DNA from: Burkholderia metallica | GTDB taxonomy: Bacteria > Pseudomonadota > Gammaproteobacteria > Burkholderiales > Burkholderiaceae | Direction: 5' to 3' | Length of the DNA: 64,000 nucleotides | Assembly (NCBI RefSeq): GCF_902832845.1 | Contig: NZ_CADFDB010000015.1 | Span: forward strand, 93,383 to 157,382 | In this document: positions 1 through 64,000 of the stretch, piece after piece | How positions within the stretch are numbered: the first letter of the stretch is position 1 | Layout of the letters: each line of letters starts with the position of its first letter | The notes under the pieces: model-generated | Told to the model about the DNA's origin: nothing | The model's database searches: none | What the model saw: the letters and a program-made list of their open reading frames with translations, nothing else | Position numbers and translations under genes: made by a program

Positions 1-778
1 CGTAATGGATTTCACCCTGGATTTCGCGCCACACGTTCCAGTTGGGACTGCGCGCATCGAGCGGATTCAGGATGATGTCCTTGCCTTCCCGAAAAAAGGT
101 AGCCGTGAACTCGCCGGACGGGTCATAGACGATCGCTCGCTTTTTGTTGGCGCGGACCTGCTCCATCAGCGCGAAAAACTGCTGAGACTTGCCGCTACCC
201 TGGGCACCGGCGAAGAGCGTACCGAGCACTTCGGCCTTCTTGCGCATCGGCACGCCGGCGATGCGATACGGGCTGGCGTCGTCTCGGCTTTCCAGTTCCT
301 TGACCAGTGCTTTCGGTTTAACGAGCCTTGCACCGCGAACCTGCTTCTCGGCGAGTTTTCCGCGACCGTACTCCATCCAGAACAGGACTGAAAGAAACGT
401 CACGGCTATAGCGGTAAGAACAGCGTACAGGGCGGCATTTCGCGCATAGACGAAAAACTCTTCGGCGGCATCGTCGGTAAATGACAGCGCGGCGGCTGGC
501 GGCAATTCCGTGTCGTTGCTGCCGAAGTGGAATGAGACGTTCGGGTTGGCCATGGGCACGACGGTGAGGATTTCGGCCTCGACGTGCTTGGCCGCCAAAT
601 AGCGTGTTTCGGTCGACGTGACGAAATACAGGTATGCGCCGCCGGCCAGCGCGCCGACGAGAATGCCCGCGATGACCACCGCCACGACCGCGCTGGTGAG
701 GAGTTTTGCCTGCTGCCACCAGAGGGCGGTTCCCCGAGAAAAAGTCGCAAGACCGTTGGGCGAGCGTTGATCAGCCAT
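1..778 (-). CDS. traD: TraD-like type IV coupling protein, N-terminal part
   Basis: The gene runs off the left edge; about 259 N-terminal residues are visible. There are two hydrophobic segments, near residues 20-45 and 110-130, followed by a Walker A motif GAQGSGKS at about 191-198 and the sequence AIVYDPSGEF, then NPLDARSPNW. This layout of two membrane helices and then a P-loop ATPase is that of TraD/VirD4 coupling proteins, which deliver the relaxosome to the conjugative type IV secretion channel at the inner membrane. The ATG at 778 overlaps the end of the upstream ribbon-helix-helix gene by 8 bases, implying translational coupling. The NPLDARSP segment is typical of F/SXT-type TraD. Confidence 0.85.
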   Translation of the reverse strand, partial: MADQRSPNGLATFSRGTALWWQQAKLLTSAVVAVVIAGILVGALAGGAYLYFVTSTETRYLAAKHVEAEILTVVPMANPNVSFHFGSNDTELPPAAALSFTDDAAEEFFVYARNAALYAVLTAIAVTFLSVLFWMEYGRGKLAEKQVRGARLVKPKALVKELESRDDASPYRIAGVPMRKKAEVLGTLFAGAQGSGKSQQFFALMEQVRANKKRAIVYDPSGEFTATFFREGKDIILNPLDARSPNWNVWREIQGEIHY

Positions 779-1172
779 TGCTCTCTCCCAGCAGTTTCTT
801 GGTGGCGGCCTCGGCGCGATCCTGTGCTTGGTGGAAGAACTGGATGTTCCTGTCGCTGATGATGCTGGTCAGGACTTCGCGGCTGAAGAACACCGCTTGA
901 ACCAGTTCGGACGGTAGCGCCTGGACGGATTTTCGGGGCCCGTCATCGGACGGCGTGTGCCCACTCAGTTGCTGAATGAGCGCCTTGAGACGCTGGTCAA
1001 TGAGCGAGACATTTTCGGTGACGACGCCGAGCGCAAGTTGCTTGCGAATGTAGTCGGACAGCGAAACACCGTTCTCTTGAGCCTTGCGTCGATAGAAGCG
1101 CTCCGACTCGGGATCGAGTTTGAAGGAGATGGGTTTGGACGCACCTTTTCCCGGCGTTTTGAGACGCGGCAT
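771..1172 (-). CDS. Ribbon-helix-helix conjugation accessory protein
   Basis: This is a 133-residue protein with a basic N-terminus followed by a strand-helix-helix region (ISFKLDPESERFYRRKAQENGVSLS, residues about 16-40) typical of MetJ/Arc or MobC-like DNA-binding accessory proteins. The C-terminal half is helical with no recognisable domain. Its ATG at 1172 follows GAGGTCTTC, a good ribosome binding site. It overlaps the traD start, so it probably binds the transfer origin as part of the relaxosome, with TraD recruiting that complex. The exact family (TraJ, TraM or MobC-like) cannot be decided from sequence alone. Confidence 0.65.
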   Translation of the reverse strand: MPRLKTPGKGASKPISFKLDPESERFYRRKAQENGVSLSDYIRKQLALGVVTENVSLIDQRLKALIQQLSGHTPSDDGPRKSVQALPSELVQAVFFSREVLTSIISDRNIQFFHQAQDRAEAATKKLLGESNG

Positions 1173-1195
1173 GAAGACCTCGTTGCGAGAGATCC

Positions 1196-1417
1196 TTACC
1201 TTTTTGTGGCCGTGGTTATGTGCGGATTGCGCTGCAGATACGCGCTTCCGTCGTGTGAAGATGTTAGCACATGGTTACGCTTTTTCGTCATACGGCTACG
1301 AGTTTTTCCGATACTAGCGACGATCTCTGCTGCTCGCGTTGTTTTCTCCATCAGCAGCTGCCTCGCGTCTTTAAATAACTGATTTAATTGTCGTTTTCTG
1401 GACAGACTGATCTCCAT
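1196..1417 (-). CDS. Small basic hypothetical protein
   Basis: This 73-residue, Lys/Arg-rich protein ends 23 bases before the ribbon-helix-helix gene and is colinear with it, so it may be the first gene of the transfer operon. The N-terminal 40 residues are predicted helical and charged; no known domain is recognised. The ribosome binding site is weak (AAATTCA before ATG). The local composition is richer in AT than the backbone genes around it. It could be a real DNA-binding accessory protein or an unused reading frame in the transfer-gene promoter region. Confidence 0.4.
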   Translation of the reverse strand: MEISLSRKRQLNQLFKDARQLLMEKTTRAAEIVASIGKTRSRMTKKRNHVLTSSHDGSAYLQRNPHITTATKR

Positions 1418-1600
1418 TGAATTTAGGTGTACTACCGTGACGCCAATGGCGTATTACGCCTATATCTGTTGTCAGGGTGGCTTCCGATCGACGTTCGAAC
1501 GGTAACAAAAGGGTTTTACGGGCGTCATACCGGCATACGCTCTATCAGGCTTCGAGTTTTGGCTCTCGATTAGCGATAGCTCTAATTTAGGCGTCCTACC

Positions 1601-1631
1601 GCTTAAAGGCTTGCGCAGCAAGGCTTTAAGC
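1601..1631. repeat. 14-bp near-perfect hairpin, oriT-like
   Basis: Arms 1601-1614 and 1618-1631 match as an inverted repeat at 13 of 14 positions, with a three-base loop. It lies in the non-coding stretch upstream of the mobilization genes. Inverted repeats of this kind flank nick sites in transfer origins, so this is a candidate oriT component; the nick site itself is not identified. Confidence 0.5.
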
Positions 1632-1721
1632 ACCCGCAACGGAGTTGAGTGGTGTGTGACCGTCTGGTCGGGGGGTGGGGCTTGCCCCACGGGTCGCCCC
1701 CCGGACGGACGGTATCTGGAT

Positions 1722-1758
1722 GGTGATGCCCGGACGGGTCCGGGTATCACCGGTTTTT
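1722..1758 (+). terminator. Strong GC hairpin followed by T-run
   Basis: Arms 1722-1734 and 1739-1751 pair at 12 of 13 positions around a four-base loop, followed by GGTTTTT. This is the form of a rho-independent terminator reading rightward, although no plus-strand gene precedes it. It may instead be part of a structured transfer or replication origin. A smaller perfect hairpin (GTGGGGC/GCCCCAC) lies just left of it at about 1674-1690. Confidence 0.45.
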
Positions 1759-2003
1759 CAGCAGGCGTAGCGATCGGCATCGCAGCCAGCAAGAGCGAGG
1801 ATTTCGTTCCTTTGAGGCGTTCGCCTGGGTGGAGGACAGTGAAAATTTCGGAGAAAGCGGGAGATTGAAGTATCGACACGAAAGAGAGAAAAGCGAGGCG
1901 AGCGTCGATCCGTTCCTCACAGGGAAAAAACGGAAAAGGGAGGTCGAACGGAGGCGGGGAGCGGACAGGGAGAAATTCGGAGCGACGAGGGTGGTTATGC
2001 CAC

Positions 2004-2150
2004 GCAGGTTTTCCACATATCCACGGGTCCGGACCGACGTCGCGATGCATCAACATCGCAAGAGCGTCGGCCGCGCGCCGTTTTCCACAACGGTGTTGGT
2101 TGTGGGAAACGGGAGAAGCGCGGGGACCGGTGGATATGTGGGAAACCTGC
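2004..2150. other. Nested inverted repeats with TTTTCCACA boxes (candidate origin)
   Basis: An outer inverted repeat (2004-2024 with 2130-2150, 20 of 21 matches) encloses an inner one (2080-2091 with 2099-2110, 11 of 12 matches). A small hairpin (2042-2047 with 2054-2059) lies between them. All four main arms carry TTTTCCACA or TTTCCCACA, one or two bases from the DnaA box TTATCCACA. Symmetric boxes like these suit a replication origin, a ParB centromere or oriT. There is no initiator gene in the window to settle which. Confidence 0.5.
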
Positions 2151-2276
2151 CGGCGTGCGCGGATTTAGGTCGTGGATCGATGGGGTGTCGAGCAACAGCC
2201 AGAGAGAAAACGCTGTGATCACGTTCGGTTTGGCGGTATTCGGCGGGCGCGACTTGGCGGCCGCCGATCACGGTCT

Positions 2277-2640
2277 GCGCAATTCAGGATTGCGCACTGG
2301 ATGGGTGGTCCGCGCGGGGCGGCGGCTGCGCAGCGGCGCGGGCGACGCCCGGCGCGGCGACAGCAGGAAAAACACGGGAGCGCCGGCACGGTGCACGGTC
2401 CTTCGGGCCGGCGGCCGCGACGGTGGCGGCCGCCGTGCTGGAGCTGCGCAATGCGAGCATTGCGCTCTGGCTAGGTGGTCCGCGCGGGGCGGCGGCCGCG
2501 CAAAACCGCGGGTGACGCCCCGCGCGGCGACAGCAGGAAAAATGCGGGGGCGCCGGATCAGCGCTCGGAGCGGTTGCGTCGGCCGCCGCGACGGTGCCGG
2601 CCGCTGCGCGCGAATTGCGCACCGAGCAATTGCGCCGCGA
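2277..2640. repeat. Two diverged tandem copies of a ~167-bp GC-rich unit
   Basis: Each unit begins with a palindrome built on GCGCAAT...ATTGCGC (2277, 2446, and a third near 2611). It continues with a shared block GGTGGTCCGCGCGGGGCGGC and then a shared GGCGACAGCAGGAAAAA. The spacing between palindromes is about 165-169 bases. Long reading frames cross it only because it is extremely GC-rich. No gene is supported here. Confidence 0.6.
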
Positions 2641-2762
2641 CGGATGATGCGCGGGGCAGCGGTGCGATAGCGGGGTATCAGGTCTCAGTGCTTTACGTTG
2701 CGCGGCCGAATTCCGTTACACTTCGCGGCAAGGGGGAGGGGCAAGATGGAGTGATAGAGGCC

Positions 2763-3074
2763 ATGACGGCAGATGCAGGGAAGACAGCGCGCAAGCCGCG
2801 ATCGATCGAAGACGAGATCGCGAGGGCGGCGGCGAAGCTGAAAAAGCTGCAGGACCAACAGCGCGAGATGATCCGCAAGGATCGCGAGCGGAATCATAAG
2901 GCGGTGCTCGAGCTGCTGCGCGCGGAAGGGCTGGACGAGATCCCGGCGGAACAGTGGAAAGAGCGGCTCGAGGCGGTAAAAGTCGCACTCGCGAAACCGG
3001 GCGAGACCCCGGTGCCGGCGAAACCCGCCCAGGGCGTGCCGCCCGCCGCTGTCACCGACGGCGCGTCGGTGTGA
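2763..3074 (+). CDS. Small coiled-coil plasmid protein
   Basis: This 103-residue protein starts at ATG 2763. The longer frame upstream runs through the tandem repeat and is not credible. Residues 12-60 form a charged helical or coiled-coil segment (IARAAAKLKKLQDQQREMIR), and the C-terminus is Pro/Ala-rich and probably disordered. Its position beside the candidate origin and its shape resemble small MobC/TraD-type mobilization or partition accessory proteins, but no family is recognised with certainty. It is transcribed away from the minus-strand transfer genes. Confidence 0.6.
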   Translation: MTADAGKTARKPRSIEDEIARAAAKLKKLQDQQREMIRKDRERNHKAVLELLRAEGLDEIPAEQWKERLEAVKVALAKPGETPVPAKPAQGVPPAAVTDGASV

Positions 3075-3079
3075 TCGTT

Positions 3080-3126
3080 GGGGCAATCCGGCGACGCACG
3101 AAGTGTGCGCGGAGCGGGATTGCCCC
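3080..3126 (+). terminator. Hairpin after the coiled-coil gene
   Basis: A 10-base perfect stem (3080-3089 with 3117-3126) begins six bases after the stop codon of the preceding plus-strand gene. There is no T-run, so termination is plausible but not certain. Confidence 0.4.
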
Positions 3127-3166
3127 GATTCGTTTGCGCAGCGCGCAAACTGGCTAACGCATTGGT

Positions 3167-3217
3167 CGCGGGCTGGCGGGTGGTCGCGGCGTAGCGGCGA
3201 GCGCCCGCCAGCCCGCG
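3167..3217. terminator. 14-bp perfect stem between convergent genes
   Basis: Arms 3167-3180 and 3204-3217 are perfectly complementary. The hairpin sits between the convergent coiled-coil gene and higA, so it may stop transcription from both sides. Another short stem (GTTTGCGC/GCGCAAAC) lies at about 3132-3149. Confidence 0.4.
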
Positions 3218-3238
3218 ACGCCGCGCAAAAATCCCGGC

Positions 3239-3538
3239 TCAGGCGTGCTCGTGTACAGGCGTCGTCACCGTCAAAGTGAGGCCGAGCGCGCGCACCACAC
3301 GCAGGATCGTCGCGAATTCCGGGTTGCCGTGCTCGTCCAGCGCCTTGTAGAGGCTTTCGCGGCCAACGCCCGCGTCGCGCGCAATCTGCGTCATGCCGCG
3401 CGCACGCGCCACAGTGCCGATGGCTTCCTGAATGTCGGCAGAATCGCCAGTCTCGAACGAAACCCGCAGATATTCGGCCTGCGCCTCGGGCGTGTCGAGG
3501 TATTCGGCCGCGTCAAACGGCGTTGTCTTGATACCCAT
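3239..3538 (-). CDS. higA: HigA-type antitoxin
   Basis: This is a 99-residue helix-turn-helix protein. The N-terminus (MGIKTTPFDAAEYLDTPEA) and the helix-turn-helix around residues 47-75 (ARGMTQIARDAGVGRESLYKAL) match the HigA/addiction-module antidote family paired with RelE-fold killer proteins. It begins one base after the toxin stop codon (TGA-C-ATG), so the pair is one transcript in the toxin-first order typical of higBA. As in the family, it should neutralise the toxin and repress its own promoter through the palindrome at 3844-3859. Confidence 0.85.
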   Translation of the reverse strand: MGIKTTPFDAAEYLDTPEAQAEYLRVSFETGDSADIQEAIGTVARARGMTQIARDAGVGRESLYKALDEHGNPEFATILRVVRALGLTLTVTTPVHEHA

Positions 3539-3539
3539 G

Positions 3540-3833
3540 TCAATCTCCCAATTGCGCCGAAAGCGCGATAGCGCGCTCAATGTCGCGCTGCTGCGTTGAC
3601 TTGTCGCCACCGCATAGCAGGATGACGAGCGTTGAGCCTCGTTGGACAAAGTAGACGCGATAGCCGGGGCCGACGTGCACGCGCATTTCGCTCACCCCGT
3701 CACCCACCGACTTCACGTCCCCGTACTGGCCGCGCGCGAGCCGTTGAATCCGCTTGGCGATCTGCGCGCGCGCGATGTGGTCACGTAGGCCGCGCAGCCA
3801 TTTCGCGAAGTCGTCTGTCTGCTCGATTCTCAT
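3540..3833 (-). CDS. higB: HigB/RelE-family toxin
   Basis: This 97-residue protein has the pattern of the addiction-module killer family: FAKWLRGLRDHIARAQIAKRIQRLARGQ, then GDGVSEMRVHVGPGYRVYF and LCGGDKSTQQRDI. It is expected to be a ribosome-dependent mRNA endonuclease whose activity is blocked by the HigA partner immediately downstream. The residues GPGYRVYF and the CGGDK turn are the conserved core. Together they form a plasmid addiction module that kills cells losing the plasmid. Confidence 0.87.
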   Translation of the reverse strand: MRIEQTDDFAKWLRGLRDHIARAQIAKRIQRLARGQYGDVKSVGDGVSEMRVHVGPGYRVYFVQRGSTLVILLCGGDKSTQQRDIERAIALSAQLGD

Positions 3834-3843
3834 AGCCTATATA

Positions 3844-3859
3844 GTATCCCATAGGATAC
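3844..3859 (-). promoter_or_regulatory. higBA operator palindrome in promoter
   Basis: GTATCC-CATA-GGATAC is a perfect 6-4-6 palindrome ten bases upstream of the higB ATG. It overlaps a likely minus-strand -10 region (TACTATATAGG). This is where HigA autorepression would be expected. Confidence 0.6.
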
Positions 3860-3936
3860 AAAAGTTCAAGGTGCATTCTGGCTACCGGCCGGACGGCCGG
3901 CGACGCGATCAGTGCGCGTCGAAGCGGGCGCGGTTT

Positions 3937-4080
3937 TCACGCGACGCGCTCGACCTCTACAAACTGCGAGCCAAAGAGCGATTCCGCACGGGTCCAAGCC
4001 TCTTCGTAACTGCATGCGTCGATGATCTCGACGTCGAATCCAGTCGCTGTCTTGTAGGTGATCGCCCACTGAGCGCGCAT
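3937..4080 (-). CDS. 47-residue hypothetical protein
   Basis: This short frame encodes a protein beginning MRAQWAITYKTATGFDVEI. Its ATG at 4080 follows AAGGAGATTTGAC, an excellent ribosome binding site. The protein looks like a compact alpha-beta unit with DACSYEEAWTRAESLFG as a helix. It lies in a run of small colinear minus-strand genes. No family is recognised; the strong ribosome binding site and protein-like composition are the support. Confidence 0.6.
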   Translation of the reverse strand: MRAQWAITYKTATGFDVEIIDACSYEEAWTRAESLFGSQFVEVERVA

Positions 4081-4137
4081 GTCAAATCTCCTTCGTGAAG
4101 TCCCGCTATAACGGACGCGGGTTGCGTCGATGACGCG

Positions 4138-4359
4138 TTATTGCGAAAACGCGCCGTCGAACACGGCGCGTTGCGTGTCGGACAGGTGCGTCGCGTCGAT
4201 CTGTGTAGCGCCGTTCACGATCATCAGCGCGTAGGGTTCGGCAAGAATCCGCGCTTCGCGACACAGGATCGGATCGCCTTCGACGCTCGGTTTGCGGGCG
4301 CGCCAAATGTTGATCGCGCGCTGGATCTGCTCGATATGCAAAACAGTGGTGATGTTCAT
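4138..4359 (-). CDS. DUF3717 domain protein
   Basis: This 73-residue protein (IEQIQRAINIWRARKPS..., then LAEPYALMIVNGATQID) matches DUF3717, a small family found mostly in Burkholderiaceae chromosomes and plasmids and of unknown function. The ATG at 4359 follows GGAGCGAAAGCG. The length equals the usual family length, and the frame upstream of this ATG is not protein-like. It is one of a series of closely spaced minus-strand genes. Confidence 0.75.
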   Translation of the reverse strand: MNITTVLHIEQIQRAINIWRARKPSVEGDPILCREARILAEPYALMIVNGATQIDATHLSDTQRAVFDGAFSQ

Positions 4360-4403
4360 CGCTTTCGCTCCGTGACGTGCGCCGTGTTCGCGACGCACGC
4401 AGG

Positions 4404-4883
4404 TTAGTCGATGCATTCGTCGAAGTGCCAGCGCGATTCCATTTCCTTGGCGGCACCGATTGCCTCCTGAAGTGTCGCGCGCGGATGGCCGGCGTTCGGC
4501 TCGCAATCGCCGCCCCGATGAGAGACTTCGAGGGCAGGGACATAGCCGTCCCGGGTAAGGCTTACGCTCGGGCGCGTTTCGTTCAACCCGTCCATGTCGT
4601 TGAGCCATTCCCCGAACCAAACGACTCGACCGCGTTCCTCGGCTTCGAAACCGTCATCCCAATGCGGAATCAGACTGGGCTCGCCCGCCAGCAAGAGCGA
4701 CATGTCGGCCCCTTCGAGGCATGCACGTGCTCCGCTCGCGCGGGCGCAGATTTCAGCATCCCAGAGGTATTGCTCGGCCTTATCTTCGTTGCCGGCAGTT
4801 GCAGCGATGCGAAACAGCGTAAGTTGCGCGCGCGCTTCGAGGGCAAAATCGAAACTGTCGACGGGAGTGCGATCAAATTTCAC
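4404..4883 (-). CDS. Hypothetical protein (GTG start)
   Basis: This 159-residue protein reads from GTG 4883, preceded by CGGAGCGAACC. An upstream ATG would give a 244-residue product, but its first 85 residues overlap the next gene and look non-coding. The N-terminal half is helical, resembling a TPR-like helix pair (ARAQLTLFRIAATAGNEDKAEQYLWDAE). The C-terminal half is mixed and acidic. No family is recognised. Neighbouring genes of similar size and the same direction suggest a plasmid accessory operon. Confidence 0.6.
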   Translation of the reverse strand: MKFDRTPVDSFDFALEARAQLTLFRIAATAGNEDKAEQYLWDAEICARASGARACLEGADMSLLLAGEPSLIPHWDDGFEAEERGRVVWFGEWLNDMDGLNETRPSVSLTRDGYVPALEVSHRGGDCEPNAGHPRATLQEAIGAAKEMESRWHFDECID

Positions 4884-4929
4884 GGTTCGCTCCGATCGGC
4901 GCGCCAGCGTCGGCGCGCCCGCAAAATGG

Positions 4930-5196
4930 TCAATGGAAGATGCCGAGTGCTTCACGGATGACGCGTTGAGCGCTCGCAGCGCCGTAGCGCTCGCCCCGTG
5001 CGTACGCCTTTTCGTAGACCTTGATCGCGACATTGATTTGCCACGCGGTCCAGTCGATCGTGGGCAGCGAAAATGCCAGTTCGCCGTCGTCGCCATGATG
5101 TACCGCGATGGAGGGCGCAGCACTTTCGCAGCGCGCAATCGCGAAAAAACCTTCCGTGATACCTTCGATCATCAGTTCGTCAGTCTCGTAGCTCAT
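4930..5196 (-). CDS. Hypothetical acidic protein
   Basis: The 88-residue protein begins MSYETDELMIEGITEGFFAI. The ATG at 5196 is preceded by GGAGATTCACG, so this start is preferred over two upstream ones. A hydrophobic-aromatic centre (AFSLPTIDWTAWQINVAIKVYEKAYARGE) suggests a small folded domain. It lies 46 bases ahead of the next colinear gene. No known family is recognised. Confidence 0.6.
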   Translation of the reverse strand: MSYETDELMIEGITEGFFAIARCESAAPSIAVHHGDDGELAFSLPTIDWTAWQINVAIKVYEKAYARGERYGAASAQRVIREALGIFH

Positions 5197-5210
5197 CGTG
5201 AATCTCCGGG

Positions 5211-5501
5211 TCATTGCCAAACCGGCGACCACGCGCCGGACGAAAGGCGAAACAGGGTGATGCGCCGAGCGCGACCGTCGATGCTCGTTTCGAGCCGCAC
5301 GGCGCGCGCGTCGTCATCAGGGCGGGTCCAGCGGTACAAAACTCGAAACGGGGCATCAACCGGGCAGCCGAGCCAGTGCGCGGCGGTCACGCGCAGGCGA
5401 TTTTTCGTGTGTCGAATGCCTGCCTGGCGGTGAGCCTCGGGGGGTGCGGGGGGAACGCCCGCGCGTGTGTGCGTGATTCGGTCGGGGGTGGTTGTGCTCA
5501 C
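5211..5501 (-). CDS. Hypothetical protein with shared Pro-rich leader
   Basis: This 96-residue protein starts at GTG 5501 after AAAGGACGAAATC. Residues about 14-25 (AGVPPAPPEAHR) are encoded by a 36-base segment identical to one inside the start of the ParB-like gene 2.8 kb away. The remainder (RVTAAHWLGCPVDAPFRVLYRW...) looks like a small folded domain of unknown function. A long hairpin element lies 25 bases upstream of the start. The gene ends 14 bases before the start of the next gene. Confidence 0.6.
   Translation of the reverse strand: MSTTTPDRITHTRAGVPPAPPEAHRQAGIRHTKNRLRVTAAHWLGCPVDAPFRVLYRWTRPDDDARAVRLETSIDGRARRITLFRLSSGAWSPVWQ
5428..5463 (-). repeat. 36-bp identical coding repeat, copy 1
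   Basis: Identical to 8292-8327. In both places it lies within the first 30 codons of a minus-strand gene, in the same reading frame, giving the peptide AGVPPAPPEAHR. Confidence 0.85.
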
Positions 5502-5525
5502 GATTTCGTCCTTTTGTGTCGGGTT

Positions 5526-5736
5526 GTGGATCTGCCATTGGGAGCCGCCTCGACGCGGGTTTAGCGCGGGCAGGCACGGGTGCAAGGGCGCGCCCGGAGG
5601 CCGCATGCGGAGCGCAGGCGTAGCCGAGCACCGAACGGGTGAGGACGTGGGCGGAGCGAAGCGCAGCCTTTACCCTTGCGCCCGTGCCTGCCCGCGCTAT
5701 GCGTCGAAAAGGGGCGGCTCCCAATGGCAGATCCAC
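5526..5736 (-). repeat. Long hairpin element A1 in the leader of the 5211-5501 gene
   Basis: The outer arms 5526-5549 and 5713-5736 are perfectly complementary over 24 bases. A second pair, 5562-5580 with 5681-5699, is perfect over 19 bases, and GCAAGGG (5582-5588) pairs with its complement at 5673-5679. The apical part holds ATGCGGAGCGCAG and GAGCACCGAACGGGTG, shared with copies A3 and A4. In the minus-strand transcript it would be a very stable structure of about 210 nucleotides ending 25 bases before the start codon. Confidence 0.75.
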
Positions 5737-5934
5737 GCGCTTAACCCGGCGCAAAAGGATGGAGCGCAACCACGCGGTTTCCCCGGCCGGATCGCGCACA
5801 CGGCGCGGGGCAGCCGGTCCCGCGCCCCCTCGGCCGGCGTAGCCGGCCGCTAGACCTGCTGTCCGCCCGCGAGTAGCGGGCACGTACTCCACGAGCAAGC
5901 GAAGCGCGCAGCGCCGGCACGGCGCGCAGACGTC

Positions 5935-6030
5935 AGGGATTGAAGCCCGTAGGGGCGAGACTCGCGCAGCGAGGCTCGACGCGCAGCGCGAAAGCCCGGC
6001 CCGGAGCGAAGCGGAGGGAGACGCCCGAGC
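5935..6030. repeat. Dispersed ~95-bp repeat B, copy 1
   Basis: This segment, starting CAGGGATTGAAGCCCG, is nearly identical to 15158-15252 and is rich in self-complementary GCGAGAC/GCGAGGC stretches. It lies in the 737-base gene-free interval between the ParB-like gene and the gene ending at 5211. The rest of that interval holds element A1 and further GC-rich hairpins, but no gene. Confidence 0.7.
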
Positions 6031-6238
6031 AGCAAGTCAGGGAAGTGCCGCCAGCGCATGCGCCACAGCGACGGGCGCGCATGCGCAGCATCGGAAAGGT
6101 GATCCTTTACGGGAGCGGCAGAGAATCGGAAAGTGAGAACTTTCGGGAGTAGATCATCATGCTGCGGACGGCCCGCCGAAGAACACTGACCGGCACACCG
6201 CACCAGCGGGCGCGGCGCACCCGCTGGCGTCGATTAGG

Positions 6239-8368
6239 TCAATCACGCGGCGGCATGCCTTCACCTTCCGCTACGACCGTGCCGTCGCTCACGTCGTCGG
6301 CCGACGCAACCAACGCAGGCTCGTCGGCCTCCGCTTCCTCGGCGCTTTCGTCGGCATGCGACGCCTTCGCCGGAACGTCCCACAGCTTCATCCGCACGAC
6401 TTCGGTCTTCGCGAAATGCTCTGGCAACCAACCGCGCCCCGCGATCAGCCGTTCGGCCTCGGTCGCCGCGTCCCCCTTCTTGAGCTTCGCCACGCGCATC
6501 GCATCGGAACGTGACGCGGCCGCGCTCACGACGTCCACGATCCGATCTTTCGAAACGTGGTCGAAGTAGCCCGCCTTCGTCGGTTGCCACGCATCCGCGA
6601 GATTCAGCCCGAGCGCCGGGATCAGTGCGTTGATCGCGTGCGGCCGCTCATCCGGGCGCACGCTGTCCACGCTCGCCGCGACGTACTGCGCGAGGATCAG
6701 CAGCAGGCGCTCGTCGGTCTGCTCGATCAGCCAGCGCAGCAGCGCGTCACTGTCATTCGGGATGACGCCTCCCCAAACCCGGCGTTGCTCTCGCCGCATC
6801 GTGAACGCAAGGTCGTCGTCCAGTTCCGGCGCATGCTTCGTCAGGTTGTGGGAGTGGTCACGGAACGTCACGTCCAGCGCGCTCCCTTCGGTACTGTGGC
6901 CGTACTCGCCCGCCAGCAGCCGGTGCACGAGCGCGGCGAGCGCGACGTGCGGCTGCTGCTCGAGGGCGGCGGCAACGGCCGCCGTGCGATGCGCGTTCAG
7001 GCGCAGCGTCAGCCGTTCGGAGTGCGGCCCCTTCGCGGGCTTCACAGCCGACGCGCCGACGCGCGCGGGCTGACCATCTGACGAGTCGTCGTCATCGTCG
7101 TCACCATTCTCGCCACTTTCGGTCGTCGCGGCTGCAACCGGCTCACGCGCAACGAGTCCGCGCTCGATCACGGGCTCGCCGTTCGCATCGAGCGAGAGAA
7201 GCGCGCCAGCCTGCGCCATGTCGTCGGGATGGTAGACGAGCAGTGACTCTTCGATTTCGTCGCGACGCACGGTCAGCGCTTCTTCTTCCGCCTCGACGCG
7301 CTCGGCGACATCGTCGTCTCTCTCGTCGGCATCCCAAAATTGAGCAAGTTCGGCCAGCCGCTGATCGATCGCCGCCAGTTCTTTCGCAACCTCGTCTGTC
7401 GGTTCCGTTCGACGCGGCAGCACCGGGCGAAATTGCGACCGCGCGGCATGGTCCCGTTCCGGCATGGCTTTCACCCATGCCCAGCCTTCGGCCAGCACCG
7501 ACGCGCCGAGTGCTTCCAGTTGCTCGGTCGCGAGGCGCAGCATCAGCGCATGATCGCGATACCACGCATCCTCGGCTGCGGAGAACAGGTCGCGTCGCAC
7601 TGCACCGCCAGCCGCTTCGAACGCCTCGACGCCAACGAATTTCGCGACGCGGTTGCTCACGAACGACTGTTCGTCGCGCACGAAGCGGCGGCGGATCGCG
7701 TGCGCGTCGCGGTTGTACGGCTCGGCGTCGAACCACGCGGCCTCTTGCTCGTCGTGACTGTCCGACAGCGCAACCGCCTGCATTTGGTCGAGCTTGATCT
7801 CTCCGGTGCGGAACAGGTCGACCAGCTTCGGAGACACTCGCGCGAGCTTGAGGCGGCGCTGCACGGTTTTCGGGTGCACGCCGTACAGGTCGGCGATTTC
7901 CTCGATCGACCGGCCAGCTTCAACCTGAATCCGGTATGCCTCGCACGCGTCGGCGGGGTGCATCGGCTCGCGCATTTCGTTCTCGGTCGCGGACAGCAGC
8001 ACGGCATCCTCGACCGGCACCACTTTGCAGCGCACCGGGTGGTCGGCGGGGATGTAGTCGTGTTCGAGCAGGTAGACGAGCGCGAGGCGACGGCGGCCGC
8101 CAGCAGCGACGCCAAACGTCTGCGCCTTCCTCGCCCCGACCTTCATCGGGTGCACGATCAGGTTTTGAAGCAGGCCGACTTTCCAGATATTGAGCGCGAG
8201 TTCCTTGATGCCGGTCGGGGGCACGCGCCGCACGTTGTAGGGGGACGCGACCAGCCGTTTAAGCGGAATGTCGCGCAGGTCGTCTGCCGTTCGGTGAGCC
8301 TCGGGGGGTGCGGGGGGAACGCCCGCGTCGTGGGCGAGGGCCGGGATCTCGGTGGTCACTGCGTTCAT
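6239..8368 (-). CDS. Large ParB-like nuclease-fold/partition protein
   Basis: This 709-residue protein has a ParB/Spo0J N-terminal domain. It contains DIPLKRLVASPYNVRR at about 33-48, GLLQNLIVHPM, then an AGGRRRLAL segment, followed by a helix-turn-helix (IEEIADLYGVHPKTVQRRLKLA) near residues 155-180. The C-terminal 450 residues include an acidic GDDDDDDSSDG linker near 430 and a helical domain without known match. True partition ParB proteins are about 300-350 residues, so this is the enlarged plasmid/ICE type. No parA is in the window. The ATG at 8368 follows AAGGAGG. Residues 15-26 carry the shared AGVPPAPPEAHR segment. Confidence 0.8.
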   Translation of the reverse strand: MNAVTTEIPALAHDAGVPPAPPEAHRTADDLRDIPLKRLVASPYNVRRVPPTGIKELALNIWKVGLLQNLIVHPMKVGARKAQTFGVAAGGRRRLALVYLLEHDYIPADHPVRCKVVPVEDAVLLSATENEMREPMHPADACEAYRIQVEAGRSIEEIADLYGVHPKTVQRRLKLARVSPKLVDLFRTGEIKLDQMQAVALSDSHDEQEAAWFDAEPYNRDAHAIRRRFVRDEQSFVSNRVAKFVGVEAFEAAGGAVRRDLFSAAEDAWYRDHALMLRLATEQLEALGASVLAEGWAWVKAMPERDHAARSQFRPVLPRRTEPTDEVAKELAAIDQRLAELAQFWDADERDDDVAERVEAEEEALTVRRDEIEESLLVYHPDDMAQAGALLSLDANGEPVIERGLVAREPVAAATTESGENGDDDDDDSSDGQPARVGASAVKPAKGPHSERLTLRLNAHRTAAVAAALEQQPHVALAALVHRLLAGEYGHSTEGSALDVTFRDHSHNLTKHAPELDDDLAFTMRREQRRVWGGVIPNDSDALLRWLIEQTDERLLLILAQYVAASVDSVRPDERPHAINALIPALGLNLADAWQPTKAGYFDHVSKDRIVDVVSAAASRSDAMRVAKLKKGDAATEAERLIAGRGWLPEHFAKTEVVRMKLWDVPAKASHADESAEEAEADEPALVASADDVSDGTVVAEGEGMPPRD
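8292..8327 (-). repeat. 36-bp identical coding repeat, copy 2
   Basis: Identical to 5428-5463 and located in the first 30 codons of the ParB-like gene. Confidence 0.85.
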
Positions 8369-8397
8369 ACAAGCCTCCTTTACGTCGGGGTGGAAAA

Positions 8398-8584
8398 AGC
8401 TGCCATTCGGAGCCGCCTCGACGCATGGGGAGTGCGGACGCGCAGGCACTGCAAGGGCGCGAGCAAGGCCGCAGCGCCTCGGCCGCCAGGCCGGGCGACC
8501 GGGCGCCGCGCGCGGCAACGCGAACCCTTGCGGTGACGGCGGGCCGCACTATGCGTCGGGATGAGGCGGCCCGATGGCAGCTGA
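8398..8584 (-). repeat. Long hairpin element A2 in the leader of the ParB-like gene
   Basis: The left arm (8398-8425, GCTGCCATTCGGAGCCGCC...) is homologous to that of A1 and pairs with 8550-8582. An inner stem pairs AGTGCGG and GCACTGCAAGGG (8431-8456) with 8524-8549. The element ends about 30 bases before the ParB-like start codon, the same placement as A1. Confidence 0.7.
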
Positions 8585-8589
8585 TTCGC

Positions 8590-9069
8590 CGACGGTGGAA
8601 GACTGGAACGCGGGGACGGCTGCCGAAGCCCGGACGTCGCCGGCGCCGGGCCGCACGCGCGGCCCGAGCGCGAACTCCGCGCGGCTCGCCGCGCGGCTGG
8701 CGGGGCGGCCAGCGCCGGGGCCGGACGCCAGCGGCGGCCGAGCCCCAGGAGCGGACAGCCCGTATCTCTGGCGCGCGGGTGCGTGCGGCTTGCGTGCCTG
8801 GCGAAGCCGGGCGCGCAAGGTGCCGCGCGCCGGCTGGATAATCGGAACGGCGCGGATCCGCCGCGGCCAGCTGGGGCGAGCGGTCCCCCGCCCGCGCCGG
8901 CCGCTCGATGCGGACGGGGTGGGCCGCCCCGTATCAGTGGAACATTTCGCGGTACGGAAACGGCCTTCCGCGTTCCAGTCGCCGGCCGGGCCCGCGGGTT
9001 CAGGCCGGAGGTGGAACATGATCGATTGGAGATCGCCGCCGGCACCAGGCGCGCGCCGGCGGCCGCACG
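8590..9069. other. 480-bp GC-rich non-coding stretch
   Basis: No supported gene on either strand. The sequence is about as GC-rich as the hairpin elements and contains many short self-complementary runs such as GCCGCGCGGC. Long frames on both strands here are composition artefacts: Arg/Ala/Pro-rich, with no ribosome binding site. Confidence 0.5.
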
Positions 9070-9258
9070 TCAGGTCGCAGCATTACCGCGGCCGTGAACA
9101 ACACCGGCGTCGAATGCCGCCGCGAGCGCGTCGCGGATGCACCAGACCGCGCAATCGTGAAAGTCCAGCCGGTCGCTGTGGCGCGTTTCGAGTGTGTCGA
9201 TGCGCAGATGCATGCGTGCGATCGCGAAAAGCAACATTTCGATTTCGTTTTTCGTCAT
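9070..9258 (-). CDS. 62-residue hypothetical protein
   Basis: The frame begins MTKNEIEMLLFAIARMHLRI at ATG 9258, preceded by GAGGCTCCC. The sequence is amphipathic helical throughout (LETRHSDRLDFHDCAVWCIRDALAAAF). A longer frame through 9468 is rejected because its extra N-terminus is Arg-rich noise and overlaps the next gene. Function is unknown; it is one of a group of small colinear genes between the ParB-like and methyltransferase genes. Confidence 0.55.
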   Translation of the reverse strand: MTKNEIEMLLFAIARMHLRIDTLETRHSDRLDFHDCAVWCIRDALAAAFDAGVVHGRGNAAT

Positions 9259-9316
9259 GGGAGCCTCGCAAACGGCCGGCTGCCGGCAACGCCGGCGCCG
9301 GCGTCGGCGGATGAAT

Positions 9317-9484
9317 TTATCGCCGGGCGCACTGGCCGGCCTGGAACGCTTCCAGCATCGCGTAACGCAACGACGCCGGCAGCACTTCAATTTCCGTGTT
9401 GGATTCCCACACGTCCGAGATCTCCGGGCCGAAGGCGTTTGCTGCGATCGCGGCCAAAATCGCGTCAATCAAATAACGGGGCAT
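9317..9484 (-). CDS. 55-residue hypothetical protein
   Basis: This short frame reads MPRYLIDAILAAIAANAFGP and ends with LEAFQAGQCARR. The ATG at 9484 follows CAGGAGAACAGC, a good ribosome binding site. The sequence looks like a small helical domain with an acidic centre. No family is recognised. It sits 49 bases downstream of the 9534-10040 gene. Confidence 0.6.
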   Translation of the reverse strand: MPRYLIDAILAAIAANAFGPEISDVWESNTEIEVLPASLRYAMLEAFQAGQCARR

Positions 9485-9533
9485 GCTGTTCTCCTGGTGT
9501 GCCGGCCGCGGCGAGCGGCCGGCGCTCGTGTGG

Positions 9534-10040
9534 TCAAGAAAGCTGCACTGCGCCGCAGTTTTCGGCTAGGCAGAATGCGAAATACCAGTTGCGGTACAGC
9601 TCGGCGAACAGGTGATCAACGTCAGCGTCGATCGCTCCGATGAACCGGCTGAAATCGTCGGCCAGCTTCGCGGAAGTCCGCGACCCGATCGTTCCCGACG
9701 TGATCGAGAAATCGATCAGTTCCTTAAACGGGCCGTCCTTTGCTGCGATAGCGCCGTTCGTATGGCAGATTCGCGTGGCGCCGATCGAGATCGCCGGGTA
9801 ATCGGCGAGCTCGGCCAGGCGCTCGCGGAAAATGTCGTGCATAACGTAGGTGCCGGCGCTGAATTCGAAGGAATTGCGATACCGGTAGATACGCGCCATG
9901 TCCAGGTCGCTGGCGCGGTGTGGGAACCGCGCCGCGGCGTCGAGGCGAACACAAAACACGTCCACGGGGTCGCCGTTCTCGTTCGTGCGGGGATGGTCGA
10001 GCTGCTCGAGACCGGAATAGGCTGAAACGATCAGTCGCAT
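9534..10040 (-). CDS. Hypothetical plasmid protein
   Basis: This 168-residue protein starts MRLIVSAYSGLEQLDHPRTN at ATG 10040. The reading frame extends upstream to 10517, but that part overlaps the methyltransferase gene out of frame and is not coding. The protein has balanced composition and a central DLDMARIYRYRNSFEFSAGTYV segment. No domain is recognised. The gene begins 23 bases after the methyltransferase stop, so the two are probably cotranscribed. Confidence 0.55.
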   Translation of the reverse strand: MRLIVSAYSGLEQLDHPRTNENGDPVDVFCVRLDAAARFPHRASDLDMARIYRYRNSFEFSAGTYVMHDIFRERLAELADYPAISIGATRICHTNGAIAAKDGPFKELIDFSITSGTIGSRTSAKLADDFSRFIGAIDADVDHLFAELYRNWYFAFCLAENCGAVQLS

Positions 10041-10063
10041 GGTGAAAGTCCTCTGTTCGGGTC

Positions 10064-10729
10064 TTAGGCGGCGGCCAAAGCGGCGCCGGCAACAGGCGCC
10101 GTCAGGCGCGCCTTGGCGGCCGCAAAGTAGGTCGCGTCCAGTTCGATGCCGATATACCGGCGCCCGAGCTCGCGGGCGGCAACGCACGTCGAGCCGGAGC
10201 CGGCGAACGGATCCAGTACGACGTCGCCGGGCTGCGTAAAAGCGGAAATGAGTGTGCGCAGCGCGGCGACCGGCTTTTCGGTCGGATGGTGGCGGTTGCC
10301 GCTGTACGGAAACGGCATGACGTCGGCGATCGGCGCGGCCGGCGCCGCGGGCCGCCCCTTGGCGAGCAGGTAGGCCGATTCGTGCTGGTACTTCACCAGG
10401 CCGGCCTTGGACGCGTAGGACTTCGTGAAGACGAAGTGGCCGGCCACGCGAAAGCCGGCCGCCTTCCAGGCATCGAAAAACAGGTCGACCTTGTTCCAGC
10501 CGTAGAACGAAATGCACACGGCGTCGCGCTTCAACACACGGAACATTTCGGCGAACGCCGGCGCCAGCCAGTCGCCGTTTACGTCGTTCGCGATCGAGCG
10601 GCCGCTCCGGTCGCGGAAATTGACGAGGTAGGGCGGGTCCGTGACGATACAGTCGACGGATTCAGGGGCGAGTTTGGGCATGGCGACCAGGCAGTCGCCG
10701 TTGTACAAATAGCTCACGGTCAGCTCCAT
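10064..10729 (-). CDS. DNA amino-methyltransferase, beta class
   Basis: This 221-residue protein has the catalytic DPPY motif at residues 31-34, and the AdoMet-binding motif DPFAGSGST follows at 173-181. That order (motif IV before motif I) defines beta-class N4-cytosine/N6-adenine methyltransferases. HHPTEKPVAALRTLI precedes the AdoMet motif, as usual in the family. No restriction endonuclease is adjacent, so it is an orphan enzyme likely to mask the plasmid from host restriction or to influence replication or expression. The target base and site cannot be read from the sequence. Confidence 0.9.
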   Translation of the reverse strand: MELTVSYLYNGDCLVAMPKLAPESVDCIVTDPPYLVNFRDRSGRSIANDVNGDWLAPAFAEMFRVLKRDAVCISFYGWNKVDLFFDAWKAAGFRVAGHFVFTKSYASKAGLVKYQHESAYLLAKGRPAAPAAPIADVMPFPYSGNRHHPTEKPVAALRTLISAFTQPGDVVLDPFAGSGSTCVAARELGRRYIGIELDATYFAAAKARLTAPVAGAALAAA

Positions 10730-11181
10730 AGAGTTGAGATAAGGGCAGCCGGAGCGATGCGGCTCGCAAACCGTGCTACCCGGAGCTGGCGAGCGCCCGC
10801 GGGAGAATGGCGGGCAAGGGGACCGTGGAATACCGGAGTGCGCGAAGCGCGCGAGGATATGCCGCGAAAGCCCCTTGCAGGAGCAGGGCGCCGTGCGACA
10901 CTCGTCGCGCGCGGCGCAATGGTCCGGCCGCCAGGCTACGGCGGGCGAACGTGGGCTCCGGGTTCAAAGGTCGACTGCGGAAGGAATGCGAGGCGCTTGG
11001 CTAGCGCGTAGGCGCCGGGCGCGGGAGTGGTGTTGCGTCACGGACATGAGCGCGACGGCGGACGCAGATCGCCGAGCGCGATCGCGATTTCCGTGTCGCG
11101 GCCGCGAAGCGGCCGCCGCGCAAAATTGGGATCGTGGAAATGGGAGAACCGAGTTGGTTGATCACCAATCAGCGTCAGCTA
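10730..11181. other. 452-bp non-coding stretch with hairpin character
   Basis: No supported gene. The interval is GC-rich and contains several short inverted repeats, for example GCGGCCGCGAAGCGGCCGC near 11098-11116 and GCGCGAAGCGCGC near 10842. It separates the dndC-like gene from the methyltransferase and probably carries the methyltransferase leader. Confidence 0.4.
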
Positions 11182-12981
11182 CTACGCCTCGAGCTCGAAC
11201 GCCAAGGAAGTCTGTGCACCATCCGTCGTGGCCTTATGCGCCCAAGCCCGCCGCGCTTCCTCGGGAAGTTCGCTAAAGCGCACACCGTAGGCAAGGAGCT
11301 GCTCGACGTCGTGCCCGAGGTTCAGTCCGAGCCGATCCTTGAAGTCGGTGCGACGGGCCACTTCATCGTGCTTCAGTTGCTGCTTATGGGAGAGGGTGAG
11401 CGCGCCGTAGTTCAGGTACCACCGATAGCCGGTCGTGATCCCGCCGGGATGAAAGCCGCGGTCGTGCATAGCCGCGAGGCGATCCGCTTCGAACTCCAGG
11501 ATCATCTCGGCCGACTCGAGGTCGACGTCGAAGCGATCGCCGGTGCGGACGCGCCAAGTGCTCTTTCCATCACCCAGGTCCAACACTGTCGGCGCGCACG
11601 GCGAGCGCTCCGTCAAAGCCTCCATCAGCGGATCTCGAAACCCGGTCCACTGATCCGCCGTATCGTCCCACTCGGTGCCGACCTTCAGAAAAAGCGGCTC
11701 GGGCAACGGTGCCGGCGCGGCCGGTGCGATTTCCGGTACGGGATTACTCACGCCACGCTCGCAGATGTCCCGGTAGTCGGCCCAGATCGCGAAGGGGGCC
11801 GCGAGTCCCTGCAGCGACTGCATTGCGTCAACGGCAATCATCATCGGCAGGGGCAAGGTCTGGAATTTCGGTTGCGTTCCAGCGCGTCGAGCGCGGATCC
11901 TCTCGTCACGATCGATTGTCAGCATATACCGGACGAGCTCCCGTACGGTAGCCGCACCAAACGTATCCGGTTCGAGGCAGATGTACCCTGCACGGATTGT
12001 GCGACCGACCCAATTTCGACGCGACCAGTCGTAACGGATCGCGCGGATGAAGCGGTTCAGCTGCTGCAGGCCGCGCGCGTAGGCGTACCGATCTCCATCG
12101 AAGCGGATCATCTCGGCGAGCGAACGATCATCGGCTTGCTGGCAGGTCCAGCAGCCGGTGCGCGCATCGCAGTTTCCGCGTCGCACACGCTTGCCGGCGG
12201 ACGCCTCCTCGAACGTGAGATCGGACACGATCGCGCAGCTGCTGTTGCCGGCATGCGCGTAGATCCGCTTCGTCTCTTCGAAGTCCGTGTAGGTCAGGCG
12301 CAGCCCGGACGAGACTTCGCCGATAAACTCCCAGACATCTTCAGTCGACCAGTCGGCGATGGGGCAGAGGGTGAGTTCGCCGTCGCTGTTGCGGACCGGC
12401 GTATCGGCGCGATCGCCACGGGCGGTCATCTTCGCCTTGCGGCGCTCACTTTCGTTGAAGCGGGTGCCGAGCAGGACCACGGGTTCTGCATAGCCGGCCT
12501 TCCGTGCCTCGCGATATAACTGATTGCGACCGACGCGGCTGGGCTCGATCTTCAACGAGACTGAGCAGTCCGAATTCGTGCCGGCGTAGCTCGGCAGGGC
12601 CCGGCCCGTGAGGACCGACAGTTGCCAGGACGTCGCGAGTGACGGTGCAACAACCAGCACGCGTACCTCGAATCCGTGCGACCGGCCATAGGCCTCCATC
12701 TTCCCCAGCTCCCGACGCGCGTGCTCAACCATCTCGGGCGACTCGACCAGGGTGTCGGCCGTAATCACGCAGACAAGCGGCTGGCCACCGCCGGCAACAT
12801 GCTGGCGTGCTGCGTCCAGCGCGAGGCTCGTTACGACTCCACTATCCTTGCCCGCGCTGAACTGGCAAATCACCATCCGATTCGCGGAAAACAGCGCCCC
12901 GAGCGCCTCGAGCGCGCGTTCGACGCGCTGATCGACGGTGGGGCGCAGTTCCGCCTGCAGGAACATTTCGACCGTTTCCAT
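11182..12981 (-). CDS. DndC-like PP-loop/PAPS-reductase family protein (orphan)
   Basis: This is a 599-residue protein. The PP-loop SAGKDS is at 42-47, LLGTRFNESERR at about 180-191 and CPIADWSTEDVWEFI at 206-220. A cysteine group, C271 and GCWTC at 276-280, has partners at C139 and C249. The GCWTC element and this order match DndC, the ATP-pyrophosphatase that activates sulfur insertion in DNA phosphorothioation, whose cysteines hold an Fe-S cluster. Residues about 400-599 are of unknown function. No dndA, B, D or E is present in the window. It ends a cluster with LPD29-like and DUF932 genes. A PAPS-reductase role outside DNA modification remains possible. Confidence 0.75.
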   Translation of the reverse strand: METVEMFLQAELRPTVDQRVERALEALGALFSANRMVICQFSAGKDSGVVTSLALDAARQHVAGGGQPLVCVITADTLVESPEMVEHARRELGKMEAYGRSHGFEVRVLVVAPSLATSWQLSVLTGRALPSYAGTNSDCSVSLKIEPSRVGRNQLYREARKAGYAEPVVLLGTRFNESERRKAKMTARGDRADTPVRNSDGELTLCPIADWSTEDVWEFIGEVSSGLRLTYTDFEETKRIYAHAGNSSCAIVSDLTFEEASAGKRVRRGNCDARTGCWTCQQADDRSLAEMIRFDGDRYAYARGLQQLNRFIRAIRYDWSRRNWVGRTIRAGYICLEPDTFGAATVRELVRYMLTIDRDERIRARRAGTQPKFQTLPLPMMIAVDAMQSLQGLAAPFAIWADYRDICERGVSNPVPEIAPAAPAPLPEPLFLKVGTEWDDTADQWTGFRDPLMEALTERSPCAPTVLDLGDGKSTWRVRTGDRFDVDLESAEMILEFEADRLAAMHDRGFHPGGITTGYRWYLNYGALTLSHKQQLKHDEVARRTDFKDRLGLNLGHDVEQLLAYGVRFSELPEEARRAWAHKATTDGAQTSLAFELEA

Positions 12982-12999
12982 AGCGCTCGGCTTCCGTGG

Positions 13000-13665
13000 T
13001 CAGTGGGTGTCGCGCCGCACAAACAGCCGTGCGCCCGTGACCGACCGGGGAAACCCGTGCGCGTCTGTGGTTTCCGCAAGCATCGCGTCGACGTCCATCT
13101 GTACGTTGGCTCCCGATCGACGGCTGCCGGCCCGGTGCACGCCGACGATCTCGAGCAGCTGCAGCCGGCCCGCGCGATAATCCTCAACCGTCATAGCCGC
13201 CCGGACGTCGGGTGCCAAAAAGTCTGCGTAGCGCACCGCGAGGCGCTCGATTGCATGTGCAATTGCGTGATCGCTGAACTGTCTCGACAGGATGATGCGG
13301 TCCGCAGCCAAGTGAACCGTCAACCGGCCGGCCGACGTCAGCATGAAGTGCTCGACCCGCTTGACCTTCCCCCCGTCGACCACGCGTGTGGCTTGCAGCG
13401 GCAACACGAGCCGAGCCACCTGCAGGTCACGCGGGCCGTCGGTCCAATCGACGGTCAGGTGCGAGCCGATCGCTTTCTTCGTGACGGCGATCGCAAACGA
13501 CGTCGTGGGAAATGCCTCCCCAAGAATCGTCTGTACCAGCTGAGCCGTTTCGATGAGGTTGAGCGTATCGGCGATGACCTTCGGCGGCGTCGCGTCGCCA
13601 AAGCTGGTGCGGGCACGCACCGATTCGGTAGAGCGGGAGAGGTTGTTTCCGGTGGCAAGCATCAT
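13000..13665 (-). CDS. LPD29-like domain protein
   Basis: This is a 221-residue protein. The segment AIAVTKKAIGSHLTVDWTDGP near residues 58-78 has the pattern of large polyvalent-protein-associated domain 29 (FxVxxxxxxGxxxxVxWxDGP), which occurs in plasmid and phage polyvalent proteins. The C-terminal half is a separate alpha-beta region of unknown role. The first ATG follows GAGGTCG, and the stop lies 18 bases before the dndC-like start, implying one transcript. Function is unknown; the domain call is from pattern recall. Confidence 0.55.
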   Translation of the reverse strand: MMLATGNNLSRSTESVRARTSFGDATPPKVIADTLNLIETAQLVQTILGEAFPTTSFAIAVTKKAIGSHLTVDWTDGPRDLQVARLVLPLQATRVVDGGKVKRVEHFMLTSAGRLTVHLAADRIILSRQFSDHAIAHAIERLAVRYADFLAPDVRAAMTVEDYRAGRLQLLEIVGVHRAGSRRSGANVQMDVDAMLAETTDAHGFPRSVTGARLFVRRDTH

Positions 13666-13737
13666 GATCGACCTCGATAGAAATGGAACACGACAACGTT
13701 CGGAGAGGCGCCGACGGAAATCGCCGGCGCGTGGGGC

Positions 13738-14565
13738 TTAGCTCTTACGGGTGCGCAGCGCGTCGGCGAGAACCCAAAGCGCACGGTTCAACTTGACGTC
13801 CTGGTCGATGCCGGTGACCGCCCGCGTGCGAGTGCGGCGGCCAGTCGCGGTCCGGCCGGGTTGCCCACCTCGAATCAAGGATTCCTGCACGCGGTTGAAG
13901 GTCGTCCACAAGTCGTTACCGGCATCCGCGGTACGGCGCGGACGGAGTACCTGTTCTTCCGTGATCGGCGCCGGCGCAATCGTGGTGTCGTAGCGGTAGG
14001 CGAGGGCGGCTCGGGCAAAAGCGTGCTGCTCGTGCTCATCGAGCTGCACTTCAGTCATCCCTTCCTTGACCTCGCGGATCAAGTCGAAGCCGTCGAGTAC
14101 GTCGTAAGCGCCCGCGACGACGTCGTCGACTACGTTGCCCTTGTGCGGGACGCGCACGTCGTGCGTCGTGTCGCCGAGCACGAGGCCGTTTTCGCAGACG
14201 AAGCGAAAGTACCCACCCAGCATTTGATAGCTGCTCGAACCATCGTGAGAATTGAGGAGAATGATTTCCGGTGAGTCGGCTTGCGTGACCTGCGTGGCAT
14301 GACGCAGGCGGAGCATGTGCTTCGCGTGCTCGCGCTTGCCGCTGTCGCGCACGCGCGTTTGGCAGACCATGAAGGGCTGAAACCCTTCCTCACGCAGCTT
14401 CGTCAGGATCTCGATAGTCGGGATGTACGTGTAACGCTCCGACCGGGAGTCGTGCTTGTCGGCCGCGAAGATCGATGGTGCGACCTGCCGGATTTGATCG
14501 TCATCCAGCGGCGTGTTCGAACGAAGGACTGGGGCAGTGCGGCTGAACGTCGTTGCGAGTTTCAT
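13738..14565 (-). CDS. DUF932 domain protein
   Basis: The 275-residue protein matches the DUF932 family: LRSNTPLDDDQIRQVAPSIF near the start, then RYTYIPTIEIL and GFQPFMVCQTRVRDSGKREHAKHMLRLR, followed by EIILLNSHDGSSSYQMLGGYFRFVCENGLV. DUF932 proteins are widespread on plasmids, integrative elements and phages; the biochemical role is not established. The ATG at 14565 follows GGAGAAAGCC. It is probably cotranscribed with the LPD29-like and dndC-like genes downstream and with the 43-residue gene upstream. Confidence 0.85.
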   Translation of the reverse strand: MKLATTFSRTAPVLRSNTPLDDDQIRQVAPSIFAADKHDSRSERYTYIPTIEILTKLREEGFQPFMVCQTRVRDSGKREHAKHMLRLRHATQVTQADSPEIILLNSHDGSSSYQMLGGYFRFVCENGLVLGDTTHDVRVPHKGNVVDDVVAGAYDVLDGFDLIREVKEGMTEVQLDEHEQHAFARAALAYRYDTTIAPAPITEEQVLRPRRTADAGNDLWTTFNRVQESLIRGGQPGRTATGRRTRTRAVTGIDQDVKLNRALWVLADALRTRKS

Positions 14566-14619
14566 GGCTTTCTCCGTTGAAAATTCAGATGCGAGGCAGA
14601 TGGAAATCGACGGTGTCCG

Positions 14620-14751
14620 TCAACACCAGACGACGTGGCGGTAGTCGACCGTGCGTCGGTAGTAGTTGCGTCCATCCCATGGCGTGTACGTGTATTCCAT
14701 GTACGCACACTGCAGGACTACTATCCAATGGTGCAGTCGGTTCGCTTCCAT
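14620..14751 (-). CDS. 43-residue hypothetical protein
   Basis: The frame MEANRLHHWIVVLQCAYMEY... ends YRHVVWC. Its ATG at 14751 is preceded by CGGAGGTCACG, a near-ideal ribosome binding site. It is rich in Tyr, His and Trp, unlike the Arg/Ala-rich artefacts around it. It is the first gene downstream of hairpin element A3 and lies 54 bases before the DUF932 start. Function is unknown. Confidence 0.6.
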   Translation of the reverse strand: MEANRLHHWIVVLQCAYMEYTYTPWDGRNYYRRTVDYRHVVWC

Positions 14752-14782
14752 CGTGACCTCCGACATCTGTTGGGTTGCATTT

Positions 14783-15070
14783 CAGGCCGACCGGGACCCA
14801 AGATTCCGAGTCCCCACGTAGGGGTTGTGCCGGTGCTGCCTGGACTTCGGCAGAACTGCTGCCGCCAGTCCCCTGAGTTCGTCGTCCCGCGACTGAAGGA
14901 GCCTGCCGGCGGGCGCGTTCAAGGGCGGTCGCAAAGCCGCATGCGGAGCGCAGCCCGAGGGGCGAGCACCGAACGGGTGCCGCGGCCGGCGAAGCGCACC
15001 CTTGAATGCGAACGACGGTGGGCTACGGTCGCGTTTGGGACGGCGAGCGCAGGGGACTGGCGGTATGCGG
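14783..15070 (-). repeat. Long hairpin element A3 with conserved leader
   Basis: A stem pairs 14861-14875 (CCGCCAGTCCCCTG core) with 15050-15063. It continues with GTCGTCCC against GGGACGGC and closes with GTTCAAGGG (14917-14925) against CCCTTGAAT. The loop carries ATGCGGAGCGCAGCCCG and CGAGCACCGAACGGGTG, shared with A1 and A4. The 75 bases between stem and gene, including CCCAAGATTCC and GTAGGGGTT, are conserved with A4. Confidence 0.7.
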
Positions 15071-15157
15071 AAAGTTGAGACAGCACCGGCTCGCCGCGCG
15101 GCGAGCGCCCAATCGGGGCGGAGCCCCGGCTGTATAGGGGGTGTCGCGTTTGCGTCA

Positions 15158-15252
15158 GGGATTGAAGCCCGAAGGGGGCGAGACTCGCGCAGCGAGGCTC
15201 GACGCGCAGCGCGAAAGCCCGGCCCGTAGCGAAGCGAAGGGAGGCGCCCAGG
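15158..15252. repeat. Dispersed ~95-bp repeat B, copy 2
   Basis: Nearly identical to 5935-6030, with the same relative position: distal to an A element in a gene-free interval. The stretch 15071-15413 otherwise has only short hairpins and no supported gene. Confidence 0.7.
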
Positions 15253-15413
15253 GTCGGCCGCAAATCCCACACGAACGTGTGGAACGGAGGAGCACAGCGG
15301 CCGAAGGCATGTGGATACGCGAAGCAGGGCGGGCTCATCAGCGGCAAGCGCCCCTCTCGCGGTCTCAAGGCCGCGTGACTGGAATAGCACATCCTTCGCC
15401 CGGCTAACGCCCG

Positions 15414-15737
15414 TCACGACCCAACATGATCGAACCCGACTGCCATCGTGTGTCGCACCAGCGGCGTGGGCCCGGCTGCCACTTCGTGACAGCCGAGCTC
15501 GCGCGGGCCGGCAAGGCGTGCGCGATACCGCGCACCAGGCACCCGGATGTGCAGGTTTTGCTTCACACACTCGAACGCCTGGTCGGCCGTGCGGGCGCGA
15601 GCGTAATAGGTATGTCGATACGCCGGGCGCCGTTCGCGCCCGGCCGCGATGTCGACCGCCCAGACCTTGACTTCCTTGTTCGACCACCATGCGACCGCTT
15701 CGACTTCGTCTCGGGACAGAATGCAGTGCTGTTTCAT
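15414..15737 (-). CDS. Hypothetical protein
   Basis: This 107-residue protein starts MKQHCILSRDEVEAVAWWSN at ATG 15737, preceded by CGAGGATTCGAG. An ATG 51 bases upstream is less likely because it has no ribosome binding site. The sequence is basic, with PAYRHTYYARARTADQAFECVKQNLHIRVPGARYRARL in the centre. It starts 57 bases after the cytosine methyltransferase stop. No family is recognised. Confidence 0.55.
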   Translation of the reverse strand: MKQHCILSRDEVEAVAWWSNKEVKVWAVDIAAGRERRPAYRHTYYARARTADQAFECVKQNLHIRVPGARYRARLAGPRELGCHEVAAGPTPLVRHTMAVGFDHVGS

Positions 15738-15794
15738 CTCGAATCCTCGGAGAATGCGGCCCGCCGCGGCGGGCCGCTCGTAGGTCACAGGCCG

Positions 15795-17771
15795 CTACAG
15801 ACTGCCGGGCAGGGTCAGCGCGATCGCAACCGGACGCACCCAAACCGGCGTCGACGACAGCTGGAACGTCTCGCCGGATTCGGCGAGCAGCAGTGTGGTG
15901 CCCATCACCTCGGCGATCGCTTCCGCGGCATCAGGCGGCACCGCGTTGCCGATACGCTCGCGCCATGCCTGATCGCTGTCGCCATCCAGCTTGAAGTGGC
16001 CAGCGAACACATTGCCGGTCGCCGCAATCTGCTTGCGGTGCCAGTCGCGTTCTTCGGCATCGATCCAGGTCTGCTCGGGATCAACTAGGGACTGCAGTAC
16101 CGCCAGCTCGAGGGTGGTGAACGGGCGGTGCCACGTGCCATCAAGTGCGCGGATCACCGCGACGGTCTTCTCGGTCGCCGCTGGCATACGAGGATCGGCG
16201 ACGGACCAGCGGCCGTTGTCGTGGCCGGCGGCGGCCGATACGGCTCCGCTGTGCTGATCCCAGCCGACCACGCCGTAGTGGCCGCCGGTGAGGTAGGCGT
16301 CGCCCCGCTCGCGGCGCATGCCCGGTCGTGGGTCAGCTACGGCGAACGCCCCTTGTCCGCTGTCGCTGCGCGCGATGACCGTGCCGGCCGGCTCGTCGAA
16401 GGCTGTCACCTTGTACTTGCCGGCGCCTTCGAAGCCGGTGCTCGAGCGCGGGTCGGCAACCGCATACGCGCCCTGATCGTCGCCACCGATAACAGTGCCG
16501 GCGTGGCCGGTCCATTCGGTCACCTTGTACTTGCTGAACAGGGGGCCGGCCGGTGGCCGAGGATCTTGAACGCACTGGCCGGTACCGTGTGCGCTGGTGA
16601 CCGCGCCGGCGGCTTCTCTCCAGGGCACGATTCGGAATTCGTTGTTGTGCTTCGCCGGGCCCTGGTGGCGCGGGTCCGCGACGCTGAAAGTGCCTTGCCC
16701 GGGCGACTTCTGACCGGTGATCGTGCCGGCGTGGTCGTTCCAGTCGAGCACGCCGTACTGCTGGTATTGCGCGGCGTCGGCCGGCCCGCGCGGGTCGGCG
16801 ACCGAAAAGCTCCCGTTGCCCGGACGGCTCGCGCCGGCCACGACGCCGCACGGTTCTTCCCAGCGGTTCACGCCGAGCACGCCGTTGTGCATGTCCGGCA
16901 CGATCAAGTAGTCGCGCAGCTGACCGTTCTCGACCGCGAGCTTGTTCAGGCTGCGCCAGTCGCTGCCGGCTTCGACGAAGGCGAGGCGCACCCATGTTTT
17001 CCACTGCAGCGAGGGCACGCGATGCATCGGGCCGGCGGCCTCGACGTCGCCCGGCAGCGGCATGCGGCCGAGCAACGTACCGACGCCCTGAAGGCGATTC
17101 TGGGGCGGCTCGTACAGGAACGCCGGTACCTTTTCGGTATGCCGCGCGACGAGCAGGAAGCGCTTCCGGCTCTGCGCCATCCCGCGCTTCGCGATGCGGC
17201 CGCAGTCGTGACTCGTCTCGTTCTTCGCATAGCCGAAGTGCTGCAGAATCTGCCCGATCTGATCCAGCAAGTGGCGGCCGCGCGTTGCGAGCCGGGGGAC
17301 GTTTTCGAACACGATGAGTTCGACCGGGTCGTCCTTCCACGCTTCACACATCAGCCAAACGCAGCGCAGCGTGAGTTCGTTGAGCGCCTGGTATTTCGGC
17401 GTGCGGCTGAGCGTTTCCGACAACAGGCCGGACGCGCCCTTGCACGGCGACGAAATGAACACGCAGTGCGGATGCTGGTAGCCGGCCGCGCGGCGCACGT
17501 CTTCGGGCGTGGCCTCGCGCCAGCCGGCAGGCGGCTCGACGCCGTGGAACGCGGTGTACTGCTCGCGCGTGAAGAGGTCCATGAGCGTGCACGGGACGCC
17601 GGCAATCGTACGAAAGTCGCGACATGCAGCGGGATCGTTGTCGATGCCGCCGATACAGCGCCAATTCGCGATCAGCTCCCCCACTCGAGACTGGGCTTTT
17701 TGGAAGCCCTTGGCTCCACCGCCCAAGCCACTGCACATCGTCAATACGTTGTAGGTTCGGGTCATATCCAT
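15795..17771 (-). CDS. DNA cytosine-C5 methyltransferase with internal repeats
   Basis: This is a 658-residue protein. Motif I (MCSGLGGGAKGF) is at about 12-23, the catalytic motif SSPC has Cys110, ENV is at 156-158, QSRKRF at 200-205 and GNAVPP near 609-613. Between residues about 297 and 533 lie six copies of a 35-45-residue unit of the form YxVxxW...AGxVxG...GxGxxxVADPR, in the place of the target recognition region. The third copy is shortened (CVQDPR). The ATG at 17771 follows GGAGAAAAACC. No restriction partner is adjacent, so it is an orphan enzyme that may protect the plasmid from several host systems. Confidence 0.92.
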   Translation of the reverse strand: MDMTRTYNVLTMCSGLGGGAKGFQKAQSRVGELIANWRCIGGIDNDPAACRDFRTIAGVPCTLMDLFTREQYTAFHGVEPPAGWREATPEDVRRAAGYQHPHCVFISSPCKGASGLLSETLSRTPKYQALNELTLRCVWLMCEAWKDDPVELIVFENVPRLATRGRHLLDQIGQILQHFGYAKNETSHDCGRIAKRGMAQSRKRFLLVARHTEKVPAFLYEPPQNRLQGVGTLLGRMPLPGDVEAAGPMHRVPSLQWKTWVRLAFVEAGSDWRSLNKLAVENGQLRDYLIVPDMHNGVLGVNRWEEPCGVVAGASRPGNGSFSVADPRGPADAAQYQQYGVLDWNDHAGTITGQKSPGQGTFSVADPRHQGPAKHNNEFRIVPWREAAGAVTSAHGTGQCVQDPRPPAGPLFSKYKVTEWTGHAGTVIGGDDQGAYAVADPRSSTGFEGAGKYKVTAFDEPAGTVIARSDSGQGAFAVADPRPGMRRERGDAYLTGGHYGVVGWDQHSGAVSAAAGHDNGRWSVADPRMPAATEKTVAVIRALDGTWHRPFTTLELAVLQSLVDPEQTWIDAEERDWHRKQIAATGNVFAGHFKLDGDSDQAWRERIGNAVPPDAAEAIAEVMGTTLLLAESGETFQLSSTPVWVRPVAIALTLPGSL

Positions 17772-17818
17772 GGTTTTTCTCCGGATAGCGTGGCCCGCTC
17801 GCGCGGGCCGAGCGTGGG

Positions 17819-18619
17819 TTAGCAAGCAGCGAGAAGTTGATCGATCTGCGGGCGCAGCCAAGCCGCCGTGCTGATCGCAGCCGGGGTCAGCTTGCGAACG
17901 TATGCCGACGTACCATTGGGAGATCTGGTGGGGCTGAACAGGAACGCGTTGCGGCGCAGGAGCTCGCGGACGTTCTTCGCCGGCTTCGCGTCGAAGATGA
18001 ATGCGGCGCGGTTGTCTTCGATATCCTCGCGGTACACATAGCCTTCGCCCTGATGCTCGACCGAGGGGCACGCGGCGATTTTCTCGAGCTGGGCGATCCG
18101 ATCACGAATGCGGCGGATGTTCGCGCTGCTATTCGTGATCTCGTACGACGCGAAGCCAACACGACCGGCGAAATCCGGCGTAAAGAGCTTGTCGATGGCG
18201 TCGGGCTGGTATCCCATGCGTGCAAGACCGGCGCGGTCATCGCGACGCACCAGTTGGTTCGTGCGCTTCATGCGATCGTGCCGATCCTCCAGTGCGACCA
18301 GCTGCGCACGCAGCTTTGCCACCGCGTCCGGGTCATCGCTGGAGACCCCGCCTTTGCCCACTGCAGCCGCCCGACGTTCCAGCTCATCAGCGCGGTCGTC
18401 GAGCGCGAACGACTTCCCGAACGTCTTGTGGATGCGGTCGCGGTAGTTCCTGTCTCGCGATTCGGAGTAGTGGCCGGCCAGAACGGGCTGGCCTGCCGGA
18501 ATGACCGAGGCCATCTCTTTGGCAGCGGTATAGGCGATCCGGGACGCGGAGCGTGCCTTGTTGGCGCGCGCCTCGAGACGCGTGCGACTGTCGTGCTGGC
18601 GTTGCTGGAACTTGTTCAC
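17819..18619 (-). CDS. DUF3560 domain protein
   Basis: The 266-residue protein carries the DUF3560 signature: AGHYSESRDRNYRDRIHKTFGKSFALDDRADELERRAAAVG at about residues 48-88. A coiled-coil (LRAQLVALEDRHDRMKRTNQLV) and further helices follow. DUF3560 proteins are found on plasmids and integrative elements; the role is unknown. The start at 18619 follows AGGAGAAAGCTCGTG. It ends 47 bases before the cytosine methyltransferase start and is probably in the same transcript. Confidence 0.82.
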   Translation of the reverse strand: MNKFQQRQHDSRTRLEARANKARSASRIAYTAAKEMASVIPAGQPVLAGHYSESRDRNYRDRIHKTFGKSFALDDRADELERRAAAVGKGGVSSDDPDAVAKLRAQLVALEDRHDRMKRTNQLVRRDDRAGLARMGYQPDAIDKLFTPDFAGRVGFASYEITNSSANIRRIRDRIAQLEKIAACPSVEHQGEGYVYREDIEDNRAAFIFDAKPAKNVRELLRRNAFLFSPTRSPNGTSAYVRKLTPAAISTAAWLRPQIDQLLAAC

Positions 18620-18664
18620 GAGCTTTCTCCTATAAGGGTTGACGCGGCTGGAACGGGTTGGCTG

Positions 18665-18955
18665 TCAGGCTGACCGGGCCCCAAGATTCCCTGTCCCCGC
18701 GTAGGGGTTCGGGCTTTGGTGCCTGGACGTCGGCAGAACTGCTGCCGCCAGTCCCCTGAGTTCGCCGTCCCGCGACAAAAGGAGCCCGAAGCCGGGCACG
18801 TTCAAGGACGGACGCAAAGCCGCACGCGGAGCGCAGCCCGAAGGGCGAGCACCGAACGGGTGCCGCGGCCGGCGAAGCGGATCCTTGAAAGGGAACGGGG
18901 AAGGGCTACGGTCGCGTTTGGGACGACGAGCTCAGGGGGCTGGAGGTATGCGGAT
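18665..18955 (-). repeat. Long hairpin element A4 in the leader of the DUF3560 gene
   Basis: Homologous to A3 along its whole length, including the 75-base leader (CCCAAGATTCC, GTAGGGGTTCGGG) and loop motifs (CGCGGAGCGCAGCCCG, CGAGCACCGAACGGGTG). The stem pairs GCCGCCAGTCCCCTGAG (18748-18764) with 18934-18953, and GTTCAAGGA with TCCTTGAA. A further hairpin (CTCGCGGCC...GGCCGCGAG) lies at about 18997-19019. Confidence 0.7.
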
Positions 18956-19109
18956 ACGCGAGGCAGCACGAGCTCGCCGCGCGGCGAGCGCCCCTTCTCG
19001 CGGCCCCAAGGCCGCGAGACTGGATAGGCAGGTCCGCGTGTCGCGGCATCAACGCGACACGCGGTTGCGCTATGCTTTGGCGTGATCGTGTGAAATCAGA
19101 GACGAGTCG

Positions 19110-19574
19110 ATGCTCATTCGAGAACAGGGACGCCTCATCAAGGTACTGCGCGTCGCGCCTCCCACACAGCCCCCGACCAGGGGGCGTCGGCGCGAACACG
19201 TGCTCGGCACGTTTCGCGCCGACGGGCCGATACCGGCCCAGCTGCTCGATGCGCTGAGCCGCGACGAGCGCAAAGCGCTCGCGCGCTGGCTCGAGGTCTA
19301 CCGAGAGGGCCAGCGGCGCACGGATGCGCGCACGACACTGGCCGCCGCGCCTGCGCACCTCGAGTCACTCGTCGGCGCACTCGAGCTGGCGGCCGATACT
19401 TTGTCGGCTGCCGAGGCGGACCATCTGTGGGCGCAGCTGCAGGCGATCGCGCGAACGTTGAGGCGCGCCGGCCACCCACGGCCGCGCGCAGCACGGCGGC
19501 CGCCGGCGCCGATACCCGGGCAGCAAGACTTCTTCGACGACCTAGACGAGCTCGAGCAGCTGGCTGAACAGTGA
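19110..19574 (+). CDS. Hypothetical plasmid protein
   Basis: This 154-residue protein begins MLIREQGRLIKVLRVAPP. It contains GTFRADGPIPAQLLDALSRDERKALARWLEVYREGQ, two helical regions, a basic Pro-rich tract (RPRAARRPPAP) and an acidic tail (DFFDDLDELEQLAEQ). It is the first gene of a plus-strand group, divergent from the DUF3560 gene. The family is not recognised with certainty. Composition and length look genuine, and the minus-strand frame opposite is its shadow. Confidence 0.65.
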   Translation: MLIREQGRLIKVLRVAPPTQPPTRGRRREHVLGTFRADGPIPAQLLDALSRDERKALARWLEVYREGQRRTDARTTLAAAPAHLESLVGALELAADTLSAAEADHLWAQLQAIARTLRRAGHPRPRAARRPPAPIPGQQDFFDDLDELEQLAEQ

Positions 19575-19600
19575 GCTCGCTCCCCTCCAGGAAAACCACC

Positions 19601-19747
19601 ATGCATCCACACCGTATCGTCGAAGACAAAGGCCGCACGCAGATCCCGACTCGGCATCTCAACGATCAGGAGGGCCAGCGCTCGGCGTGGCTCCGCTGGT
19701 GTCTACGCGCGCTCCGTGTCTTCGGAGCAGCCCCCAAGGCCCATTGA
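19601..19747 (+). CDS. 48-residue hypothetical protein
   Basis: The frame MHPHRIVEDKGRTQIPTRHL... ends FGAAPKAH. Its ATG at 19601 is preceded by CCAGGAAAACCACC. It lies 26 bases after the previous gene and 21 bases before the next, filling the operon exactly. It is basic with two Trp residues near the centre. Function is unknown. Confidence 0.5.
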   Translation: MHPHRIVEDKGRTQIPTRHLNDQEGQRSAWLRWCLRALRVFGAAPKAH

Positions 19748-19768
19748 GAGGCTTGACGAGAGATCGCC

Positions 19769-20260
19769 ATGTCGAATCGACGCGCACCTTCATCACGACG
19801 ACACCAGCCGTCCGCACATGCGAAACTCGCCCGTACCTTGTTGCTGCCGATGCCTCGGCAGAAAGCAGAGGAACTCGCATTGCAGTATCACGCGGCATTC
19901 CAGGCGCTGCGCATGGGCCGCGGCTCGGCGCACGGACTGGCTGTCCTACTGCAGCTGGTTGTGCTTTCGGGCTTCGTCGACGAAGCCCGAAAGCACGAGT
20001 TGCGCATGGAGGTCCTGGTTGCCACCGAACGCGGTATCAACGCCGCGCTCAAGCAGGGCAAAACTTGCGGCGTGTGGACACTGGATCCGCAGACGGATGA
20101 GCTCGTCGCGGCATTGATTGGGTGGCACGATGATCAACTGCGCGCGGCGCCGCTGGCGGTGTTCGCCGAGGCGCTCGAGCGGCTTGAACGGATGCGTGAC
20201 GGTCGGTCCTACGACCGTCCACCGGCGCGCCGCAGTGGTACAGAATCCCGAATCCGTTGA
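19769..20260 (+). CDS. Hypothetical protein
   Basis: This 163-residue protein has a basic N-terminal tail (SNRRAPSSRRHQPSAHAKLAR) and a largely helical body (KAEELALQYHAAFQALRMG..., then HELRMEVLVATERGINAALKQG). An inverted repeat inside the gene (GTGCTTTCGGGCTTCGTCGACGAAGCCCGAAAGCAC, 19969-20003) encodes LSGFVDEARKH; it is notable but in frame. No family is recognised. It is part of the plus-strand group 19110-20750. Confidence 0.6.
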   Translation: MSNRRAPSSRRHQPSAHAKLARTLLLPMPRQKAEELALQYHAAFQALRMGRGSAHGLAVLLQLVVLSGFVDEARKHELRMEVLVATERGINAALKQGKTCGVWTLDPQTDELVAALIGWHDDQLRAAPLAVFAEALERLERMRDGRSYDRPPARRSGTESRIR

Positions 20261-20364
20261 ATTGGATCGCCGCACCGGTGGCCGAATATTGCGAACCGTC
20301 CGCACCCCTGATATATATACAGTGCCTACGGCAATATCAGCCGCAATGCGGCGCGGAGACCAGA

Positions 20365-20481
20365 ATGGATTATCTGATTCGAGTGGCCGGCTTTCGCGAT
20401 CGCGAAGCTTTGACGCGGCCGACGTACCGGCTTGCCGGCAAGCACGCTGACCTGGTCCGGGCACCGCGGAGCCAAGCATGA
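20365..20481 (+). CDS. 38-residue hypothetical protein
   Basis: The frame MDYLIRVAGFRDREALTRPTY... ends APRSQA. The ATG at 20365 follows GGAGACCAG, and its TGA overlaps the ATG of the next gene as ATGA, an arrangement typical of translational coupling. The short sequence is basic. No family is recognised. The AT-rich ATATATATACAG at about 20308 may be its promoter -10 region. Confidence 0.5.
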   Translation: MDYLIRVAGFRDREALTRPTYRLAGKHADLVRAPRSQA

Positions 20482-20750
20482 TCGCCGCGCCGATGCTCGA
20501 GCAGCGCGACACGATGGTTGCGCTCGGATGGACTGTGGTGAGCGACTACGGGTATTCGCATGCCAGCGGCTGGACGATCGGTGTCTGCCGCGTACACGAC
20601 AAGTGGGTCGTCGAGCTATGGGATGGAAGATCTCTCCATGCCACCGTCGACTCACCGGTCGCGGCCGCTCGGCTTCATCGGGAAATCATCGCTGGAGCGA
20701 ACTCGAACACTCGCGACGACGTCGACGATCAGCACGCGATTTCTAGCTGA
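20478..20750 (+). CDS. 90-residue hypothetical protein
   Basis: The protein reads MIAAPMLEQRDTMVALGWTV, then GYSHASGWTIGVCRVHDKWVVELWDGRSLHATVDSP. It looks like a small beta-rich domain of the type seen in plasmid-borne orphan proteins; no family is recognised. It overlaps the preceding gene by four bases. It is the last plasmid-like gene before the accessory region. Confidence 0.6.
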   Translation: MIAAPMLEQRDTMVALGWTVVSDYGYSHASGWTIGVCRVHDKWVVELWDGRSLHATVDSPVAAARLHREIIAGANSNTRDDVDDQHAISS

Positions 20751-20761
20751 TGAGGTCGAGT

Positions 20762-20779
20762 GCCCGGCAGCGGCCGGGC
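20762..20779 (+). terminator. Short GC hairpin after the plus-strand operon
   Basis: A seven-base stem GCCCGGC/GCCGGGC begins 11 bases after the last stop codon and is followed loosely by AAATTTTC. It is a plausible terminator for the 19110-20750 operon. Confidence 0.4.
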
Positions 20780-21462
20780 GCAGCACGAAATTTTCTGCGG
20801 CGTTATTCGGGGTGCTCTTGATTTCCACGCTTTTTTCCGGTCAGCTGCCTTTCGGCCCAATAAGGCTTTGCCTTGCGCCCCCCAATAAATATCTATATAG
20901 ATCAAGACGATACTGTCTGCCCGTCGCTTGATGGTCGCCAGTCATCTTCCGCAGGTTGTGTCGACCCGAAATTCTACGACCTCCAGCTCGACAGGCCTCC
21001 TTGTCAGAGCCGTGAACAAGGTTCGTATTTATGCTCCGCAGCGCATAATCACGAACCTTGCTCATCTCCCAACTAAAGTTTCGCCTGCCGCCGTTAGCAG
21101 GCCGGTCGAGGCCATGGCGGGCGCTTGCCGGAAAACCGAACGGGCGACGCCGATGCTGCGTGACTGATGCGGCAACCCCACCAGCATGTCGTCGAACGCG
21201 GTCGCCCGCGAATCGTGGAGCAGATGGTCGATGATCTTCGGGGTCGGCGACGCTGGTCGGCAGTGCGCCGAAGAAAGACTGCTTAGGCGCGGTTCTCGGC
21301 GTCAATCAACCTGCCTCCTCCGACCCGATGCTGATTGTCCGCAGCGCGCTCCTCGCCATCGACATCCACCCGGGTCATCGCGGGCTTGATGTGCCCCCAT
21401 CGGTTTTTTACAATGCGGAAAACGCGCCAACACGTGCGCCCAATCCACACCCAAGGGCCTTA
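20780..21462. other. Junction region between backbone and accessory DNA
   Basis: No convincing gene. It holds a 12-base palindrome ATCTATATAGAT (20891-20902) and the inverted repeat at 21017-21060. A minus-strand open stretch near 21065-21270 (FDDMLVGLPHQSRSIGVARS...) lacks a start and could be a gene remnant. Base composition changes here from the very GC-rich backbone. Confidence 0.45.
21017..21060. repeat. 17-bp inverted repeat with 10-bp spacer (recombination-site-like)
   Basis: Arms 21017-21033 and 21044-21060 match at 15 of 17 positions (CAAGGTTCGTATTTATG against CAAGGTTCGTGATTATG). They are separated by CTCCGCAGCG. Two arms of this length around a short spacer resemble tyrosine-recombinase core sites. 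It lies exactly where gene content changes. Confidence 0.5.
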
Positions 21463-22941
21463 ATGCAATCCAAGTCGACTGCTCCCTATACTGTCGTCGT
21501 TATTGGTATCGTGATCGCCTGCGCGTTGATGGGTCTGTGCGTGCTGCAGTTGTTGCAGAGCCGCGATGATGCGCTCGACCGCGCCCGCGAAACCTCGCGT
21601 AATCTGGGCCTGATGGCCGAACGCGACATCGAGCGCAACGTCGAACTCTACGACCTGTCGCTGCAAGCGGTACTTCACGGCCTGCAGCGCGCGGACGTGA
21701 TGAGTTCATCCGCGAGCCTGCGCCGCGCCGTGCTGTTCGATCACGCGATGACGGCTCAATTTATCGGCTCGATGCTGGTGCTCGACGCGGGTGGGAACAT
21801 CATCCTGGATTCCACCAACGACGTGCCGCGGCAGGGCAATTTTTCTGATCGCAAGTACTTCACGGTCCATCGCGACAGTCCTGACGTAGGGCTTTACGTC
21901 AGCGATCCATTCACGTCGCGGTTGCGCGGCGGATCGCTCAGCATGGTGCTGTCGCGGCGGGTTTCGACGCCCGATGGCTCGTTTGGCGGCATCGCACTGA
22001 TTGCGATCAACCTGGAGTATTTCCGTCAGCTGTTTGCCGGGCTATCGCTCGGGCAGCACGGTTCGATGTCGCTGATCGGCAATGACGGCATCATGGTGAT
22101 GCGTTACCCGTACGACGTGCGCATTATCGGTCGCGACATTAGCAAAGCCGTGACCTTCCGGCGCTTCGAGGCGGCACCGGAGGGTTCTTTTTCGGAAACG
22201 GCGTCTATCGACGGGGTGCGCCGTCTCTACTACTTTAAGCACCTGCCTAAGCTGCCACTGATCATCATGGTCGCGGAGGCGGAACAAGATATCTATGCAC
22301 GCTGGCGGCACCGCGCGGTGACGATTGGCGTACTGGTGGCCACGTTCGGCGCCGCATTTATCGTCGGGTCGGTCATGCTCAGCATGCAACTGCGGCGTCG
22401 CATGCGGGCCGAGTCCGAGCTGGTTCTCTTGGCACGCACGGACGGGCTCACCGGCCTGAACAATCGGCGCAGCTTCGGAGAGGTGTTGGACCAAGAATGG
22501 CGCCGCGCGCGCCGGGCTCAATCCGTTTTCTCTCTGCTGTTTGTCGACGTCGACCGCTTCAAAGCGTACAACGACACCTACGGCCACCAGGCGGGCGACG
22601 ACGCATTGGCGGCTGTCGCTCGCTGCATCGGCGAGAACATCCGCCGGCCGACCGATACCGCGGCCCGCTACGGTGGCGAGGAATTCGTCGTGCTCCTGCC
22701 CGATACACCGCAGACGGGCGCAGCGCAGATCGCCGAGCGCATTCGTGTGGCCATCGATGAGTTGGCGCTCGAGCACGCCGGTAGCGAATTCGGGCGCGTC
22801 ACCGCCAGCATTGGCCTGGCAAGCTGGACGCCGGAGCAGGAGGGGGAGGTCGGCGCCGTGATCAAGGCAGCGGACGAGGCGCTGTACCACGCGAAGGCAA
22901 CCGGACGGAACAAGGTCGCTGCCTTCCATTCCCCAACTTGA
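21463..22941 (+). CDS. Membrane diguanylate cyclase (Cache-GGDEF)
   Basis: This 492-residue protein has a membrane helix at about 9-31 and a periplasmic Cache-like sensor domain at about 35-280 (FSDRKYFTVHRDSPDVGLYVSDPF). A second helix at about 292-312 is followed by a GGDEF domain. The active-site loop is intact (YGGEEF, GGEEF at 404-408), and the inhibitory site RPTD lies five residues before it at 395-398. It should make cyclic di-GMP at the inner membrane in response to a periplasmic ligand and be product-inhibited. The ATG at 21463 is chosen because the helix begins directly after it. It has no obvious operon partner. Confidence 0.9.
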   Translation: MQSKSTAPYTVVVIGIVIACALMGLCVLQLLQSRDDALDRARETSRNLGLMAERDIERNVELYDLSLQAVLHGLQRADVMSSSASLRRAVLFDHAMTAQFIGSMLVLDAGGNIILDSTNDVPRQGNFSDRKYFTVHRDSPDVGLYVSDPFTSRLRGGSLSMVLSRRVSTPDGSFGGIALIAINLEYFRQLFAGLSLGQHGSMSLIGNDGIMVMRYPYDVRIIGRDISKAVTFRRFEAAPEGSFSETASIDGVRRLYYFKHLPKLPLIIMVAEAEQDIYARWRHRAVTIGVLVATFGAAFIVGSVMLSMQLRRRMRAESELVLLARTDGLTGLNNRRSFGEVLDQEWRRARRAQSVFSLLFVDVDRFKAYNDTYGHQAGDDALAAVARCIGENIRRPTDTAARYGGEEFVVLLPDTPQTGAAQIAERIRVAIDELALEHAGSEFGRVTASIGLASWTPEQEGEVGAVIKAADEALYHAKATGRNKVAAFHSPT

Positions 22942-23012
22942 TTGGCATCGTACCTTTGCGTGGCGCGGCCGCGGACCGCTTTGCACCATCAAAACGAATT
23001 GACGGGGTATGC

Positions 23013-23252
23013 ATGGACGATCGCTACGTAGCGCTTGAAAAAGAATTGGCGCATGTAAAGAATGCGATTCAAACGCTCCAGGCCAACCGCAAGGACTTCC
23101 CCTACGGGACCACTGTCGGGGATCCAGCGTATTGGCGCGCGAGGCTTCAGTCGATTCGCCGTATGGCCGAACGCTACAACCACTTGAAGCTCCGAGATCG
23201 TGCCGATGAACTGCTCATCGAGGTTTCGAAGCTGCAGTACTGGTCTCCATGA
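23013..23252 (+). CDS. 79-residue hypothetical protein
   Basis: The protein starts MDDRYVALEKELAHVKNAIQ and contains DPAYWRARLQSIRRMAERYNHLKLRDRADELLIEVSKLQ. It is helical and probably a small coiled-coil protein. It begins 71 bases after the cyclase. Similar short proteins occur in Burkholderia genomes, but I do not recognise a named family. The ATG at 23013 is preceded by GACGGGGTATGC, a modest ribosome binding site. Confidence 0.6.
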   Translation: MDDRYVALEKELAHVKNAIQTLQANRKDFPYGTTVGDPAYWRARLQSIRRMAERYNHLKLRDRADELLIEVSKLQYWSP

Positions 23253-24283
23253 TGTCGCTTCGACTGCTGCTAGGTTCCTAACGCGGCCCGGTGCGTATGT
23301 TCTACCTCTCGAAGATGTTGTCTTGACCGCTCCGCTGGCCCGAGTTTTGAATCGTAACCGTTCCAGCTTGGAACAAAGAATTTTATCTCGCTGATGCCAG
23401 TTGCCCGATGATTGCGAGCGGTAGCCTGTCGGATTGACGCCGTGAAAGTGGGTAGTAGACAGTGGGAATCGCGGAGGCAGACGCCCGTGAAAACTTGATT
23501 GGGATGCGCCTAAGGTTCGTCACAACGCATTCGATAACCCTCTTGGACCCGCCTCCTGCCAGAGGTTTCGGTTTCCTTCCACACTCTTCGTATTCCTCTG
23601 ACGGTGTGTCTTCTGCACGCGGGGCCAGTCCATCTAGGCAGCGTGACTGACGCCCTGATTCCGATATTGATCAGCAATATTGAAAACGTCTCGGGTGTGG
23701 ACCATTGGACGGGCACAATATGATATTTTCCGCATTGCGCGCCGGGGGATCGTCTTCAGCTATCTAAAGTTCCGGACCACTATCGATACTGGGGGCGAAA
23801 GCGTCAATTCGCGAAGAAACATTCCACATGCCGTCATCGGGGCGGTGTTGCCCGGTGCCCCATCAGCGCACCCGCGTTCGTGACAGACGGAATAGGTGCA
23901 ATGGTCGGTGGCGGAGCCGGTGCAGGCATGATAGCAGTTGCTGCTGATCTGATTTAAGCATACAAGATTACGACGTCGTTCCGCGCATATCGATCACAGT
24001 TGCTATAGGTCTTGCAGCTCGGCGCCGGCTGCGCAGAAAGCTCATCCATACGCTCCGGCTTGTATGTTGCAGAAACGAAATTCACAATGCATTGCACGGC
24101 GAAAGGATCCGCGTCCAGATCGTGGCGCGCGTGACGGAGACGAATGTGATCGCACCGGACGCCGATACGCATTTTCAGGACATTCTCGGCAATCTGGACT
24201 AGTTCCCAGGCCACCACGTGGTCGTGGCAATATCGGGCTGGATCGAACGCGTGTTCGGCATCAATTTGACATGGAGGTTTCGA
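23253..24283. other. ~1-kb stretch without an intact gene
   Basis: No supported gene on either strand. A short plus-strand segment near 23883-23957 encodes a Gly-rich glycine-zipper-like tail (AMVGGGAGAGMIAVAADLI) without a start, which suggests the end of a lost small outer-membrane lipoprotein. The remainder shows no domain. Confidence 0.4.
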
Positions 24284-24538
24284 ATGAAGCTGAGCGTTGA
24301 ACTTGCCGTGCTGCGTAGACGACTCGCGGTCACGTTGCATCTCGATCAATGGAAGGAGGCGTGGGAGGGTAGTCGGGACGACGATCCGAACGACGATCGT
24401 GAGTGGGTCATCGTCTACCAGACAGCGAACGGATTTTGCTGTATTCACCACGGAAAACCGATCGAGTTCGGCGAGTTTTCCGACGTGCAGTTCTGGTCTG
24501 TTGAAATGGACGTCCGGACCTATTTCATGGGCTTGTGA
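24284..24538 (+). CDS. 84-residue hypothetical protein
   Basis: The frame begins MKLSVELAVLRRRLAVTLHL at ATG 24284, following ATGGAGGTTTCGA, a strong ribosome binding site. The body (REWVIVYQTANGFCCIHHGKPIEFGEFSDVQFWSVEMDV) is beta-rich with aromatic residues and looks folded. A large minus-strand frame opposite (to 23954) is judged a shadow. Function is unknown. Confidence 0.55.
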   Translation: MKLSVELAVLRRRLAVTLHLDQWKEAWEGSRDDDPNDDREWVIVYQTANGFCCIHHGKPIEFGEFSDVQFWSVEMDVRTYFMGL

Positions 24539-24577
24539 TCGCGGTGTCGACGACGATTCGTTCCGGCCCGAGATGCA

Positions 24578-24603
24578 CATAGCGGGGGCAAGCCCCCGCT
24601 ATG
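24578..24603. terminator. 12-bp perfect hairpin between convergent genes
   Basis: CATAGCGGGGGC and its complement flank a two-base loop between the plus-strand gene ending at 24538 and the Pal-like gene ending at 24612. It is a likely bidirectional terminator. Confidence 0.6.
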
Positions 24604-24611
24604 CTTGTACT

Positions 24612-25115
24612 TCATCGATAGACGATATCCGCGCGACGATTCTGCGCCCACGATGCCTCGTCATGGCCCAGTGCAACCGGCTTCTCCTTGCCAAAACTGA
24701 CCGCTTCGATCTGTGAGTCAGGTACCCCGAGCGTTTCCAGCGTACGAAGCACGGCCTGCGACCGGCGTTCGCCCAAAGCAAGGTTGTACTCGCTGGTGCC
24801 GCGTTCGTCCGTATTCCCTTGAATCAGAACGTGTCGGCCTGGATGGAGGCGTAGATAGTCGGCATGTGCCTGCAGCAGTGACTGGTATTCAGGCTTTACT
24901 TCATAGTTGTCGAAATCGAAATAGATGCTTCGTTTCGCGAGCGGGCTGTTGGGGTTGTTCAATTCGTCGGTCATGATCGACGGCGTGCCGATCGCCTGAC
25001 CACTTGCAGCGTTCTGATTCATCATGCCGGTGGTGCTGGACGTTTTTGTTGCAGAATGACATCCGCCGAGCAGCAACAGCATCAATACCGCCGCATAGCG
25101 CATCGAGCCTTTCAT
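24612..25115 (-). CDS. Pal-like OmpA-family outer-membrane lipoprotein
   Basis: This 167-residue protein has a lipoprotein signal (LMLLLLGGC, modified Cys at about 19), a short linker and an OmpA/Pal peptidoglycan-binding domain. The domain reads SIYFDFDNYEVKPEYQSLLQAHADYL, then IQGNTDERGTSEYNLALGERRSQAV and QNRRADIVYR. The NTDERGT...LGERRA pattern is characteristic of Pal. It anchors the outer membrane to peptidoglycan. The main Pal is normally in a tol-pal operon, so this lone copy is probably an accessory paralogue. The ATG at 25115 follows GGAGACCCGTG. Confidence 0.88.
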   Translation of the reverse strand: MKGSMRYAAVLMLLLLGGCHSATKTSSTTGMMNQNAASGQAIGTPSIMTDELNNPNSPLAKRSIYFDFDNYEVKPEYQSLLQAHADYLRLHPGRHVLIQGNTDERGTSEYNLALGERRSQAVLRTLETLGVPDSQIEAVSFGKEKPVALGHDEASWAQNRRADIVYR

Positions 25116-26308
25116 CACGGGTCTCCAGAAGAGGGCGTTAGATCGAACGGAATGAGTCGCAGGTCATCGAAACAGGTGACAAAACGCCTGCTGGAAGTTG
25201 CTGCGATCTTCGGTGTTCATGTTTTGATGTACGACGGGTTCTTGTAAATCAATCGCAGGATGATTCGAAAGGTCTGAGCGGTCACATGGCCACTAGAAGA
25301 GATCACATTAATTAGAGTAGGAGAAATGTCACATCATGACTAGCCAGGACAGTGCGGCGCGGAAATGTGAATTCAGATGGGCTACTTCAACTCGCTGAAC
25401 TCGATATCAATTCGCCCCGATACGAAAGGCCGCGGCGAGCCTGAGCGATCGGGATGTCATTCGAAATTGTAGAAGGCTGGCGAGTGACCACGGGGATACC
25501 GATGATTTGCATTCCCTCGCTCGCAGATCGATGTGCGATGCAGTGTGCAACGTCGGTGGCTTCACTATGGCGTGTTCTGGCCGAGTGCAGTGGCCGTGGG
25601 CATCATGGAGGGGCGCTACGCAAAACTGATCGATCTCGGCTACGCGGTGCGTCCAGGCTGCGCCGCACGGAACGCGTGACCGCTGCTGACCGTGACGCCT
25701 ATCATTGGTGCACTGACGGTCTGGCTGACGCGGCGATTCGTCAATGGTGTGGAGGGGGCATTCCGCAGGTGATTGCCATGTTTCACGCACCGGGCAACGC
25801 GGGGGTACGGTTGCGCAACATTCGGGTCCTGAACAGGAAGATTATGTCTTGTTCCCGCCATTCTTAGCGGTTTCAAGATCGATCGAGAAGGTGCGACGAT
25901 CCATGTCGGTACCGCGCCCATGTTCAACCTCCGGAAGTCTTACGCGCAGTGGTTTCGTACGGTCCGGCCCGTCGTGCTTGAGCACCGGCTGGGGTCCCTA
26001 CCGATGCAGCTACGAAACATTGGGCTGCTTTCAATGCGCCGCTTGCGGGCGTCGCGTATCTTGCTGTAGTCACGCAAAGGCCGTTCACCGCCTTCGTGAT
26101 CGTCATCGAGTTCATCAATGGCTATGCGCTTGAGACTTCGCCGAAGGCGACCGCCCTGATCGCCAGCCGAGTATCACGGCTTCACATCACCGCTGTACGA
26201 GGCACTGTCGACCCGGTATCACGCCGAACGCAACAGGTTGATCCTGTCGCTTGCTCCGACATGCTTTGGTCGCCAGCGCGCACCGTTTCGGTCGGGCATC
26301 CGGAGTTG
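25116..26308. pseudogene. Decayed coding sequence, origin unclear
   Basis: No intact gene is supported over nearly 1.2 kb. Broken plus-strand segments look protein-like: HYGVFWPSAVAVGIMEGRYA near 25570, PIIGALTVWLTRRFVNGVEG near 25698, then a membrane-like FTAFVIVIEFINGYALE near 26085. They lie in different frames interrupted by stops. This suggests one or more inactivated membrane-protein genes. I could not assign them to a family. Confidence 0.35.
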
Positions 26309-26935
26309 CTATGCCATCCCAAGTTCGTCCTGGCCGATCAGCAGTTCCGTCGGCGACAGGAACATGTAACGCGGTACGTCGAGGTTTTGCGGTGCCGGCT
26401 TGTCGCGAAATACCCGTCCGGCGAGATCGTACGTTGATCCATGGCATGGGCACAGGAAGCCGCCTGGCCAGTTATCGGGCAGGTTTGGCTGAGGCCCCGG
26501 CTGAAAGCGGGGTGCCGGCGTACAACCGAGGTGCGTGCAAACGCCAACCACGACAAGAATGTTCCGATGGTCCGCCCGCGAGCGGAAGGTGTTTTTGCAA
26601 TAGTTCGGTAACGGCATCGAGAAAACGTGGAGCGAGTCGGGATCCGCGACAAGCGGAGTCGCCTTGATGACGCTTTCGAGCATGTCCGGCGAGCGATCCA
26701 CCACGAACACCGGCATCCCGCGCCATGCAACCGTCAACATCTCCCCTTCAGACAACTGGCCGATGTCGGCCTTGACCGGCGCGCCTGCGGCGAGCGCACT
26801 GGCGGGTGGCATCAGCGAGTCCGCGAAAGGAATTGCCGCTGCAATTCCGCCGAGTCCGGTCGCAACGGATGTCACGATGAGCCAACGACGGCGATTGACG
26901 TCGGGTCCTGTCGATTCAATCGGCTTCTCGTCCAT
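26309..26935 (-). CDS. petA: Rieske iron-sulfur protein of a cytochrome bc1 type
   Basis: This is a 208-residue protein with a twin-arginine-like RRRWL N-terminus and a membrane helix at about 18-38. The Rieske motifs CTHLGC and CPCHGSTYD carry the two Cys and two His that hold the 2Fe-2S cluster, followed by PAPQNLDVPRY. This is the architecture of the ubiquinol-cytochrome c reductase iron-sulfur subunit, which accepts electrons from quinol. No petB or petC follows, so the copy is an orphan and may be a spare or specialised subunit. The ATG at 26935 follows GAAGGAGTTGAC. Confidence 0.9.
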   Translation of the reverse strand: MDEKPIESTGPDVNRRRWLIVTSVATGLGGIAAAIPFADSLMPPASALAAGAPVKADIGQLSEGEMLTVAWRGMPVFVVDRSPDMLESVIKATPLVADPDSLHVFSMPLPNYCKNTFRSRADHRNILVVVGVCTHLGCTPAPRFQPGPQPNLPDNWPGGFLCPCHGSTYDLAGRVFRDKPAPQNLDVPRYMFLSPTELLIGQDELGMA

Positions 26936-27028
26936 GTCAACTCCTTCGAGCCACGGATCCTGTTTTGCGAGCCGCTGCCGCACTTGAAACCGCGCTTGAA
27001 CAGATCGGCCCGGCTTCCGGATGCAGCG

Positions 27029-27463
27029 TCACTTCGTCCAGACGAACACCGTGCGGGAATGCGAAGACGCATGTACGTCGACGTTGCGCCGCATGACTTG
27101 TCCGCGATACGTGGCCGCAACGGTATAGCGTCCGTCTGGTATCGATATGAGCAGGAACGGCCCGGCAGTTACCGTCGAGAGGACAGTCTTGCCACGCGCA
27201 TCGGTTATTCGGACGGGGATATCTGCCAGATACTCGTTCCCGTTGCTCGTGTGTCCGGCAAACTCGAGCACGAGCGAATATTTGTCCATCTCCCGTTTGA
27301 TTGCAGCCGATTGATCGCTGCCGATTCCGCCAGACAGGTAGGTGACCGCGCCCGAATGTTCGGGTAGCGGCAGTGACGCCTGCTCGGCGGACAACGCGCT
27401 TTGGGTGAAGATGGCAATCGTCGCTGTCGCGACTCCAATCGCCATTCTGGACGAGTACTTCAT
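27029..27463 (-). CDS. Exported protein, carboxypeptidase-regulatory-like fold
   Basis: The 144-residue protein has a signal peptide (MAIGVATATIAIFTQSALSA) and a beta-sandwich pattern, LADIPVRITDARGKTVLSTVTAGPFLLISIPDGRYTVAATYRGQ. That pattern is typical of transthyretin-like or carboxypeptidase-regulatory domains found in Burkholderia periplasmic proteins. It is a probable periplasmic protein of unknown role. It is colinear with the HtrA-like gene upstream, with a 51-base gap. The ATG follows AGGAGTTAATC. Confidence 0.65.
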   Translation of the reverse strand: MKYSSRMAIGVATATIAIFTQSALSAEQASLPLPEHSGAVTYLSGGIGSDQSAAIKREMDKYSLVLEFAGHTSNGNEYLADIPVRITDARGKTVLSTVTAGPFLLISIPDGRYTVAATYRGQVMRRNVDVHASSHSRTVFVWTK

Positions 27464-27514
27464 GATTAACTCCTCAGGTGTGCTCCATGTCGACGCGCCT
27501 GTATCGAAGCGAGT

Positions 27515-28948
27515 TCAGCGTACGTCCATCGTGACGAACATTCGCATACCGGTCCGATCGACAAGGAGGTCTACGTTGTGAGCAGGGCGTGCGATCGTTT
27601 TATATAATTTAGCAGTACTTGTCACTGGCATGTTGTCCATTTTCAAGATGATGTCGTCTGACTCAATCCCGACAAATACTGCCGGTCCGCTGCTTTGCTC
27701 GACACGTACGCCGCAGTGGATTCTGGCTGTCCGCGCCTCGTCGCGAGTAAGATTGCGTGCGCCCAGTCCATACGCGCTGGGAGACAAGTTGTTGGTGCCC
27801 ATCGCCGACGAGACCAGCGTCGCGTGGCGTATGGAGAGATCTCGCCAGTAGGCAAGATCGATCGCGGTGCCGTGGCTCAAATTGGCTACTGTCGTTGGAA
27901 AATGTGTTGAATCCGGAACGCCATTACCGTTGATACGAACGACAATGTCGCCAGCCCATATTCCAGCTTTTGCAGCGGGACTACCCGAGTCGACCGATGT
28001 GACGAGTGCGCCTTTCGGCCGCGTCAATTCGAACGATCTGGCAAGCGGGTCCGCCACCTCTTGCACCGCGACACCTAGCCCGCGATGGACTGCCTTGTCG
28101 TGCAACTTCAACTGGCGCTCGACTTTCATGGCTTCGCCGATCGGCATCGCAAACGCGAGGCCTAGGTACGGGTTGCCGTCGTCTGGAAGTGGCGTTTCGA
28201 TACCGATGACGTCACCCTTGAAGCTCAAGAGCGAACTACCATCGACGCCAGTGTTCTCCATAAGATTCGTCTGAATCAATGGAACGTACAATTGATCGGG
28301 AAGCAGGCGGGAGGTATTGCTTGCGATACATCTGACGATCGAGTTCCCCAGTCCAAACGGGGAACCGATCGAGATGACCCACTCGCCGGCCTTTACTGAG
28401 GAAACCAATCCGATCCTGGCGATCGGCAACCCCTTCTCACGAATTCGGATCAGCGCGATGCCGCTTGCCCGATCGGTACCGATCAACTTTGCCCTGTATA
28501 TTCGCTCGTCAGCCACGGTGACGGAGATTCTCGAGCCGCCTGCAATGTCCCCAGCATCGGTGAGGATGTCGCCGTCGGGTGAGACGATGAAACCGCTGGC
28601 GTGCCGATGCTCAGAGGTGATGCCGGGCGCACGAGGGAACGCCCTGACGAAGCGCAGGAACAGATTGTTTGCGACGCCTGGCGGTGGCCACAATTGCCGC
28701 ACGCTCGATGTTTTGTCGATCGGAAACACGATAATGGCAGCGACTGCGGGGATGTCCAGCCGCGCTTTGTTCTCGAAGTCGGAAACGATGCCCGGGTAGG
28801 TCGGCATATCCGGCGTTGCGGGGAGAACGCCTTGCGAGGCCCGCATCGTCAGTGTCGGCGCCAGCAATTCCTTCGACATGCAACTCGACGACAAGGTCGC
28901 AATTGCCAGACTAGCGAGCTCGATACGCTTGAATTCGATGCTTGCCAT
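27515..28948 (-). CDS. HtrA/DegP-like protein with lost catalytic triad
   Basis: This 477-residue protein follows the HtrA layout: a trypsin-fold domain at about 85-260 and two PDZ domains at about 275-375 and 385-477. The framework is clear (ASGFIVSPDGDILT, AKLIGTD...IALIRI, GEWVISIGSPFGLGNSI). Yet all three catalytic positions differ. The NNHVV His is Gly133, the DLAL Asp is Gly163 and the GNSGG Ser is Asp236 (TGVDGSSLL). It therefore probably cannot cut peptides and may act as a chaperone or decoy. The ATG at 28948 follows GGGAGCGTAGTC; an N-terminal export signal is likely. Confidence 0.85.
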   Translation of the reverse strand: MASIEFKRIELASLAIATLSSSCMSKELLAPTLTMRASQGVLPATPDMPTYPGIVSDFENKARLDIPAVAAIIVFPIDKTSSVRQLWPPPGVANNLFLRFVRAFPRAPGITSEHRHASGFIVSPDGDILTDAGDIAGGSRISVTVADERIYRAKLIGTDRASGIALIRIREKGLPIARIGLVSSVKAGEWVISIGSPFGLGNSIVRCIASNTSRLLPDQLYVPLIQTNLMENTGVDGSSLLSFKGDVIGIETPLPDDGNPYLGLAFAMPIGEAMKVERQLKLHDKAVHRGLGVAVQEVADPLARSFELTRPKGALVTSVDSGSPAAKAGIWAGDIVVRINGNGVPDSTHFPTTVANLSHGTAIDLAYWRDLSIRHATLVSSAMGTNNLSPSAYGLGARNLTRDEARTARIHCGVRVEQSSGPAVFVGIESDDIILKMDNMPVTSTAKLYKTIARPAHNVDLLVDRTGMRMFVTMDVR

Positions 28949-29411
28949 GACTACGCTCCCGTCGCAAAGCGCTGAACGTGTTTCACGAAAAGATTGGTAT
29001 GACATGTTTCATGCCGCGACTATTCCAACGTAGGTGGCCAGAATTAAATGATGCTTAAGAAGTCGAGGGCGGCCTGACCAGTTGTTCTAGGGCGAGATGA
29101 ACTCGGAATCGATGCTAGGGGAGACTGCGTTTGGGCGCCGATCGAGGTGTAGGTTATGCGCTTCGCCGCGGAAGATAATCCGGGTATCAAGAACGTCGAA
29201 GACCAAACCGGCGCATCGGATTCGAATGCTAAGAATGGGACGTGGGCGAATAGCGGGGCACGCATGCTTGACGTTACAGAACCGGTAGGCCCGGTCGTTC
29301 GACCGTCCACGGGCTAGAGGGCCGCCAGCGTGCGGTTTGTATGGGTGTCGATCGCGCGGCTGCGACTACGCCGTCGGATTACCCCGGTCGAGGGGAGCTC
29401 CATCGTAGGCA
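28949..29411. other. 460-bp stretch without a convincing gene
   Basis: A 53-codon plus-strand frame (29156-29317, MRFAAEDNPGIKNVEDQTGA...) has protein-like composition and a weak ribosome binding site, but no known relative. It may be a small gene or a remnant. Nothing else is visible here. Confidence 0.3.
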
Positions 29412-29978
29412 TCAGCCGATGTCCTCCGTTCGAACCTCATTTTGACTGGTACGCGTGGGCCAAGGCAGGATGCGCAGCAAGATGTTTTCTGTTCCGATCA
29501 CTCGATGCGCCAGTGTACCCAGCACGTGGAAGCCGACCAACGCGGCAAGCCCGTAGGCCGTCAGTGCATGCAGTTCTCCCAGCCAATGCGACAGCACACG
29601 GTTTTTCGGAACCAGAGTCGGCAACGAAAAGAATCCGAAGCAGGTGGCCGTGTGTCCCGCGGCGTTCGTCTTCATCCAACCAAGCAGCGGGATGGCGAAC
29701 ATCAGCACATAGAGCAGGCTGTGGACTATACGTTCGGCGAGGCGGGCCGTCGTGCCGACCGGATTGACCGAAGGCGGCAGTTCGCGCCGCATGCGGACCC
29801 GATTCGCAAGACGAATCAGTACAAACCCGAGAACGACGATACCGATCGACTTGTGCAGGCCGACGAGGTCTTCGTTGTCGTCCAGCATTAGGCCGACGAT
29901 CAAATTGCCGATCAGCGCGAAGGCCAGCAGCCAGTGCAGCAGGCTGATCGAGAGCGGGTAGCGGGTGACGATTTTCAT
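29412..29978 (-). CDS. Cytochrome b561 family protein
   Basis: This 188-residue protein has four membrane helices and heme-ligand histidines in the usual places: LLHWLLAF, LVGLHKSIGI, ELHALTAYGLAALVGFHVLG. It belongs to the bacterial b561/CybB group, which moves electrons from quinol in the inner membrane to periplasmic acceptors. The cytochrome b562-like gene lies 24 bases upstream in the same direction, forming a likely two-gene redox operon. The ATG at 29978 is used. Confidence 0.87.
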   Translation of the reverse strand: MKIVTRYPLSISLLHWLLAFALIGNLIVGLMLDDNEDLVGLHKSIGIVVLGFVLIRLANRVRMRRELPPSVNPVGTTARLAERIVHSLLYVLMFAIPLLGWMKTNAAGHTATCFGFFSLPTLVPKNRVLSHWLGELHALTAYGLAALVGFHVLGTLAHRVIGTENILLRILPWPTRTSQNEVRTEDIG

Positions 29979-30002
29979 GATGGTGCTGTTTTCCCGGGTC
30001 GG

Positions 30003-30377
30003 TTACCCGAGAAGGTCGTGATAGCGCTTTCTCGTGCCGTTGATCCGGCGTAGTGCCTGCTTGGCAGCTGCCAGATCGTTGGCCTGGATGGCCCGATCGA
30101 CTTCGGTCAATTCGTCTCGCAATATGCGCATGCCCTCATCGTAAGTGGGTTGATCATCGCGATACGACTGGTGGCTGGCTTGCTGCGCGTCGCTTTCGAG
30201 CCGGGTCACGTATCCGCTTAGTTCGGGAATCGTCCGGCTGGACATCGCCCCCTGCATCGCGTGCTTCATATCTCTCATCAGGATCTTAATCTCGCCGGCG
30301 TGAACCGGCGGCGCAGCCAGCGCCAGCAGAACGCTGAACGTTGCGCATAAACGGAGTCGAAACGGAAGCCTGTTCAT
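30003..30377 (-). CDS. Cytochrome b562-like periplasmic protein
   Basis: The 124-residue protein has a signal peptide ending VHAGE and a four-helix bundle of about 100 residues. The Met ligand lies in the first helix (MRDMKHAM) and the His ligand near the C-terminus (RKRYHDLLG), matching the Met/His pair of cytochrome b562. No CXXCH motif is present, so heme is non-covalent. It likely carries electrons or senses heme in the periplasm, paired with the b561 gene 24 bases downstream. A regulator-box repeat lies upstream at 30429-30445. Confidence 0.83.
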   Translation of the reverse strand: MNRLPFRLRLCATFSVLLALAAPPVHAGEIKILMRDMKHAMQGAMSSRTIPELSGYVTRLESDAQQASHQSYRDDQPTYDEGMRILRDELTEVDRAIQANDLAAAKQALRRINGTRKRYHDLLG

Positions 30378-30428
30378 GGTGAGCGATTCGTTGTCGGGTG
30401 TCGGTGACCGCGACCTTATGGCGTCGAC

Positions 30429-30445
30429 GTTAACGAATTCTTAAG
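30429..30445. promoter_or_regulatory. PmrA/QseB-like box (GTTAAC-N5-CTTAAG)
   Basis: Two TTAA half-sites spaced 11 bases apart in the divergent interval between the cytochrome b562 gene and the response regulator at 30542. It is one of nine such sites in this island. Confidence 0.6.
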
Positions 30446-30541
30446 GACTGGATTTTTCCGATACTCGCTTGATGCCTGCCCGTGCCTGCGGTTATCGTGC
30501 CGCAATGGACGCTATGTCTGGACAAACGGGAATGCGACACC

Positions 30542-31204
30542 ATGCGGGTACTACTCGTGGAAGACGACAAGCTGATCGGCAGCGGAGTGGAAGACGGCCT
30601 GATCGAGGCCGGCATGACAGTCGACTGGGCGCATGACGGCAGGCATGCGCAGCTGGCGCTCGAAACCACGCCATATGATCTCGTCGTGCTCGACCTCGGC
30701 CTGCCCCGCTTGTCTGGAATCGAGCTGCTGGAGTGGGTTCGCAAGCGCCGTAACCATACCCCCGTAATGGTGATGACGGCGCGTGATACGGTGGCAGACC
30801 GCGTGAGCGGCTTGACTGCAGGCGCCGACGACTATCTTGGCAAGCCGTTCGATTTGACCGAGCTGATCGCGCGCTGCCGGGCGCTGGTGCGGCGCTCGCA
30901 GGGGCGCAGCACCGATACGATCGAGCATGGCGACATGTCGATCGATCCTGCTCTGCTGACGGTGACACGCGGAATCGAGCGCATCGTGCTGACTTCGCGC
31001 GAATGTGCTCTATTAGTCGAGTTGCTTGCGAATCAGGGCCGTCCACTCTCTCGCGCGCGTCTCCAGGACAGTCTCTACGGCTGGAACGAGGAAATAGAGA
31101 GCAACGCGATCGAAGTGCACGTTTCGAATCTGCGCAAGAAACTCGGTGCTGATCTGATCCGCACGATTCGTGGCGTCGGGTATGTAGTGGAGAAGGCATC
31201 GTGA
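30542..31204 (+). CDS. OmpR/PmrA-family response regulator
   Basis: This 220-residue regulator has a receiver domain with phosphoacceptor Asp51 (VVLDLGLP), the TARD and KPF motifs, and a C-terminal winged helix (NEEIESNAIEVHVSNLRKKLG...GVGYV). The sequence type is that of PmrA/QseB/IrlR regulators. Its stop overlaps the sensor kinase start (TGATG), so the two form an operon. A direct-repeat box sits 97 bases upstream, consistent with autoregulation and control of the divergent cytochrome genes. The ATG at 30542 gives the usual length. Confidence 0.92.
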   Translation: MRVLLVEDDKLIGSGVEDGLIEAGMTVDWAHDGRHAQLALETTPYDLVVLDLGLPRLSGIELLEWVRKRRNHTPVMVMTARDTVADRVSGLTAGADDYLGKPFDLTELIARCRALVRRSQGRSTDTIEHGDMSIDPALLTVTRGIERIVLTSRECALLVELLANQGRPLSRARLQDSLYGWNEEIESNAIEVHVSNLRKKLGADLIRTIRGVGYVVEKAS

Positions 31205-32553
31205 TGCGATCGATTCGGCAACGGCTTACCTTGCTGGTGCTGTCGGGGGTCGTCGCTGTCTGGGCATACTCGCTGGTTTCAAGCTATCGCCAGGCAATTC
31301 ACGAAGCCGAGGAATGGGACGAAACACGCATCGAGCAAATCGCCCGGGCGTTTGCCGCGCTAGACGCGACCGATCTCCCGGTCTTTGCGGGAATCGTCAT
31401 CGGTGCAGGCGAAGACGACGATGGCGACAACGACGCGTCCCCACGGATGCTGTACGAAGTGAGCGCAACAGACGGACGCATTCTGGCTGCCAGTCAGGGG
31501 TTGGACACACTCGATCTGCCGACGTTGCCTTCGGCAGCATCCTTCCCGATCCGGTCCGGAAATCCGAAATGGCACGCCTACGTGCTAACCGATGCTGCGC
31601 GCGGCCGGACTGTGCGCATCTTCGAACAACGTACGCACCGCTCGGATCTGTCCGCCGAGGTTGCACGTCGCGTTGCGCGGCCGCTCGCATTCGCGCTGCC
31701 CGTGATGGCCGTATTGATCTGGCTGGCGATCGGTCGCAGCCTGACGCCATTGCGAACGCTGTCCGAGGCGATCGTGGCACGTTCACCTGACAGGCTCGAT
31801 GCCATTGGCACAAAGGGCATTCCGGACGAGGTGCGGCCGCTGGTCGCCGCGCTTAACACATTGTTGGAACGTCTGCGCGGCTCGCTCGATCGTGAGCGAG
31901 CATTTACGAGCGACGCAGCACATGAGCTCAAGACCCCGCTTGCAGCACTCAAGGTCCAGGCGCAGGTGGCGCTCACGGCGCGTGATCCGGAGCGCCAGAG
32001 GCGCGCAATGGAACGGGTTGTGGAGGGTGTCGACCGGAGCACCCATCTGGCGGACCAGTTGCTCGCACTGGCGCGACTAGACGAAACCATCCCGTTGCCC
32101 GGCGAGCCCGTTGATCTCGCACGCTTGGTGCAGACATGCGTGAATGACCATCAGGCGCGCGCGGATCGAAAACGGATGTCGCTGACGACACGCACTGACG
32201 AGGGCACTATCGTCCATGCGCCGCCGACGTTGGTTCGCGTCTTGCTCGACAATCTCGTCGATAACGCGATCAAGTATGGTCGGGAGCAAGGGAATGTTGA
32301 AATCGCGACGTGGCGAGATCCCGGCATGATTCGTATTGAGGTACGGGACGACGGCCCCGGTGTCTCGGACGGTAATCTGTCCAGACTGCACGACCGCTTC
32401 TTTCGCGGCGCGGATCATGACGAAAGCGGCAGCGGACTGGGGCTGTCAATCGTCGCACGCATCGTGACCAAACTCGGCGGGAGTTTCGCGTACGTCATCG
32501 GGTTGAACGGAACGGGGTTCGGCGTGCGTGTCGTCTTGCCTGTGTCGAACTGA
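31204..32553 (+). CDS. Sensor histidine kinase, QseC/PmrB type
   Basis: This is a 449-residue inner-membrane kinase. Helices at about 9-28 and 160-180 enclose a periplasmic domain with an acidic patch (AGEDDDGDND), followed by HAMP. The HisKA box AAHELKTPL has phosphoacceptor His240, and the ATPase domain reads NLVDNAIKYG...DDGPGVS...GSGLGLSIV. The acidic cluster might bind cations, which is an inference. A GTG three bases earlier is an alternative start. It is the partner of the regulator immediately upstream. Confidence 0.9.
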   Translation: MRSIRQRLTLLVLSGVVAVWAYSLVSSYRQAIHEAEEWDETRIEQIARAFAALDATDLPVFAGIVIGAGEDDDGDNDASPRMLYEVSATDGRILAASQGLDTLDLPTLPSAASFPIRSGNPKWHAYVLTDAARGRTVRIFEQRTHRSDLSAEVARRVARPLAFALPVMAVLIWLAIGRSLTPLRTLSEAIVARSPDRLDAIGTKGIPDEVRPLVAALNTLLERLRGSLDRERAFTSDAAHELKTPLAALKVQAQVALTARDPERQRRAMERVVEGVDRSTHLADQLLALARLDETIPLPGEPVDLARLVQTCVNDHQARADRKRMSLTTRTDEGTIVHAPPTLVRVLLDNLVDNAIKYGREQGNVEIATWRDPGMIRIEVRDDGPGVSDGNLSRLHDRFFRGADHDESGSGLGLSIVARIVTKLGGSFAYVIGLNGTGFGVRVVLPVSN

Positions 32554-32863
32554 TGCGGTATCAACGGCATGACGATGGCTCTCTCCACCGAACAAGGCCG
32601 GCGATGCGTGGCATGGCCGAATGAAGCGCGCCGTCTCGATTGGAGATGTTCGGTATAGGGTGGGCAGATTCCAGTCTGTCGATCTCTTCCACGACATATA
32701 AATTGAGGGTCGAATCTGGTGCGTTCTCTTCGGGCTGGGGCAACCAGAGTAATGCGGCGGCAGTCCATTTGTTCGGCGGGAACCTTGTCGCGCGCCCTGT
32801 TTTGAGGTTGTACCCGAAGCAATGTGGCATCGATAAAGCCGGAGAATCCGTCTCGCGTCAGAC

Positions 32864-32886
32864 CTTCCCAAAACTGTCACATTTCA
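32864..32886 (+). promoter_or_regulatory. Possible PhoB half-site upstream of pstS
   Basis: CTGTCAC followed by ATTTC, with an A-rich spacer before it, matches one half of a Pho box. The expected second repeat is poor (CCTTCCC). It lies about 48 bases before the pstS start. The evidence for phosphate control is weak. Confidence 0.3.
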
Positions 32887-32927
32887 TCGATATCTTCCCG
32901 CGCTTACCACACTCAGAAGGAATGGAA

Positions 32928-33956
32928 ATGAAACTGAAAGCGATCCCGGTTCTTATGCTGGCGATGCTGTCTTCGTCGCTTGTCCATGCGGTCGACATCA
33001 CCGGCGCGGGTAGCACGTTCGCAGCGCCGATCTACGCCAAATGGGCGGACGCCTATCACAAGTCCGGCGGGGGCAAGATCAATTACCAGGGGATCGGTTC
33101 GTCGGGGGGCATCAAGCAGATTCAGGCGAAGACCGTCGATTTCGCAGGCTCGGACGCTCCACTGAAGGACGTCGAACTGACGAAGGACGGCCTGTTTCAG
33201 TTCCCGACGGTCGTCGGCGGAGTCGTGCCGGCGATCAACGTGCCTGGCATCAAGGCAGGCGAGATCACGCTGTCGGGGCCGGTTCTCGGCGACATCTACC
33301 TCGGCAAGATCAAGAAGTGGAACGATCCGGCCATCGTTGCACTGAACCCCAAGGTCAAGCTGCCTGACCTCGACATTGCCGTAGTCCGTCGTGCCGACGG
33401 CTCGGGTACGAGCTTCATCTGGACGAACTACCTGTCGAAGGTCAACCCCGAGTGGAAGAGCAAGGTCGGGGAGGGCACGACGGTGGCTTGGCCGACAGGT
33501 TCGGGTGGCAAGGGTAACGACGGCGTTGCGGCATTCGTGCAGCGCCTGCCGGGCACGATCGGCTACGTCGAATGGGCGTACGCAAAGCAAAATCACATGA
33601 TTTACACTGCGATGAAGAACGAGTCGGGGGCGGTTGTCGAGCCGACGACCGAAACCTTCAAAGCCGCTGCTGCCGGTGCGGACTGGAAAAAGTCGTTCTA
33701 TCAGATTCTGACTAATGAGCCTGGCAAGGATGCGTGGCCGGTGGTCGGTGCGACATTCGTGCTGTTGCACACGGTGCAGGACAAGCCTGAACAGGCGAAG
33801 GAAACGTTGAAGTTCTTCGAATGGTCATTCAAGAATGGCACTTCAGCTGCCGACAGCCTTGACTATATTTCGCTGCCGCAATCGGTGGTCAGCGAGATCG
33901 AGAATCAGTGGAAGGTCAGGGTTAAGGATGCGACCGGTAAGTCCGTCGCTCCGTGA
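32928..33956 (+). CDS. pstS: PstS-type phosphate-binding protein
   Basis: This 342-residue periplasmic protein has a signal peptide ([12 protein letters not shown]) and the PstS signatures: [16 protein letters not shown] at the mature N-terminus, then [32 protein letters not shown] and [12 protein letters not shown]. These residues coordinate inorganic phosphate. The start at 32928 follows AGAAGGA. No pstCAB transporter genes follow, so it is an orphan that may scavenge phosphate or serve another binding role. A hairpin follows the stop. A fragment of a second pstS lies near 60.6 kb. Confidence 0.92.
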
Positions 33957-33968
33957 TCTCGATGTGCA

Positions 33969-34349
33969 TCAGCCTGAAGCGCTATTGGGCGCTTCAGGTG
34001 CACTGATCCCGTATCGCGCGTCCGGGATTTCATGTAGTCGCGTTACGAAACGATTGCATTCGAGCGTGCCGGATTTGGCGCAAACACCCCAAGTGTTCTC
34101 GACGACGCGCACGAGCTGAACGAATATAGCGCTTTGATGGTCGTCTGCCGTGTCGGTGACCTCGATCTTCGGCGAGTAATCTTCACCTCGCCGGCCTTCA
34201 TTGAGGCTGCAGCGCACACCGCGCCAGCAAACCCATACGTGATCGTAGCGTTCGCCTCTCCCTATGCGCCCATAGCTTGCGTACGGCCGACGGTTAGTGG
34301 TCACCACGAGTAAGCCGGCCGACTTTACAGGTGCGTTCAGGAGCACCAT
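33969..34349 (-). CDS. Doubtful hypothetical protein
   Basis: A 126-codon frame with some protein-like stretches (GERYDHVWVCWRGVRCSLNEGRRG, then SAIFVQLVRVVENTWGVCAKSGTLECNRF). There is no ribosome binding site before the ATG, and its last codons overlap the pstS hairpin. It may be a degraded gene; no family is recognised. The surrounding region up to 34.7 kb holds no better candidate. Confidence 0.3.
   Translation of the reverse strand: MVLLNAPVKSAGLLVVTTNRRPYASYGRIGRGERYDHVWVCWRGVRCSLNEGRRGEDYSPKIEVTDTADDHQSAIFVQLVRVVENTWGVCAKSGTLECNRFVTRLHEIPDARYGISAPEAPNSASG
33973..33998 (+). terminator. pstS terminator hairpin
   Basis: A 10-base perfect stem (CCTGAAGCGC/GCGCTTCAGG) around a six-base loop begins 16 bases after the pstS stop, flanked by a further GTGCA/TGCAC pairing. 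No T-run follows. Confidence 0.55.
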
Positions 34350-34705
34350 CGCGGCTGCATATGGCCACTGCCATCGTCACGAGTATGCTCAGGCGATCGC
34401 TGCGGTCACCAGCGTGAAGAGGGTCCGTGCAATATCTAGGGGTCAGCAAGCGTTGAAGTAGCCCGCTCGACGGCACGACTGGTCGTTGCGCAGTGCATTT
34501 GCGTCCGGGAACTGCCGCATAGATTGAATATGATGACGGATCCTTGGCGATCACCGAATCGTGACCGACCAGTTCCTGCGGCTGGCGAAGTGGATGCGGG
34601 AATCACCGGACTAATCACCGGCCAGCATCGTCAAAGCATGCATGTCAGAGTCAACGCGCCTCCCGTGGCAAAATCTACCCGCCTTGCTAACTTGGGGAAA
34701 ACATC

Positions 34706-35395
34706 GTGCGCGTTCTCGTTATCGAAGACGACGCCAGCATCGCGGCCAATCTCTACGACTATCTGGAGAGTACTGGCTACGAAGTCGATATGGCCTTGAA
34801 CGGCCCTGCCGGCCTGAAGCTAGCTGTGTCGCAGTCCTGGGATGCAATCCTTCTCGATCTTTCGTTGCCGGGGATCGATGGGCTGACGCTATGCCGCAAG
34901 CTCCGCGAAGAAAACCATCGCGATACGCCGGTGCTGATGCTGACGGCTCGGGACACGCTGGACGACAAGCTCGACGGCTTTGATCACGGCGCCGACGACT
35001 ATCTCGTCAAGCCATTCTCGCTCAAGGAAGTCGGCGCGCGCCTCGGCGCGCTGGTCAAGCGCTACCGAGGGCAGGTTGCCGAGACCGCGCTGTGTTGCGC
35101 CGATGTCCGCCTCGATCTGAAGACACTGACAGTCGAGCGCGCCGGGCGGCCGGTGAAGATACCGCCCAAATGCCTGCATCTGCTGCGTCTGCTTATGCAG
35201 ACGCCGGGCCGGGTGATAGGTCATGCGGAGCTCGAAGCCGAAGTATGGGGCGACGCGCTGCCGGACAGCGACACGCTGCGCACGCACGTCTACACGTTGC
35301 GTCGCGCGCTCACCGCGCAGGGTGAACGTGACCCGATCGAAACCGTTCATGGTCTCGGCTACCGGTTCGTGGCGGGCGACGATCGTGCGCTTTAG
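34706..35395 (+). CDS. OmpR-family response regulator
   Basis: The 229-residue protein starts at GTG 34706. It has a receiver domain with Asp51 (ILLDLSLPGIDG), TARD and KPF motifs, and a winged helix (PKCLHLLRLLMQTPGRVIGHAELEAEVWG...VHGLGYRF). It overlaps the sensor kinase by 11 bases. Position directly upstream of an RND efflux operon suggests it controls that operon in response to the sensor's signal. The winged helix is of a different subtype from the three other regulators of the island. Confidence 0.9.
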   Translation: MRVLVIEDDASIAANLYDYLESTGYEVDMALNGPAGLKLAVSQSWDAILLDLSLPGIDGLTLCRKLREENHRDTPVLMLTARDTLDDKLDGFDHGADDYLVKPFSLKEVGARLGALVKRYRGQVAETALCCADVRLDLKTLTVERAGRPVKIPPKCLHLLRLLMQTPGRVIGHAELEAEVWGDALPDSDTLRTHVYTLRRALTAQGERDPIETVHGLGYRFVAGDDRAL

Positions 35396-36671
35396 CCTTC
35401 GTGCGAAGGTCGCGCTCTTCTTCTCCGCGCTGACGATCGTACTGCTCATCGCGCAGGCTTTGGGCGTCAAGACGCTCGCCGAAGCGCAGGAGGAACGACT
35501 GATCACAGCGCTGATCAGCGACGATCTTGCCAGCGTGCTTCGTTCGTATCGCAGCGACCCTGCGCTGATGCCGCCGTTCGATGTCCGGCTGAAGGGCTAT
35601 GTATCGGCGGCGGACCGCCCGCAACTCACGCTGCCGGACTCGGTGACTCAACTCCCCGACGGCACCCACGAAATCATCCTCGACGACCGAGAGATTCACG
35701 TCGCGATCGTCTCGTTCGGCGCGGGCCGCCTCTACCGCGTGTACGACTTCAGTGCTTACGAGCAGCGATTCCGGCAGGTGATCAACGCATTGATGGCCGG
35801 CACCGGCGTGTTCGCGCTGCTCACGATCTGGTGCGCGTTCTGGTTGTCGGGGCTGCTGGTGCGGCAGGTCGCGAGCCTGGCGCAGCAGGTCAAATCGCTG
35901 CGGCTCGGCGGCGCTGCGTCGCTGAACACCGGGAAGTACGACGAGGTCGAGGTGGGCGAGCTGGCTGAAGCGTTCAACGACTACTATCGGCGCATGGCCG
36001 AGATGGTCGAGCGCGAGAAGGAATTCGCCGGAAACGTCAGCCACGAACTGCGCACACCGCTGACCGTGATCAAGACCAGTTGCGAACTGATCGAGCACGA
36101 TGCGTCCATCGGTGCGAAGTCGCGCGCCCGCCTGCGGCAGATCGAGCGCGCGGCGGACGGAATGAAGGATCTGGTCGACGCACTGCTGCTGCTTGCGCGC
36201 GAGCAACAGCCAGCCGACATTGCTGCCGTGAGCCTCGTCGGCGCGATCGAAGAAGCGGTCGATCCAGCCGCCGCGACGCTGTACGCCAAGGGCATCCATA
36301 CCAGGATCGATATCGATCACGGCGTGCATGTCGAGGTCAGCCGCTCCGTGCTCAGGCTCGTGCTGTCGAATCTGATCGATAACGCCGTCCGCTATACGGA
36401 TCGCGGCGAGATCGCGTTCTCGTTCGCGGACGGCTGGCTGCATATTGACGATACCGGCCACGGCATCCCGGCCGACGCGCTGCCGCGCGTGTTCGATCGC
36501 GGCTACCAGGCACGGACGGCCGCGCCGGGTTTCGGCATCGGCCTGTCGATCGTGAAGAAGATCTGCGACCGCCACGGATGGACGATTCGGATCGGCAGCG
36601 AACCAGGCCGGGGCACCCGCGTGTCGCTATGCCTGCCGGCCCCGAACCCGGTGCGCCCGGGGTCGACCTGA
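35385..36671 (+). CDS. Sensor histidine kinase of the first efflux system
   Basis: This 428-residue kinase starts at GTG 35385 inside the end of the regulator gene. It has membrane helices at about 9-28 and 140-162, a short periplasmic domain and a HAMP segment. The HisKA box (NVSHELRTPLT) has His220, and the ATPase domain reads NLIDNAVRYT...DDTGHGIP...GFGIGLSIVKK. It is the partner of the regulator at 34706. The first gene of the efflux operon starts 88 bases after its stop. Confidence 0.9.
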   Translation: MRFSLRAKVALFFSALTIVLLIAQALGVKTLAEAQEERLITALISDDLASVLRSYRSDPALMPPFDVRLKGYVSAADRPQLTLPDSVTQLPDGTHEIILDDREIHVAIVSFGAGRLYRVYDFSAYEQRFRQVINALMAGTGVFALLTIWCAFWLSGLLVRQVASLAQQVKSLRLGGAASLNTGKYDEVEVGELAEAFNDYYRRMAEMVEREKEFAGNVSHELRTPLTVIKTSCELIEHDASIGAKSRARLRQIERAADGMKDLVDALLLLAREQQPADIAAVSLVGAIEEAVDPAAATLYAKGIHTRIDIDHGVHVEVSRSVLRLVLSNLIDNAVRYTDRGEIAFSFADGWLHIDDTGHGIPADALPRVFDRGYQARTAAPGFGIGLSIVKKICDRHGWTIRIGSEPGRGTRVSLCLPAPNPVRPGST

Positions 36672-36758
36672 CCCTTTGTTGACAAAAACTTCACAACCGG
36701 TTGCGTAGTATCCGGGCCGAAAGCCGACACCCGGTCGGCATGGACCCTGGATATCCTT

Positions 36759-38150
36759 ATGCGCGGAGCGCTGCTTATCGTCTGTGCGTTGCTGGGCGGC
36801 TGTGCGACCTACCATCCCCAGCCGATCGCTCCGTTACTGATTGCCCGTCAATTCGAGAACCGTACGCTCGCGAGCGACGAACTGCATGCGTACCTCGCGC
36901 GCGAGCTTGGGCACGACTTAGCGCAGTGGCCGCTGCCGCACTGGAACCGCGAGACGCTCACGCTGGCGGCCTGGTACTACAGTCCGGCGCTGGATGTCGC
37001 GCGCGCACAGTGGGGAACCGCGAAGGCCGGAATCGATGTGGCCGGCGCGATTCCGAATCCGGTCCTTCAGTTGCCGTTCCAGTGGGCGACGCCGAATCCG
37101 GGGCCGGGTGCGCCGTTCACAACCGGGCCGGCACTCGATATCCCGATCGAGACCGCGGGCAAGCGCGGCTATCGGATCGATCAGGCGTCACACCTGTCGG
37201 AATCCGCTCGTCTTGCGATCGGCAACGAAGCGTGGAAAGTCGGCGCTCAGGTACGTGACGCGCTCCTGGCGCTTCATGCGGACCGCGAACGCAGCGCGCT
37301 GTTGTTGCGCAAGGTCGAGGCCGAACAGCAGATCGTCGCGATGGTGACGAAGCGACGCGCCGTCGGAGAAAGCGCGGGTCCCGACGTCGATGCGGCCGTC
37401 GCCGCGCAAACCCAGGCGCAGGTCGATCTGGCAGCCAGCCGAGCAGCCGAACGGGATGCGCACGCGCAACTGGCTGCGGCGATCGGCATACCGGCAGCCG
37501 CGCTCGAGCATGTCGCGTTCGATTTCGACGGATTCGACGGCGCTTCACCACCGCCACCCGCGACCGAGGCCCGGCGCGACGCGATCCTGCATCGTGCCGA
37601 CCTGCTCGGTTCGCTCGCCGACTATGCCGCCGCCGAATCGGCGTTGCAGCTGGAGGTCGCGAAGCAATACCCTGACATTCATCTGGGCCCTGGATACACG
37701 TACGACACCGGCACGCACAAGATCGCGTTCGGCTTGGCCGGCATCACGCTACCGATCTTCGATCAGAATCAGGGCGGTATCGCCCAGGCGGAAGCGAAGC
37801 GCAAGGAAGCCGCGGCCCGCACCGTCGCGCTGCAGGACACGATCCTCGGCGATCTCGACCACGCGCTGACTCGCTATCGATCGAGCATCGATGCGTTGCA
37901 GCTGTCCGATGCGCACCGAATCGCCGCACGCAGGCAACTCGACAGTCAGGAGGCCGGATTCGCGGCCGGCGACGTCGATCGCCTGACGCTCACGCAGGCG
38001 AAGGCCGACTACCAGGCCAGCGAGATCGCTCGTCTGGATGCGACCGTCGCGGTTCGCCAGGCGGCCGGCGCGCTCGAGGACGCGATGCAGCGCCCGCTGA
38101 TGCCGGACGCCGGTCGAACCCTCTCTCCGTTACAACAGGGTGCGCGATGA
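36759..38150 (+). CDS. TolC-family outer-membrane efflux lipoprotein
   Basis: The 463-residue protein has a lipoprotein signal (LLGGCATY, Cys at 15) and two long helical repeats typical of CzcC/NodT outer-membrane channels. It ends with coiled-coil segments (EAKRKEAAARTVALQDTIL, ASEIARLDATVAVRQAAGALEDAMQRP). It forms the outer-membrane exit duct of the tripartite pump. The stop overlaps the adaptor start by four bases (ATGA). The PNPVLQLP and GPGYTYDTGTHKI regions are typical of this subfamily. Confidence 0.88.
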   Translation: MRGALLIVCALLGGCATYHPQPIAPLLIARQFENRTLASDELHAYLARELGHDLAQWPLPHWNRETLTLAAWYYSPALDVARAQWGTAKAGIDVAGAIPNPVLQLPFQWATPNPGPGAPFTTGPALDIPIETAGKRGYRIDQASHLSESARLAIGNEAWKVGAQVRDALLALHADRERSALLLRKVEAEQQIVAMVTKRRAVGESAGPDVDAAVAAQTQAQVDLAASRAAERDAHAQLAAAIGIPAAALEHVAFDFDGFDGASPPPPATEARRDAILHRADLLGSLADYAAAESALQLEVAKQYPDIHLGPGYTYDTGTHKIAFGLAGITLPIFDQNQGGIAQAEAKRKEAAARTVALQDTILGDLDHALTRYRSSIDALQLSDAHRIAARRQLDSQEAGFAAGDVDRLTLTQAKADYQASEIARLDATVAVRQAAGALEDAMQRPLMPDAGRTLSPLQQGAR

Positions 38151-39208
38151 AACGCCGACTGTTCGTCCTCTCAGTCATTTCCATCGCGCTGGTCGCCGGT
38201 GCCGGGGGGTACATCTACCGGACGCTCGGTCCAGGAGCATCGCCACCGGTTGCCGCAGCACCCACGGCGCAGCCCACCGTGCAAACCGTGAACGGCGAAA
38301 CGGTCGTCGTCGTACCGGCCGACGAGCAGCGCGCCGGCCGGATCGAGGTGACGACGCTCGCCGCGGCGGCCATGCGCTCCGGCCACACCGCCTATGCGAC
38401 GGTCGTCGATCTGCAGCCGTTGTTCGATCTGCGCAACCGGCTGGCAACCGCCATCGCGGACCGCGATGCCGCACGTGAACTGGCGGCAACATCGCAAGCG
38501 CAATACGAGCGAAGCCGGACGCTTTTCGCGGACGATCGCAACATCTCTCAAAAGGCGCTGCAGGATGCGCAGGCGGCCGCCCAAACGGCTCGCGCGAAGC
38601 TGCAGTCCGCCGATGCGGCACAGCGCTCGCTGGCTGCGACGATGCGCCAGCAGTTCGGCGATGTGCTGACGAATGCCTCGATGGCGCCTCAATCAAGGCT
38701 GTTTCAGCAACTGCTCGCCGGGCAGACGGTTGTCGTGCGAGTGACGCTGCCGCCGGACGATGCGGATACCGCTCCCGAACGTATCGCGATCGATGGCCTG
38801 GACGGGCAGCCAGTGACGGCACAGAAGCTGTCGTCGTCGCCGCAGGGCGATCCGGCGGTACAGGGCAATCCGTGGCTCTATGCGGCCGCGCGTGCGTTAC
38901 CGGTTGGTACCCGCACAAGCGCGCACGTGCCCGGCGCGAATCTGGCCGCGTCCGCAGTGGCGATCCCCGATCGGGCCGTCGTGTGGTACGGCGGCCAGCC
39001 CTGGGTCTATGTACGCACGGCACCCGATCGCTTCACGCGTCGCGCCGTGCCAGCCGAATCCGCCGGCGATCAGGGCTTCGACGTGACGACGGGTTTCCAT
39101 GCCGGCGATGCCGTCGTGACGCAGGGTGCGCAGTTGCTGCTGTCGGAGGAGCAGAAGCCGCAGGGCATTGCAACGGCCTGCAAGGATCCGCCCGAATGCG
39201 ACGACTGA
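38147..39208 (+). CDS. RND periplasmic adaptor (membrane fusion) protein
   Basis: This 353-residue adaptor has an N-terminal membrane anchor (LFVLSVISIALVAGAGGYIY). A helical hairpin (ATSQAQYERSRTLFADDRNISQKALQDAQAAAQTARAKLQ) follows, and then barrel and membrane-proximal domains (VTLPPDD..., QPWVYVRTAPDRFTRRAVP). It is of the CusB/CzcB type, linking the inner-membrane pump to the outer channel. There is no extended His/Met-rich metal-binding tail, although the C-terminus contains a Cys pair (CKDPPECDD). It ends 42 bases before the pump gene. Confidence 0.88.
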   Translation: MKRRLFVLSVISIALVAGAGGYIYRTLGPGASPPVAAAPTAQPTVQTVNGETVVVVPADEQRAGRIEVTTLAAAAMRSGHTAYATVVDLQPLFDLRNRLATAIADRDAARELAATSQAQYERSRTLFADDRNISQKALQDAQAAAQTARAKLQSADAAQRSLAATMRQQFGDVLTNASMAPQSRLFQQLLAGQTVVVRVTLPPDDADTAPERIAIDGLDGQPVTAQKLSSSPQGDPAVQGNPWLYAAARALPVGTRTSAHVPGANLAASAVAIPDRAVVWYGGQPWVYVRTAPDRFTRRAVPAESAGDQGFDVTTGFHAGDAVVTQGAQLLLSEEQKPQGIATACKDPPECDD

Positions 39209-39250
39209 ATCCGAAGGTCGGTTCGCCTGTCATCCATCCGATAACTGCCC

Positions 39251-42200
39251 ATGCTTAACGCGATTATCAGGTTCTCGCTGCGCTTTCGCGGCATCGTGTA
39301 TGCGCTCGCCGTGCTCGCGGCCGGCTACGGCCTCTATTCACTGACGCGCGCAAAGCTCGATGTGTTCCCGGAATTTGCGCCACCGATGAGCATCGTCCAG
39401 ACCGAAGCACCGGGCCTGACCAGTGAACAGGTTGAGACGCTCGTGACGCAACCGGTCGAGAACGCGCTCGGCGGCATGGTCGGGCTGCAATCGATGCGTT
39501 CGAAATCGATGCAGGGCCTGTCCGCGATCACGCTCGTATTCGACGCTCGCGCGAACGTGATGCAGGTCCGACAACTGGTCTCCGAGCAGGTGAACGCGCT
39601 CGCCGCGACTTTGCCTGCCGGCGTGCAGCCGCCGCGACTGCTGCCGCTCACGACCACGACCTGCGTAGTGCGGACCATCGGACTGACGTCGAAAACCCGC
39701 TCGCTGATGGATCTGTACGACGTCGCGCAATGGACGGTCAAACCGCAGTTGCTCAGCGTCCCTGGTGTGGCGGACGCGATCGTGTTCGGCGGCGAGACGC
39801 GCCAGTTGCAGATCCAGGTCGATCCGGCGAAGCTGATGCGCTACGGCCTGTCGATCCAGGACGTGATCGCCGCGGCACGGTTGTCGACCGGCGTGCGCGG
39901 CGCCGGCTTCATCGAGAACGCGAACCAGCGCATCGCCGTCAACGCGGACGGCCAGATCACGACACCCGCGAAACTGGCTGGTGTCGTGCTGCGCTGGAGC
40001 AACGGTGCTGCCGTACGCCTCGGTGACGTTGCCACCGTGACCTGGGGCAGTGCTCCGTCCGTCGGCGCGGCGTCGATCATGGGCCAGCCCGGGGTGATGC
40101 TGGTGCTCGAAAGCCAGTACGGCACCAACACGCGGACGGTGACGAAAGCGATCGAGCAGTCGCTTGCCGCACTGAAGCCGGAACTCGAACGGCAAGGATT
40201 CGACCTGAATGCCGACGTGTTCCGGCCCGCCAGCTTCATCGACGCGTCGATCGGTCACCTGCGGACCTCGCTGCTGGTCGGTGCGGTGCTGGTCATCGCG
40301 GTGCTGTTCCTGTTCCTGCTCAATGCGAGGACGGCCATCATCTCGGCGGTCGCGATTCCTCTCTCGCTGCTGATCGCGATCGTCGTGCTGACGGCGTTCG
40401 GTGTGAGCCTCAATACGATGACGCTCGGCGGTCTCGCGATCGCGCTCGGCGAGGTGGTCGACGATGCGATCATCGACGTCGAGAACATCTACCGGCGGCT
40501 GCGCCAGAACCGCAACCTGCCCGCGCCGCTGCCGGCCTATCGCGTGGTGCTGCGCGCGTCGCTCGAAGTGCGTAGCGCGGTCGTGTTCGCCACCTTCATC
40601 GTGATGCTGATCTTCCTGCCGGTCCTGTCGCTGTCGGGTGTAGCCGGCAAGCTGTTCGCGCCGCTCGGCATCGCGTACATCCTCGCGGTGCTCGCTTCGC
40701 TCGGCGTCGCGCTCACGCTCACGCCTGCGATGGCGCTTGCACTGCTGGCACGCGGGCCGCTCCCCGCGCATGAACCCCGTTTGCTGACGTGGCTGAAGGC
40801 GCGCTACACCGCGGTGCTGCGGAAGGTCGAGCAGCGCGTCGGAACCGTGATGGCGGTCGTCGCGCTGCTGTGCGTCTCGGCGCTCGCCGCGCTGCCGTTC
40901 CTGCGCGGCAACTTCATTCCGGAGCTGCGCGAAGGACACTACATCGTGCACATGGGCCTCGCGCCCGGCACGTCGCTCGCCGAATCGATGCGCGTCGGCA
41001 AGCAGGTTTCGCAGGCACTGATGCGCGTACCCGGCGTGCAACTGGTGGCGCAGCGCGCGGGCCGCGCGAACGAGGTCGTCGATCCGGTCGGGGTACAGCT
41101 CAGCGAGTTCGAGGTCGACCTCAAGCCGATGGGCGCGTCCGGCCAGAACTCGACCTTGCATCGCATTCAGGACGCGCTGTCGCGCTTCCCCGGCCTGTCC
41201 ACGTCGGTCAACACGTTCCTGGTCGAGCGCATCGACGAAACCATTTCGGGGGTGACGGCGCCCGTGGTCGTCAACGTGTTCGGCGACAACCTCGATGTAA
41301 TCGACCGCACGGCACAGAGCATCGCCCGGCTGCTGGGAACGATTTACGGCGTGGCAAGCGTGAATGTCGAATCGCCGCCCGGCATTCCCGAACTCGAGGT
41401 CAGGCTCAAGCCGGAGCAGTTGAGCCGCTGGGGCTATAGGCCCGTGGAAGTGCTTGATGCGATCCAGAGCGCGTACCAGGGCGCCACGGTGGCACAAACC
41501 TATGAGGGCGGTCGGACCTATGACGTGTCGGTTGTTCTCGCGCCTGGCATTCGCAGGAATCTCGATGATGTCGGCGCATTGATGCTGCACAACCCAGATG
41601 GCCTCGCCGTCCCGCTGCGTGAGCTGGCGGCGATCAGCCAGGTGTCCGGCCGCTACCAGATCACCCATGATGGCGGCCGGCGCATGCAAGCAGTCGCCGT
41701 GACGCTCGGCAGCCGTGCAGTGAGCGATTTCGTGCGCGAAGCCCAGGCCCGCGTGAATCGCGAGATCGTGATGCCAACGGGCACGTATGCGGTGTTCTCC
41801 GGGGAAAGCGAAGCGCGCGCGCAATCGCAGCGCGACCTGCTCGCCTATGGCGGGATGTCGATCGTCGGCATCGCGCTGCTGCTGTTCCTCGCAATGAAAA
41901 GCCGACGCGGGGTGCTGCTTGTGATGGTGAACTTGCCGTTCGCCCTGGTCGGCGGGGTGCTGAGCGTGGTGCTGACCGGCGGCGACCTGTCGCTTGGTGG
42001 CATGGTCGGCTTCGTGACGCTGTTCGGCATATCATTGCGCAACTCGATCATGCTGATCAGCCACTACGAGCATCTGGTACACGTCGACGAGATCCCCTGG
42101 AATGCCGACACGGCCGTGCGCGGCGCCTCCGAACGACTGATTCCTATCATGATGACCGCGCTTGTAACGGGGCTGGCATTGTTGCCGCTCGCGCTGACCA

Positions 42201-42370
42201 GCGGTGCGGCGGGCAACGAAATCGAGGGGCCGATGGCGATTGTTATCCTTGGCGGTCTGATTACCTCGACCGCGCTGAACCTGATCGTGCTGCCCACGCT
42301 GGCGTTGCGCTACGGCCGCTTCGAGCGTGACACGCTGGCAGAATCACTGGCTGCGTCGTCGAACGGGTAA
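39251..42370 (+). CDS. CzcA/CusA-type RND efflux pump
   Basis: This 1039-residue pump has the full RND topology with 12 membrane helices and two large periplasmic loops. Helix 4 (around residues 395-415) carries EVVDDAIIDVENI, the proton-relay Asp pair. The N-terminus DVFPEFAPPMSIVQTEAPGLTSEQVE is the heavy-metal-efflux (HME) type. It should export a cation or small toxic molecule across the envelope, driven by protons. The HME-type DGA motif of CzcA is DDA here, so a metal substrate is not assured. The preceding adaptor and channel genes complete the pump. Confidence 0.9.
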   Translation: MLNAIIRFSLRFRGIVYALAVLAAGYGLYSLTRAKLDVFPEFAPPMSIVQTEAPGLTSEQVETLVTQPVENALGGMVGLQSMRSKSMQGLSAITLVFDARANVMQVRQLVSEQVNALAATLPAGVQPPRLLPLTTTTCVVRTIGLTSKTRSLMDLYDVAQWTVKPQLLSVPGVADAIVFGGETRQLQIQVDPAKLMRYGLSIQDVIAAARLSTGVRGAGFIENANQRIAVNADGQITTPAKLAGVVLRWSNGAAVRLGDVATVTWGSAPSVGAASIMGQPGVMLVLESQYGTNTRTVTKAIEQSLAALKPELERQGFDLNADVFRPASFIDASIGHLRTSLLVGAVLVIAVLFLFLLNARTAIISAVAIPLSLLIAIVVLTAFGVSLNTMTLGGLAIALGEVVDDAIIDVENIYRRLRQNRNLPAPLPAYRVVLRASLEVRSAVVFATFIVMLIFLPVLSLSGVAGKLFAPLGIAYILAVLASLGVALTLTPAMALALLARGPLPAHEPRLLTWLKARYTAVLRKVEQRVGTVMAVVALLCVSALAALPFLRGNFIPELREGHYIVHMGLAPGTSLAESMRVGKQVSQALMRVPGVQLVAQRAGRANEVVDPVGVQLSEFEVDLKPMGASGQNSTLHRIQDALSRFPGLSTSVNTFLVERIDETISGVTAPVVVNVFGDNLDVIDRTAQSIARLLGTIYGVASVNVESPPGIPELEVRLKPEQLSRWGYRPVEVLDAIQSAYQGATVAQTYEGGRTYDVSVVLAPGIRRNLDDVGALMLHNPDGLAVPLRELAAISQVSGRYQITHDGGRRMQAVAVTLGSRAVSDFVREAQARVNREIVMPTGTYAVFSGESEARAQSQRDLLAYGGMSIVGIALLLFLAMKSRRGVLLVMVNLPFALVGGVLSVVLTGGDLSLGGMVGFVTLFGISLRNSIMLISHYEHLVHVDEIPWNADTAVRGASERLIPIMMTALVTGLALLPLALTSGAAGNEIEGPMAIVILGGLITSTALNLIVLPTLALRYGRFERDTLAESLAASSNG

Positions 42371-42412
42371 GCGATGTGCATCCGTGAACTTCACATCTGA
42401 CCGGAACCAAAT

Positions 42413-44458
42413 ATGCACGGCTGGCTCGTCAGCATTCGGGCTCATCCAGGTCTCGCCCTCGCTACGGTCTTCGGCGTGGCGTGCGCGGAATCGCTCGCCG
42501 TCGTAGGCACCGTCGTTCCCGCAGGCGTCGTGATGTTTGCTGCGGGCGCGTTGATCGGGGCTGGCGTGCTGGATGGGTGGGTCACGCTGGGTGTCGCCGC
42601 GCTCGGTGCCGTGGCAGGTGACGGGATCAGCTATGAATTCGGTCGCCGGTATGCTGGCGAGTTGCGCACGTGGTGGGCAGAGAAGGGACATGAGGCGGCC
42701 TGGGCTCGCGGCGAGCAGTTCGTGGCAAAACACGGTGGGAAAAGCATCGTCATGGCCCGCTTCTTCGCGCCCGTGCGCGCAATCGTCCCGCTGGTGGTCG
42801 GCGCGGCGCGGATGCCTCGACACAAGTTCTATCCGATCAACGTCGCCTCCGCGCTGGCCTGGTCGCCCGCTCACATCGGCCCGGGGATCGTGTTCGGCGC
42901 GTCGGCACAGCTCGCCGAGGCGGTCAGCGGGCGTCTCGCCGCGATGCTGCTTCTGCTGGCTGCGCTGCTCTGGCTGATCGTCCGATTGACGCGCGTTGCC
43001 ATTCGGCGCGGCATGCCGTTCGCCCGAGTCAGCGCACAGCAGGCGATGGCACGTCTGGAGCGTCGGCATCCGCGCGTGGCGAGCCGCCTGTCGGGTGTCA
43101 TCGGACCCGAGCGCCTGGAATCGCCAACTTTGGTGGTTCTGGCGTTGCTCTTTCTTGGCAGCGTGTGGCTGTTTCTGGGCATCCTGCAGGATGTGGTTGC
43201 GCACGATCCGCTGATGCGGGCCGACACAGTGATCTACAGCTTCCTGCAGACGCTGCGCACGGCACCAGTTGATAAGCTGATGGCCAGTGTCGTCGAACTG
43301 AGCTCCTGGAGTACGGGGCTGGCGATTGCCGCCGTCGTACTTGTCTGGCTGATGGTGCGACGGTGCTGGCGGACCGCCGGCTACTGGACACTCACAGTCG
43401 CCATCGCCGGTGCCTTGAATCCCGTGCTCGAGCCGTCGGACTATGTGCGACCGTTCGCCTGGCAGGTGGACGTGATGCATGCTCCGTTACCAAGCGGCAA
43501 TGCCACATTCAACATTCTCGTCTACGGGTTTCTCGGCTGGCTACTGGTCCACCGTCGAGCGCCTCTCTGGCGAACTGCCGTCATCACGCTCATCGCAGCC
43601 TGGGTCGCGCTAACTGGATGGGCTCGCCTGTATCTGGGGGAGAACTGGCTGGCGGACGTGCTGGGCGGTTGGAGCCTGGGTCTCGCGTGGTTCGCGATCG
43701 TGGCCGGCGTCTACACTTATCGGCAGGTGCACGACGAGGTGCAACCGGGACTACTGGCCTGCCTCGTGACGGCAGTGCTGACAATTTTTGGGCCGTGGAC
43801 CAACCCCGGGCATCTGCAGGCCGAGCTCGACCGGTACCGGCCGGCGAATCACGAAACCAGGGTGACGCTGAAGCAATGGATCAACGGCGGCTGGCGCGAA
43901 CTTCCGGCCCGCCGCACCGAGCTGAGCGGCGATCGTGAAGAAGCGCTGCCGTTGCAGTGGGTCGACGCTTCCGATGCGATTACACATCGCCTCGAAGCAG
44001 CAGGTTGGCGGGTGGCCCCGACATGGTCCGCGAAGTCCACGCTGCTGTGGCTGTTGCCCATGACATCCGTGGCACTGTTGCCGGCGCTACCGAAGCTGTC
44101 GGACGGACGCAGCGCTGACCTGACATTTGTGAAATTCGATCCGGACCAACCGATGGACCGTACGGTGCTTCGGCTCTGGCAGTCCGGTTACCGAATGGCG
44201 GACAGAGGGACGGCCGGCGAACCGCGTGGCGTCCCGGTCTGGTACGGCGCGCTGTATCACGAAGCCTTCCGGCAGCCGTGGTACCTGCTCACACTAAGTA
44301 CCACCGATTGGCCAGATGCCGCCGCCATTTCCCACCTGCTACCTGCGGGCACACCGCCGTTGAGCCTCCCGGCGATAGACAACAGCGGGGGGCGGCACGC
44401 GGTACTGGTCTTGCCGGCCATCCCCGAAATACCATCCGAAACGCAGACGCAAAAATGA
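42413..44458 (+). CDS. DedA-PAP2-LssY-like fusion membrane protein, PAP2 site altered
   Basis: The 681-residue protein joins a DedA/SNARE-associated domain (residues about 10-190; ARFFAPVRAIVPLVVGAARM) to a PAP2 lipid-phosphatase-like domain (about 240-435) and a soluble LssY-like C-terminus (about 480-681). In the PAP2 part the two catalytic histidines are asparagine: PSGN (N363) in place of PSGH, and GENW (N411) in place of GxHW. The YVRP element remains. The phosphatase is therefore probably inactive, leaving lipid transport or binding by the DedA part. It follows the pump gene by 42 bases and may share its transcript. Confidence 0.88.
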   Translation: MHGWLVSIRAHPGLALATVFGVACAESLAVVGTVVPAGVVMFAAGALIGAGVLDGWVTLGVAALGAVAGDGISYEFGRRYAGELRTWWAEKGHEAAWARGEQFVAKHGGKSIVMARFFAPVRAIVPLVVGAARMPRHKFYPINVASALAWSPAHIGPGIVFGASAQLAEAVSGRLAAMLLLLAALLWLIVRLTRVAIRRGMPFARVSAQQAMARLERRHPRVASRLSGVIGPERLESPTLVVLALLFLGSVWLFLGILQDVVAHDPLMRADTVIYSFLQTLRTAPVDKLMASVVELSSWSTGLAIAAVVLVWLMVRRCWRTAGYWTLTVAIAGALNPVLEPSDYVRPFAWQVDVMHAPLPSGNATFNILVYGFLGWLLVHRRAPLWRTAVITLIAAWVALTGWARLYLGENWLADVLGGWSLGLAWFAIVAGVYTYRQVHDEVQPGLLACLVTAVLTIFGPWTNPGHLQAELDRYRPANHETRVTLKQWINGGWRELPARRTELSGDREEALPLQWVDASDAITHRLEAAGWRVAPTWSAKSTLLWLLPMTSVALLPALPKLSDGRSADLTFVKFDPDQPMDRTVLRLWQSGYRMADRGTAGEPRGVPVWYGALYHEAFRQPWYLLTLSTTDWPDAAAISHLLPAGTPPLSLPAIDNSGGRHAVLVLPAIPEIPSETQTQK

Positions 44459-44529
44459 TCAACATGCGATACACCGTCCGTCCGGGCGGGATGGCGGACG
44501 CCACTCAATCCAGAAAGCTGGCCAATCAA

Positions 44530-44946
44530 CGACTGGGGGGTAATTCGTGCGCTGGTCGCCGCCCTGATCGCTGGGTCAACGGGCGTGGCGGCAAGCGCCG
44601 CGCGAGTGACCGTCACCGCCAGCTCCGACGTGCAGCCCTCCATGAATGCCGGATCGGTCATAAAGGATTCTTATGGCTTCATCAAGTCTGGATGAAAACG
44701 CATTACGCGTCGCCGCAGACCAGGACCGGAATGCAGTACTCAGCGGACATGACGCGCTTCGGGTTGGATTGTGCCGGTACCCAAGGTGCTATCACCGCGG
44801 GCAAAGTCCTCGATGCACTGGATAAAGTGACCTGGCAGTCCGACGAACCGGCAGGTGAGATTCAGCTGACTCCCGAGCCGCGCAATATCGACACCGCCAC
44901 GTGGACGATGTGCACCGCCGGAAGCGGTGTCTGGAGAAGCAAATAG
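44530..44946 (+). pseudogene. Frameshifted exported protein, surface-adhesin E-like
   Basis: An export signal (VIRALVAALIAGSTGVAASA) followed by ARVTVTASSDVQPSMNAGSVIKDSYGFIKSG runs into a stop. In a neighbouring frame the coding continues as LWLHQVWMKTHYASPQ, then MQYSADMTRFGLDCAG and later TATWTMCTAGSG. The W...Y...YxxxxxxxxLDCA arrangement resembles surface-adhesin E-like domains of Burkholderia. One frameshift near 44670-44690 would explain the break. A short functional product from the ATG at 44695 cannot be excluded. Confidence 0.45.
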
Positions 44947-45019
44947 TGCCGTGCAGCGTTCGTCTTCACGTCAGCGAATGACGACGTGTTGCACCCGTTT
45001 CCCTCTATTCCTACTGCCT

Positions 45020-46222
45020 ATGCCCCCTGACACCTCCGCCATCGAGAAAACTGTCATTCCCCGCGCGGTCTGGTTGCTCGGCTTTGTGAGCCTGTTCATG
45101 GACTTGTCGTCGGAACTGGTCCATGCGCTGCTGCCGGTGTATCTGGTCACGACGATGGGCATGAGCGTTGCCGCACTCGGCGTCCTCGAAGGTGCGGCCG
45201 AAGCGACCGCGATGATCGTCAAGGTGTTCTCGGGCGCCATCAGTGACTGGCTCGGGTGCCGCAAAGGACTGCTGCTTCTCGGATATGGGCTGTCCGCGTT
45301 GACGAAACCGTTGTTTCCGCTCGCCGGGACACCCGCTGTCGTCGTGACTGCCCGAGTGCTCGACCGTGTGGGCAAGGGAATCCGGGGCGCGCCGCGCGAT
45401 GCGCTGGTGGCCGACGTGGCGCCTCCGGAAATCCGCGGTGCGTGCTTCGGCTTGCGCCAGTCGATGGATACGATCGGTGCGTTCCTCGGCCCGACGCTCG
45501 CGATCGCGCTGATGCTTTGGTTGGCGGACCACATCCAGACTGTCCTGTGGTTCGCCGTGGTGCCAGCCTTTATCGCGATCGGTCTGATCGCATTCGGTAT
45601 TCGCGAGCCCAACCGAACACCGGTCCAGCGGACGTTTCGTTCCCCGTTGCACTGGCGCGCGCTGCGTGTGTTTCCCGCGCGCTACTGGTTTGTCCTCACC
45701 ATTGGCGCGACTTTCACGCTCGCGCGCTTCAGCGAGGCGTTCCTCGTGCTGCGCGCGCAGCAAACTGGACTGGATGTAGCGTGGATTCCCGGCGTATTGG
45801 TCGTGATGAGCTTCGCGTATTCGCTGTCGGCCTATCCGGTCGGGATTCTTTCTGACCGGCTTGATCGCCGACCGCTGCTGGCGGCCGGCATGGTGCTGCT
45901 GATTGCCGCTGATCTGCTGCTCGGCATCGGCAGGTCGATCTCGTCGATGTTCCTCGGCGTCGGCGTGTGGGGCCTGCATATGGGATTCACTCAGGGCATT
46001 CTCGCCGCGATGGTGTCCGAAACATCTCCCGCCACACTGCGCGGCACTGCGTTCGGCGTGTTTAACCTGGCCTGTGGTGTGTGCATGCTGCTCGCCAGCG
46101 CAATTGCCGGCGGTCTGTGGGGGCGTTTCGGCGCATCGACCACCTTTTTAGCCAGTGCCGCCCTTGTCATGGTGCCGCTGTGCTTGTGCTGGTTTGCGCC
46201 GCCGGCGGTTTCACGAACTTGA
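45020..46222 (+). CDS. MFS transporter
   Basis: This 400-residue protein has 12 predicted membrane helices. The motif RVLDRVGKGIRGAPRDALVAD at about residues 115-135 and the repeated DRLDRRP loop are typical of one MFS subfamily. It is probably an inner-membrane drug or metabolite exporter; the substrate is unknown. Alternative starts upstream (to 44927) would add non-hydrophobic residues of poor quality. It is followed four bases later by the PAP2 gene, so the pair is likely cotranscribed. Confidence 0.85.
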   Translation: MPPDTSAIEKTVIPRAVWLLGFVSLFMDLSSELVHALLPVYLVTTMGMSVAALGVLEGAAEATAMIVKVFSGAISDWLGCRKGLLLLGYGLSALTKPLFPLAGTPAVVVTARVLDRVGKGIRGAPRDALVADVAPPEIRGACFGLRQSMDTIGAFLGPTLAIALMLWLADHIQTVLWFAVVPAFIAIGLIAFGIREPNRTPVQRTFRSPLHWRALRVFPARYWFVLTIGATFTLARFSEAFLVLRAQQTGLDVAWIPGVLVVMSFAYSLSAYPVGILSDRLDRRPLLAAGMVLLIAADLLLGIGRSISSMFLGVGVWGLHMGFTQGILAAMVSETSPATLRGTAFGVFNLACGVCMLLASAIAGGLWGRFGASTTFLASAALVMVPLCLCWFAPPAVSRT

Positions 46223-46225
46223 TAG

Positions 46226-46852
46226 ATGTCCATAGACACCTCCATCGCCATGAACACACTCGAAGCATTTAACCAGTCGCTTTTCCTGATAATCAACGCC
46301 ACGCCGGCAACACCGCGGTGGTTGATCGAGTCGGCCATACTGATTGCTGCCGATTTGATTTATCTAATACCTATTCTCTTAACCGCCATTTGGCTGTGCG
46401 GTAACGAAGTACAGCGCAATCTCGCGATACATGCGTGTGCAGTCGCGATAGTGGGGCTGGGCGCGAACCAGCTGATCGGCCTGGTGTGGCAACATCCGAG
46501 ACCGTTTATGATTGGTCTCGGCTATACGCCAATTCGGCACGCTTCAGATTCTTCATTTCCGAGCGATCACGCGACCGTGTTCGCGGCAATCGCGCTAACA
46601 CTGCTGGCTGGTGGTGCACGGCGATGGGGTGGAGTGATACTGGTATGCGGTTGCGCTGTCGCCTGGGCGCGAGTTTTTCTAGGAGTCCATTTCCCTCTCG
46701 ACATGTTTGGTGCGCTGATGGTCTCCTGGGTAGCCAAAACGGTGACAACTCCAATATGGGATGTCGTAGGTGAACCTCTGACGTTGGCAACGGTTTGCAT
46801 CTACCGGCGGCTTCTGGCGCGTCCAATCGCCTTGGGTTGGCTACGCCGCTAG
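46226..46852 (+). CDS. PAP2-family phosphatase (BcrC-like), intact
   Basis: The 208-residue membrane protein carries all three PAP2 motifs: HPRPF, SFPSDHA and ARVFLGVHFPLD, with both catalytic histidines present. It is like undecaprenyl-diphosphate phosphatases of the BcrC group and would recycle the lipid carrier of the cell wall or dephosphorylate related lipids on the periplasmic side. An internal ATG at 46250 is an alternative start. It contrasts with the altered PAP2 domain encoded 2 kb upstream. Confidence 0.87.
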   Translation: MSIDTSIAMNTLEAFNQSLFLIINATPATPRWLIESAILIAADLIYLIPILLTAIWLCGNEVQRNLAIHACAVAIVGLGANQLIGLVWQHPRPFMIGLGYTPIRHASDSSFPSDHATVFAAIALTLLAGGARRWGGVILVCGCAVAWARVFLGVHFPLDMFGALMVSWVAKTVTTPIWDVVGEPLTLATVCIYRRLLARPIALGWLRR

Positions 46853-46956
46853 TGCGGTGACGGTCCAAAAAGAGCCAAGCGACACACGTCAATCCGAGTG
46901 TTAGAACAGACAGCATCTGCTTGGACAGCGGCGAATCGGGGCAGGATTTTGTGCAT

Positions 46957-48291
46957 TCAATCTGGCTGAGGGGAAGGGAAACAAACCTGAACACTGAGCC
47001 CTCGAGTATCCGTCCGGTTCGCCATCCTCATTTCGGCATGATGGTGTTCTGCAATCCGTTGAACGATCGAGAGCCCCAATCCCGTCCCGGATGAGACTTG
47101 TCCGGCACCGCGATAAAACCGCTCCCAAACCCGTGTCAGTTCGACGTCCGGGATACCTGGACCCGTATCTTGAACCTCTAGCATCGGATGAGCGCCCTCG
47201 CTGCGAACGACGACGTCGACGCATGCACCTGCGCCGGCATATCGGATCGCGTTGTCGACCAGATTGCTGATTAAAATGCGCAATTCTTCGTGGTTTCCGC
47301 AGACGATCACTGCGTGTGCTGCGACCAGCCCCAAGTCAACACGATGCGCTTCCGCCACGCGCTCTCGGTCACTCACGACCGAAAGTGCGATCGACGCGAT
47401 GTCCAACTTTTCGAAGGGGGCCACCAATGCTTCCGGCGCAAGACGTGCGAGCGTCAACAACTGCTCCGCAAGGTGAGCCAGTCTCGATGTTCCGGTGAGA
47501 ATCTGCGCGACGATTGCATCGCGTTCGTGTGAACTTTGAGCATGAGGTAAGAGCTCCGCTTGAATGCCAAGCCCCATAATCGGTGTACGCAACTCGTGGG
47601 CTGCGTCCGCGATAAAGTGCTTCTGCGTGGCAAAGGACAGGTCAAGCCGAGACAGCAGATCGTTGATCGAATCGACCAATGGCCGGACCTCGTTAGGCAA
47701 GGTCGCGGTATCGATCGACTGCATATTGTCGGCGTCGCGTTGTTTGAGCGTTGATGCAATCTCCCTAAGTGGTCTCAATCCGTAACCGACGCCGAACCAC
47801 AAGAAAAGCGCTAGAACGGGTAGTAACGACAGAACCGGCCAGAGAAGGTGCATGGCGATCTCGGCAATGGCCTCCCAACGTGCGCGCTGCACCTGAGCGA
47901 CACGAATCAGGGTGTCACCGCTCCGATACACATAGGTATGCCATAGCTGCCCTTGACCGGCGACGTCCGCGAGTCCGGGGCCTCGAGGCGGGGGAAGCGA
48001 CGAGTCGGGGTCAGTGCTGAAAAGAACACCCGATCCACGCCAGATTTCAAGCAATACGCCGTGCGATTGCTGGCCCGACAGGCTGGCGTCGTCACTTTGC
48101 CTGACACCCGTCAGTGACAGGCGGCCGTTGGCATCGACGATCACGTGCCGGGCTACCGCCTTCAACTGATCGCTGAGAAGCTCGTCGATTTCGGTCAACG
48201 CGCCCCAGTACGTGGCTGCGCTCGCGATCACGCCGATTAACAGTGTCGTGGGCACGAGCCAGAGCAGAAGTCTACGCCTGAGCGATTTCAT
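46957..48291 (-). CDS. Sensor histidine kinase, QseC type
   Basis: This 444-residue kinase has membrane helices at about 8-30 and 147-170 and a periplasmic domain with Ser/Gly-rich loops. The HisKA box AAHELRTPIMG has His232, and the ATPase domain reads NLVDNAIRYA...DTGPGIP...GTGLGLSIVQR. The ATG overlaps the regulator stop (ATGA). The gene ends about 100 bases from the convergent PAP2 gene. The last residues are short after the G2 box, as usual in this group. Confidence 0.9.
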   Translation of the reverse strand: MKSLRRRLLLWLVPTTLLIGVIASAATYWGALTEIDELLSDQLKAVARHVIVDANGRLSLTGVRQSDDASLSGQQSHGVLLEIWRGSGVLFSTDPDSSLPPPRGPGLADVAGQGQLWHTYVYRSGDTLIRVAQVQRARWEAIAEIAMHLLWPVLSLLPVLALFLWFGVGYGLRPLREIASTLKQRDADNMQSIDTATLPNEVRPLVDSINDLLSRLDLSFATQKHFIADAAHELRTPIMGLGIQAELLPHAQSSHERDAIVAQILTGTSRLAHLAEQLLTLARLAPEALVAPFEKLDIASIALSVVSDRERVAEAHRVDLGLVAAHAVIVCGNHEELRILISNLVDNAIRYAGAGACVDVVVRSEGAHPMLEVQDTGPGIPDVELTRVWERFYRGAGQVSSGTGLGLSIVQRIAEHHHAEMRMANRTDTRGLSVQVCFPSPQPD

Positions 48292-48950
48292 CCTGGCACT
48301 CCGATCCGGTAGCCGATGCCCCGTACGGTCACGATGATGTCCGTACCGAGCTTCTGGCGCAAATGATGAATGTGAACCTGGACCGTGTTGCTCTCGACTT
48401 CCTCGTTCCATCCGTACAGGCATTCCTCGAGATGCTCTCGAGTAACGATCCCCTTTGGACGGCGGATAAGTTCCTCCAGGATGGCAAACTCCCTTGCCGT
48501 AAGCGGCACTTCTTCGGCTCGGAGCCAGACGCGGTGTTGCGCCGGATCGAGCCGTAGTGTGCCGGACTGGAACACAGTTTGCGCACTTCCAGTTTGCCTG
48601 CGGGAAACGACGCGGATTCGCGCGAGCAGTTCTTCCAGCGCGAAAGGCTTGACAAGGTAGTCATCCGCACCGGCATCCAGGCCAGCCACGCGATCGCCAA
48701 TGGTGTCGCGGGCCGTGACGATGATAACCGGGGTCGGGTCGTTGCGTTGGCGCAACCTGGCGAGGACAGATGAACCGTCCTCTCCGGGGAGTCCGAGATC
48801 GAGCAGGATCAGACCGTACTGTGTCGAGCGCAATGCGGTCGACGCGGCCTCGCCGTCCCGTACCCAGTCGACAGCGAATCCAGAATGCCGTAGCCCGCGC
48901 AGCAAGCCATTGCCAATCAGCGCATCGTCCTCTACCAGCAAAATACGCAT
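48288..48950 (-). CDS. OmpR/QseB-family response regulator
   Basis: The 220-residue regulator has Asp51 (LILLDLGLPGEDG), TARD and KPF motifs, and a winged helix with LYGWNEEVESNTVQVHIHHLRQKLG, the signature of the PmrA/QseB group. Its start lies 19 bases inside the end of the upstream DUF4148 gene, so DUF4148, regulator and kinase form a single operon. A PmrA-like box at 49344-49360 precedes that operon, consistent with autoregulation. Confidence 0.92.
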   Translation of the reverse strand: MRILLVEDDALIGNGLLRGLRHSGFAVDWVRDGEAASTALRSTQYGLILLDLGLPGEDGSSVLARLRQRNDPTPVIIVTARDTIGDRVAGLDAGADDYLVKPFALEELLARIRVVSRRQTGSAQTVFQSGTLRLDPAQHRVWLRAEEVPLTAREFAILEELIRRPKGIVTREHLEECLYGWNEEVESNTVQVHIHHLRQKLGTDIIVTVRGIGYRIGVPG

Positions 48951-49282
48951 GCCGGCTCCGTTTCGGTTGATCGCGATGACGTTATCGCGGCATTGCCCTC
49001 TAGCAGTGCATACGAAGGCGAATGGACCTGTGGTACGGAGCTGATCGCCGCCTGTTGGGCAAGGCTCTCGGTAAGTTCACTCGAAATGGTCGCTGCTGCG
49101 GCCTGGATCAGAGCGGTATACCGGTTGTCCTTTCTCGATGGATAGTAGCCGGCGTCTTCGAACTGGATCAGTTGATTGTGCACCCGCAACCGGGTGAGCG
49201 GCATGCCCGGCGTCTGAGAAATCGCAAGTACCGGCACGAACATCGTCGCTGCCAGAACCGTATACCGCACTGCTGAACCCAT
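48932..49282 (-). CDS. DUF4148 exported protein
   Basis: The 116-residue protein has a signal peptide (VLAATMFVPVLAISQT) and the DUF4148 core: LTRLRVHNQLIQFEDAGYYPSRKDNRYTALIQAA. This family is almost confined to Burkholderia and relatives and is thought to be periplasmic. The C-terminus ends CVFCW, with a CxxC. The gene overlaps the response regulator start by 19 bases, an unusually tight link between a periplasmic protein and a two-component system. Confidence 0.75.
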   Translation of the reverse strand: MGSAVRYTVLAATMFVPVLAISQTPGMPLTRLRVHNQLIQFEDAGYYPSRKDNRYTALIQAAAATISSELTESLAQQAAISSVPQVHSPSYALLEGNAAITSSRSTETEPACVFCW

Positions 49283-49343
49283 CGCCGTAGCCTCCTGACA
49301 GTCGCGGTTCGACGCCCGCTTCGAAAGATCATGATGAAGCATG

Positions 49344-49360
49344 CTTAAGGAATGGTTAAC
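49344..49360. promoter_or_regulatory. PmrA/QseB-like box (CTTAAG-N5-GTTAAC)
   Basis: Half-sites 11 bases apart, about 62 bases before the DUF4148-regulator-kinase operon start. Confidence 0.6.
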
Positions 49361-49483
49361 GGGTGCAGTACCGGACGGACGCCAATCGTGGCTGTATGTC
49401 ACCACGCATCCGGATTGCGATCGAGATGGTGACGTGGACGTGCAAGCTCAGCCACTCTTTCGCTCAAGCCCAGGGGCGAGTGT

Positions 49484-49500
49484 CCTAAGCTTTCCCTAAG
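49484..49500. promoter_or_regulatory. PmrA/QseB-like box (CCTAAG-N5-CCTAAG)
   Basis: An exact direct repeat with the same 11-base period, upstream of the small exported protein at 49719 and divergent from the DUF4148 operon. Confidence 0.5.
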
Positions 49501-49718
49501 TTTGCCCAGCTACGCTGGTTGCATGTGTCGTTCGGCTCCCTTTGCGACGGAGCCGATACAGTTCGATCCCGGGCAGCGAGCAGGAATGCGAAGGGAATTG
49601 ATGTGATGTCCGCATTCCCGACGTCAAACGAAGCAACTCCGTGCCGTCGAACCGACAGAGAACAACTCGAATTTCATCACGATGTGAAGGACAGGAGCCG
49701 CGACCGCGGAATAAATCG

Positions 49719-49961
49719 ATGAAACCGCCTATCAATGCCTTGCTGGCTTTAGTACTTGCTATGGTTCCCGCTTTTGCTTCCGCGAAGGTTCAGGGTACCG
49801 GTATCGCGATCGCGGATGTCACGCTCGAACGCATAAGGGTCGAACGTGAAGATCGTGCGATCGATGACGCTCGACACGCGGCGGAGCGACCGATGTCGAC
49901 GACATCGCGGGAGGGGAAGGGTGCGCAAGTGCGTGACGCCGGGAAGGCATTGCAGCGCTAA
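49719..49961 (+). CDS. 80-residue exported hypothetical protein
   Basis: It has a clear signal peptide (NALLALVLAMVPAFASA) followed by a short charged region (VTLERIRVEREDRAIDDARHAAERP). It is probably periplasmic or secreted. The ribosome binding site is weak. It lies in the interval between two DUF4148 genes and downstream of a regulator box. No family is recognised. Confidence 0.6.
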   Translation: MKPPINALLALVLAMVPAFASAKVQGTGIAIADVTLERIRVEREDRAIDDARHAAERPMSTTSREGKGAQVRDAGKALQR

Positions 49962-50177
49962 TGCAACAGCTGCGGCTTACCTGGCCGACCGATCGGGACG
50001 GCATTTCGCACTTTGGTGGATGCGCATACCCTAGAGGGTTCAAATTCTCCGCCTCCCGCGCTGCAGGGCAAACCGGACAACAGGATCTCCGGAGTGGCTG
50101 GCCGAACCATTCCGGCGCGTAGCGCACTTGACCCGAAGCTCCTGAAGCGGTGCGATCGGGCTGCCAGGAATCCGGAA

Positions 50178-50483
50178 TCAGTGATGCCGGTACAACTGGC
50201 TCTGGTCATTCTTCCACACATGCTGTCCTGACGCGGCCTGGTTAGCAGACTCGCTTCCGACACCGCTGCCGGTTCGTTCAAGCGAAATGCGCCGCTCGGC
50301 GGCCTGAATCGAGTCAGGGTAGTTCGGATCCTTGCGCGACGGAAAATAGCCGGCTTTTTCGACCTGAACCAGTTGCGCACGCACCTGAGCGCGGGTAAGC
50401 GATGCATTGCCGGATTGGGCGAATGACGTCACCGGAGAAAGCACGGCCAGCGACAGAGCGAGCAGCTTGAGTTTCACGTTCAT
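50178..50483 (-). CDS. DUF4148 exported protein
   Basis: The 101-residue protein has a signal peptide (LLALSLAVLSPVTSFAQ) and the DUF4148 core LTRAQVRAQLVQVEKAGYFPSRKDPNYPDSIQAAERRI, a textbook match. The tail is Ser/Gln-rich and ends with RHH. It is a probable periplasmic protein of unknown role. A CTTAAG-N5-GTTAAC box lies 83 bases upstream. It is one of three paralogues in the window. Confidence 0.85.
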   Translation of the reverse strand: MNVKLKLLALSLAVLSPVTSFAQSGNASLTRAQVRAQLVQVEKAGYFPSRKDPNYPDSIQAAERRISLERTGSGVGSESANQAASGQHVWKNDQSQLYRHH

Positions 50484-50565
50484 GATCGGTCTCTCTATAA
50501 AGTTACGCGTTTCCGGTGCGAAAGCAAGTGACTCGCATCCGGCACCTCAAGATTCGCATTCCAAA

Positions 50566-50582
50566 CTTAAGATGCGGTTAAC
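50566..50582. promoter_or_regulatory. PmrA/QseB-like box (CTTAAG-N5-GTTAAC)
   Basis: Located upstream of the DUF4148 gene at 50178-50483. Confidence 0.6.
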
Positions 50583-50715
50583 TTGATATCGAAAAAAACG
50601 ACATATCCGATTGAGACTTCGTTCATGAAATATAACGCCGATCGGATTTCATGAATCTCGTGCTCTTTGCGAGCACTCGCCGGATAGGCTGAATTTCACG
50701 GCGGAATCCGGCATA

Positions 50716-50732
50716 GCTAAGGTAAGGCTAAG
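50716..50732. promoter_or_regulatory. PmrA/QseB-like box (GCTAAG-N5-GCTAAG)
   Basis: An exact direct repeat 57 bases before the PepSY gene start. Confidence 0.5.
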
Positions 50733-50788
50733 TATCTCGACGTACCCTTAGGCTTGCGCAATTTCCTGCGCTTCCTCGGAGACGAAAC

Positions 50789-51121
50789 ATGTATCGCTAT
50801 ACCCGACTTTCTGTTCTTGCCGTTTTGGTCGCAGCGGGTGTCGCCGCAGCTTATGCTGCGAACGGCAATGGGGAAAACGACGCAATGTCGATCGTGCACG
50901 CACCCGTAACGCTCGCACAGGCAGTGACTGCCGCTGAACAGCACGTGCACGGCAAAGCTGCGCGGGCAGAGTATGAAAACTCAAAGCAAGGCTGGGTGTA
51001 CGACGTCGAGGTGGTCGGCGACGGCAAGGCATACGACGTTCGTGTCGACGCGAACAAGGGAACCGTCCTCGCTTCCACCGTCGACATTGCCGATCGCGAC
51101 GACCACGACGCGCTCGACTGA
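50789..51121 (+). CDS. PepSY-domain periplasmic protein
   Basis: This 110-residue protein has a signal peptide (LAVLVAAGVAAAYA) and a PepSY domain (VTLAQAVTAAEQHVHGKAARAEYENSKQGWVYDVEVVGDGKAYDVRVDANKGTVL). It ends in an acidic DDHDALD. Such proteins are often cotranscribed with or regulated by two-component systems and may modulate periplasmic signalling. A regulator box precedes it, and a second lies between it and the efflux operon. Confidence 0.87.
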   Translation: MYRYTRLSVLAVLVAAGVAAAYAANGNGENDAMSIVHAPVTLAQAVTAAEQHVHGKAARAEYENSKQGWVYDVEVVGDGKAYDVRVDANKGTVLASTVDIADRDDHDALD

Positions 51122-51186
51122 GGCAGCGCCGTGCATCGCTGAAGCATCAATGCGATGCACGGGATTCGTTGCTCGGCCGGCGTATC

Positions 51187-51203
51187 GTTAACGCGCGCTT
51201 AAG
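51187..51203. promoter_or_regulatory. PmrA/QseB-like box (GTTAAC-N5-CTTAAG)
   Basis: About 89 bases before the start of the second efflux operon. Confidence 0.6.
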
Positions 51204-51291
51204 GTGGGAAACGAGAAAATTTTCATGTGCGGCGCTACGCGGCGCTGTCGATTGCATTTCGCTTTCAAGTCTTCATACCTTGGCATCAACA

Positions 51292-52683
51292 ATGGTTGAA
51301 TACACTCTGTCGATCCGTTGGAAGTCGGTATCGTTGTGCGTTGCGTTGTGCGGCTTCATCACCGGTTGCACGACCTATCAGGCAAAGCCGCTTTCTCAAG
51401 TATCGACCGCGCTGTCTCAGCACGATCTGGCTCGCTTCGAGATCGATCCCGGGAAAATGCCGTTACCCGAGCTCACGGCGCATCGCTTCGATCCGTCCGG
51501 CGGCTTCGACATCGAGGATGTTGCGATGCTAGCTGTTGCAAACAACCCGGATCTGAAGCTTGCGCGCGACGACCTAGGTATTGCGCAGGCTCAGGCTTTC
51601 GCCGCCGGGCTTCTGCCCGATCCACAGCTGTCTGTATCGAGCGATTTTCCGGGAGCAGCGGGACTCGAGCGCGCGTTCAACTACGGGTTGAGCATGGATC
51701 TGATGGCGATCGTATCGCGAAGCGCCAACAAGCAGTCCGCGACCGCGACCGTGCGCAAGACAGACCTTGGGTTGTTGTGGCAGGAGTGGCAAGTCGTCGC
51801 TCAAGCCAAGCAGCTTTATACAAAGACTCGTTATGAAGACGCCGTACTGCCGCTGCTGAAGCAGGCGCTCAATCTTGACCAGACGCGCTACACCCGGCTC
51901 GAGCATGCCCGGCAGTCCGGGAACACGACCGATGACGTCGTGAGTGTCGCATTGACGACATACAGTGACGCGCGCAAGCAATATGACGACATGGTTCGTG
52001 CCCGCGCGCAGACGCATCATGACCTCAACCTGCTGCTGGGGATTGCACCCGACGTCGAGCTGAAGCTCGTCGGTTCGAGCAGGACGAAACCGCTGGCGAG
52101 CGCGTCGCTCGAAGCCGCATTGGCAGCGTTGCCTAAGCGACGCCCTGACTTGATTGCGCTGCAGGCAGGCTACGAAGCGCAGGAGCAGAAATACCGCGCC
52201 GCGATCCTCAACCAGTTTCCGAGCCTGACTGTCGGATTCGATCGCGCACGTGACACGTCCGGCATCTATACGACCGGCTTCCAGATCGCATTGAGCCTGC
52301 CGATCTTCAACCGCAACCGCGGCAATATCGCGATTGAACAGGCGACTCGTCAGCGTCTCGGCGACGAATATCAGGTCCGGCTGAATGCTGCGTACGCAGA
52401 CATTGCACATGTGCGCAACGATTCACGCCTCGCGACCGAGCAGCTCGCGCAGGACGAGGCAGCACTGCCGGCGCTCGTGCAAGCAGCCGGGCACGCACGG
52501 AACGCGTTCGCGGCACACGATATCGCGATGGGGCAGTACGTCGATGCGCAGCTCGCCGCGCTGACAAGGCAGATTGATGCGGAAACCCAACGCGATGCGC
52601 TTGCCGAACAGCGTATCGGTCTGCAAGCGCTACTCGGCAGTGCGATCCCGGACGCATTCTCCACCGACTCCACTCAGCGTTGA
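51292..52683 (+). CDS. TolC-family outer-membrane efflux lipoprotein
   Basis: The 463-residue protein has a lipoprotein signal (LCGFITGCTTYQ) and the helical repeats of CzcC-like channels (NNPDLKLARDDLGIAQAQAFAAGLLPDPQLSVS, then QIALSLPIFNRNRGNIAIEQATRQRLGDEYQVRL). It forms the outer-membrane duct of the second RND system. The upstream frame to 51169 lacks a signal and is not used. The stop is followed four bases later by the adaptor start. Confidence 0.86.
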   Translation: MVEYTLSIRWKSVSLCVALCGFITGCTTYQAKPLSQVSTALSQHDLARFEIDPGKMPLPELTAHRFDPSGGFDIEDVAMLAVANNPDLKLARDDLGIAQAQAFAAGLLPDPQLSVSSDFPGAAGLERAFNYGLSMDLMAIVSRSANKQSATATVRKTDLGLLWQEWQVVAQAKQLYTKTRYEDAVLPLLKQALNLDQTRYTRLEHARQSGNTTDDVVSVALTTYSDARKQYDDMVRARAQTHHDLNLLLGIAPDVELKLVGSSRTKPLASASLEAALAALPKRRPDLIALQAGYEAQEQKYRAAILNQFPSLTVGFDRARDTSGIYTTGFQIALSLPIFNRNRGNIAIEQATRQRLGDEYQVRLNAAYADIAHVRNDSRLATEQLAQDEAALPALVQAAGHARNAFAAHDIAMGQYVDAQLAALTRQIDAETQRDALAEQRIGLQALLGSAIPDAFSTDSTQR

Positions 52684-52687
52684 TCTC

Positions 52688-53782
52688 ATGTCACCCGCTC
52701 CTGATTTTCCCTTCTCCCGCCGTCTAGCCACCGTGTCCGTCGCACTTGCCGTGCTCGTGCCGTGTGCGAGCCCCGTGCGGGCCGACGAACCTGTGACTGC
52801 ATCGGTCGATACCGTAGCAGTACACCGAGAACCGATTTCGCAGCAGGTTCGAGCATACGGCATCGTCGCGGCATCGTCGTCGAGCGTCACTTCGATCAAC
52901 CTGCCTTATGCCGCGCGCATTCGCAAGGTGCTTGTGCTGCCCGGCCAGACGGTAGCCCGCGGCGCGGCGCTCGTCGTGGTACAAGCCGACCCCGCCGCCG
53001 TACTGGCGGCATCGCAGGCCACCAGCGCGCTGACGCTTGCGCATGGCGAACTCGAGCGTACGCGCTCGCTGTTCGACGCCGGTCTCGCAACGCAATCGCA
53101 GCTTGCCGCGGCGCAGAAGGCGCTGAATGACGCGCAGCAGGGACTCGCAGCCCAGCATCAAATGGGGGTGCACGGCGGAGACGTGACGATCGCCGCGCCG
53201 TTTGCGGGTGTCGTGTCGCAGTTGACCGCGCTCCCGGGCGATCAGATCCAGGCCGGTACGACGATCGCACAGCTCGCGGCGGCCGCGAATGCGTCGAGCC
53301 GGCAAGCGAACGTGACGCTCGGTGTTGACCCGTCGGCCGCGGCGTCGATTCGCGCGGGCGATTCCGTCGTGCTGCATGGGCTGTCGACCGCGCTCGAGCA
53401 CGCTCATCAAGCGGGGCGAGTCGTCGTGGCGGGCGCGGCAATCGATCCGCAAAGCCAGCTCGTGAACGTCGGTGCGAACGTACCGCTCGACGGCACCGCC
53501 TTTATCCCGGGTACACGTGTGAGCGCCGATATTGCGACGCAGACCGGGACCTGGTGGGTGGTGCCGCGCGCCGCGGTGCTGAGCGACACGAAGGGGGCTT
53601 ACGTGTTCCAGGTGACGCCTAAGCACACTGCGCAGCGCGTCGACGTCGTGGTGCGCGTGGAAAGCGGCAACCGCTATGGCGTCGACGGACCGCTTGACAC
53701 GGCGGAACCGCTGGTTGTCACCGGCAACTACGAGTTGCAGAACGGGATGGCAGTGCGAATGGCCGGAGGCGCGCGCCAATGA
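52688..53782 (+). CDS. RND periplasmic adaptor protein
   Basis: This 364-residue adaptor has an N-terminal signal (VALAVLVPCASPVRA), a lipoyl-type domain (YAARIRKVLVLPGQTVARGAALVVVQAD), a helical hairpin (LAHGELERTRSLFDAGLATQSQLAAAQKALNDAQQ) and barrel domains (VSADIATQTGTWWVVPRAAVL). It is of the HlyD/AcrA-like type with no metal-binding tail. Its stop overlaps the pump start by four bases (ATGA). Confidence 0.88.
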   Translation: MSPAPDFPFSRRLATVSVALAVLVPCASPVRADEPVTASVDTVAVHREPISQQVRAYGIVAASSSSVTSINLPYAARIRKVLVLPGQTVARGAALVVVQADPAAVLAASQATSALTLAHGELERTRSLFDAGLATQSQLAAAQKALNDAQQGLAAQHQMGVHGGDVTIAAPFAGVVSQLTALPGDQIQAGTTIAQLAAAANASSRQANVTLGVDPSAAASIRAGDSVVLHGLSTALEHAHQAGRVVVAGAAIDPQSQLVNVGANVPLDGTAFIPGTRVSADIATQTGTWWVVPRAAVLSDTKGAYVFQVTPKHTAQRVDVVVRVESGNRYGVDGPLDTAEPLVVTGNYELQNGMAVRMAGGARQ

Positions 53783-56700
53783 ATTTCGGCCAATGGATGC
53801 AGATGCATCGACGATCGCTGCTGTTTGTCGTGGCGCTGCTTGCAGTCGCCGGCGCGCTGACGGCCTTTCGGTTACCGATCTCGTTGTTTCCGAACGTGTC
53901 GTTCCCGCGCGCGGTCGTTTCGCTCGATGCGGGTGACCGGCCGGCCGAACAGATGGCGACGCTTGTCACGATGCCGGTCGAAGAAGCGCTGCGGCGCGTG
54001 CCCAACGTGCGCGACGTCGAGTCGAAGACCAGCCGGGGATCGGCCGAGATCTCGCTTAACTTCGACTGGGGCACCGACATGGCGCAGGCGACGCTGCAGG
54101 CGCAGTCCGCAATTGCCGAAATCCTGCCGTCGTTGCCGCCCGGTACGAAGATGCAGGTGAAGCGGATGGATCCCACCGTGTTCCCGGTGCTTGCCTATAG
54201 CCTCACGTCGTCGCAGCAATCGCTTGCGCAACTTCGCGATCTCGCGCAGTTCCAGTTGCGGCCGCTGCTGTCGTCGGTCGACGGCGTCGCGCGCGTCGAA
54301 GTGACCGGGGGGGCGCAGGACGAGTTGCAAGTCGCCATCGATCCCGCCCGGCTCGCGGCGTACAAGCTGTCGGTCGAGAACGTATCGAAGGCGATCGGTG
54401 CGGGCAACGTGCTGATGGCGACCGGACGGATCGAGGACCACTACAAGCTGTACCTGATTGTCGCGGATACCACGATTACGTCACTCGATACGCTTCGCAA
54501 CGCAGTCGTGTCGTCTGCGGGCGGCGGTCAGGTACGTGTCGGCGACATCGCGACCGTGTCGCGCGGCACGGCTCCGCAATGGATACGCGTCACGGCGGAC
54601 GGGCAGGACGCGGTCCTGGTCAATGTATTCCAGCAGCCGGGCGCGAATAGCGTCGCGATGGCCAAGGAGATCCGCGCGAAGCTGGCCGCTTTCGAGAAAC
54701 AAATGCCGCCGGGCGTGCACCTGGCGAATTGGTATGACCAGAGTCAGCTCGTGATCGCGTCAGCATCGAGCGTGCGCGACGCGATTCTGATCGGCGTGGT
54801 CCTGGCTGCATTCACGCTTTTCGTGTTCTTGCGCAACTGGAAAATCACCGCGATCGCCGTTGCGCTGGTGCCCGTCGTGATGAGCGCGACGATCCTGCTG
54901 CTCGATGTATTCGGAATGGGCTTCAACATCATGACGCTCGGCGGGATGGCCGCGGCGGTGGGGCTCGTGATCGACGACGCAATCGTGATGATCGAGCACA
55001 TCGCGCGCCGCATGCGAGAGGCGGGTGCCCATGCATTCCACGGCCGCGTGATGAGCGCGGCCCTCGAATTCACGCGTCCGCTTGCGGGATCGTCGGCCGC
55101 AACGCTGATCATCTTCGTCCCCCTCGCGTTCCTGTCGGGCGTGACGGGCGCATTTTTCAAGGCGCTGTCGATCACCATGGCGAGTGCGCTGTTCATTTCG
55201 TTCGTCGTGAGCTGGCTCGCCATTCCGATTCTGTGCGATCACTGGCTGACGCCCGCCGATGCGGAGGAGCATCGCGAGTCGCGTCTGTCTCACTGGATGA
55301 GCACCCGCTATGCGGCCCTGATCGAACGAGTAAGCGGCAAGCCGTTGCTTGCCCTGGCAGGTGTGGTGCCGCTTCTGATCGTGGCCGCGCTGGCGTTTAC
55401 GCGTGTCGGTAGCGGGTTCATGCCGTCGATGGACGAGGGCGGGTTCGTGCTCGACTATCACACGGCGCCTGGAACATCCATATCCGAAACGGATCGTCTG
55501 ATGCGTGAAGTCGAGACGATCATTCGCGAAAACCCGAACGTCGCGACGTATTCCCGACGCACCGGTGCGGGCCTCGGCGGCGATCTGAACGAACCCAACA
55601 GGGGCGACTTCTTCGTGCGCCTGAAGTCGGGTTCGCGCGAGCCAATCGATACGGTGATGGAGGAGATCCGGTCTAAAATCGAAGCAAACGTTCCGGGCGT
55701 GAGTATCGAACTCGCTCAACTGATGGAGGACCTGATAGGTGACCTGACCGCGGTGCCGCAACCGGTGCAGATCAAGATCTATTCGGATGATCCTCACGTG
55801 CTGGATTCGACAGCAAGGCGGGTCGCGGCGCGGATCGGAAAAATTCAAGGCATCGTCGACGTCGACGACGGCATCAATCCGGCAGGCGATGCACTCGACC
55901 TTCACATCCGGCCCGATGCGGCAGCGGCGGAAGGCATGGATCCGCAGGCGATCGCGCAGCAAGTGTCGGATCTGCTCGAGGGTAACGTCGCCACGCAATT
56001 CCAGCAGGGACCCAAGACGGTCGGGGTGCGCGTGTGGGTCGCGAATGCGATGCGCACGAATGGCACGGGGCTTGGAGAACTGCAGATCCGCGCGCCTGAC
56101 GGGCACCTGTTCCCGCTCGACCGGGTGACCGATCGCATCACGGTCAGCGGTCAGCCGGAGATCAGCCGCGACAACCTGAAGCGAATGGTAGCCGTCACGG
56201 CGCGAATCGACGGACGCGACCTGGGCTCGACGATCGCGGACGTGCAACGTGCGCTCGGCGAGGCGAATCTGTTGCCGCCCGGCGTGTATTACGAGCTCGG
56301 CGGGCTGTATCAGCAACAACAGATCGCATTCCGCGGACTGCTTGCCGTGTTTGGTGCCGCCGTGGCGCTGGTTTTCGGCCTGCTGCTGTTCCTCTACGAG
56401 CGGTTCCGCGTCGCGCTCGCCGTGATGGCTATGCCGCTGTGCGCGACCGGCGCGGTTTTCATCGGACTGTGGGTGACGGGCATCGAGCTGAACATTTCCG
56501 CGATGATGGGGATGACGATGATCGTCGGTATCGTGACCGAAGTCGCGATCTTCTACGTCTCCGAGTTCCAGGCGCTCGTGCGCGATGAGGGAATGGCGCC
56601 CGATGTCGCGCTGCTCGCTGCCGGCCGCAACCGGTTGCGGCCGATTGCGATGACGACGATCGCTGCGATCCTGGCATTGCTGCCGCTTGCTTTCGCGCTC

Positions 56701-56847
56701 GGTCAGGGTTCGGCGATGCAGCAACCTCTGGCGGTGGCGATCATATCTGGGCTCATCGTACAGCTTCCGTTGGTTTTGCTGGTTTTGCCGGTTCTATTGC
56801 GTGTACTGGTTGCGAGATCAGGGTCGGAAGAACTGACGGACCAATGA
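53779..56847 (+). CDS. RND efflux pump
   Basis: This 1022-residue pump has the full RND architecture. Helix 4 carries the DD pair (VGLVIDDAIVMIEHIARRM, about residues 394-412). The N-terminus AFRLPISLFPNVSFPRAVVSLDAGDRPAEQMATLV differs from the first pump and points to a CzcA-related but distinct subfamily. It should drive export of a toxic substrate with protons; the substrate cannot be predicted. It is the third gene of the operon and is followed 88 bases later by a response regulator. Confidence 0.9.
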   Translation: MNFGQWMQMHRRSLLFVVALLAVAGALTAFRLPISLFPNVSFPRAVVSLDAGDRPAEQMATLVTMPVEEALRRVPNVRDVESKTSRGSAEISLNFDWGTDMAQATLQAQSAIAEILPSLPPGTKMQVKRMDPTVFPVLAYSLTSSQQSLAQLRDLAQFQLRPLLSSVDGVARVEVTGGAQDELQVAIDPARLAAYKLSVENVSKAIGAGNVLMATGRIEDHYKLYLIVADTTITSLDTLRNAVVSSAGGGQVRVGDIATVSRGTAPQWIRVTADGQDAVLVNVFQQPGANSVAMAKEIRAKLAAFEKQMPPGVHLANWYDQSQLVIASASSVRDAILIGVVLAAFTLFVFLRNWKITAIAVALVPVVMSATILLLDVFGMGFNIMTLGGMAAAVGLVIDDAIVMIEHIARRMREAGAHAFHGRVMSAALEFTRPLAGSSAATLIIFVPLAFLSGVTGAFFKALSITMASALFISFVVSWLAIPILCDHWLTPADAEEHRESRLSHWMSTRYAALIERVSGKPLLALAGVVPLLIVAALAFTRVGSGFMPSMDEGGFVLDYHTAPGTSISETDRLMREVETIIRENPNVATYSRRTGAGLGGDLNEPNRGDFFVRLKSGSREPIDTVMEEIRSKIEANVPGVSIELAQLMEDLIGDLTAVPQPVQIKIYSDDPHVLDSTARRVAARIGKIQGIVDVDDGINPAGDALDLHIRPDAAAAEGMDPQAIAQQVSDLLEGNVATQFQQGPKTVGVRVWVANAMRTNGTGLGELQIRAPDGHLFPLDRVTDRITVSGQPEISRDNLKRMVAVTARIDGRDLGSTIADVQRALGEANLLPPGVYYELGGLYQQQQIAFRGLLAVFGAAVALVFGLLLFLYERFRVALAVMAMPLCATGAVFIGLWVTGIELNISAMMGMTMIVGIVTEVAIFYVSEFQALVRDEGMAPDVALLAAGRNRLRPIAMTTIAAILALLPLAFALGQGSAMQQPLAVAIISGLIVQLPLVLLVLPVLLRVLVARSGSEELTDQ

Positions 56848-56935
56848 ACCGGTTTTCCGATGTTGGCGGCACGGGCGGCTAATGGCGAACGAGGCGGCCT
56901 GCATACTCGATCGGCTTGTGACGAAGGGGAAATGA

Positions 56936-57601
56936 ATGCGGGTGCTTTTGATCGAAGACGATGCGATGATCGGCGAGTCGGTTCAGGACGCATTGAAAGA
57001 TGCTTCTTACGCGGTTGACTGGGCTACAACGGGTACGTCCGCATCCACGGCGCTGGAGAACCAGCACTACGATCTGGTAGTGCTCGATTTGGGCTTGCCG
57101 GGCAAGGACGGGCTCGACGTACTGACTGGCATCCGGGCGATGGGAAATACTGTTCCGGTCGTGGTCGTCACCGCCCGGGACGCGCTCGACGACAGGCTGC
57201 GAGGGCTGGACGGCGGTGCCGACGATTACGTCTTGAAGCCATTCGAGATAGCGGAGTTGCTGGCACGTTTGCGTGCCGTGCTTCGACGCAAAAATGGCGG
57301 GGCCACACCGACACTGGGCAACGGTGCAGTATCGCTCGATCCTGCAACCCGCGAAGCTTCGGTTCATGGCGGCCCGCCACTCCAACTGACCAACCGTGAA
57401 TTCGCGCTGTTGCGCGCGTTGCTCACGCGTCCAGGCGCAATCCTGTCGCGTAACGATCTGGAGGACCGCATCTATGGATGGGGCGAGGAGGTCGAAAGCA
57501 ACGCCGTCGAGTATCTAATTCATTCGCTTCGGCGAAAGCTCGGTGGCGAGATCATCAGAAACGTCAGGGGGGTGGGATGGATGGTTTTAAAAAACGTCTG
57601 A
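56936..57601 (+). CDS. OmpR/PmrA-family response regulator
   Basis: The 221-residue regulator has Asp51 (LVVLDLGLPGKDG), TARD and KPF motifs, and the GWGEEVESNAVEYLIHSLRRKLG winged helix of the PmrA/IrlR group. It sits downstream of the efflux pump and overlaps the sensor kinase start by 25 bases. No separate regulator box is seen in the 88-base gap, so it may be cotranscribed with the pump. Confidence 0.92.
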   Translation: MRVLLIEDDAMIGESVQDALKDASYAVDWATTGTSASTALENQHYDLVVLDLGLPGKDGLDVLTGIRAMGNTVPVVVVTARDALDDRLRGLDGGADDYVLKPFEIAELLARLRAVLRRKNGGATPTLGNGAVSLDPATREASVHGGPPLQLTNREFALLRALLTRPGAILSRNDLEDRIYGWGEEVESNAVEYLIHSLRRKLGGEIIRNVRGVGWMVLKNV

Positions 57602-58965
57602 ACGCATCGATTCAGTTCAAGCTGTCCTTTACGCTATCGGTGTTGATTCTCGCCATTGCTGCTTTGGCAGGCGCCTTTTCGTTCGTCTCTGCGCTCGACG
57701 AAGCGCATGAACTACAAGACGACGTCCTGCGGCAAGTGGCTCATCTGATGGATCGTGGCTCGCTTTCACCGACCCAGTCGGTCACAGATAACCTACGCAA
57801 AGACGGGGACGAAGAGTCGCGCGTGATCGTTCAGCGACTGGGCGACGGAATCGGCTCTTCGGTTGGTGTAGACGCAGGAGGGGCATTACAGCTCCCCCCG
57901 ACGTTGGCCGATGGCATGCATACGCTGGATGTCTCTGGCGAATCGTTTCGCATACTGGTGCGTACCACGGCATCGGGAACCAGGATTGCGGTCGCACAGG
58001 AGTCTGCGTTTCGGGACGAGATCGCGCGGGACGGGGCCCTACGAACCGTGATGCCGTTTCTTGTGCTCGTACCGCTGCTTCTCATGATCGTCGCCAATCT
58101 GGTGCGGAAGATGTTTCTGCCGGTTGTTCTGTTGGCGACCGAGATCGATCAGCGCGACGAGCGGGAGCTTCACCCCATCGAGGCCGAAAATATACCGGCG
58201 GAAGTTCGACCGTTCGTCGTAGCGATGAACCGCTTGCTCGGTCGCGTTGCGCAGTCGGTCGACACTCAGCGACGTTTCGTTGCCGATGCCGCGCATGAAC
58301 TGCGATCGCCGTTGACGGCTTTGTCGTTGCAGGCGGAGCGAATGGCGGAAGTCGACATGTCCGTCACAGCACGGGATCGGCTTGCCGTCTTGCGGCGCGG
58401 CATCGAGCGCGGTCGACGGCTGCTCGACCAGCTTTTGGCACTGGCCCGGGCACAGTCATCCGATGGTGGGGCGTCGGTCTCTTCGGTTTCCGTCCAGCAC
58501 GTATTTCGGAACGTCCTTGAAGACATGTTGCCGTTGGCCGAGACGAAGAACATCGACATTGGCGTGGAGGGAGACGACGACTGCTACGTATGCGCAACCG
58601 AACTGGATATGACCGCGCTCGTCAAGAATCTTGTCGACAATGCAGTTCGCTATACACCTGAAGGAGGGCGGATTGATCTATCGGTGGTGGAAAGCAACAA
58701 GCGCGCGGTGATTTGGATCCGAGATACTGGCCCGGGCATCCCGCTCGCCGAACGGGATCGCGTCTTCGATCCGTTCTATCGCGCATTAGGGAGTGGGCAG
58801 GCCGGATCCGGGCTTGGTTTGTCCATTGTGAAGACCATCGCCAGCAAGATTGGAGCCGAGCTCGACCTGAAATTCGCCGACCCGTCCCGACAATGCGGGC
58901 TGATCGCCACGGTCCTGGTTCCGATATCGGATCGCGCATTAGACAAGCACACCAGATCGCCATAA
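57577..58965 (+). CDS. Sensor histidine kinase
   Basis: This is a 462-residue kinase. Membrane helices lie at about 15-40 and 158-178 around a periplasmic sensor, followed by HAMP and the HisKA box DAAHELRSPLTAL (His240). The ATPase domain reads NLVDNAVRYT...DTGPGIP...GSGLGLSIVK. The ATG at 57577 lies within the regulator gene. It is convergent with and only three bases from the DUF2127 gene. Both the signal and the substrate of its efflux system are unknown. Confidence 0.9.
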   Translation: MDGFKKRLNASIQFKLSFTLSVLILAIAALAGAFSFVSALDEAHELQDDVLRQVAHLMDRGSLSPTQSVTDNLRKDGDEESRVIVQRLGDGIGSSVGVDAGGALQLPPTLADGMHTLDVSGESFRILVRTTASGTRIAVAQESAFRDEIARDGALRTVMPFLVLVPLLLMIVANLVRKMFLPVVLLATEIDQRDERELHPIEAENIPAEVRPFVVAMNRLLGRVAQSVDTQRRFVADAAHELRSPLTALSLQAERMAEVDMSVTARDRLAVLRRGIERGRRLLDQLLALARAQSSDGGASVSSVSVQHVFRNVLEDMLPLAETKNIDIGVEGDDDCYVCATELDMTALVKNLVDNAVRYTPEGGRIDLSVVESNKRAVIWIRDTGPGIPLAERDRVFDPFYRALGSGQAGSGLGLSIVKTIASKIGAELDLKFADPSRQCGLIATVLVPISDRALDKHTRSP

Positions 58966-58968
58966 CAC

Positions 58969-59562
58969 CTACCCCTGCGATTTGGTTCTGGCGATCTTAG
59001 CTACCGAAGGCATATGTCGGTAGGGTTGTCCGACTAGCCTGTCTCCGTGTATCCGGGTTGCATTGGTGGAAGGCGAGGTGAGCATTTTCTCCCTTCGCAG
59101 GAACCGATACTCATGCAATGTCAGCACAATAATTGCGACGTCGAGCATCGTGATGAGAAGCAGCGAACCGGCATGGGTAAATGAGAAGCGGTAGAGCTGG
59201 TACGCAATGAACAAGCCGAGTATCCCTATCGATGTCGGGTAGTACCACAGGCGCTGCCGAAGCAAGCCAGTGATCAGCCACAGCTTGACGATGCCGTGTG
59301 CGAGCAGATAAAGCGCTGCAAACCTTTGCGTGCCTACCGACAAATGCTGGATTGCGTGAAGCAGAATATTCGCGACAAGGTCGTGCGGGTCTTCAGCGAA
59401 CTCGTTTCGAGTAACCCAAACAACAAACGTCGTCAGAAACTGCTTCTTGACGAAGTAGGCGATGACTCCCGCCAGTACTTCCGAAAGCGCGAAAGCGGCC
59501 TTGATCCAAAGACTCGCGTCGAATATCAGGTGAAGCTTCTTTTCGTCGAGCAATGCGTTCAT
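58969..59562 (-). CDS. DUF2127 membrane protein
   Basis: The 197-residue protein has four predicted membrane helices and matches DUF2127: LHLIFDASLWIKAAFALSEVLAGVIAYF, then AALYLLAHGIVKLWLITGLLRQRLWYYPTSIGILG and FSFTHAGSLLLITMLDVAIIVLTLHEYRFLR. Its function is unknown. A GTG nine bases upstream is an alternative start. It is probably a single gene; the stop lies close to the convergent kinase stop. Confidence 0.82.
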   Translation of the reverse strand: MNALLDEKKLHLIFDASLWIKAAFALSEVLAGVIAYFVKKQFLTTFVVWVTRNEFAEDPHDLVANILLHAIQHLSVGTQRFAALYLLAHGIVKLWLITGLLRQRLWYYPTSIGILGLFIAYQLYRFSFTHAGSLLLITMLDVAIIVLTLHEYRFLRREKMLTSPSTNATRIHGDRLVGQPYRHMPSVAKIARTKSQG

Positions 59563-59744
59563 GCGGATCACGCTCGTAGCCTCATATTATGGTGTTGTGC
59601 CGTTCTCGACCGCTGCCGATCAAATTGACGATATCGAGAAGGTGCCGATTACGCTTCGCCAGGAATGCTGATGGTAGGGAATAGTATCGTCCGAACGGCG
59701 ATAGTTCGCCGGCCCGGACGATACACGTCACCCAGAACAGGCCG

Positions 59745-60056
59745 TCAGTGATGCAGATAAATCGAGCGAGGCGAGACATGTGTCGTGATGGGATGTCCCG
59801 AGTTGCTACCTGCGGATTGTGCGGAACCGTAACCTGTTGTATCGGCCTGTGCTGTCGACTCGGACGAGTGCAGGCGTGCTTCTGCCTGCTGAATGGATTG
59901 CGGATAGTGAATGTCTTTGCGGGCCGGGTTGTATCCGGCTTGCTCGATCTGAACGAGTTGCGCCCGAACTTCCGCCCGAGTAAGACCTTGTCCCGCGAAC
60001 GCAAGTGCAGGAACAACCGCAAGTGCCAGCATGACGGTGCGAATGGTGAGCTTCAT
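59745..60056 (-). CDS. DUF4148 exported protein
   Basis: The 103-residue protein has a signal peptide (VMLALAVVPALAFAGQ) and the DUF4148 core LTRAEVRAQLVQIEQAGYNPARKDIHYPQSIQQAEARL. The tail is Ser/Gly-rich. It is very similar to the copy at 50178, with the same length and end (a terminal LHH against RHH). A CTGAAG-N5-GTTAAC box lies 77 bases upstream. The function of the family is unknown. Confidence 0.86.
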   Translation of the reverse strand: MKLTIRTVMLALAVVPALAFAGQGLTRAEVRAQLVQIEQAGYNPARKDIHYPQSIQQAEARLHSSESTAQADTTGYGSAQSAGSNSGHPITTHVSPRSIYLHH

Positions 60057-60132
60057 GGTCGTGACCTCCAGTGAGTTGGAAAGAGCAGTCGCACGATGTG
60101 CGATGCCGTAGAAACAGCATGCGCCTCCCGAA

Positions 60133-60149
60133 CTGAAGATAATGTTAAC
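60133..60149. promoter_or_regulatory. PmrA/QseB-like box (CTGAAG-N5-GTTAAC)
   Basis: One mismatch from the pattern; located upstream of the third DUF4148 gene with the 11-base period kept. Confidence 0.5.
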
Positions 60150-60241
60150 GATGACGTTGATGAGCCTGTTCGCGGGTGCAGGTACGCGAGACAATATTGG
60201 CGTTTCGCGTCTGCCCATCGTTGCAGGCAAGGTGTCGGATC

Positions 60242-60270
60242 AAAAAAAAGACCCGGACTCGCACCGGGTC
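60242..60270 (-). terminator. Rho-independent terminator, minus strand
   Basis: Stem 60250-60256 with 60264-60270 (GACCCGG/CCGGGTC), followed on the minus strand by eight T residues (60242-60249). It would stop transcripts coming from the small membrane-protein gene at 60727-60858. Confidence 0.8.
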
Positions 60271-60414
60271 GAACGAGCGAGGTAAATGGGCAAGCAACGA
60301 ACATCAAGAGTCTCGACCGCTGCTTGCCGCGTTTACCGTCACTCTGCGTGGACGAACGAAACAAGAATCACGCCGTCTCGAACCAGCGTGACTTATACAC
60401 GGTGCCATGCCATG

Positions 60415-60431
60415 CTTAAGTTATCCTTAAG
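60415..60431. promoter_or_regulatory. PmrA/QseB-like box (CTTAAG-N5-CTTAAG)
   Basis: The most perfect copy of the pattern. No intact gene follows closely; a pstS fragment begins at 60547, so its target may have been lost. Confidence 0.6.
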
Positions 60432-60546
60432 TTGCAAAGAATCGCTGCTGTGTGATGCCGAAACTTTAGGGTAGCGGGATTTCAGAACGCTCACGACGCG
60501 AGCGTCGATTTTCAACAGCAACAGAAGCCGCGCTGCTCAGGAGCAG

Positions 60547-60643
60547 GATGGCATTTCCCTGTCGATATCCGTCGTGAACGAAATTCGCCCGCAGTGGACC
60601 GCGAAAGTGAAAAGCGTCACTGGTAAGTCCATTGCTAAACAAG
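60547..60643 (+). pseudogene. C-terminal fragment of a pstS-like gene
   Basis: The translation DGISLSISVVNEIRPQWTAK followed by VKSVTGKSIAK aligns with the last residues of the PstS encoded at 32928-33956 ([20 protein letters not shown], then [13 protein letters not shown]). The upstream part of the gene is absent and the stop is displaced. It is the scar of a deletion of a second pstS copy. Confidence 0.7.
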
Positions 60644-60726
60644 GCTTAGAGCCATTGAGCGCTCACTTTGGCGGAACGCGCAATATCGCCCAGTCACGCG
60701 ATGCATGTGCCTACATAAATCGCATG

Positions 60727-60858
60727 TCATTCGTCATGATGCTCGTCGCGCTTCTTCCGGTTAGCGTCCCCCGCTCGAAGTGCCGTCAGCGCGAGACTGA
60801 GTGCCATCACACCAAGTAACGCGAGGAAGTACCACCCCCAAGAGAACCGCAAATCCAC
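60727..60858 (-). CDS. 43-residue single-helix membrane protein
   Basis: This gene starts at GTG 60858, preceded by GGAGGTTGCT, a perfect Shine-Dalgarno. It encodes VDLRFSWGWYFLALLGVMAL followed by SLALTALRAGD and a charged tail (NRKKRDEHHDE). One membrane helix lies at about 6-28, with the basic tail probably in the cytoplasm. A strong terminator lies downstream at 60242-60270. No family is recognised. Confidence 0.65.
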   Translation of the reverse strand: MDLRFSWGWYFLALLGVMALSLALTALRAGDANRKKRDEHHDE

Positions 60859-61239
60859 AGCAACCTCCGCTGTCGCCCTCTACTGCCTCGCTGCACAGAT
60901 CCGTTCTCCAATTGTAGAAGCCGCTCGCCGTCGCGGTAAGCCCAGGTACTGGTGCGCCGCAGCACGTCCGGTCGCAGAGTGCTGGGCCGCCCGAGATGCT
61001 GACCGGTATGTGAGGGATTTCAGCAGCTATCGAGCTATCCCACGCTTTAGTATTCTACATAGCGTCCGAATGGCGTCGCGCTCTGTGTACTTCTGCTTGA
61101 CGAGCGGCTTTCCGCGCACGCGCGAGCACGGGCTTAGAGCGTAGCGACGCCGAACGATCCGCGCGTGCATCAACATCGATGAACAGTTCTGGTTGCATTA
61201 TCCCCGCGGAGCGGCCAGTGTCACTGGAGGAGCGAAACA

Positions 61240-61422
61240 ATGCGTTCAACAACTGAATTTCCCGTGAGAGCCCTCGCATGTCTTGCCAGTCTGGGCATCC
61301 TGACGTACGGCACCCATGGACTTGCGTCGCATCAGCATTTGCACATCGCTTATGTGGCGCTCACGATTATCGGAGTAATTTCCGGAGCGCTGTTCACCGG
61401 CACGTGGTCACTCAAGGTATAG
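61240..61422 (+). CDS. 60-residue membrane protein
   Basis: The ATG at 61240 follows GGAGGAGCGAAACA. The product has two membrane helices (ALACLASLGILTYGTHGL and YVALTIIGVISGALFTGTW) with a His-containing loop (ASHQHLHI). No family is recognised. It is likely genuine because of the ribosome binding site and hydrophobic pattern. Confidence 0.65.
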   Translation: MRSTTEFPVRALACLASLGILTYGTHGLASHQHLHIAYVALTIIGVISGALFTGTWSLKV

Positions 61423-61429
61423 GTGATCA

Positions 61430-61590
61430 TGAATAAACTTATGTATTATAGAATCGCCAGAAATATATTCTGAAAATTCAATTTCGGCTTAAATCGCCCA
61501 ATACTCCATTAAATCTAAAGACGAATATTTTTTTCGGAAAACTAAAAATTCAACATTAAGCTATTGTTTTCCGTTAATTGCGGTTAAATG
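61430..61590. other. AT-rich island of ~160 bp
   Basis: This stretch is clearly richer in A and T than anything else in the window (for example GAATATTTTTTTCGG and AAATATATTCTGAAAATTC). It carries no gene except the final codons of the decayed sorB at its right end. It could be an integration target, an H-NS-binding site or a curved promoter region. Confidence 0.5.
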
Positions 61591-61919
61591 CTGAGTGATC
61601 CGTTCAATCCGATCGGCAGCGAGCAGCGCACCGTACGCAGTGCGCATCTTGCTTACCTCTGCCTTTCAATCTTGAAATGGCAACGGTGGTTGCCGCGTTA
61701 TCATTCCAGTGGAGTAACAGATCACACATTGCGAGTTCGCGAGATCCGCCCATTGCCAGGCGGTAAGGACGCACCGCCATTGGGCAGCCGGACTTCGACG
61801 GTCTTGATAGCCATGTCACCGACAGCGCCGACAGCGTCGGGCGCGGCCGAAGTAGATACGCACGCACAACTCACACCTATTAGCAGGACCGCCGCGCGTG
61901 CTCTCGCGGTGCCCTCCTC
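61561..61919 (-). pseudogene. Decayed sorB-like cytochrome c
   Basis: Broken minus-strand frames read MRRAPREH..., then a signal-like AVLLIGVSCACVSTSAAPD, VEVRLPNGGASLPPGNG, QCVICYSTGMITRQPPLP and KAEVSKMRTAYGALLAADRI. This order is that of the SorB-type heme subunit of sulfite dehydrogenase. At least two frameshifts are needed. The heme motif CXXCH has become CVICY, losing the His ligand. Its ATG overlaps the stop of the sorA remnant (ATGA). Confidence 0.65.
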
Positions 61920-62250
61920 ATGCGGCGAACACGGGCGCAAATTCGACGACGTTGCGCATGTACCCACCGGGGTTCCAGTAGAGGGTGTCTGGCTGTTCAA
62001 CACCGGCGCTGTTCACGGCTTTCACCTTCAGGACATACTGACCCGCGCGACGGGGCATGAACAGTGCGCCCTAGCGGCGGAAATTGTATTTCCCAAAGCT
62101 TTTTTCAAGGCGTGCCGACACCCACGAAGCACCTCCATCGGAGGAAAGTAGTGAAAGTAGTATCTTGCGCACTCCAGAGTCGCCACCGAATGCGATCCCC
62201 CTGACTGTCATCATCTGTGCCACGGACAGCACTGAGCGCGGCGTAGAACA
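61916..62250 (-). pseudogene. C-terminal remnant of a sulfite dehydrogenase (SorA-like) Mo subunit
   Basis: Minus-strand segments VRGIAFGGDSGVRKILL, SSDGGASWVSARLEKSFGKY, NFRR-stop and QYVLKVKAVNSAGVEQPDTL, then WNPGGYMRNVVE, match the dimerisation domain of sulfite oxidase-family molybdoproteins. A nonsense codon (TAG where Trp is expected) and missing N-terminal sequence show inactivation. It was followed directly by the cytochrome subunit. Confidence 0.65.
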
Positions 62251-62348
62251 TGAACGTAGCCGGGAGTGTCACGGCCACGGACGCACGCAGCATCGTCAGC
62301 GCCAGGCGAAGCAATGCGAGCGTGGCCGACTTGCAACTTGCACCCAAC

Positions 62349-62801
62349 TCAGGAATTCCTGCCCTCAAGCTTGTCAAACGTTTTCAGTAGGTCGCTCATC
62401 GCAGCCGTGCAATTGCCCTGGGTCGGGTTATCGGTACGCAGTGCTTCGAGCGCATGGTCGATTGCCTTGTCGAGTTCATGCCAATCCGTAGCCGCACGTG
62501 GTTTCAAACCGGCTTCCGCGCCATCCCAGGCAAGCTCCAAGTCCTTGATACGTGTCTTGCCACCCCCGAGATCACCCTTCGCGACGAGAGCGGATACGTC
62601 GGTCGCAATTGCACGGAACTGGGATAGGTCACCGAGTCTTGATGCGCTCGATGTTGCGCCGTGCTGCGCATCTGTCGTGCTGGACGCTGTTGCCGTCACA
62701 ACAGGACTGTCGGATTGCTTTGAGCAACCGGTGGCGAGGGCGAGCATGGTGCACGCGGAAAGCGCGACGAGCAGACGTGAAGGTGCGATTCGATCGTGCA
62801 T
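62349..62801 (-). CDS. Exported lipoprotein, unknown function
   Basis: The 150-residue protein has a lipoprotein signal ([17 protein letters not shown]) followed by a Ser/Thr-rich linker and a helical domain ([46 protein letters not shown], then [16 protein letters not shown]). This helical pattern occurs in small periplasmic proteins of Burkholderia. The start at 62801 follows CGAGGCTCTTTC. It lies 33 bases after the membrane-protein gene in the same direction. Confidence 0.7.
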
Positions 62802-62834
62802 GAAAGAGCCTCGCATCGAGGTTTGTTAAGAAAA

Positions 62835-63617
62835 TCACTTGACTGCTTCTGCGCGCGCGCGACTGCTGGCACTGAACTGCGCGACAGCGACGAGCACGAA
62901 GATCACGGACAGGAACAGCAGGCTCGTCGACGCGGCACCCAGACCGAACCCGCCGTAACTGCGCGATTGCGTGAGGAGATCGCCGAGAGACGCACCGAAC
63001 GGTCGCGTGAGAATGTACGCAATCCAGAACGTGAGCACCGAGTCGACGCCGCTGCTCCATGCGACATACACTAGTGCGAGCAGCACGCCGAATATGACGG
63101 CACCCAGCGAGAAACCGAGCCCCAAGGCTTCGGTCGCGAGATCGCCCGCAGCGGTACCCAGCGCGAACGTGCATAGGATCGCGGACCAATAGAACAACTC
63201 ACGCTGCGGCGTGTCGATCGCGTCTATCGACAACGTGCCCTCGATCCGGTACCAGATCGCGAAGATCGCAGCGAGAGCGACAGCGAATACGCTCGTGCTG
63301 ACATACAAACTGACGCCGAGGCCGTCAGTCAGCAGATCGGTGATTTGCGTCCCGACGATGCTTACCAGGACGACCGTGAGCCAGTAAATCGACGGGGTGC
63401 ACCGGCGCGTGCGCATCTGCAAGACAAGCGCTATTCCAAGCAAGGACATCATCAGGACGCGGGTTAATCCTTGGCCCCAGCCTGCGTTGACTGCCAGGTA
63501 GTCGGAGGCGGTTTCACCGACCGTGGTCGACATGATCTTAATGATCCAGAACGCAAGCGTGATCTCGGGAACCTTGTTGAGCCAGCGTCTGATCGGCTTG
63601 CCAGTAGCGGTTGACAT
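62835..63617 (-). CDS. COG4705-type multi-helix membrane protein
   Basis: The 260-residue protein has about eight membrane helices arranged as two similar halves (FWIIKIMSTTVGETASDYLAV and FYWSAILCTFALGTAAGDLATE; WLTVVLVSIVGTQITDLLTDGLGV and FWIAYILTRPFGASLGDLLTQ). This is the COG4705 family of uncharacterised membrane proteins. The ATG at 63617 follows GGAGTCGCCACC. A PmrA/QseB-like box precedes it. It probably forms an operon with the lipoprotein gene. Confidence 0.82.
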   Translation of the reverse strand: MSTATGKPIRRWLNKVPEITLAFWIIKIMSTTVGETASDYLAVNAGWGQGLTRVLMMSLLGIALVLQMRTRRCTPSIYWLTVVLVSIVGTQITDLLTDGLGVSLYVSTSVFAVALAAIFAIWYRIEGTLSIDAIDTPQRELFYWSAILCTFALGTAAGDLATEALGLGFSLGAVIFGVLLALVYVAWSSGVDSVLTFWIAYILTRPFGASLGDLLTQSRSYGGFGLGAASTSLLFLSVIFVLVAVAQFSASSRARAEAVK

Positions 63618-63665
63618 GGTGGCGACTCCTCAGGAGTTATGTGTCACGCAGTCTAGTTGGGCAGA

Positions 63666-63682
63666 CTTAGGTGAACCTTAGT
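63666..63682. promoter_or_regulatory. PmrA/QseB-like box (CTTAGG-N5-CTTAGT)
   Basis: A direct repeat with the 11-base period, 49 bases before the COG4705 gene. Confidence 0.5.
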
Positions 63683-63719
63683 GTTGCGCCGTGAGGAGTC
63701 GCACTGCCGACAGTCGTCG

Positions 63720-63896
63720 TGCGTGCTGCTTTAAGGCAGCAATTTTACATAAGCTAAACTAGCGATCTTTTGGGGTGTAGTAGCTTTTTAGATGGAATGG
63801 TCGCCTCCCGCCTCAACGGGCCGTCCGGCGCCGCAATCTCGCGTCCAGAGCATGCGACATTGCTGGTTCGGCAGCCCAGCCGCCAAGGAGAACCAA
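63720..63896 (+). mobile_element. IS110-family left end with probable bridge-RNA region
   Basis: In the IS621 group of the IS110 family the non-coding stretch before the transposase encodes a structured bridge RNA that pairs with target and donor DNA. These 177 bases before the transposase start are gene-free and contain hairpin-forming sequence (CTGCTTTAAGGCAG at about 63727-63740 and GGGCCGTCCGGC near 63819-63830). The exact left boundary cannot be set without the right end. Confidence 0.5.
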
Positions 63897-64000
63897 ATGG
63901 AACCCACAACCATTGCCATCGATCTGGCCAAGCGCGTTTTCCAGATTCATTATGTCGAGCCTGAAACCGGCGCGATTCACAGCAAGGTACTCAAACGTGC
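63897..64000 (+). CDS. IS110-family transposase, N-terminal part
   Basis: The start at ATG 63897 follows AAGGAGAACCAA. The visible 34 residues, MEPTTIAIDLAKRVFQIHYV then ETGAIHSKVLKR, match the RuvC-like DEDD N-terminus of IS110 transposases, with the first catalytic Asp in AIDLAK. The gene leaves the window on the right. It marks an insertion at the edge of the accessory island. Confidence 0.88.
   Translation, partial: MEPTTIAIDLAKRVFQIHYVEPETGAIHSKVLKR

Follow-up and report, generated by a model that had tools for sequence, protein, structure and literature searches.

Direct-repeat boxes on a Burkholderia metallica plasmid as predicted binding sites of QseB/PmrA-type response regulators

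The window, the whole 64-kb stretch of plasmid DNA analysed here, carries four response regulator genes (RR1 to RR4) and ten direct-repeat boxes. In the following list, the hexamer given as +10 begins 10 nt past the box.

27515–28948, − strand: PDZ-domain protein, trypsin-like (HtrA-like) protease; annotation of an identical plasmid and of pB1701
29043–29059, − strand: box CTTAAG-catca-TTTAAT; +10 TACGTT; about 95 bp ahead of the PDZ/trypsin-like protease gene
29412–30377, − strand: cytochrome b561 (29412–29978) and cytochrome b562 (30003–30377); Pfam PF01292, PF07361
30429–30445, − strand: box CTTAAG-aattc-GTTAAC; +10 TAAGGT toward cytochrome b562/b561
30539–32553, + strand: RR1 (30539–31204, QseB/PmrA-like) and its histidine kinase (31201–32553)
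34706–35395, + strand: RR2, PhoB-like, in an operon with a CzcA-like RND pump; no exact box, placed outside the predicted regulon
46957–49282, − strand: operon of DUF4148 (48932–49282), RR3 (48288–48950, PmrA/QseB-like) and HK3 (46957–48291)
49344–49360, − strand: box GTTAAC-cattc-CTTAAG; +10 CATGAT; predicted to serve the DUF4148-RR3-HK3 operon
49484–49500, + strand: box CCTAAG-ctttc-CCTAAG; +10 TACGCT
49719–49961, + strand: small hypothetical protein, secreted by appearance, putative target of box 49484; annotation
50178–50483, − strand: DUF4148 protein; PF13663, 5.9e-15
50566–50582, − strand: box GTTAAC-cgcat-CTTAAG; +10 GAATCT
50716–50732, + strand: box GCTAAG-gtaag-GCTAAG; +10 TACCCT
50789–51121, + strand: PepSY protein; PF03413, 9.6e-12
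51187–51203, + strand: box GTTAAC-gcgcg-CTTAAG; precedes the TolC-MFP-RND-RR4-HK4 operon, without a −10-like hexamer at +10
51292–58965, + strand: TolC (51292–52683), adaptor (52793–53782), RND permease (53779–56847), RR4 (56936–57601), HK4 (57577–58965)
59745–60056, − strand: DUF4148 protein; PF13663, 1.6e-13, and annotation
60133–60149, − strand: degenerate box GTTAAC-attat-CTTCAG; precedes DUF4148; both half-sites unchanged in pBcp895-1 and pB1701
60243–60394, − strand: candidate box-driven sRNA, about 150 nt; fold z-score −5.4; inferred 5′ end
60415–60431, − strand: box CTTAAG-gataa-CTTAAG; +10 CACCGT; predicted promoter of the candidate sRNA
62835–63617, − strand: COG4705/DUF347 membrane protein; PF03988, 3.2e-56
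63666–63682, − strand: box ACTAAG-gttca-CCTAAG; +10 TAGACT

All nine sites of the original prediction were found where it had placed them, and motif and spacing scans recovered the direct-repeat CTTAA-like hexamers with the claimed 11-bp period. The tenth box, at 29043–29059, was absent from that list. The pattern SYTAAS-N5-SYTAAS occurs at exactly seven places in the 64 kb, and within distances of 6–60 the hexamer STTAAS (n = 19 in the window) pairs at a single one, 11, in five cases. Eight of the nine listed sites match YTAA-N7-YTAAG exactly, 60133 being a conserved near-match. The exceptions to the tightest form, 60133 with its CTTCAG half and 63666 (minus strand ACTAAG-N5-CCTAAG), are both kept in related plasmids. 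Nine distinct exact sites of YTAA-N7-YTAAG lie in the window (ten strand matches, because 60415 is palindromic) compared with 11 in the remaining 7.49 Mb of the genome, and the Markov-1 expectation for the window is 0.1 (200 simulations, maximum 2). The motif is not equally frequent inside genes: all 10 strand matches lie clear of the 42 annotated coding sequences, as measured on the homologous annotated 50 kb, where the intergenic share is 22.7%. Genome-wide, TTAA-N{0,30}-TTAAG gave 70 strand matches, 19 with a gap of 7 and 51 with the other 30 gaps together; across the genus, in a count that covered 150 of 156 matches, a gap of 6 accounted for 86 of the 150 rows and the other 12 gaps together for 64. 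A reversed-pattern control gave more matches than the pattern itself (45 + 61 vs 13 + 11), with the same trend in other scans, and was set aside because the reversed pattern differs in composition (GAAT/AATY); the spacing controls were used instead. The boxes are real.

Comparison with related plasmids revealed no substitutions at 204 half-site positions, compared with 8 of 85 in the spacers and 703 of 4277 in the flanks; this tally omits four partial alignments (49484 in L027, 60133 in L030, and 29043 in L029 and L030), and box 29043 is not within the 204 positions because its partial alignments were left out. Box 29043 is kept only in part in pB1701, which we counted against the best explanation. 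Box 30429 is exact in pB1701 and pBPJTT and takes variant forms in Caballeronia and Paraburkholderia.

A −10-like NANNNT begins 10 nt past the box at 13 of 18 oriented sites on the plasmid and chromosome, or at 13 of 22 if four excluded rows that all lack it at +10 are included (the RR1 orientation of 30429, the distal HtrA box, C5:399638 and C8:199327), and choosing the orientations of 30429 and 60415 with the −10 in view inflates the count by up to 2. NANNNT stands at +11 at five sites and at any other offset within 3–25 at four or fewer. Its absence at +10 from the 51187 and 60133 boxes was counted against the best explanation; the other exceptions are the chromosomal DUF347 and PAP2 boxes, at +11, and the PspA box, at +13. 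Since the box would replace the −35 region, with a −10 at +10, we propose that the regulator is a class-II activator. Box 30429 reads GTTAAC-gaatt-CTTAAG on the + strand toward RR1, but its −10-like hexamer is on the cytochrome b562/b561 side.

The claim that eight of the nine sites lie upstream of operons held in outline, except that the ninth, 60415, precedes a likely sRNA. An island-wide regulon was not borne out, as the PstS/RR2/CzcA-like RND/MFS/PAP2 block (about 32.6–46.9 kb) contains no exact box. The plasmid targets would be cytochromes b562/b561, three DUF4148 proteins, one PepSY protein, one unnamed small exported protein (49719–49961, no Pfam match), the DUF347 membrane protein, an RND pump, the structured sRNA and probably the PDZ protease. 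The DUF4148 assignment at 48932–49282 scored 26.5 bits, slightly below the Pfam cut-off of 27. An exact box lies upstream of 11 of 31 DUF347 loci (the window's own included) vs 2% of random windows, and a box with at most one mismatch upstream of 26 of 31 vs 6%; at least four genera of the family show the link in exact form. DUF4148 genes were rejected as a general target class, none of 21 loci (the top locus from each of 21 genomes) being boxed. That this family is generally unboxed was counted against the best explanation.

Nor is the regulon confined to the plasmid, as had been supposed: chromosomal sites of the same form precede HtrA-, PspA/IM30-, PAP2-, SbmA/BacA-like, b561- and DUF347-type genes, and such sites recur across 13 genomes of the genus. 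Two of the 11 exact sites outside the window may be chance matches and were counted against the best explanation; C5:399638 adjoins a PMT/ArnT-like gene but faces away, and C8:199327 has no target.

In line with the original prediction that three of the four regulators are of the PmrA/QseB type, RR1, RR3 and RR4 score best against QseB/PmrA models, and RR2 against PhoB. The three stay below the curated cut-offs of the QseB equivalog NF007663 (345; RR1 236, RR3 231, RR4 220 bits) and the PmrA equivalog NF007928 (330; RR1 229.5, RR3 258.5, RR4 221 bits), which was also counted against the best explanation. In E. coli the gene order is ygiW-qseBC. QseBC is alike in regulator type, and a chromosomal QseB-like gene here is transcribed away from a BOF-family (ygiW-like) gene, degenerate boxes lying between the two, whereas plasmid RR3 falls under the QseB equivalog cut-off and is placed after a DUF4148 gene. 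PmrA/BasR proteins of known structure align with residues 1–216 of the 220 in RR3. RR3 shares 66% identity with the chromosomal regulator divergent from the BOF-family gene and retains both recognition-helix histidines of PmrA, features that would suit a single regulator (e.g. the chromosomal QseB-like protein or RR3) using all boxes while RR1 and RR4 use other sites. We regard this as unlikely, although a serious contender, given that each of the three two-component system (TCS) operons or divergons has a GTTAAC-N5-CTTAAG box of its own, which suggests that all three are autoregulated through these boxes. The recognition helices differ among RR1, RR3 and RR4 at positions reported, in the available text of PMC3973317, as likely determinants of PmrA specificity, and the three may therefore not share all sites. 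With three such regulators, "one coordinated response" is not supported as it was stated.

The signal could be metal rather than general envelope stress, making the boxed set a metal-stress regulon. In Frankia, DUF347 and a co-expressed undecaprenyl phosphatase are up-regulated by lead and were proposed as a metal export-precipitation pair (available text of PMC4531530); here, a chromosomal DUF347 gene and a chromosomal PAP2 gene each have a box, and a CzcA-like pump lies on the plasmid island. This pump itself lacks a box, however, and the HtrA, PspA and SbmA-type targets indicate envelope damage, so that we consider a metal signal possible but doubtful. Metal and envelope signals may be linked.

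Transcription from the orphan box 60415 probably yields a structured sRNA of about 150 nt that is absent from the annotation and is made likely by its promoter, fold and rho-independent terminator (60270–60250 plus T8). Most relatives of this candidate elsewhere in the genus also carry the box; it is absent in all three relatives of a second subfamily (L199, L202, L211) and in six weak matches (L212, L214, L215, L216, L032, L034), a further weak match (L028:44104) standing outside the box tally. The window has no Rfam match at gathering score, and the relatives gave sub-threshold matches only. Among four close sequences, 2 of 41 pairs changed on both sides and three pairs were broken in one sequence; among 11 sequences, 8 of 22 pairs changed on both sides and many were broken, with a covariation term of +0.19. 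The RNA might instead be no more than the 5′ leader of DUF4148 (59745–60056), a gene that is on the same strand and begins about 190 nt past the terminator. This is rather improbable, considering that a strong conserved terminator separates the two, that a separate conserved box, 60133, stands before the DUF4148 gene and that relatives of the RNA occur in other gene arrangements. Read-through (attenuation) into DUF4148 may still occur.

From their sequence, spacing, conservation, promoter geometry and placement, we consider it highly probable that QseB/PmrA-type response regulators (RR1, RR3, RR4 and chromosomal paralogs) bind the ten sites as class-II activators, and that the plasmid set is a satellite of a chromosomal regulon; binding, activation, signal and regulator–box pairing are what we infer. 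Each box would take up two regulator molecules, arranged head-to-tail on its two 6-bp half-sites, which repeat every 11 bp. The box would stand in for the −35 at most sites, with the −10 hexamer starting 10 nt past the second half-site, and boxes at the operons of the regulators themselves would provide autoregulation. An older envelope-stress regulon with this box would reside on the chromosome and have a dense satellite on the plasmid, through which envelope-stress regulators probably activate cytochromes, an efflux pump, the sRNA and small secreted proteins.

The claimed likeness to PmrA/QseB boxes agrees with the verified PmrA box, which has half-sites CTTAAT and CCTAAG, 5 bp apart and head-to-tail (available text of PMC3973317). 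The Klebsiella/Salmonella PmrAB regulon shares the two 6-bp half-sites 5 bp apart and head-to-tail binding by an OmpR-family regulator (PMC3973317), but the plasmid targets differ (DUF4148/PepSY/DUF347 proteins, RND pump, cytochromes, sRNA), and four sites here have the exact form GTTAAC-N5-CTTAAG, found in this genome only on the plasmid. Because CTTAAG and GTTAAC are each palindromic, inverted half-site binding by another protein, using the sites as repressor or auxiliary sites, is conceivable; the CCTAAG, GCTAAG and ACTAAG half-sites form direct repeats without being palindromic, the −10-like element is at a fixed offset and the boxes match the PmrA box, so we think this quite improbable. 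A chance origin as AT-rich motifs is rejected and has virtually no standing: the sites do sit in more AT-rich intergenic DNA (GC 0.565), but the Markov expectation from that composition is just 0.085, and density, the spacing peaks in genome and genus and half-site conservation all contradict it.

On the chromosome, an HtrA-type gene preceded by boxes belongs to an RR-HK-HtrA cluster that resembles the B. cenocepacia BCAL2831/BCAL2830 TCS with HtrA (Flannagan 2007, cited in PMC5295037), although the available text of PMC5295037 mentions no box; gene order suggests that the response regulator of the cluster is BCAL2831. BesRS of B. thailandensis, another Burkholderia TCS, responds to envelope stress and is induced by polymyxin B, but its reported cis element, TGCGGCCACAAATTTGCACGCA, is unrelated to the boxes (available text of PMC9426598). 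AgrR of Cupriavidus metallidurans, an OmpR-family probable class-II activator of a small periplasmic protein, differs in its site, an ATTACA inverted repeat with a 4-bp spacer (available text of PMC7380067). Assignment of the boxes to AgrR (compared by eye) or BesR was rejected, as the sequences differ, and the putative inverted repeat described for GluR of B. glumae is not this box (available text of PMC8350040). Among the matches listed, literature on Burkholderia CTTAAG, QseB/PmrA boxes, sRNA with two-component systems and DUF347/COG4705 gave no direct report of the box or sRNA. The available texts of PMC13037405 and PMC10127602 contain nothing on the box, and the available main text of the B. 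cenocepacia polymyxin transcriptome paper (PMC3190405) does not name BCAL2831, HtrA or DUF4148.

We tentatively propose that a QseB/PmrA-type regulon for envelope (or metal) stress has an undescribed Burkholderia sRNA family as its non-coding arm and that large plasmids carry a satellite copy of this regulon, with three autoregulated TCS converging on one box grammar that includes the plasmid-specific GTTAAC-N5-CTTAAG. The boxes provide a directly testable promoter grammar for an envelope-stress network of Burkholderia, a genus that includes the highly polymyxin-resistant B. cenocepacia (available text of PMC3190405). Besides predicting an sRNA family, they suggest how the island DUF4148 proteins and DUF347/COG4705, all without a known function, are likely to be controlled, and for DUF347, a widespread protein whose role is uncertain, the link to the box offers a new lead. 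A satellite regulon with shared boxes and an sRNA would make plasmid–chromosome cross-talk possible. Two of the three closest related large plasmids are typed as conjugative.

Nine direct-repeat boxes, each consisting of two 6-bp half-sites with a constant 11-base period, had been predicted at 30429, 49344, 49484, 50566, 50716, 51187, 60133, 60415 and 63666, and all nine sequences stand exactly there. Eight match the general form YTAA-N7-YTAAG exactly, whereas 60133 is only a near-match. The ninth exact match in the window, 29043, precedes a PDZ protease gene and was absent from the original list. The nine are distinct sites (10 strand matches, because one of them is palindromic), against 0.1 expected under a Markov-1 model. 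Outside the window, 7.49 Mb contain 11 distinct sites, a density about a hundred-fold lower. The 11-base period also held, as STTAAS occurs 19 times in the 64 kb and its pairs lie only 11 bp apart (5 pairs, and 0 at other distances from 6 to 60 bp). Throughout the genome, a gap of 7 accounts for 19 of the 70 TTAA-N{0,30}-TTAAG strand matches, the other 30 gaps together giving 51. Equal frequency of the motif inside genes, which the original prediction had named as evidence against itself, was not observed: 0 matches overlap an annotated gene in the homologous 50 kb (42 genes; 22.7% intergenic). All four exact copies of GTTAAC-N5-CTTAAG in the genome are on the plasmid. This form precedes the regulator operons and one DUF4148 gene; before another DUF4148 gene its second half-site is CTTCAG. 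The other form, NCTAAG-N5-NCTAAG, precedes the genes for PepSY, DUF347 and a small hypothetical protein.

Reading toward the target, 13 of 18 sites of this genome (13 of 22 once four omitted rows are added) have NANNNT beginning exactly 10 nt past the second half-site, and seven of the 13 have TANNNT. Five sites have the hexamer at +11, and no other offset in the range 3 to 25 has more than four. Judged by this geometry the box is part of the promoter, and its fixed distance would place it where a class-II activator sits. Box 30429 has TAAGGT at +10 toward the cytochrome b562/b561 genes, which is kept in two Burkholderia plasmids; three plasmids from other genera (two Paraburkholderia, one Caballeronia) carry variant boxes in which TATTCT or CAGCAT stands at +10. 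No +10 hexamer was found toward RR1, the response regulator gene on the other side, and assignment of 30429 to RR1 alone is therefore doubtful.

The window occupies the end of a 157,382-bp contig in a genome of 7.55 Mb. Its positions 46900-60600 share 100% identity with the Burkholderia cenocepacia ST32 plasmid pBCEN1232. Two further plasmids carry related stretches: pB1701 from B. contaminans, at 90%, and pBcp895-1 from B. cenocepacia, at 88% across 75% of the query. By typing, pBCEN1232 and pBcp895-1 are conjugative and pB1701 is non-mobilizable. The nine predicted boxes, a set without 29043, were followed through 17 full-length comparisons with pB1701, pBcp895-1 and pBPJTT (B. pyrrocinia), leaving out four partial alignments. 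Substitutions numbered 0/204 in half-sites, 8/85 in the 5-bp spacers and 703/4277 in the flanks, a pattern by which the box is under selection. Site 29043 is only partly kept in pB1701. The otherwise near-identical pBCEN1232 carries two IS256-family insertions that the window lacks (L002:13268-14536 and 17442-18710), at the junction of RR1 with its kinase gene HK1 and after pstS.

Sequence comparison bore out the PmrA/QseB type of site. Three of four regulators had been assigned to that type, and RR1, RR3 and RR4 do score best against QseB/PmrA models, but all below the curated cut-offs; RR2 scores best against the PhoB model. Residues 1-216 of RR3 align with PmrA/BasR of solved structures. 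The three recognition helices differ:

RR1: ...ESNAIEVHVSNLR
RR3: ...ESNTVQVHIHHLR
RR4: ...ESNAVEYLIHSLR

PmrA His193 and His195 are reported to be likely specificity determinants (PMC3973317); the corresponding residues are H/S in RR1, H/H in RR3 and L/H in RR4. The RR1 helix is identical to that of one chromosomal regulator, whose neighbour is likewise a boxed cytochrome b561 gene. The closest chromosomal relative of RR3 (66%) is divergent from a gene of the BOF family, to which YgiW belongs, and degenerate boxes were seen by eye between the two. With 679.4 bits, the RND permease at 39251-42370 falls a little short of the heavy-metal CusA/CzcA cut-off of 701.45 bits. The operon it belongs to includes a PhoB-like regulator and lacks an exact box.

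The idea of one regulon stood in part, but not as a plasmid-only regulon: outside the window there are 11 exact sites, nine of which, at eight loci, precede genes, and the spacing recurs in the genus. The remaining two (C5:399638 and C8:199327) have no clear target.

Genes outside the window preceded by exact boxes
HtrA-type protease next to a two-component system (two sites)
PspA/IM30 protein
PAP2 phosphatase
SbmA/BacA-like ABC transporter
cytochrome b561
DUF347 paralog
two proteins with no Pfam match

Among 150 of 156 TTAAG-N{1,13}-TTAAG matches in 13 genomes of the genus, 86 have gap 6 and 64 the other 12 gaps. Before the HtrA-type gene, four half-sites spaced 11/10/11 bp form two boxes (G000:C4:324423-324460; L069:6424-6461), the last of which recurs in 12 of these 150 rows (156 matches in total). 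A review describes BCAL2831-2829, in which HtrA clusters with a two-component system, as needed for heat and osmotic stress (PMC5295037); we infer that the chromosomal cluster here is the same one. A second recurrent repeat, TTAAG-N11-TTAAG with a 16-bp period (TTAAGTTCGTCATTCATTAAG and close variants; G000:C5:383613), occurs in nine of the 13 genomes among the matches listed.

The HtrA, PspA and SbmA-type targets suggest envelope damage as the signal. Metal stress would be a serious alternative: in Frankia, lead is reported to induce DUF347 and a co-expressed undecaprenyl phosphatase, proposed as a metal export-precipitation pair (PMC4531530), and the chromosomal DUF347 and PAP2 genes are both boxed here.

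In the family, an exact box lies within about 250 bp upstream of the DUF347 gene in 11 of 31 loci (2% in random windows of the same loci), and a box with at most one mismatch in 26 of 31 (6%). These loci comprise this genome's chromosomal paralog and 30 among the matches listed by a search that hit 46 of 120 genomes, one of the 30 being the window's gene. Of the 15 cases with one mismatch, three (L101, L102 and L105) look different from the others. The same kind of test found a box at 0 of 21 DUF4148 loci, so that the box belongs to certain loci and not to every DUF4148 gene. Our genome has 30 DUF4148 matches, an unusual expansion; most of these genes cannot be boxed, since exact boxes outside the window number 11.

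Two points may surprise a specialist, namely one box grammar common to plasmid and chromosome, and a predicted sRNA. Read on the minus strand, the orphan box 60415 has CACCGT at +10, and then come about 150 nt without an annotated gene and a strong terminator:

60243-60394, minus strand, candidate sRNA (family also in L113, L027, L028, L030 and L195-L203)

It folds far better than its shuffles (z -5.4, 0/200), and Rfam gave no match at threshold. The first hairpin has two pairs in which, across four close sequences, both sides changed and pairing was kept; three pairs were broken, each in one sequence. Among 11 sequences, both sides changed in 8 of 22 pairs, many cells were broken and the covariation term was +0.19; covariation thus leaves the predicted structure not proven. 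A covariance model gave 10 matches in nine of 65 genomes of the genus, and a second model one further match, on pBPJTT, with some weak ones. The candidate family is characterised by the core GUCCACGC(A/C)GAGUG and by a terminator rich in G/C that mostly reads GACCCGG. At the promoter position of the 11 core loci, which are related (five closely) and not 11 independent events, the box was exact in eight, had one mismatch in two and was degenerate by eye in one; NANNNT stands at +10 in all 11. A second subfamily had a box upstream in 0 of 3 loci. In pBPJTT and L197, the sRNA lies beside a DUF4148 gene and an HK1-like histidine kinase gene. The window's plasmid has no P-type ATPase gene annotated beside the sRNA; in relatives such a gene adjoins it, at L028:30560-32968 by annotation and at L114:1733-3139 by our reading of the sequence.
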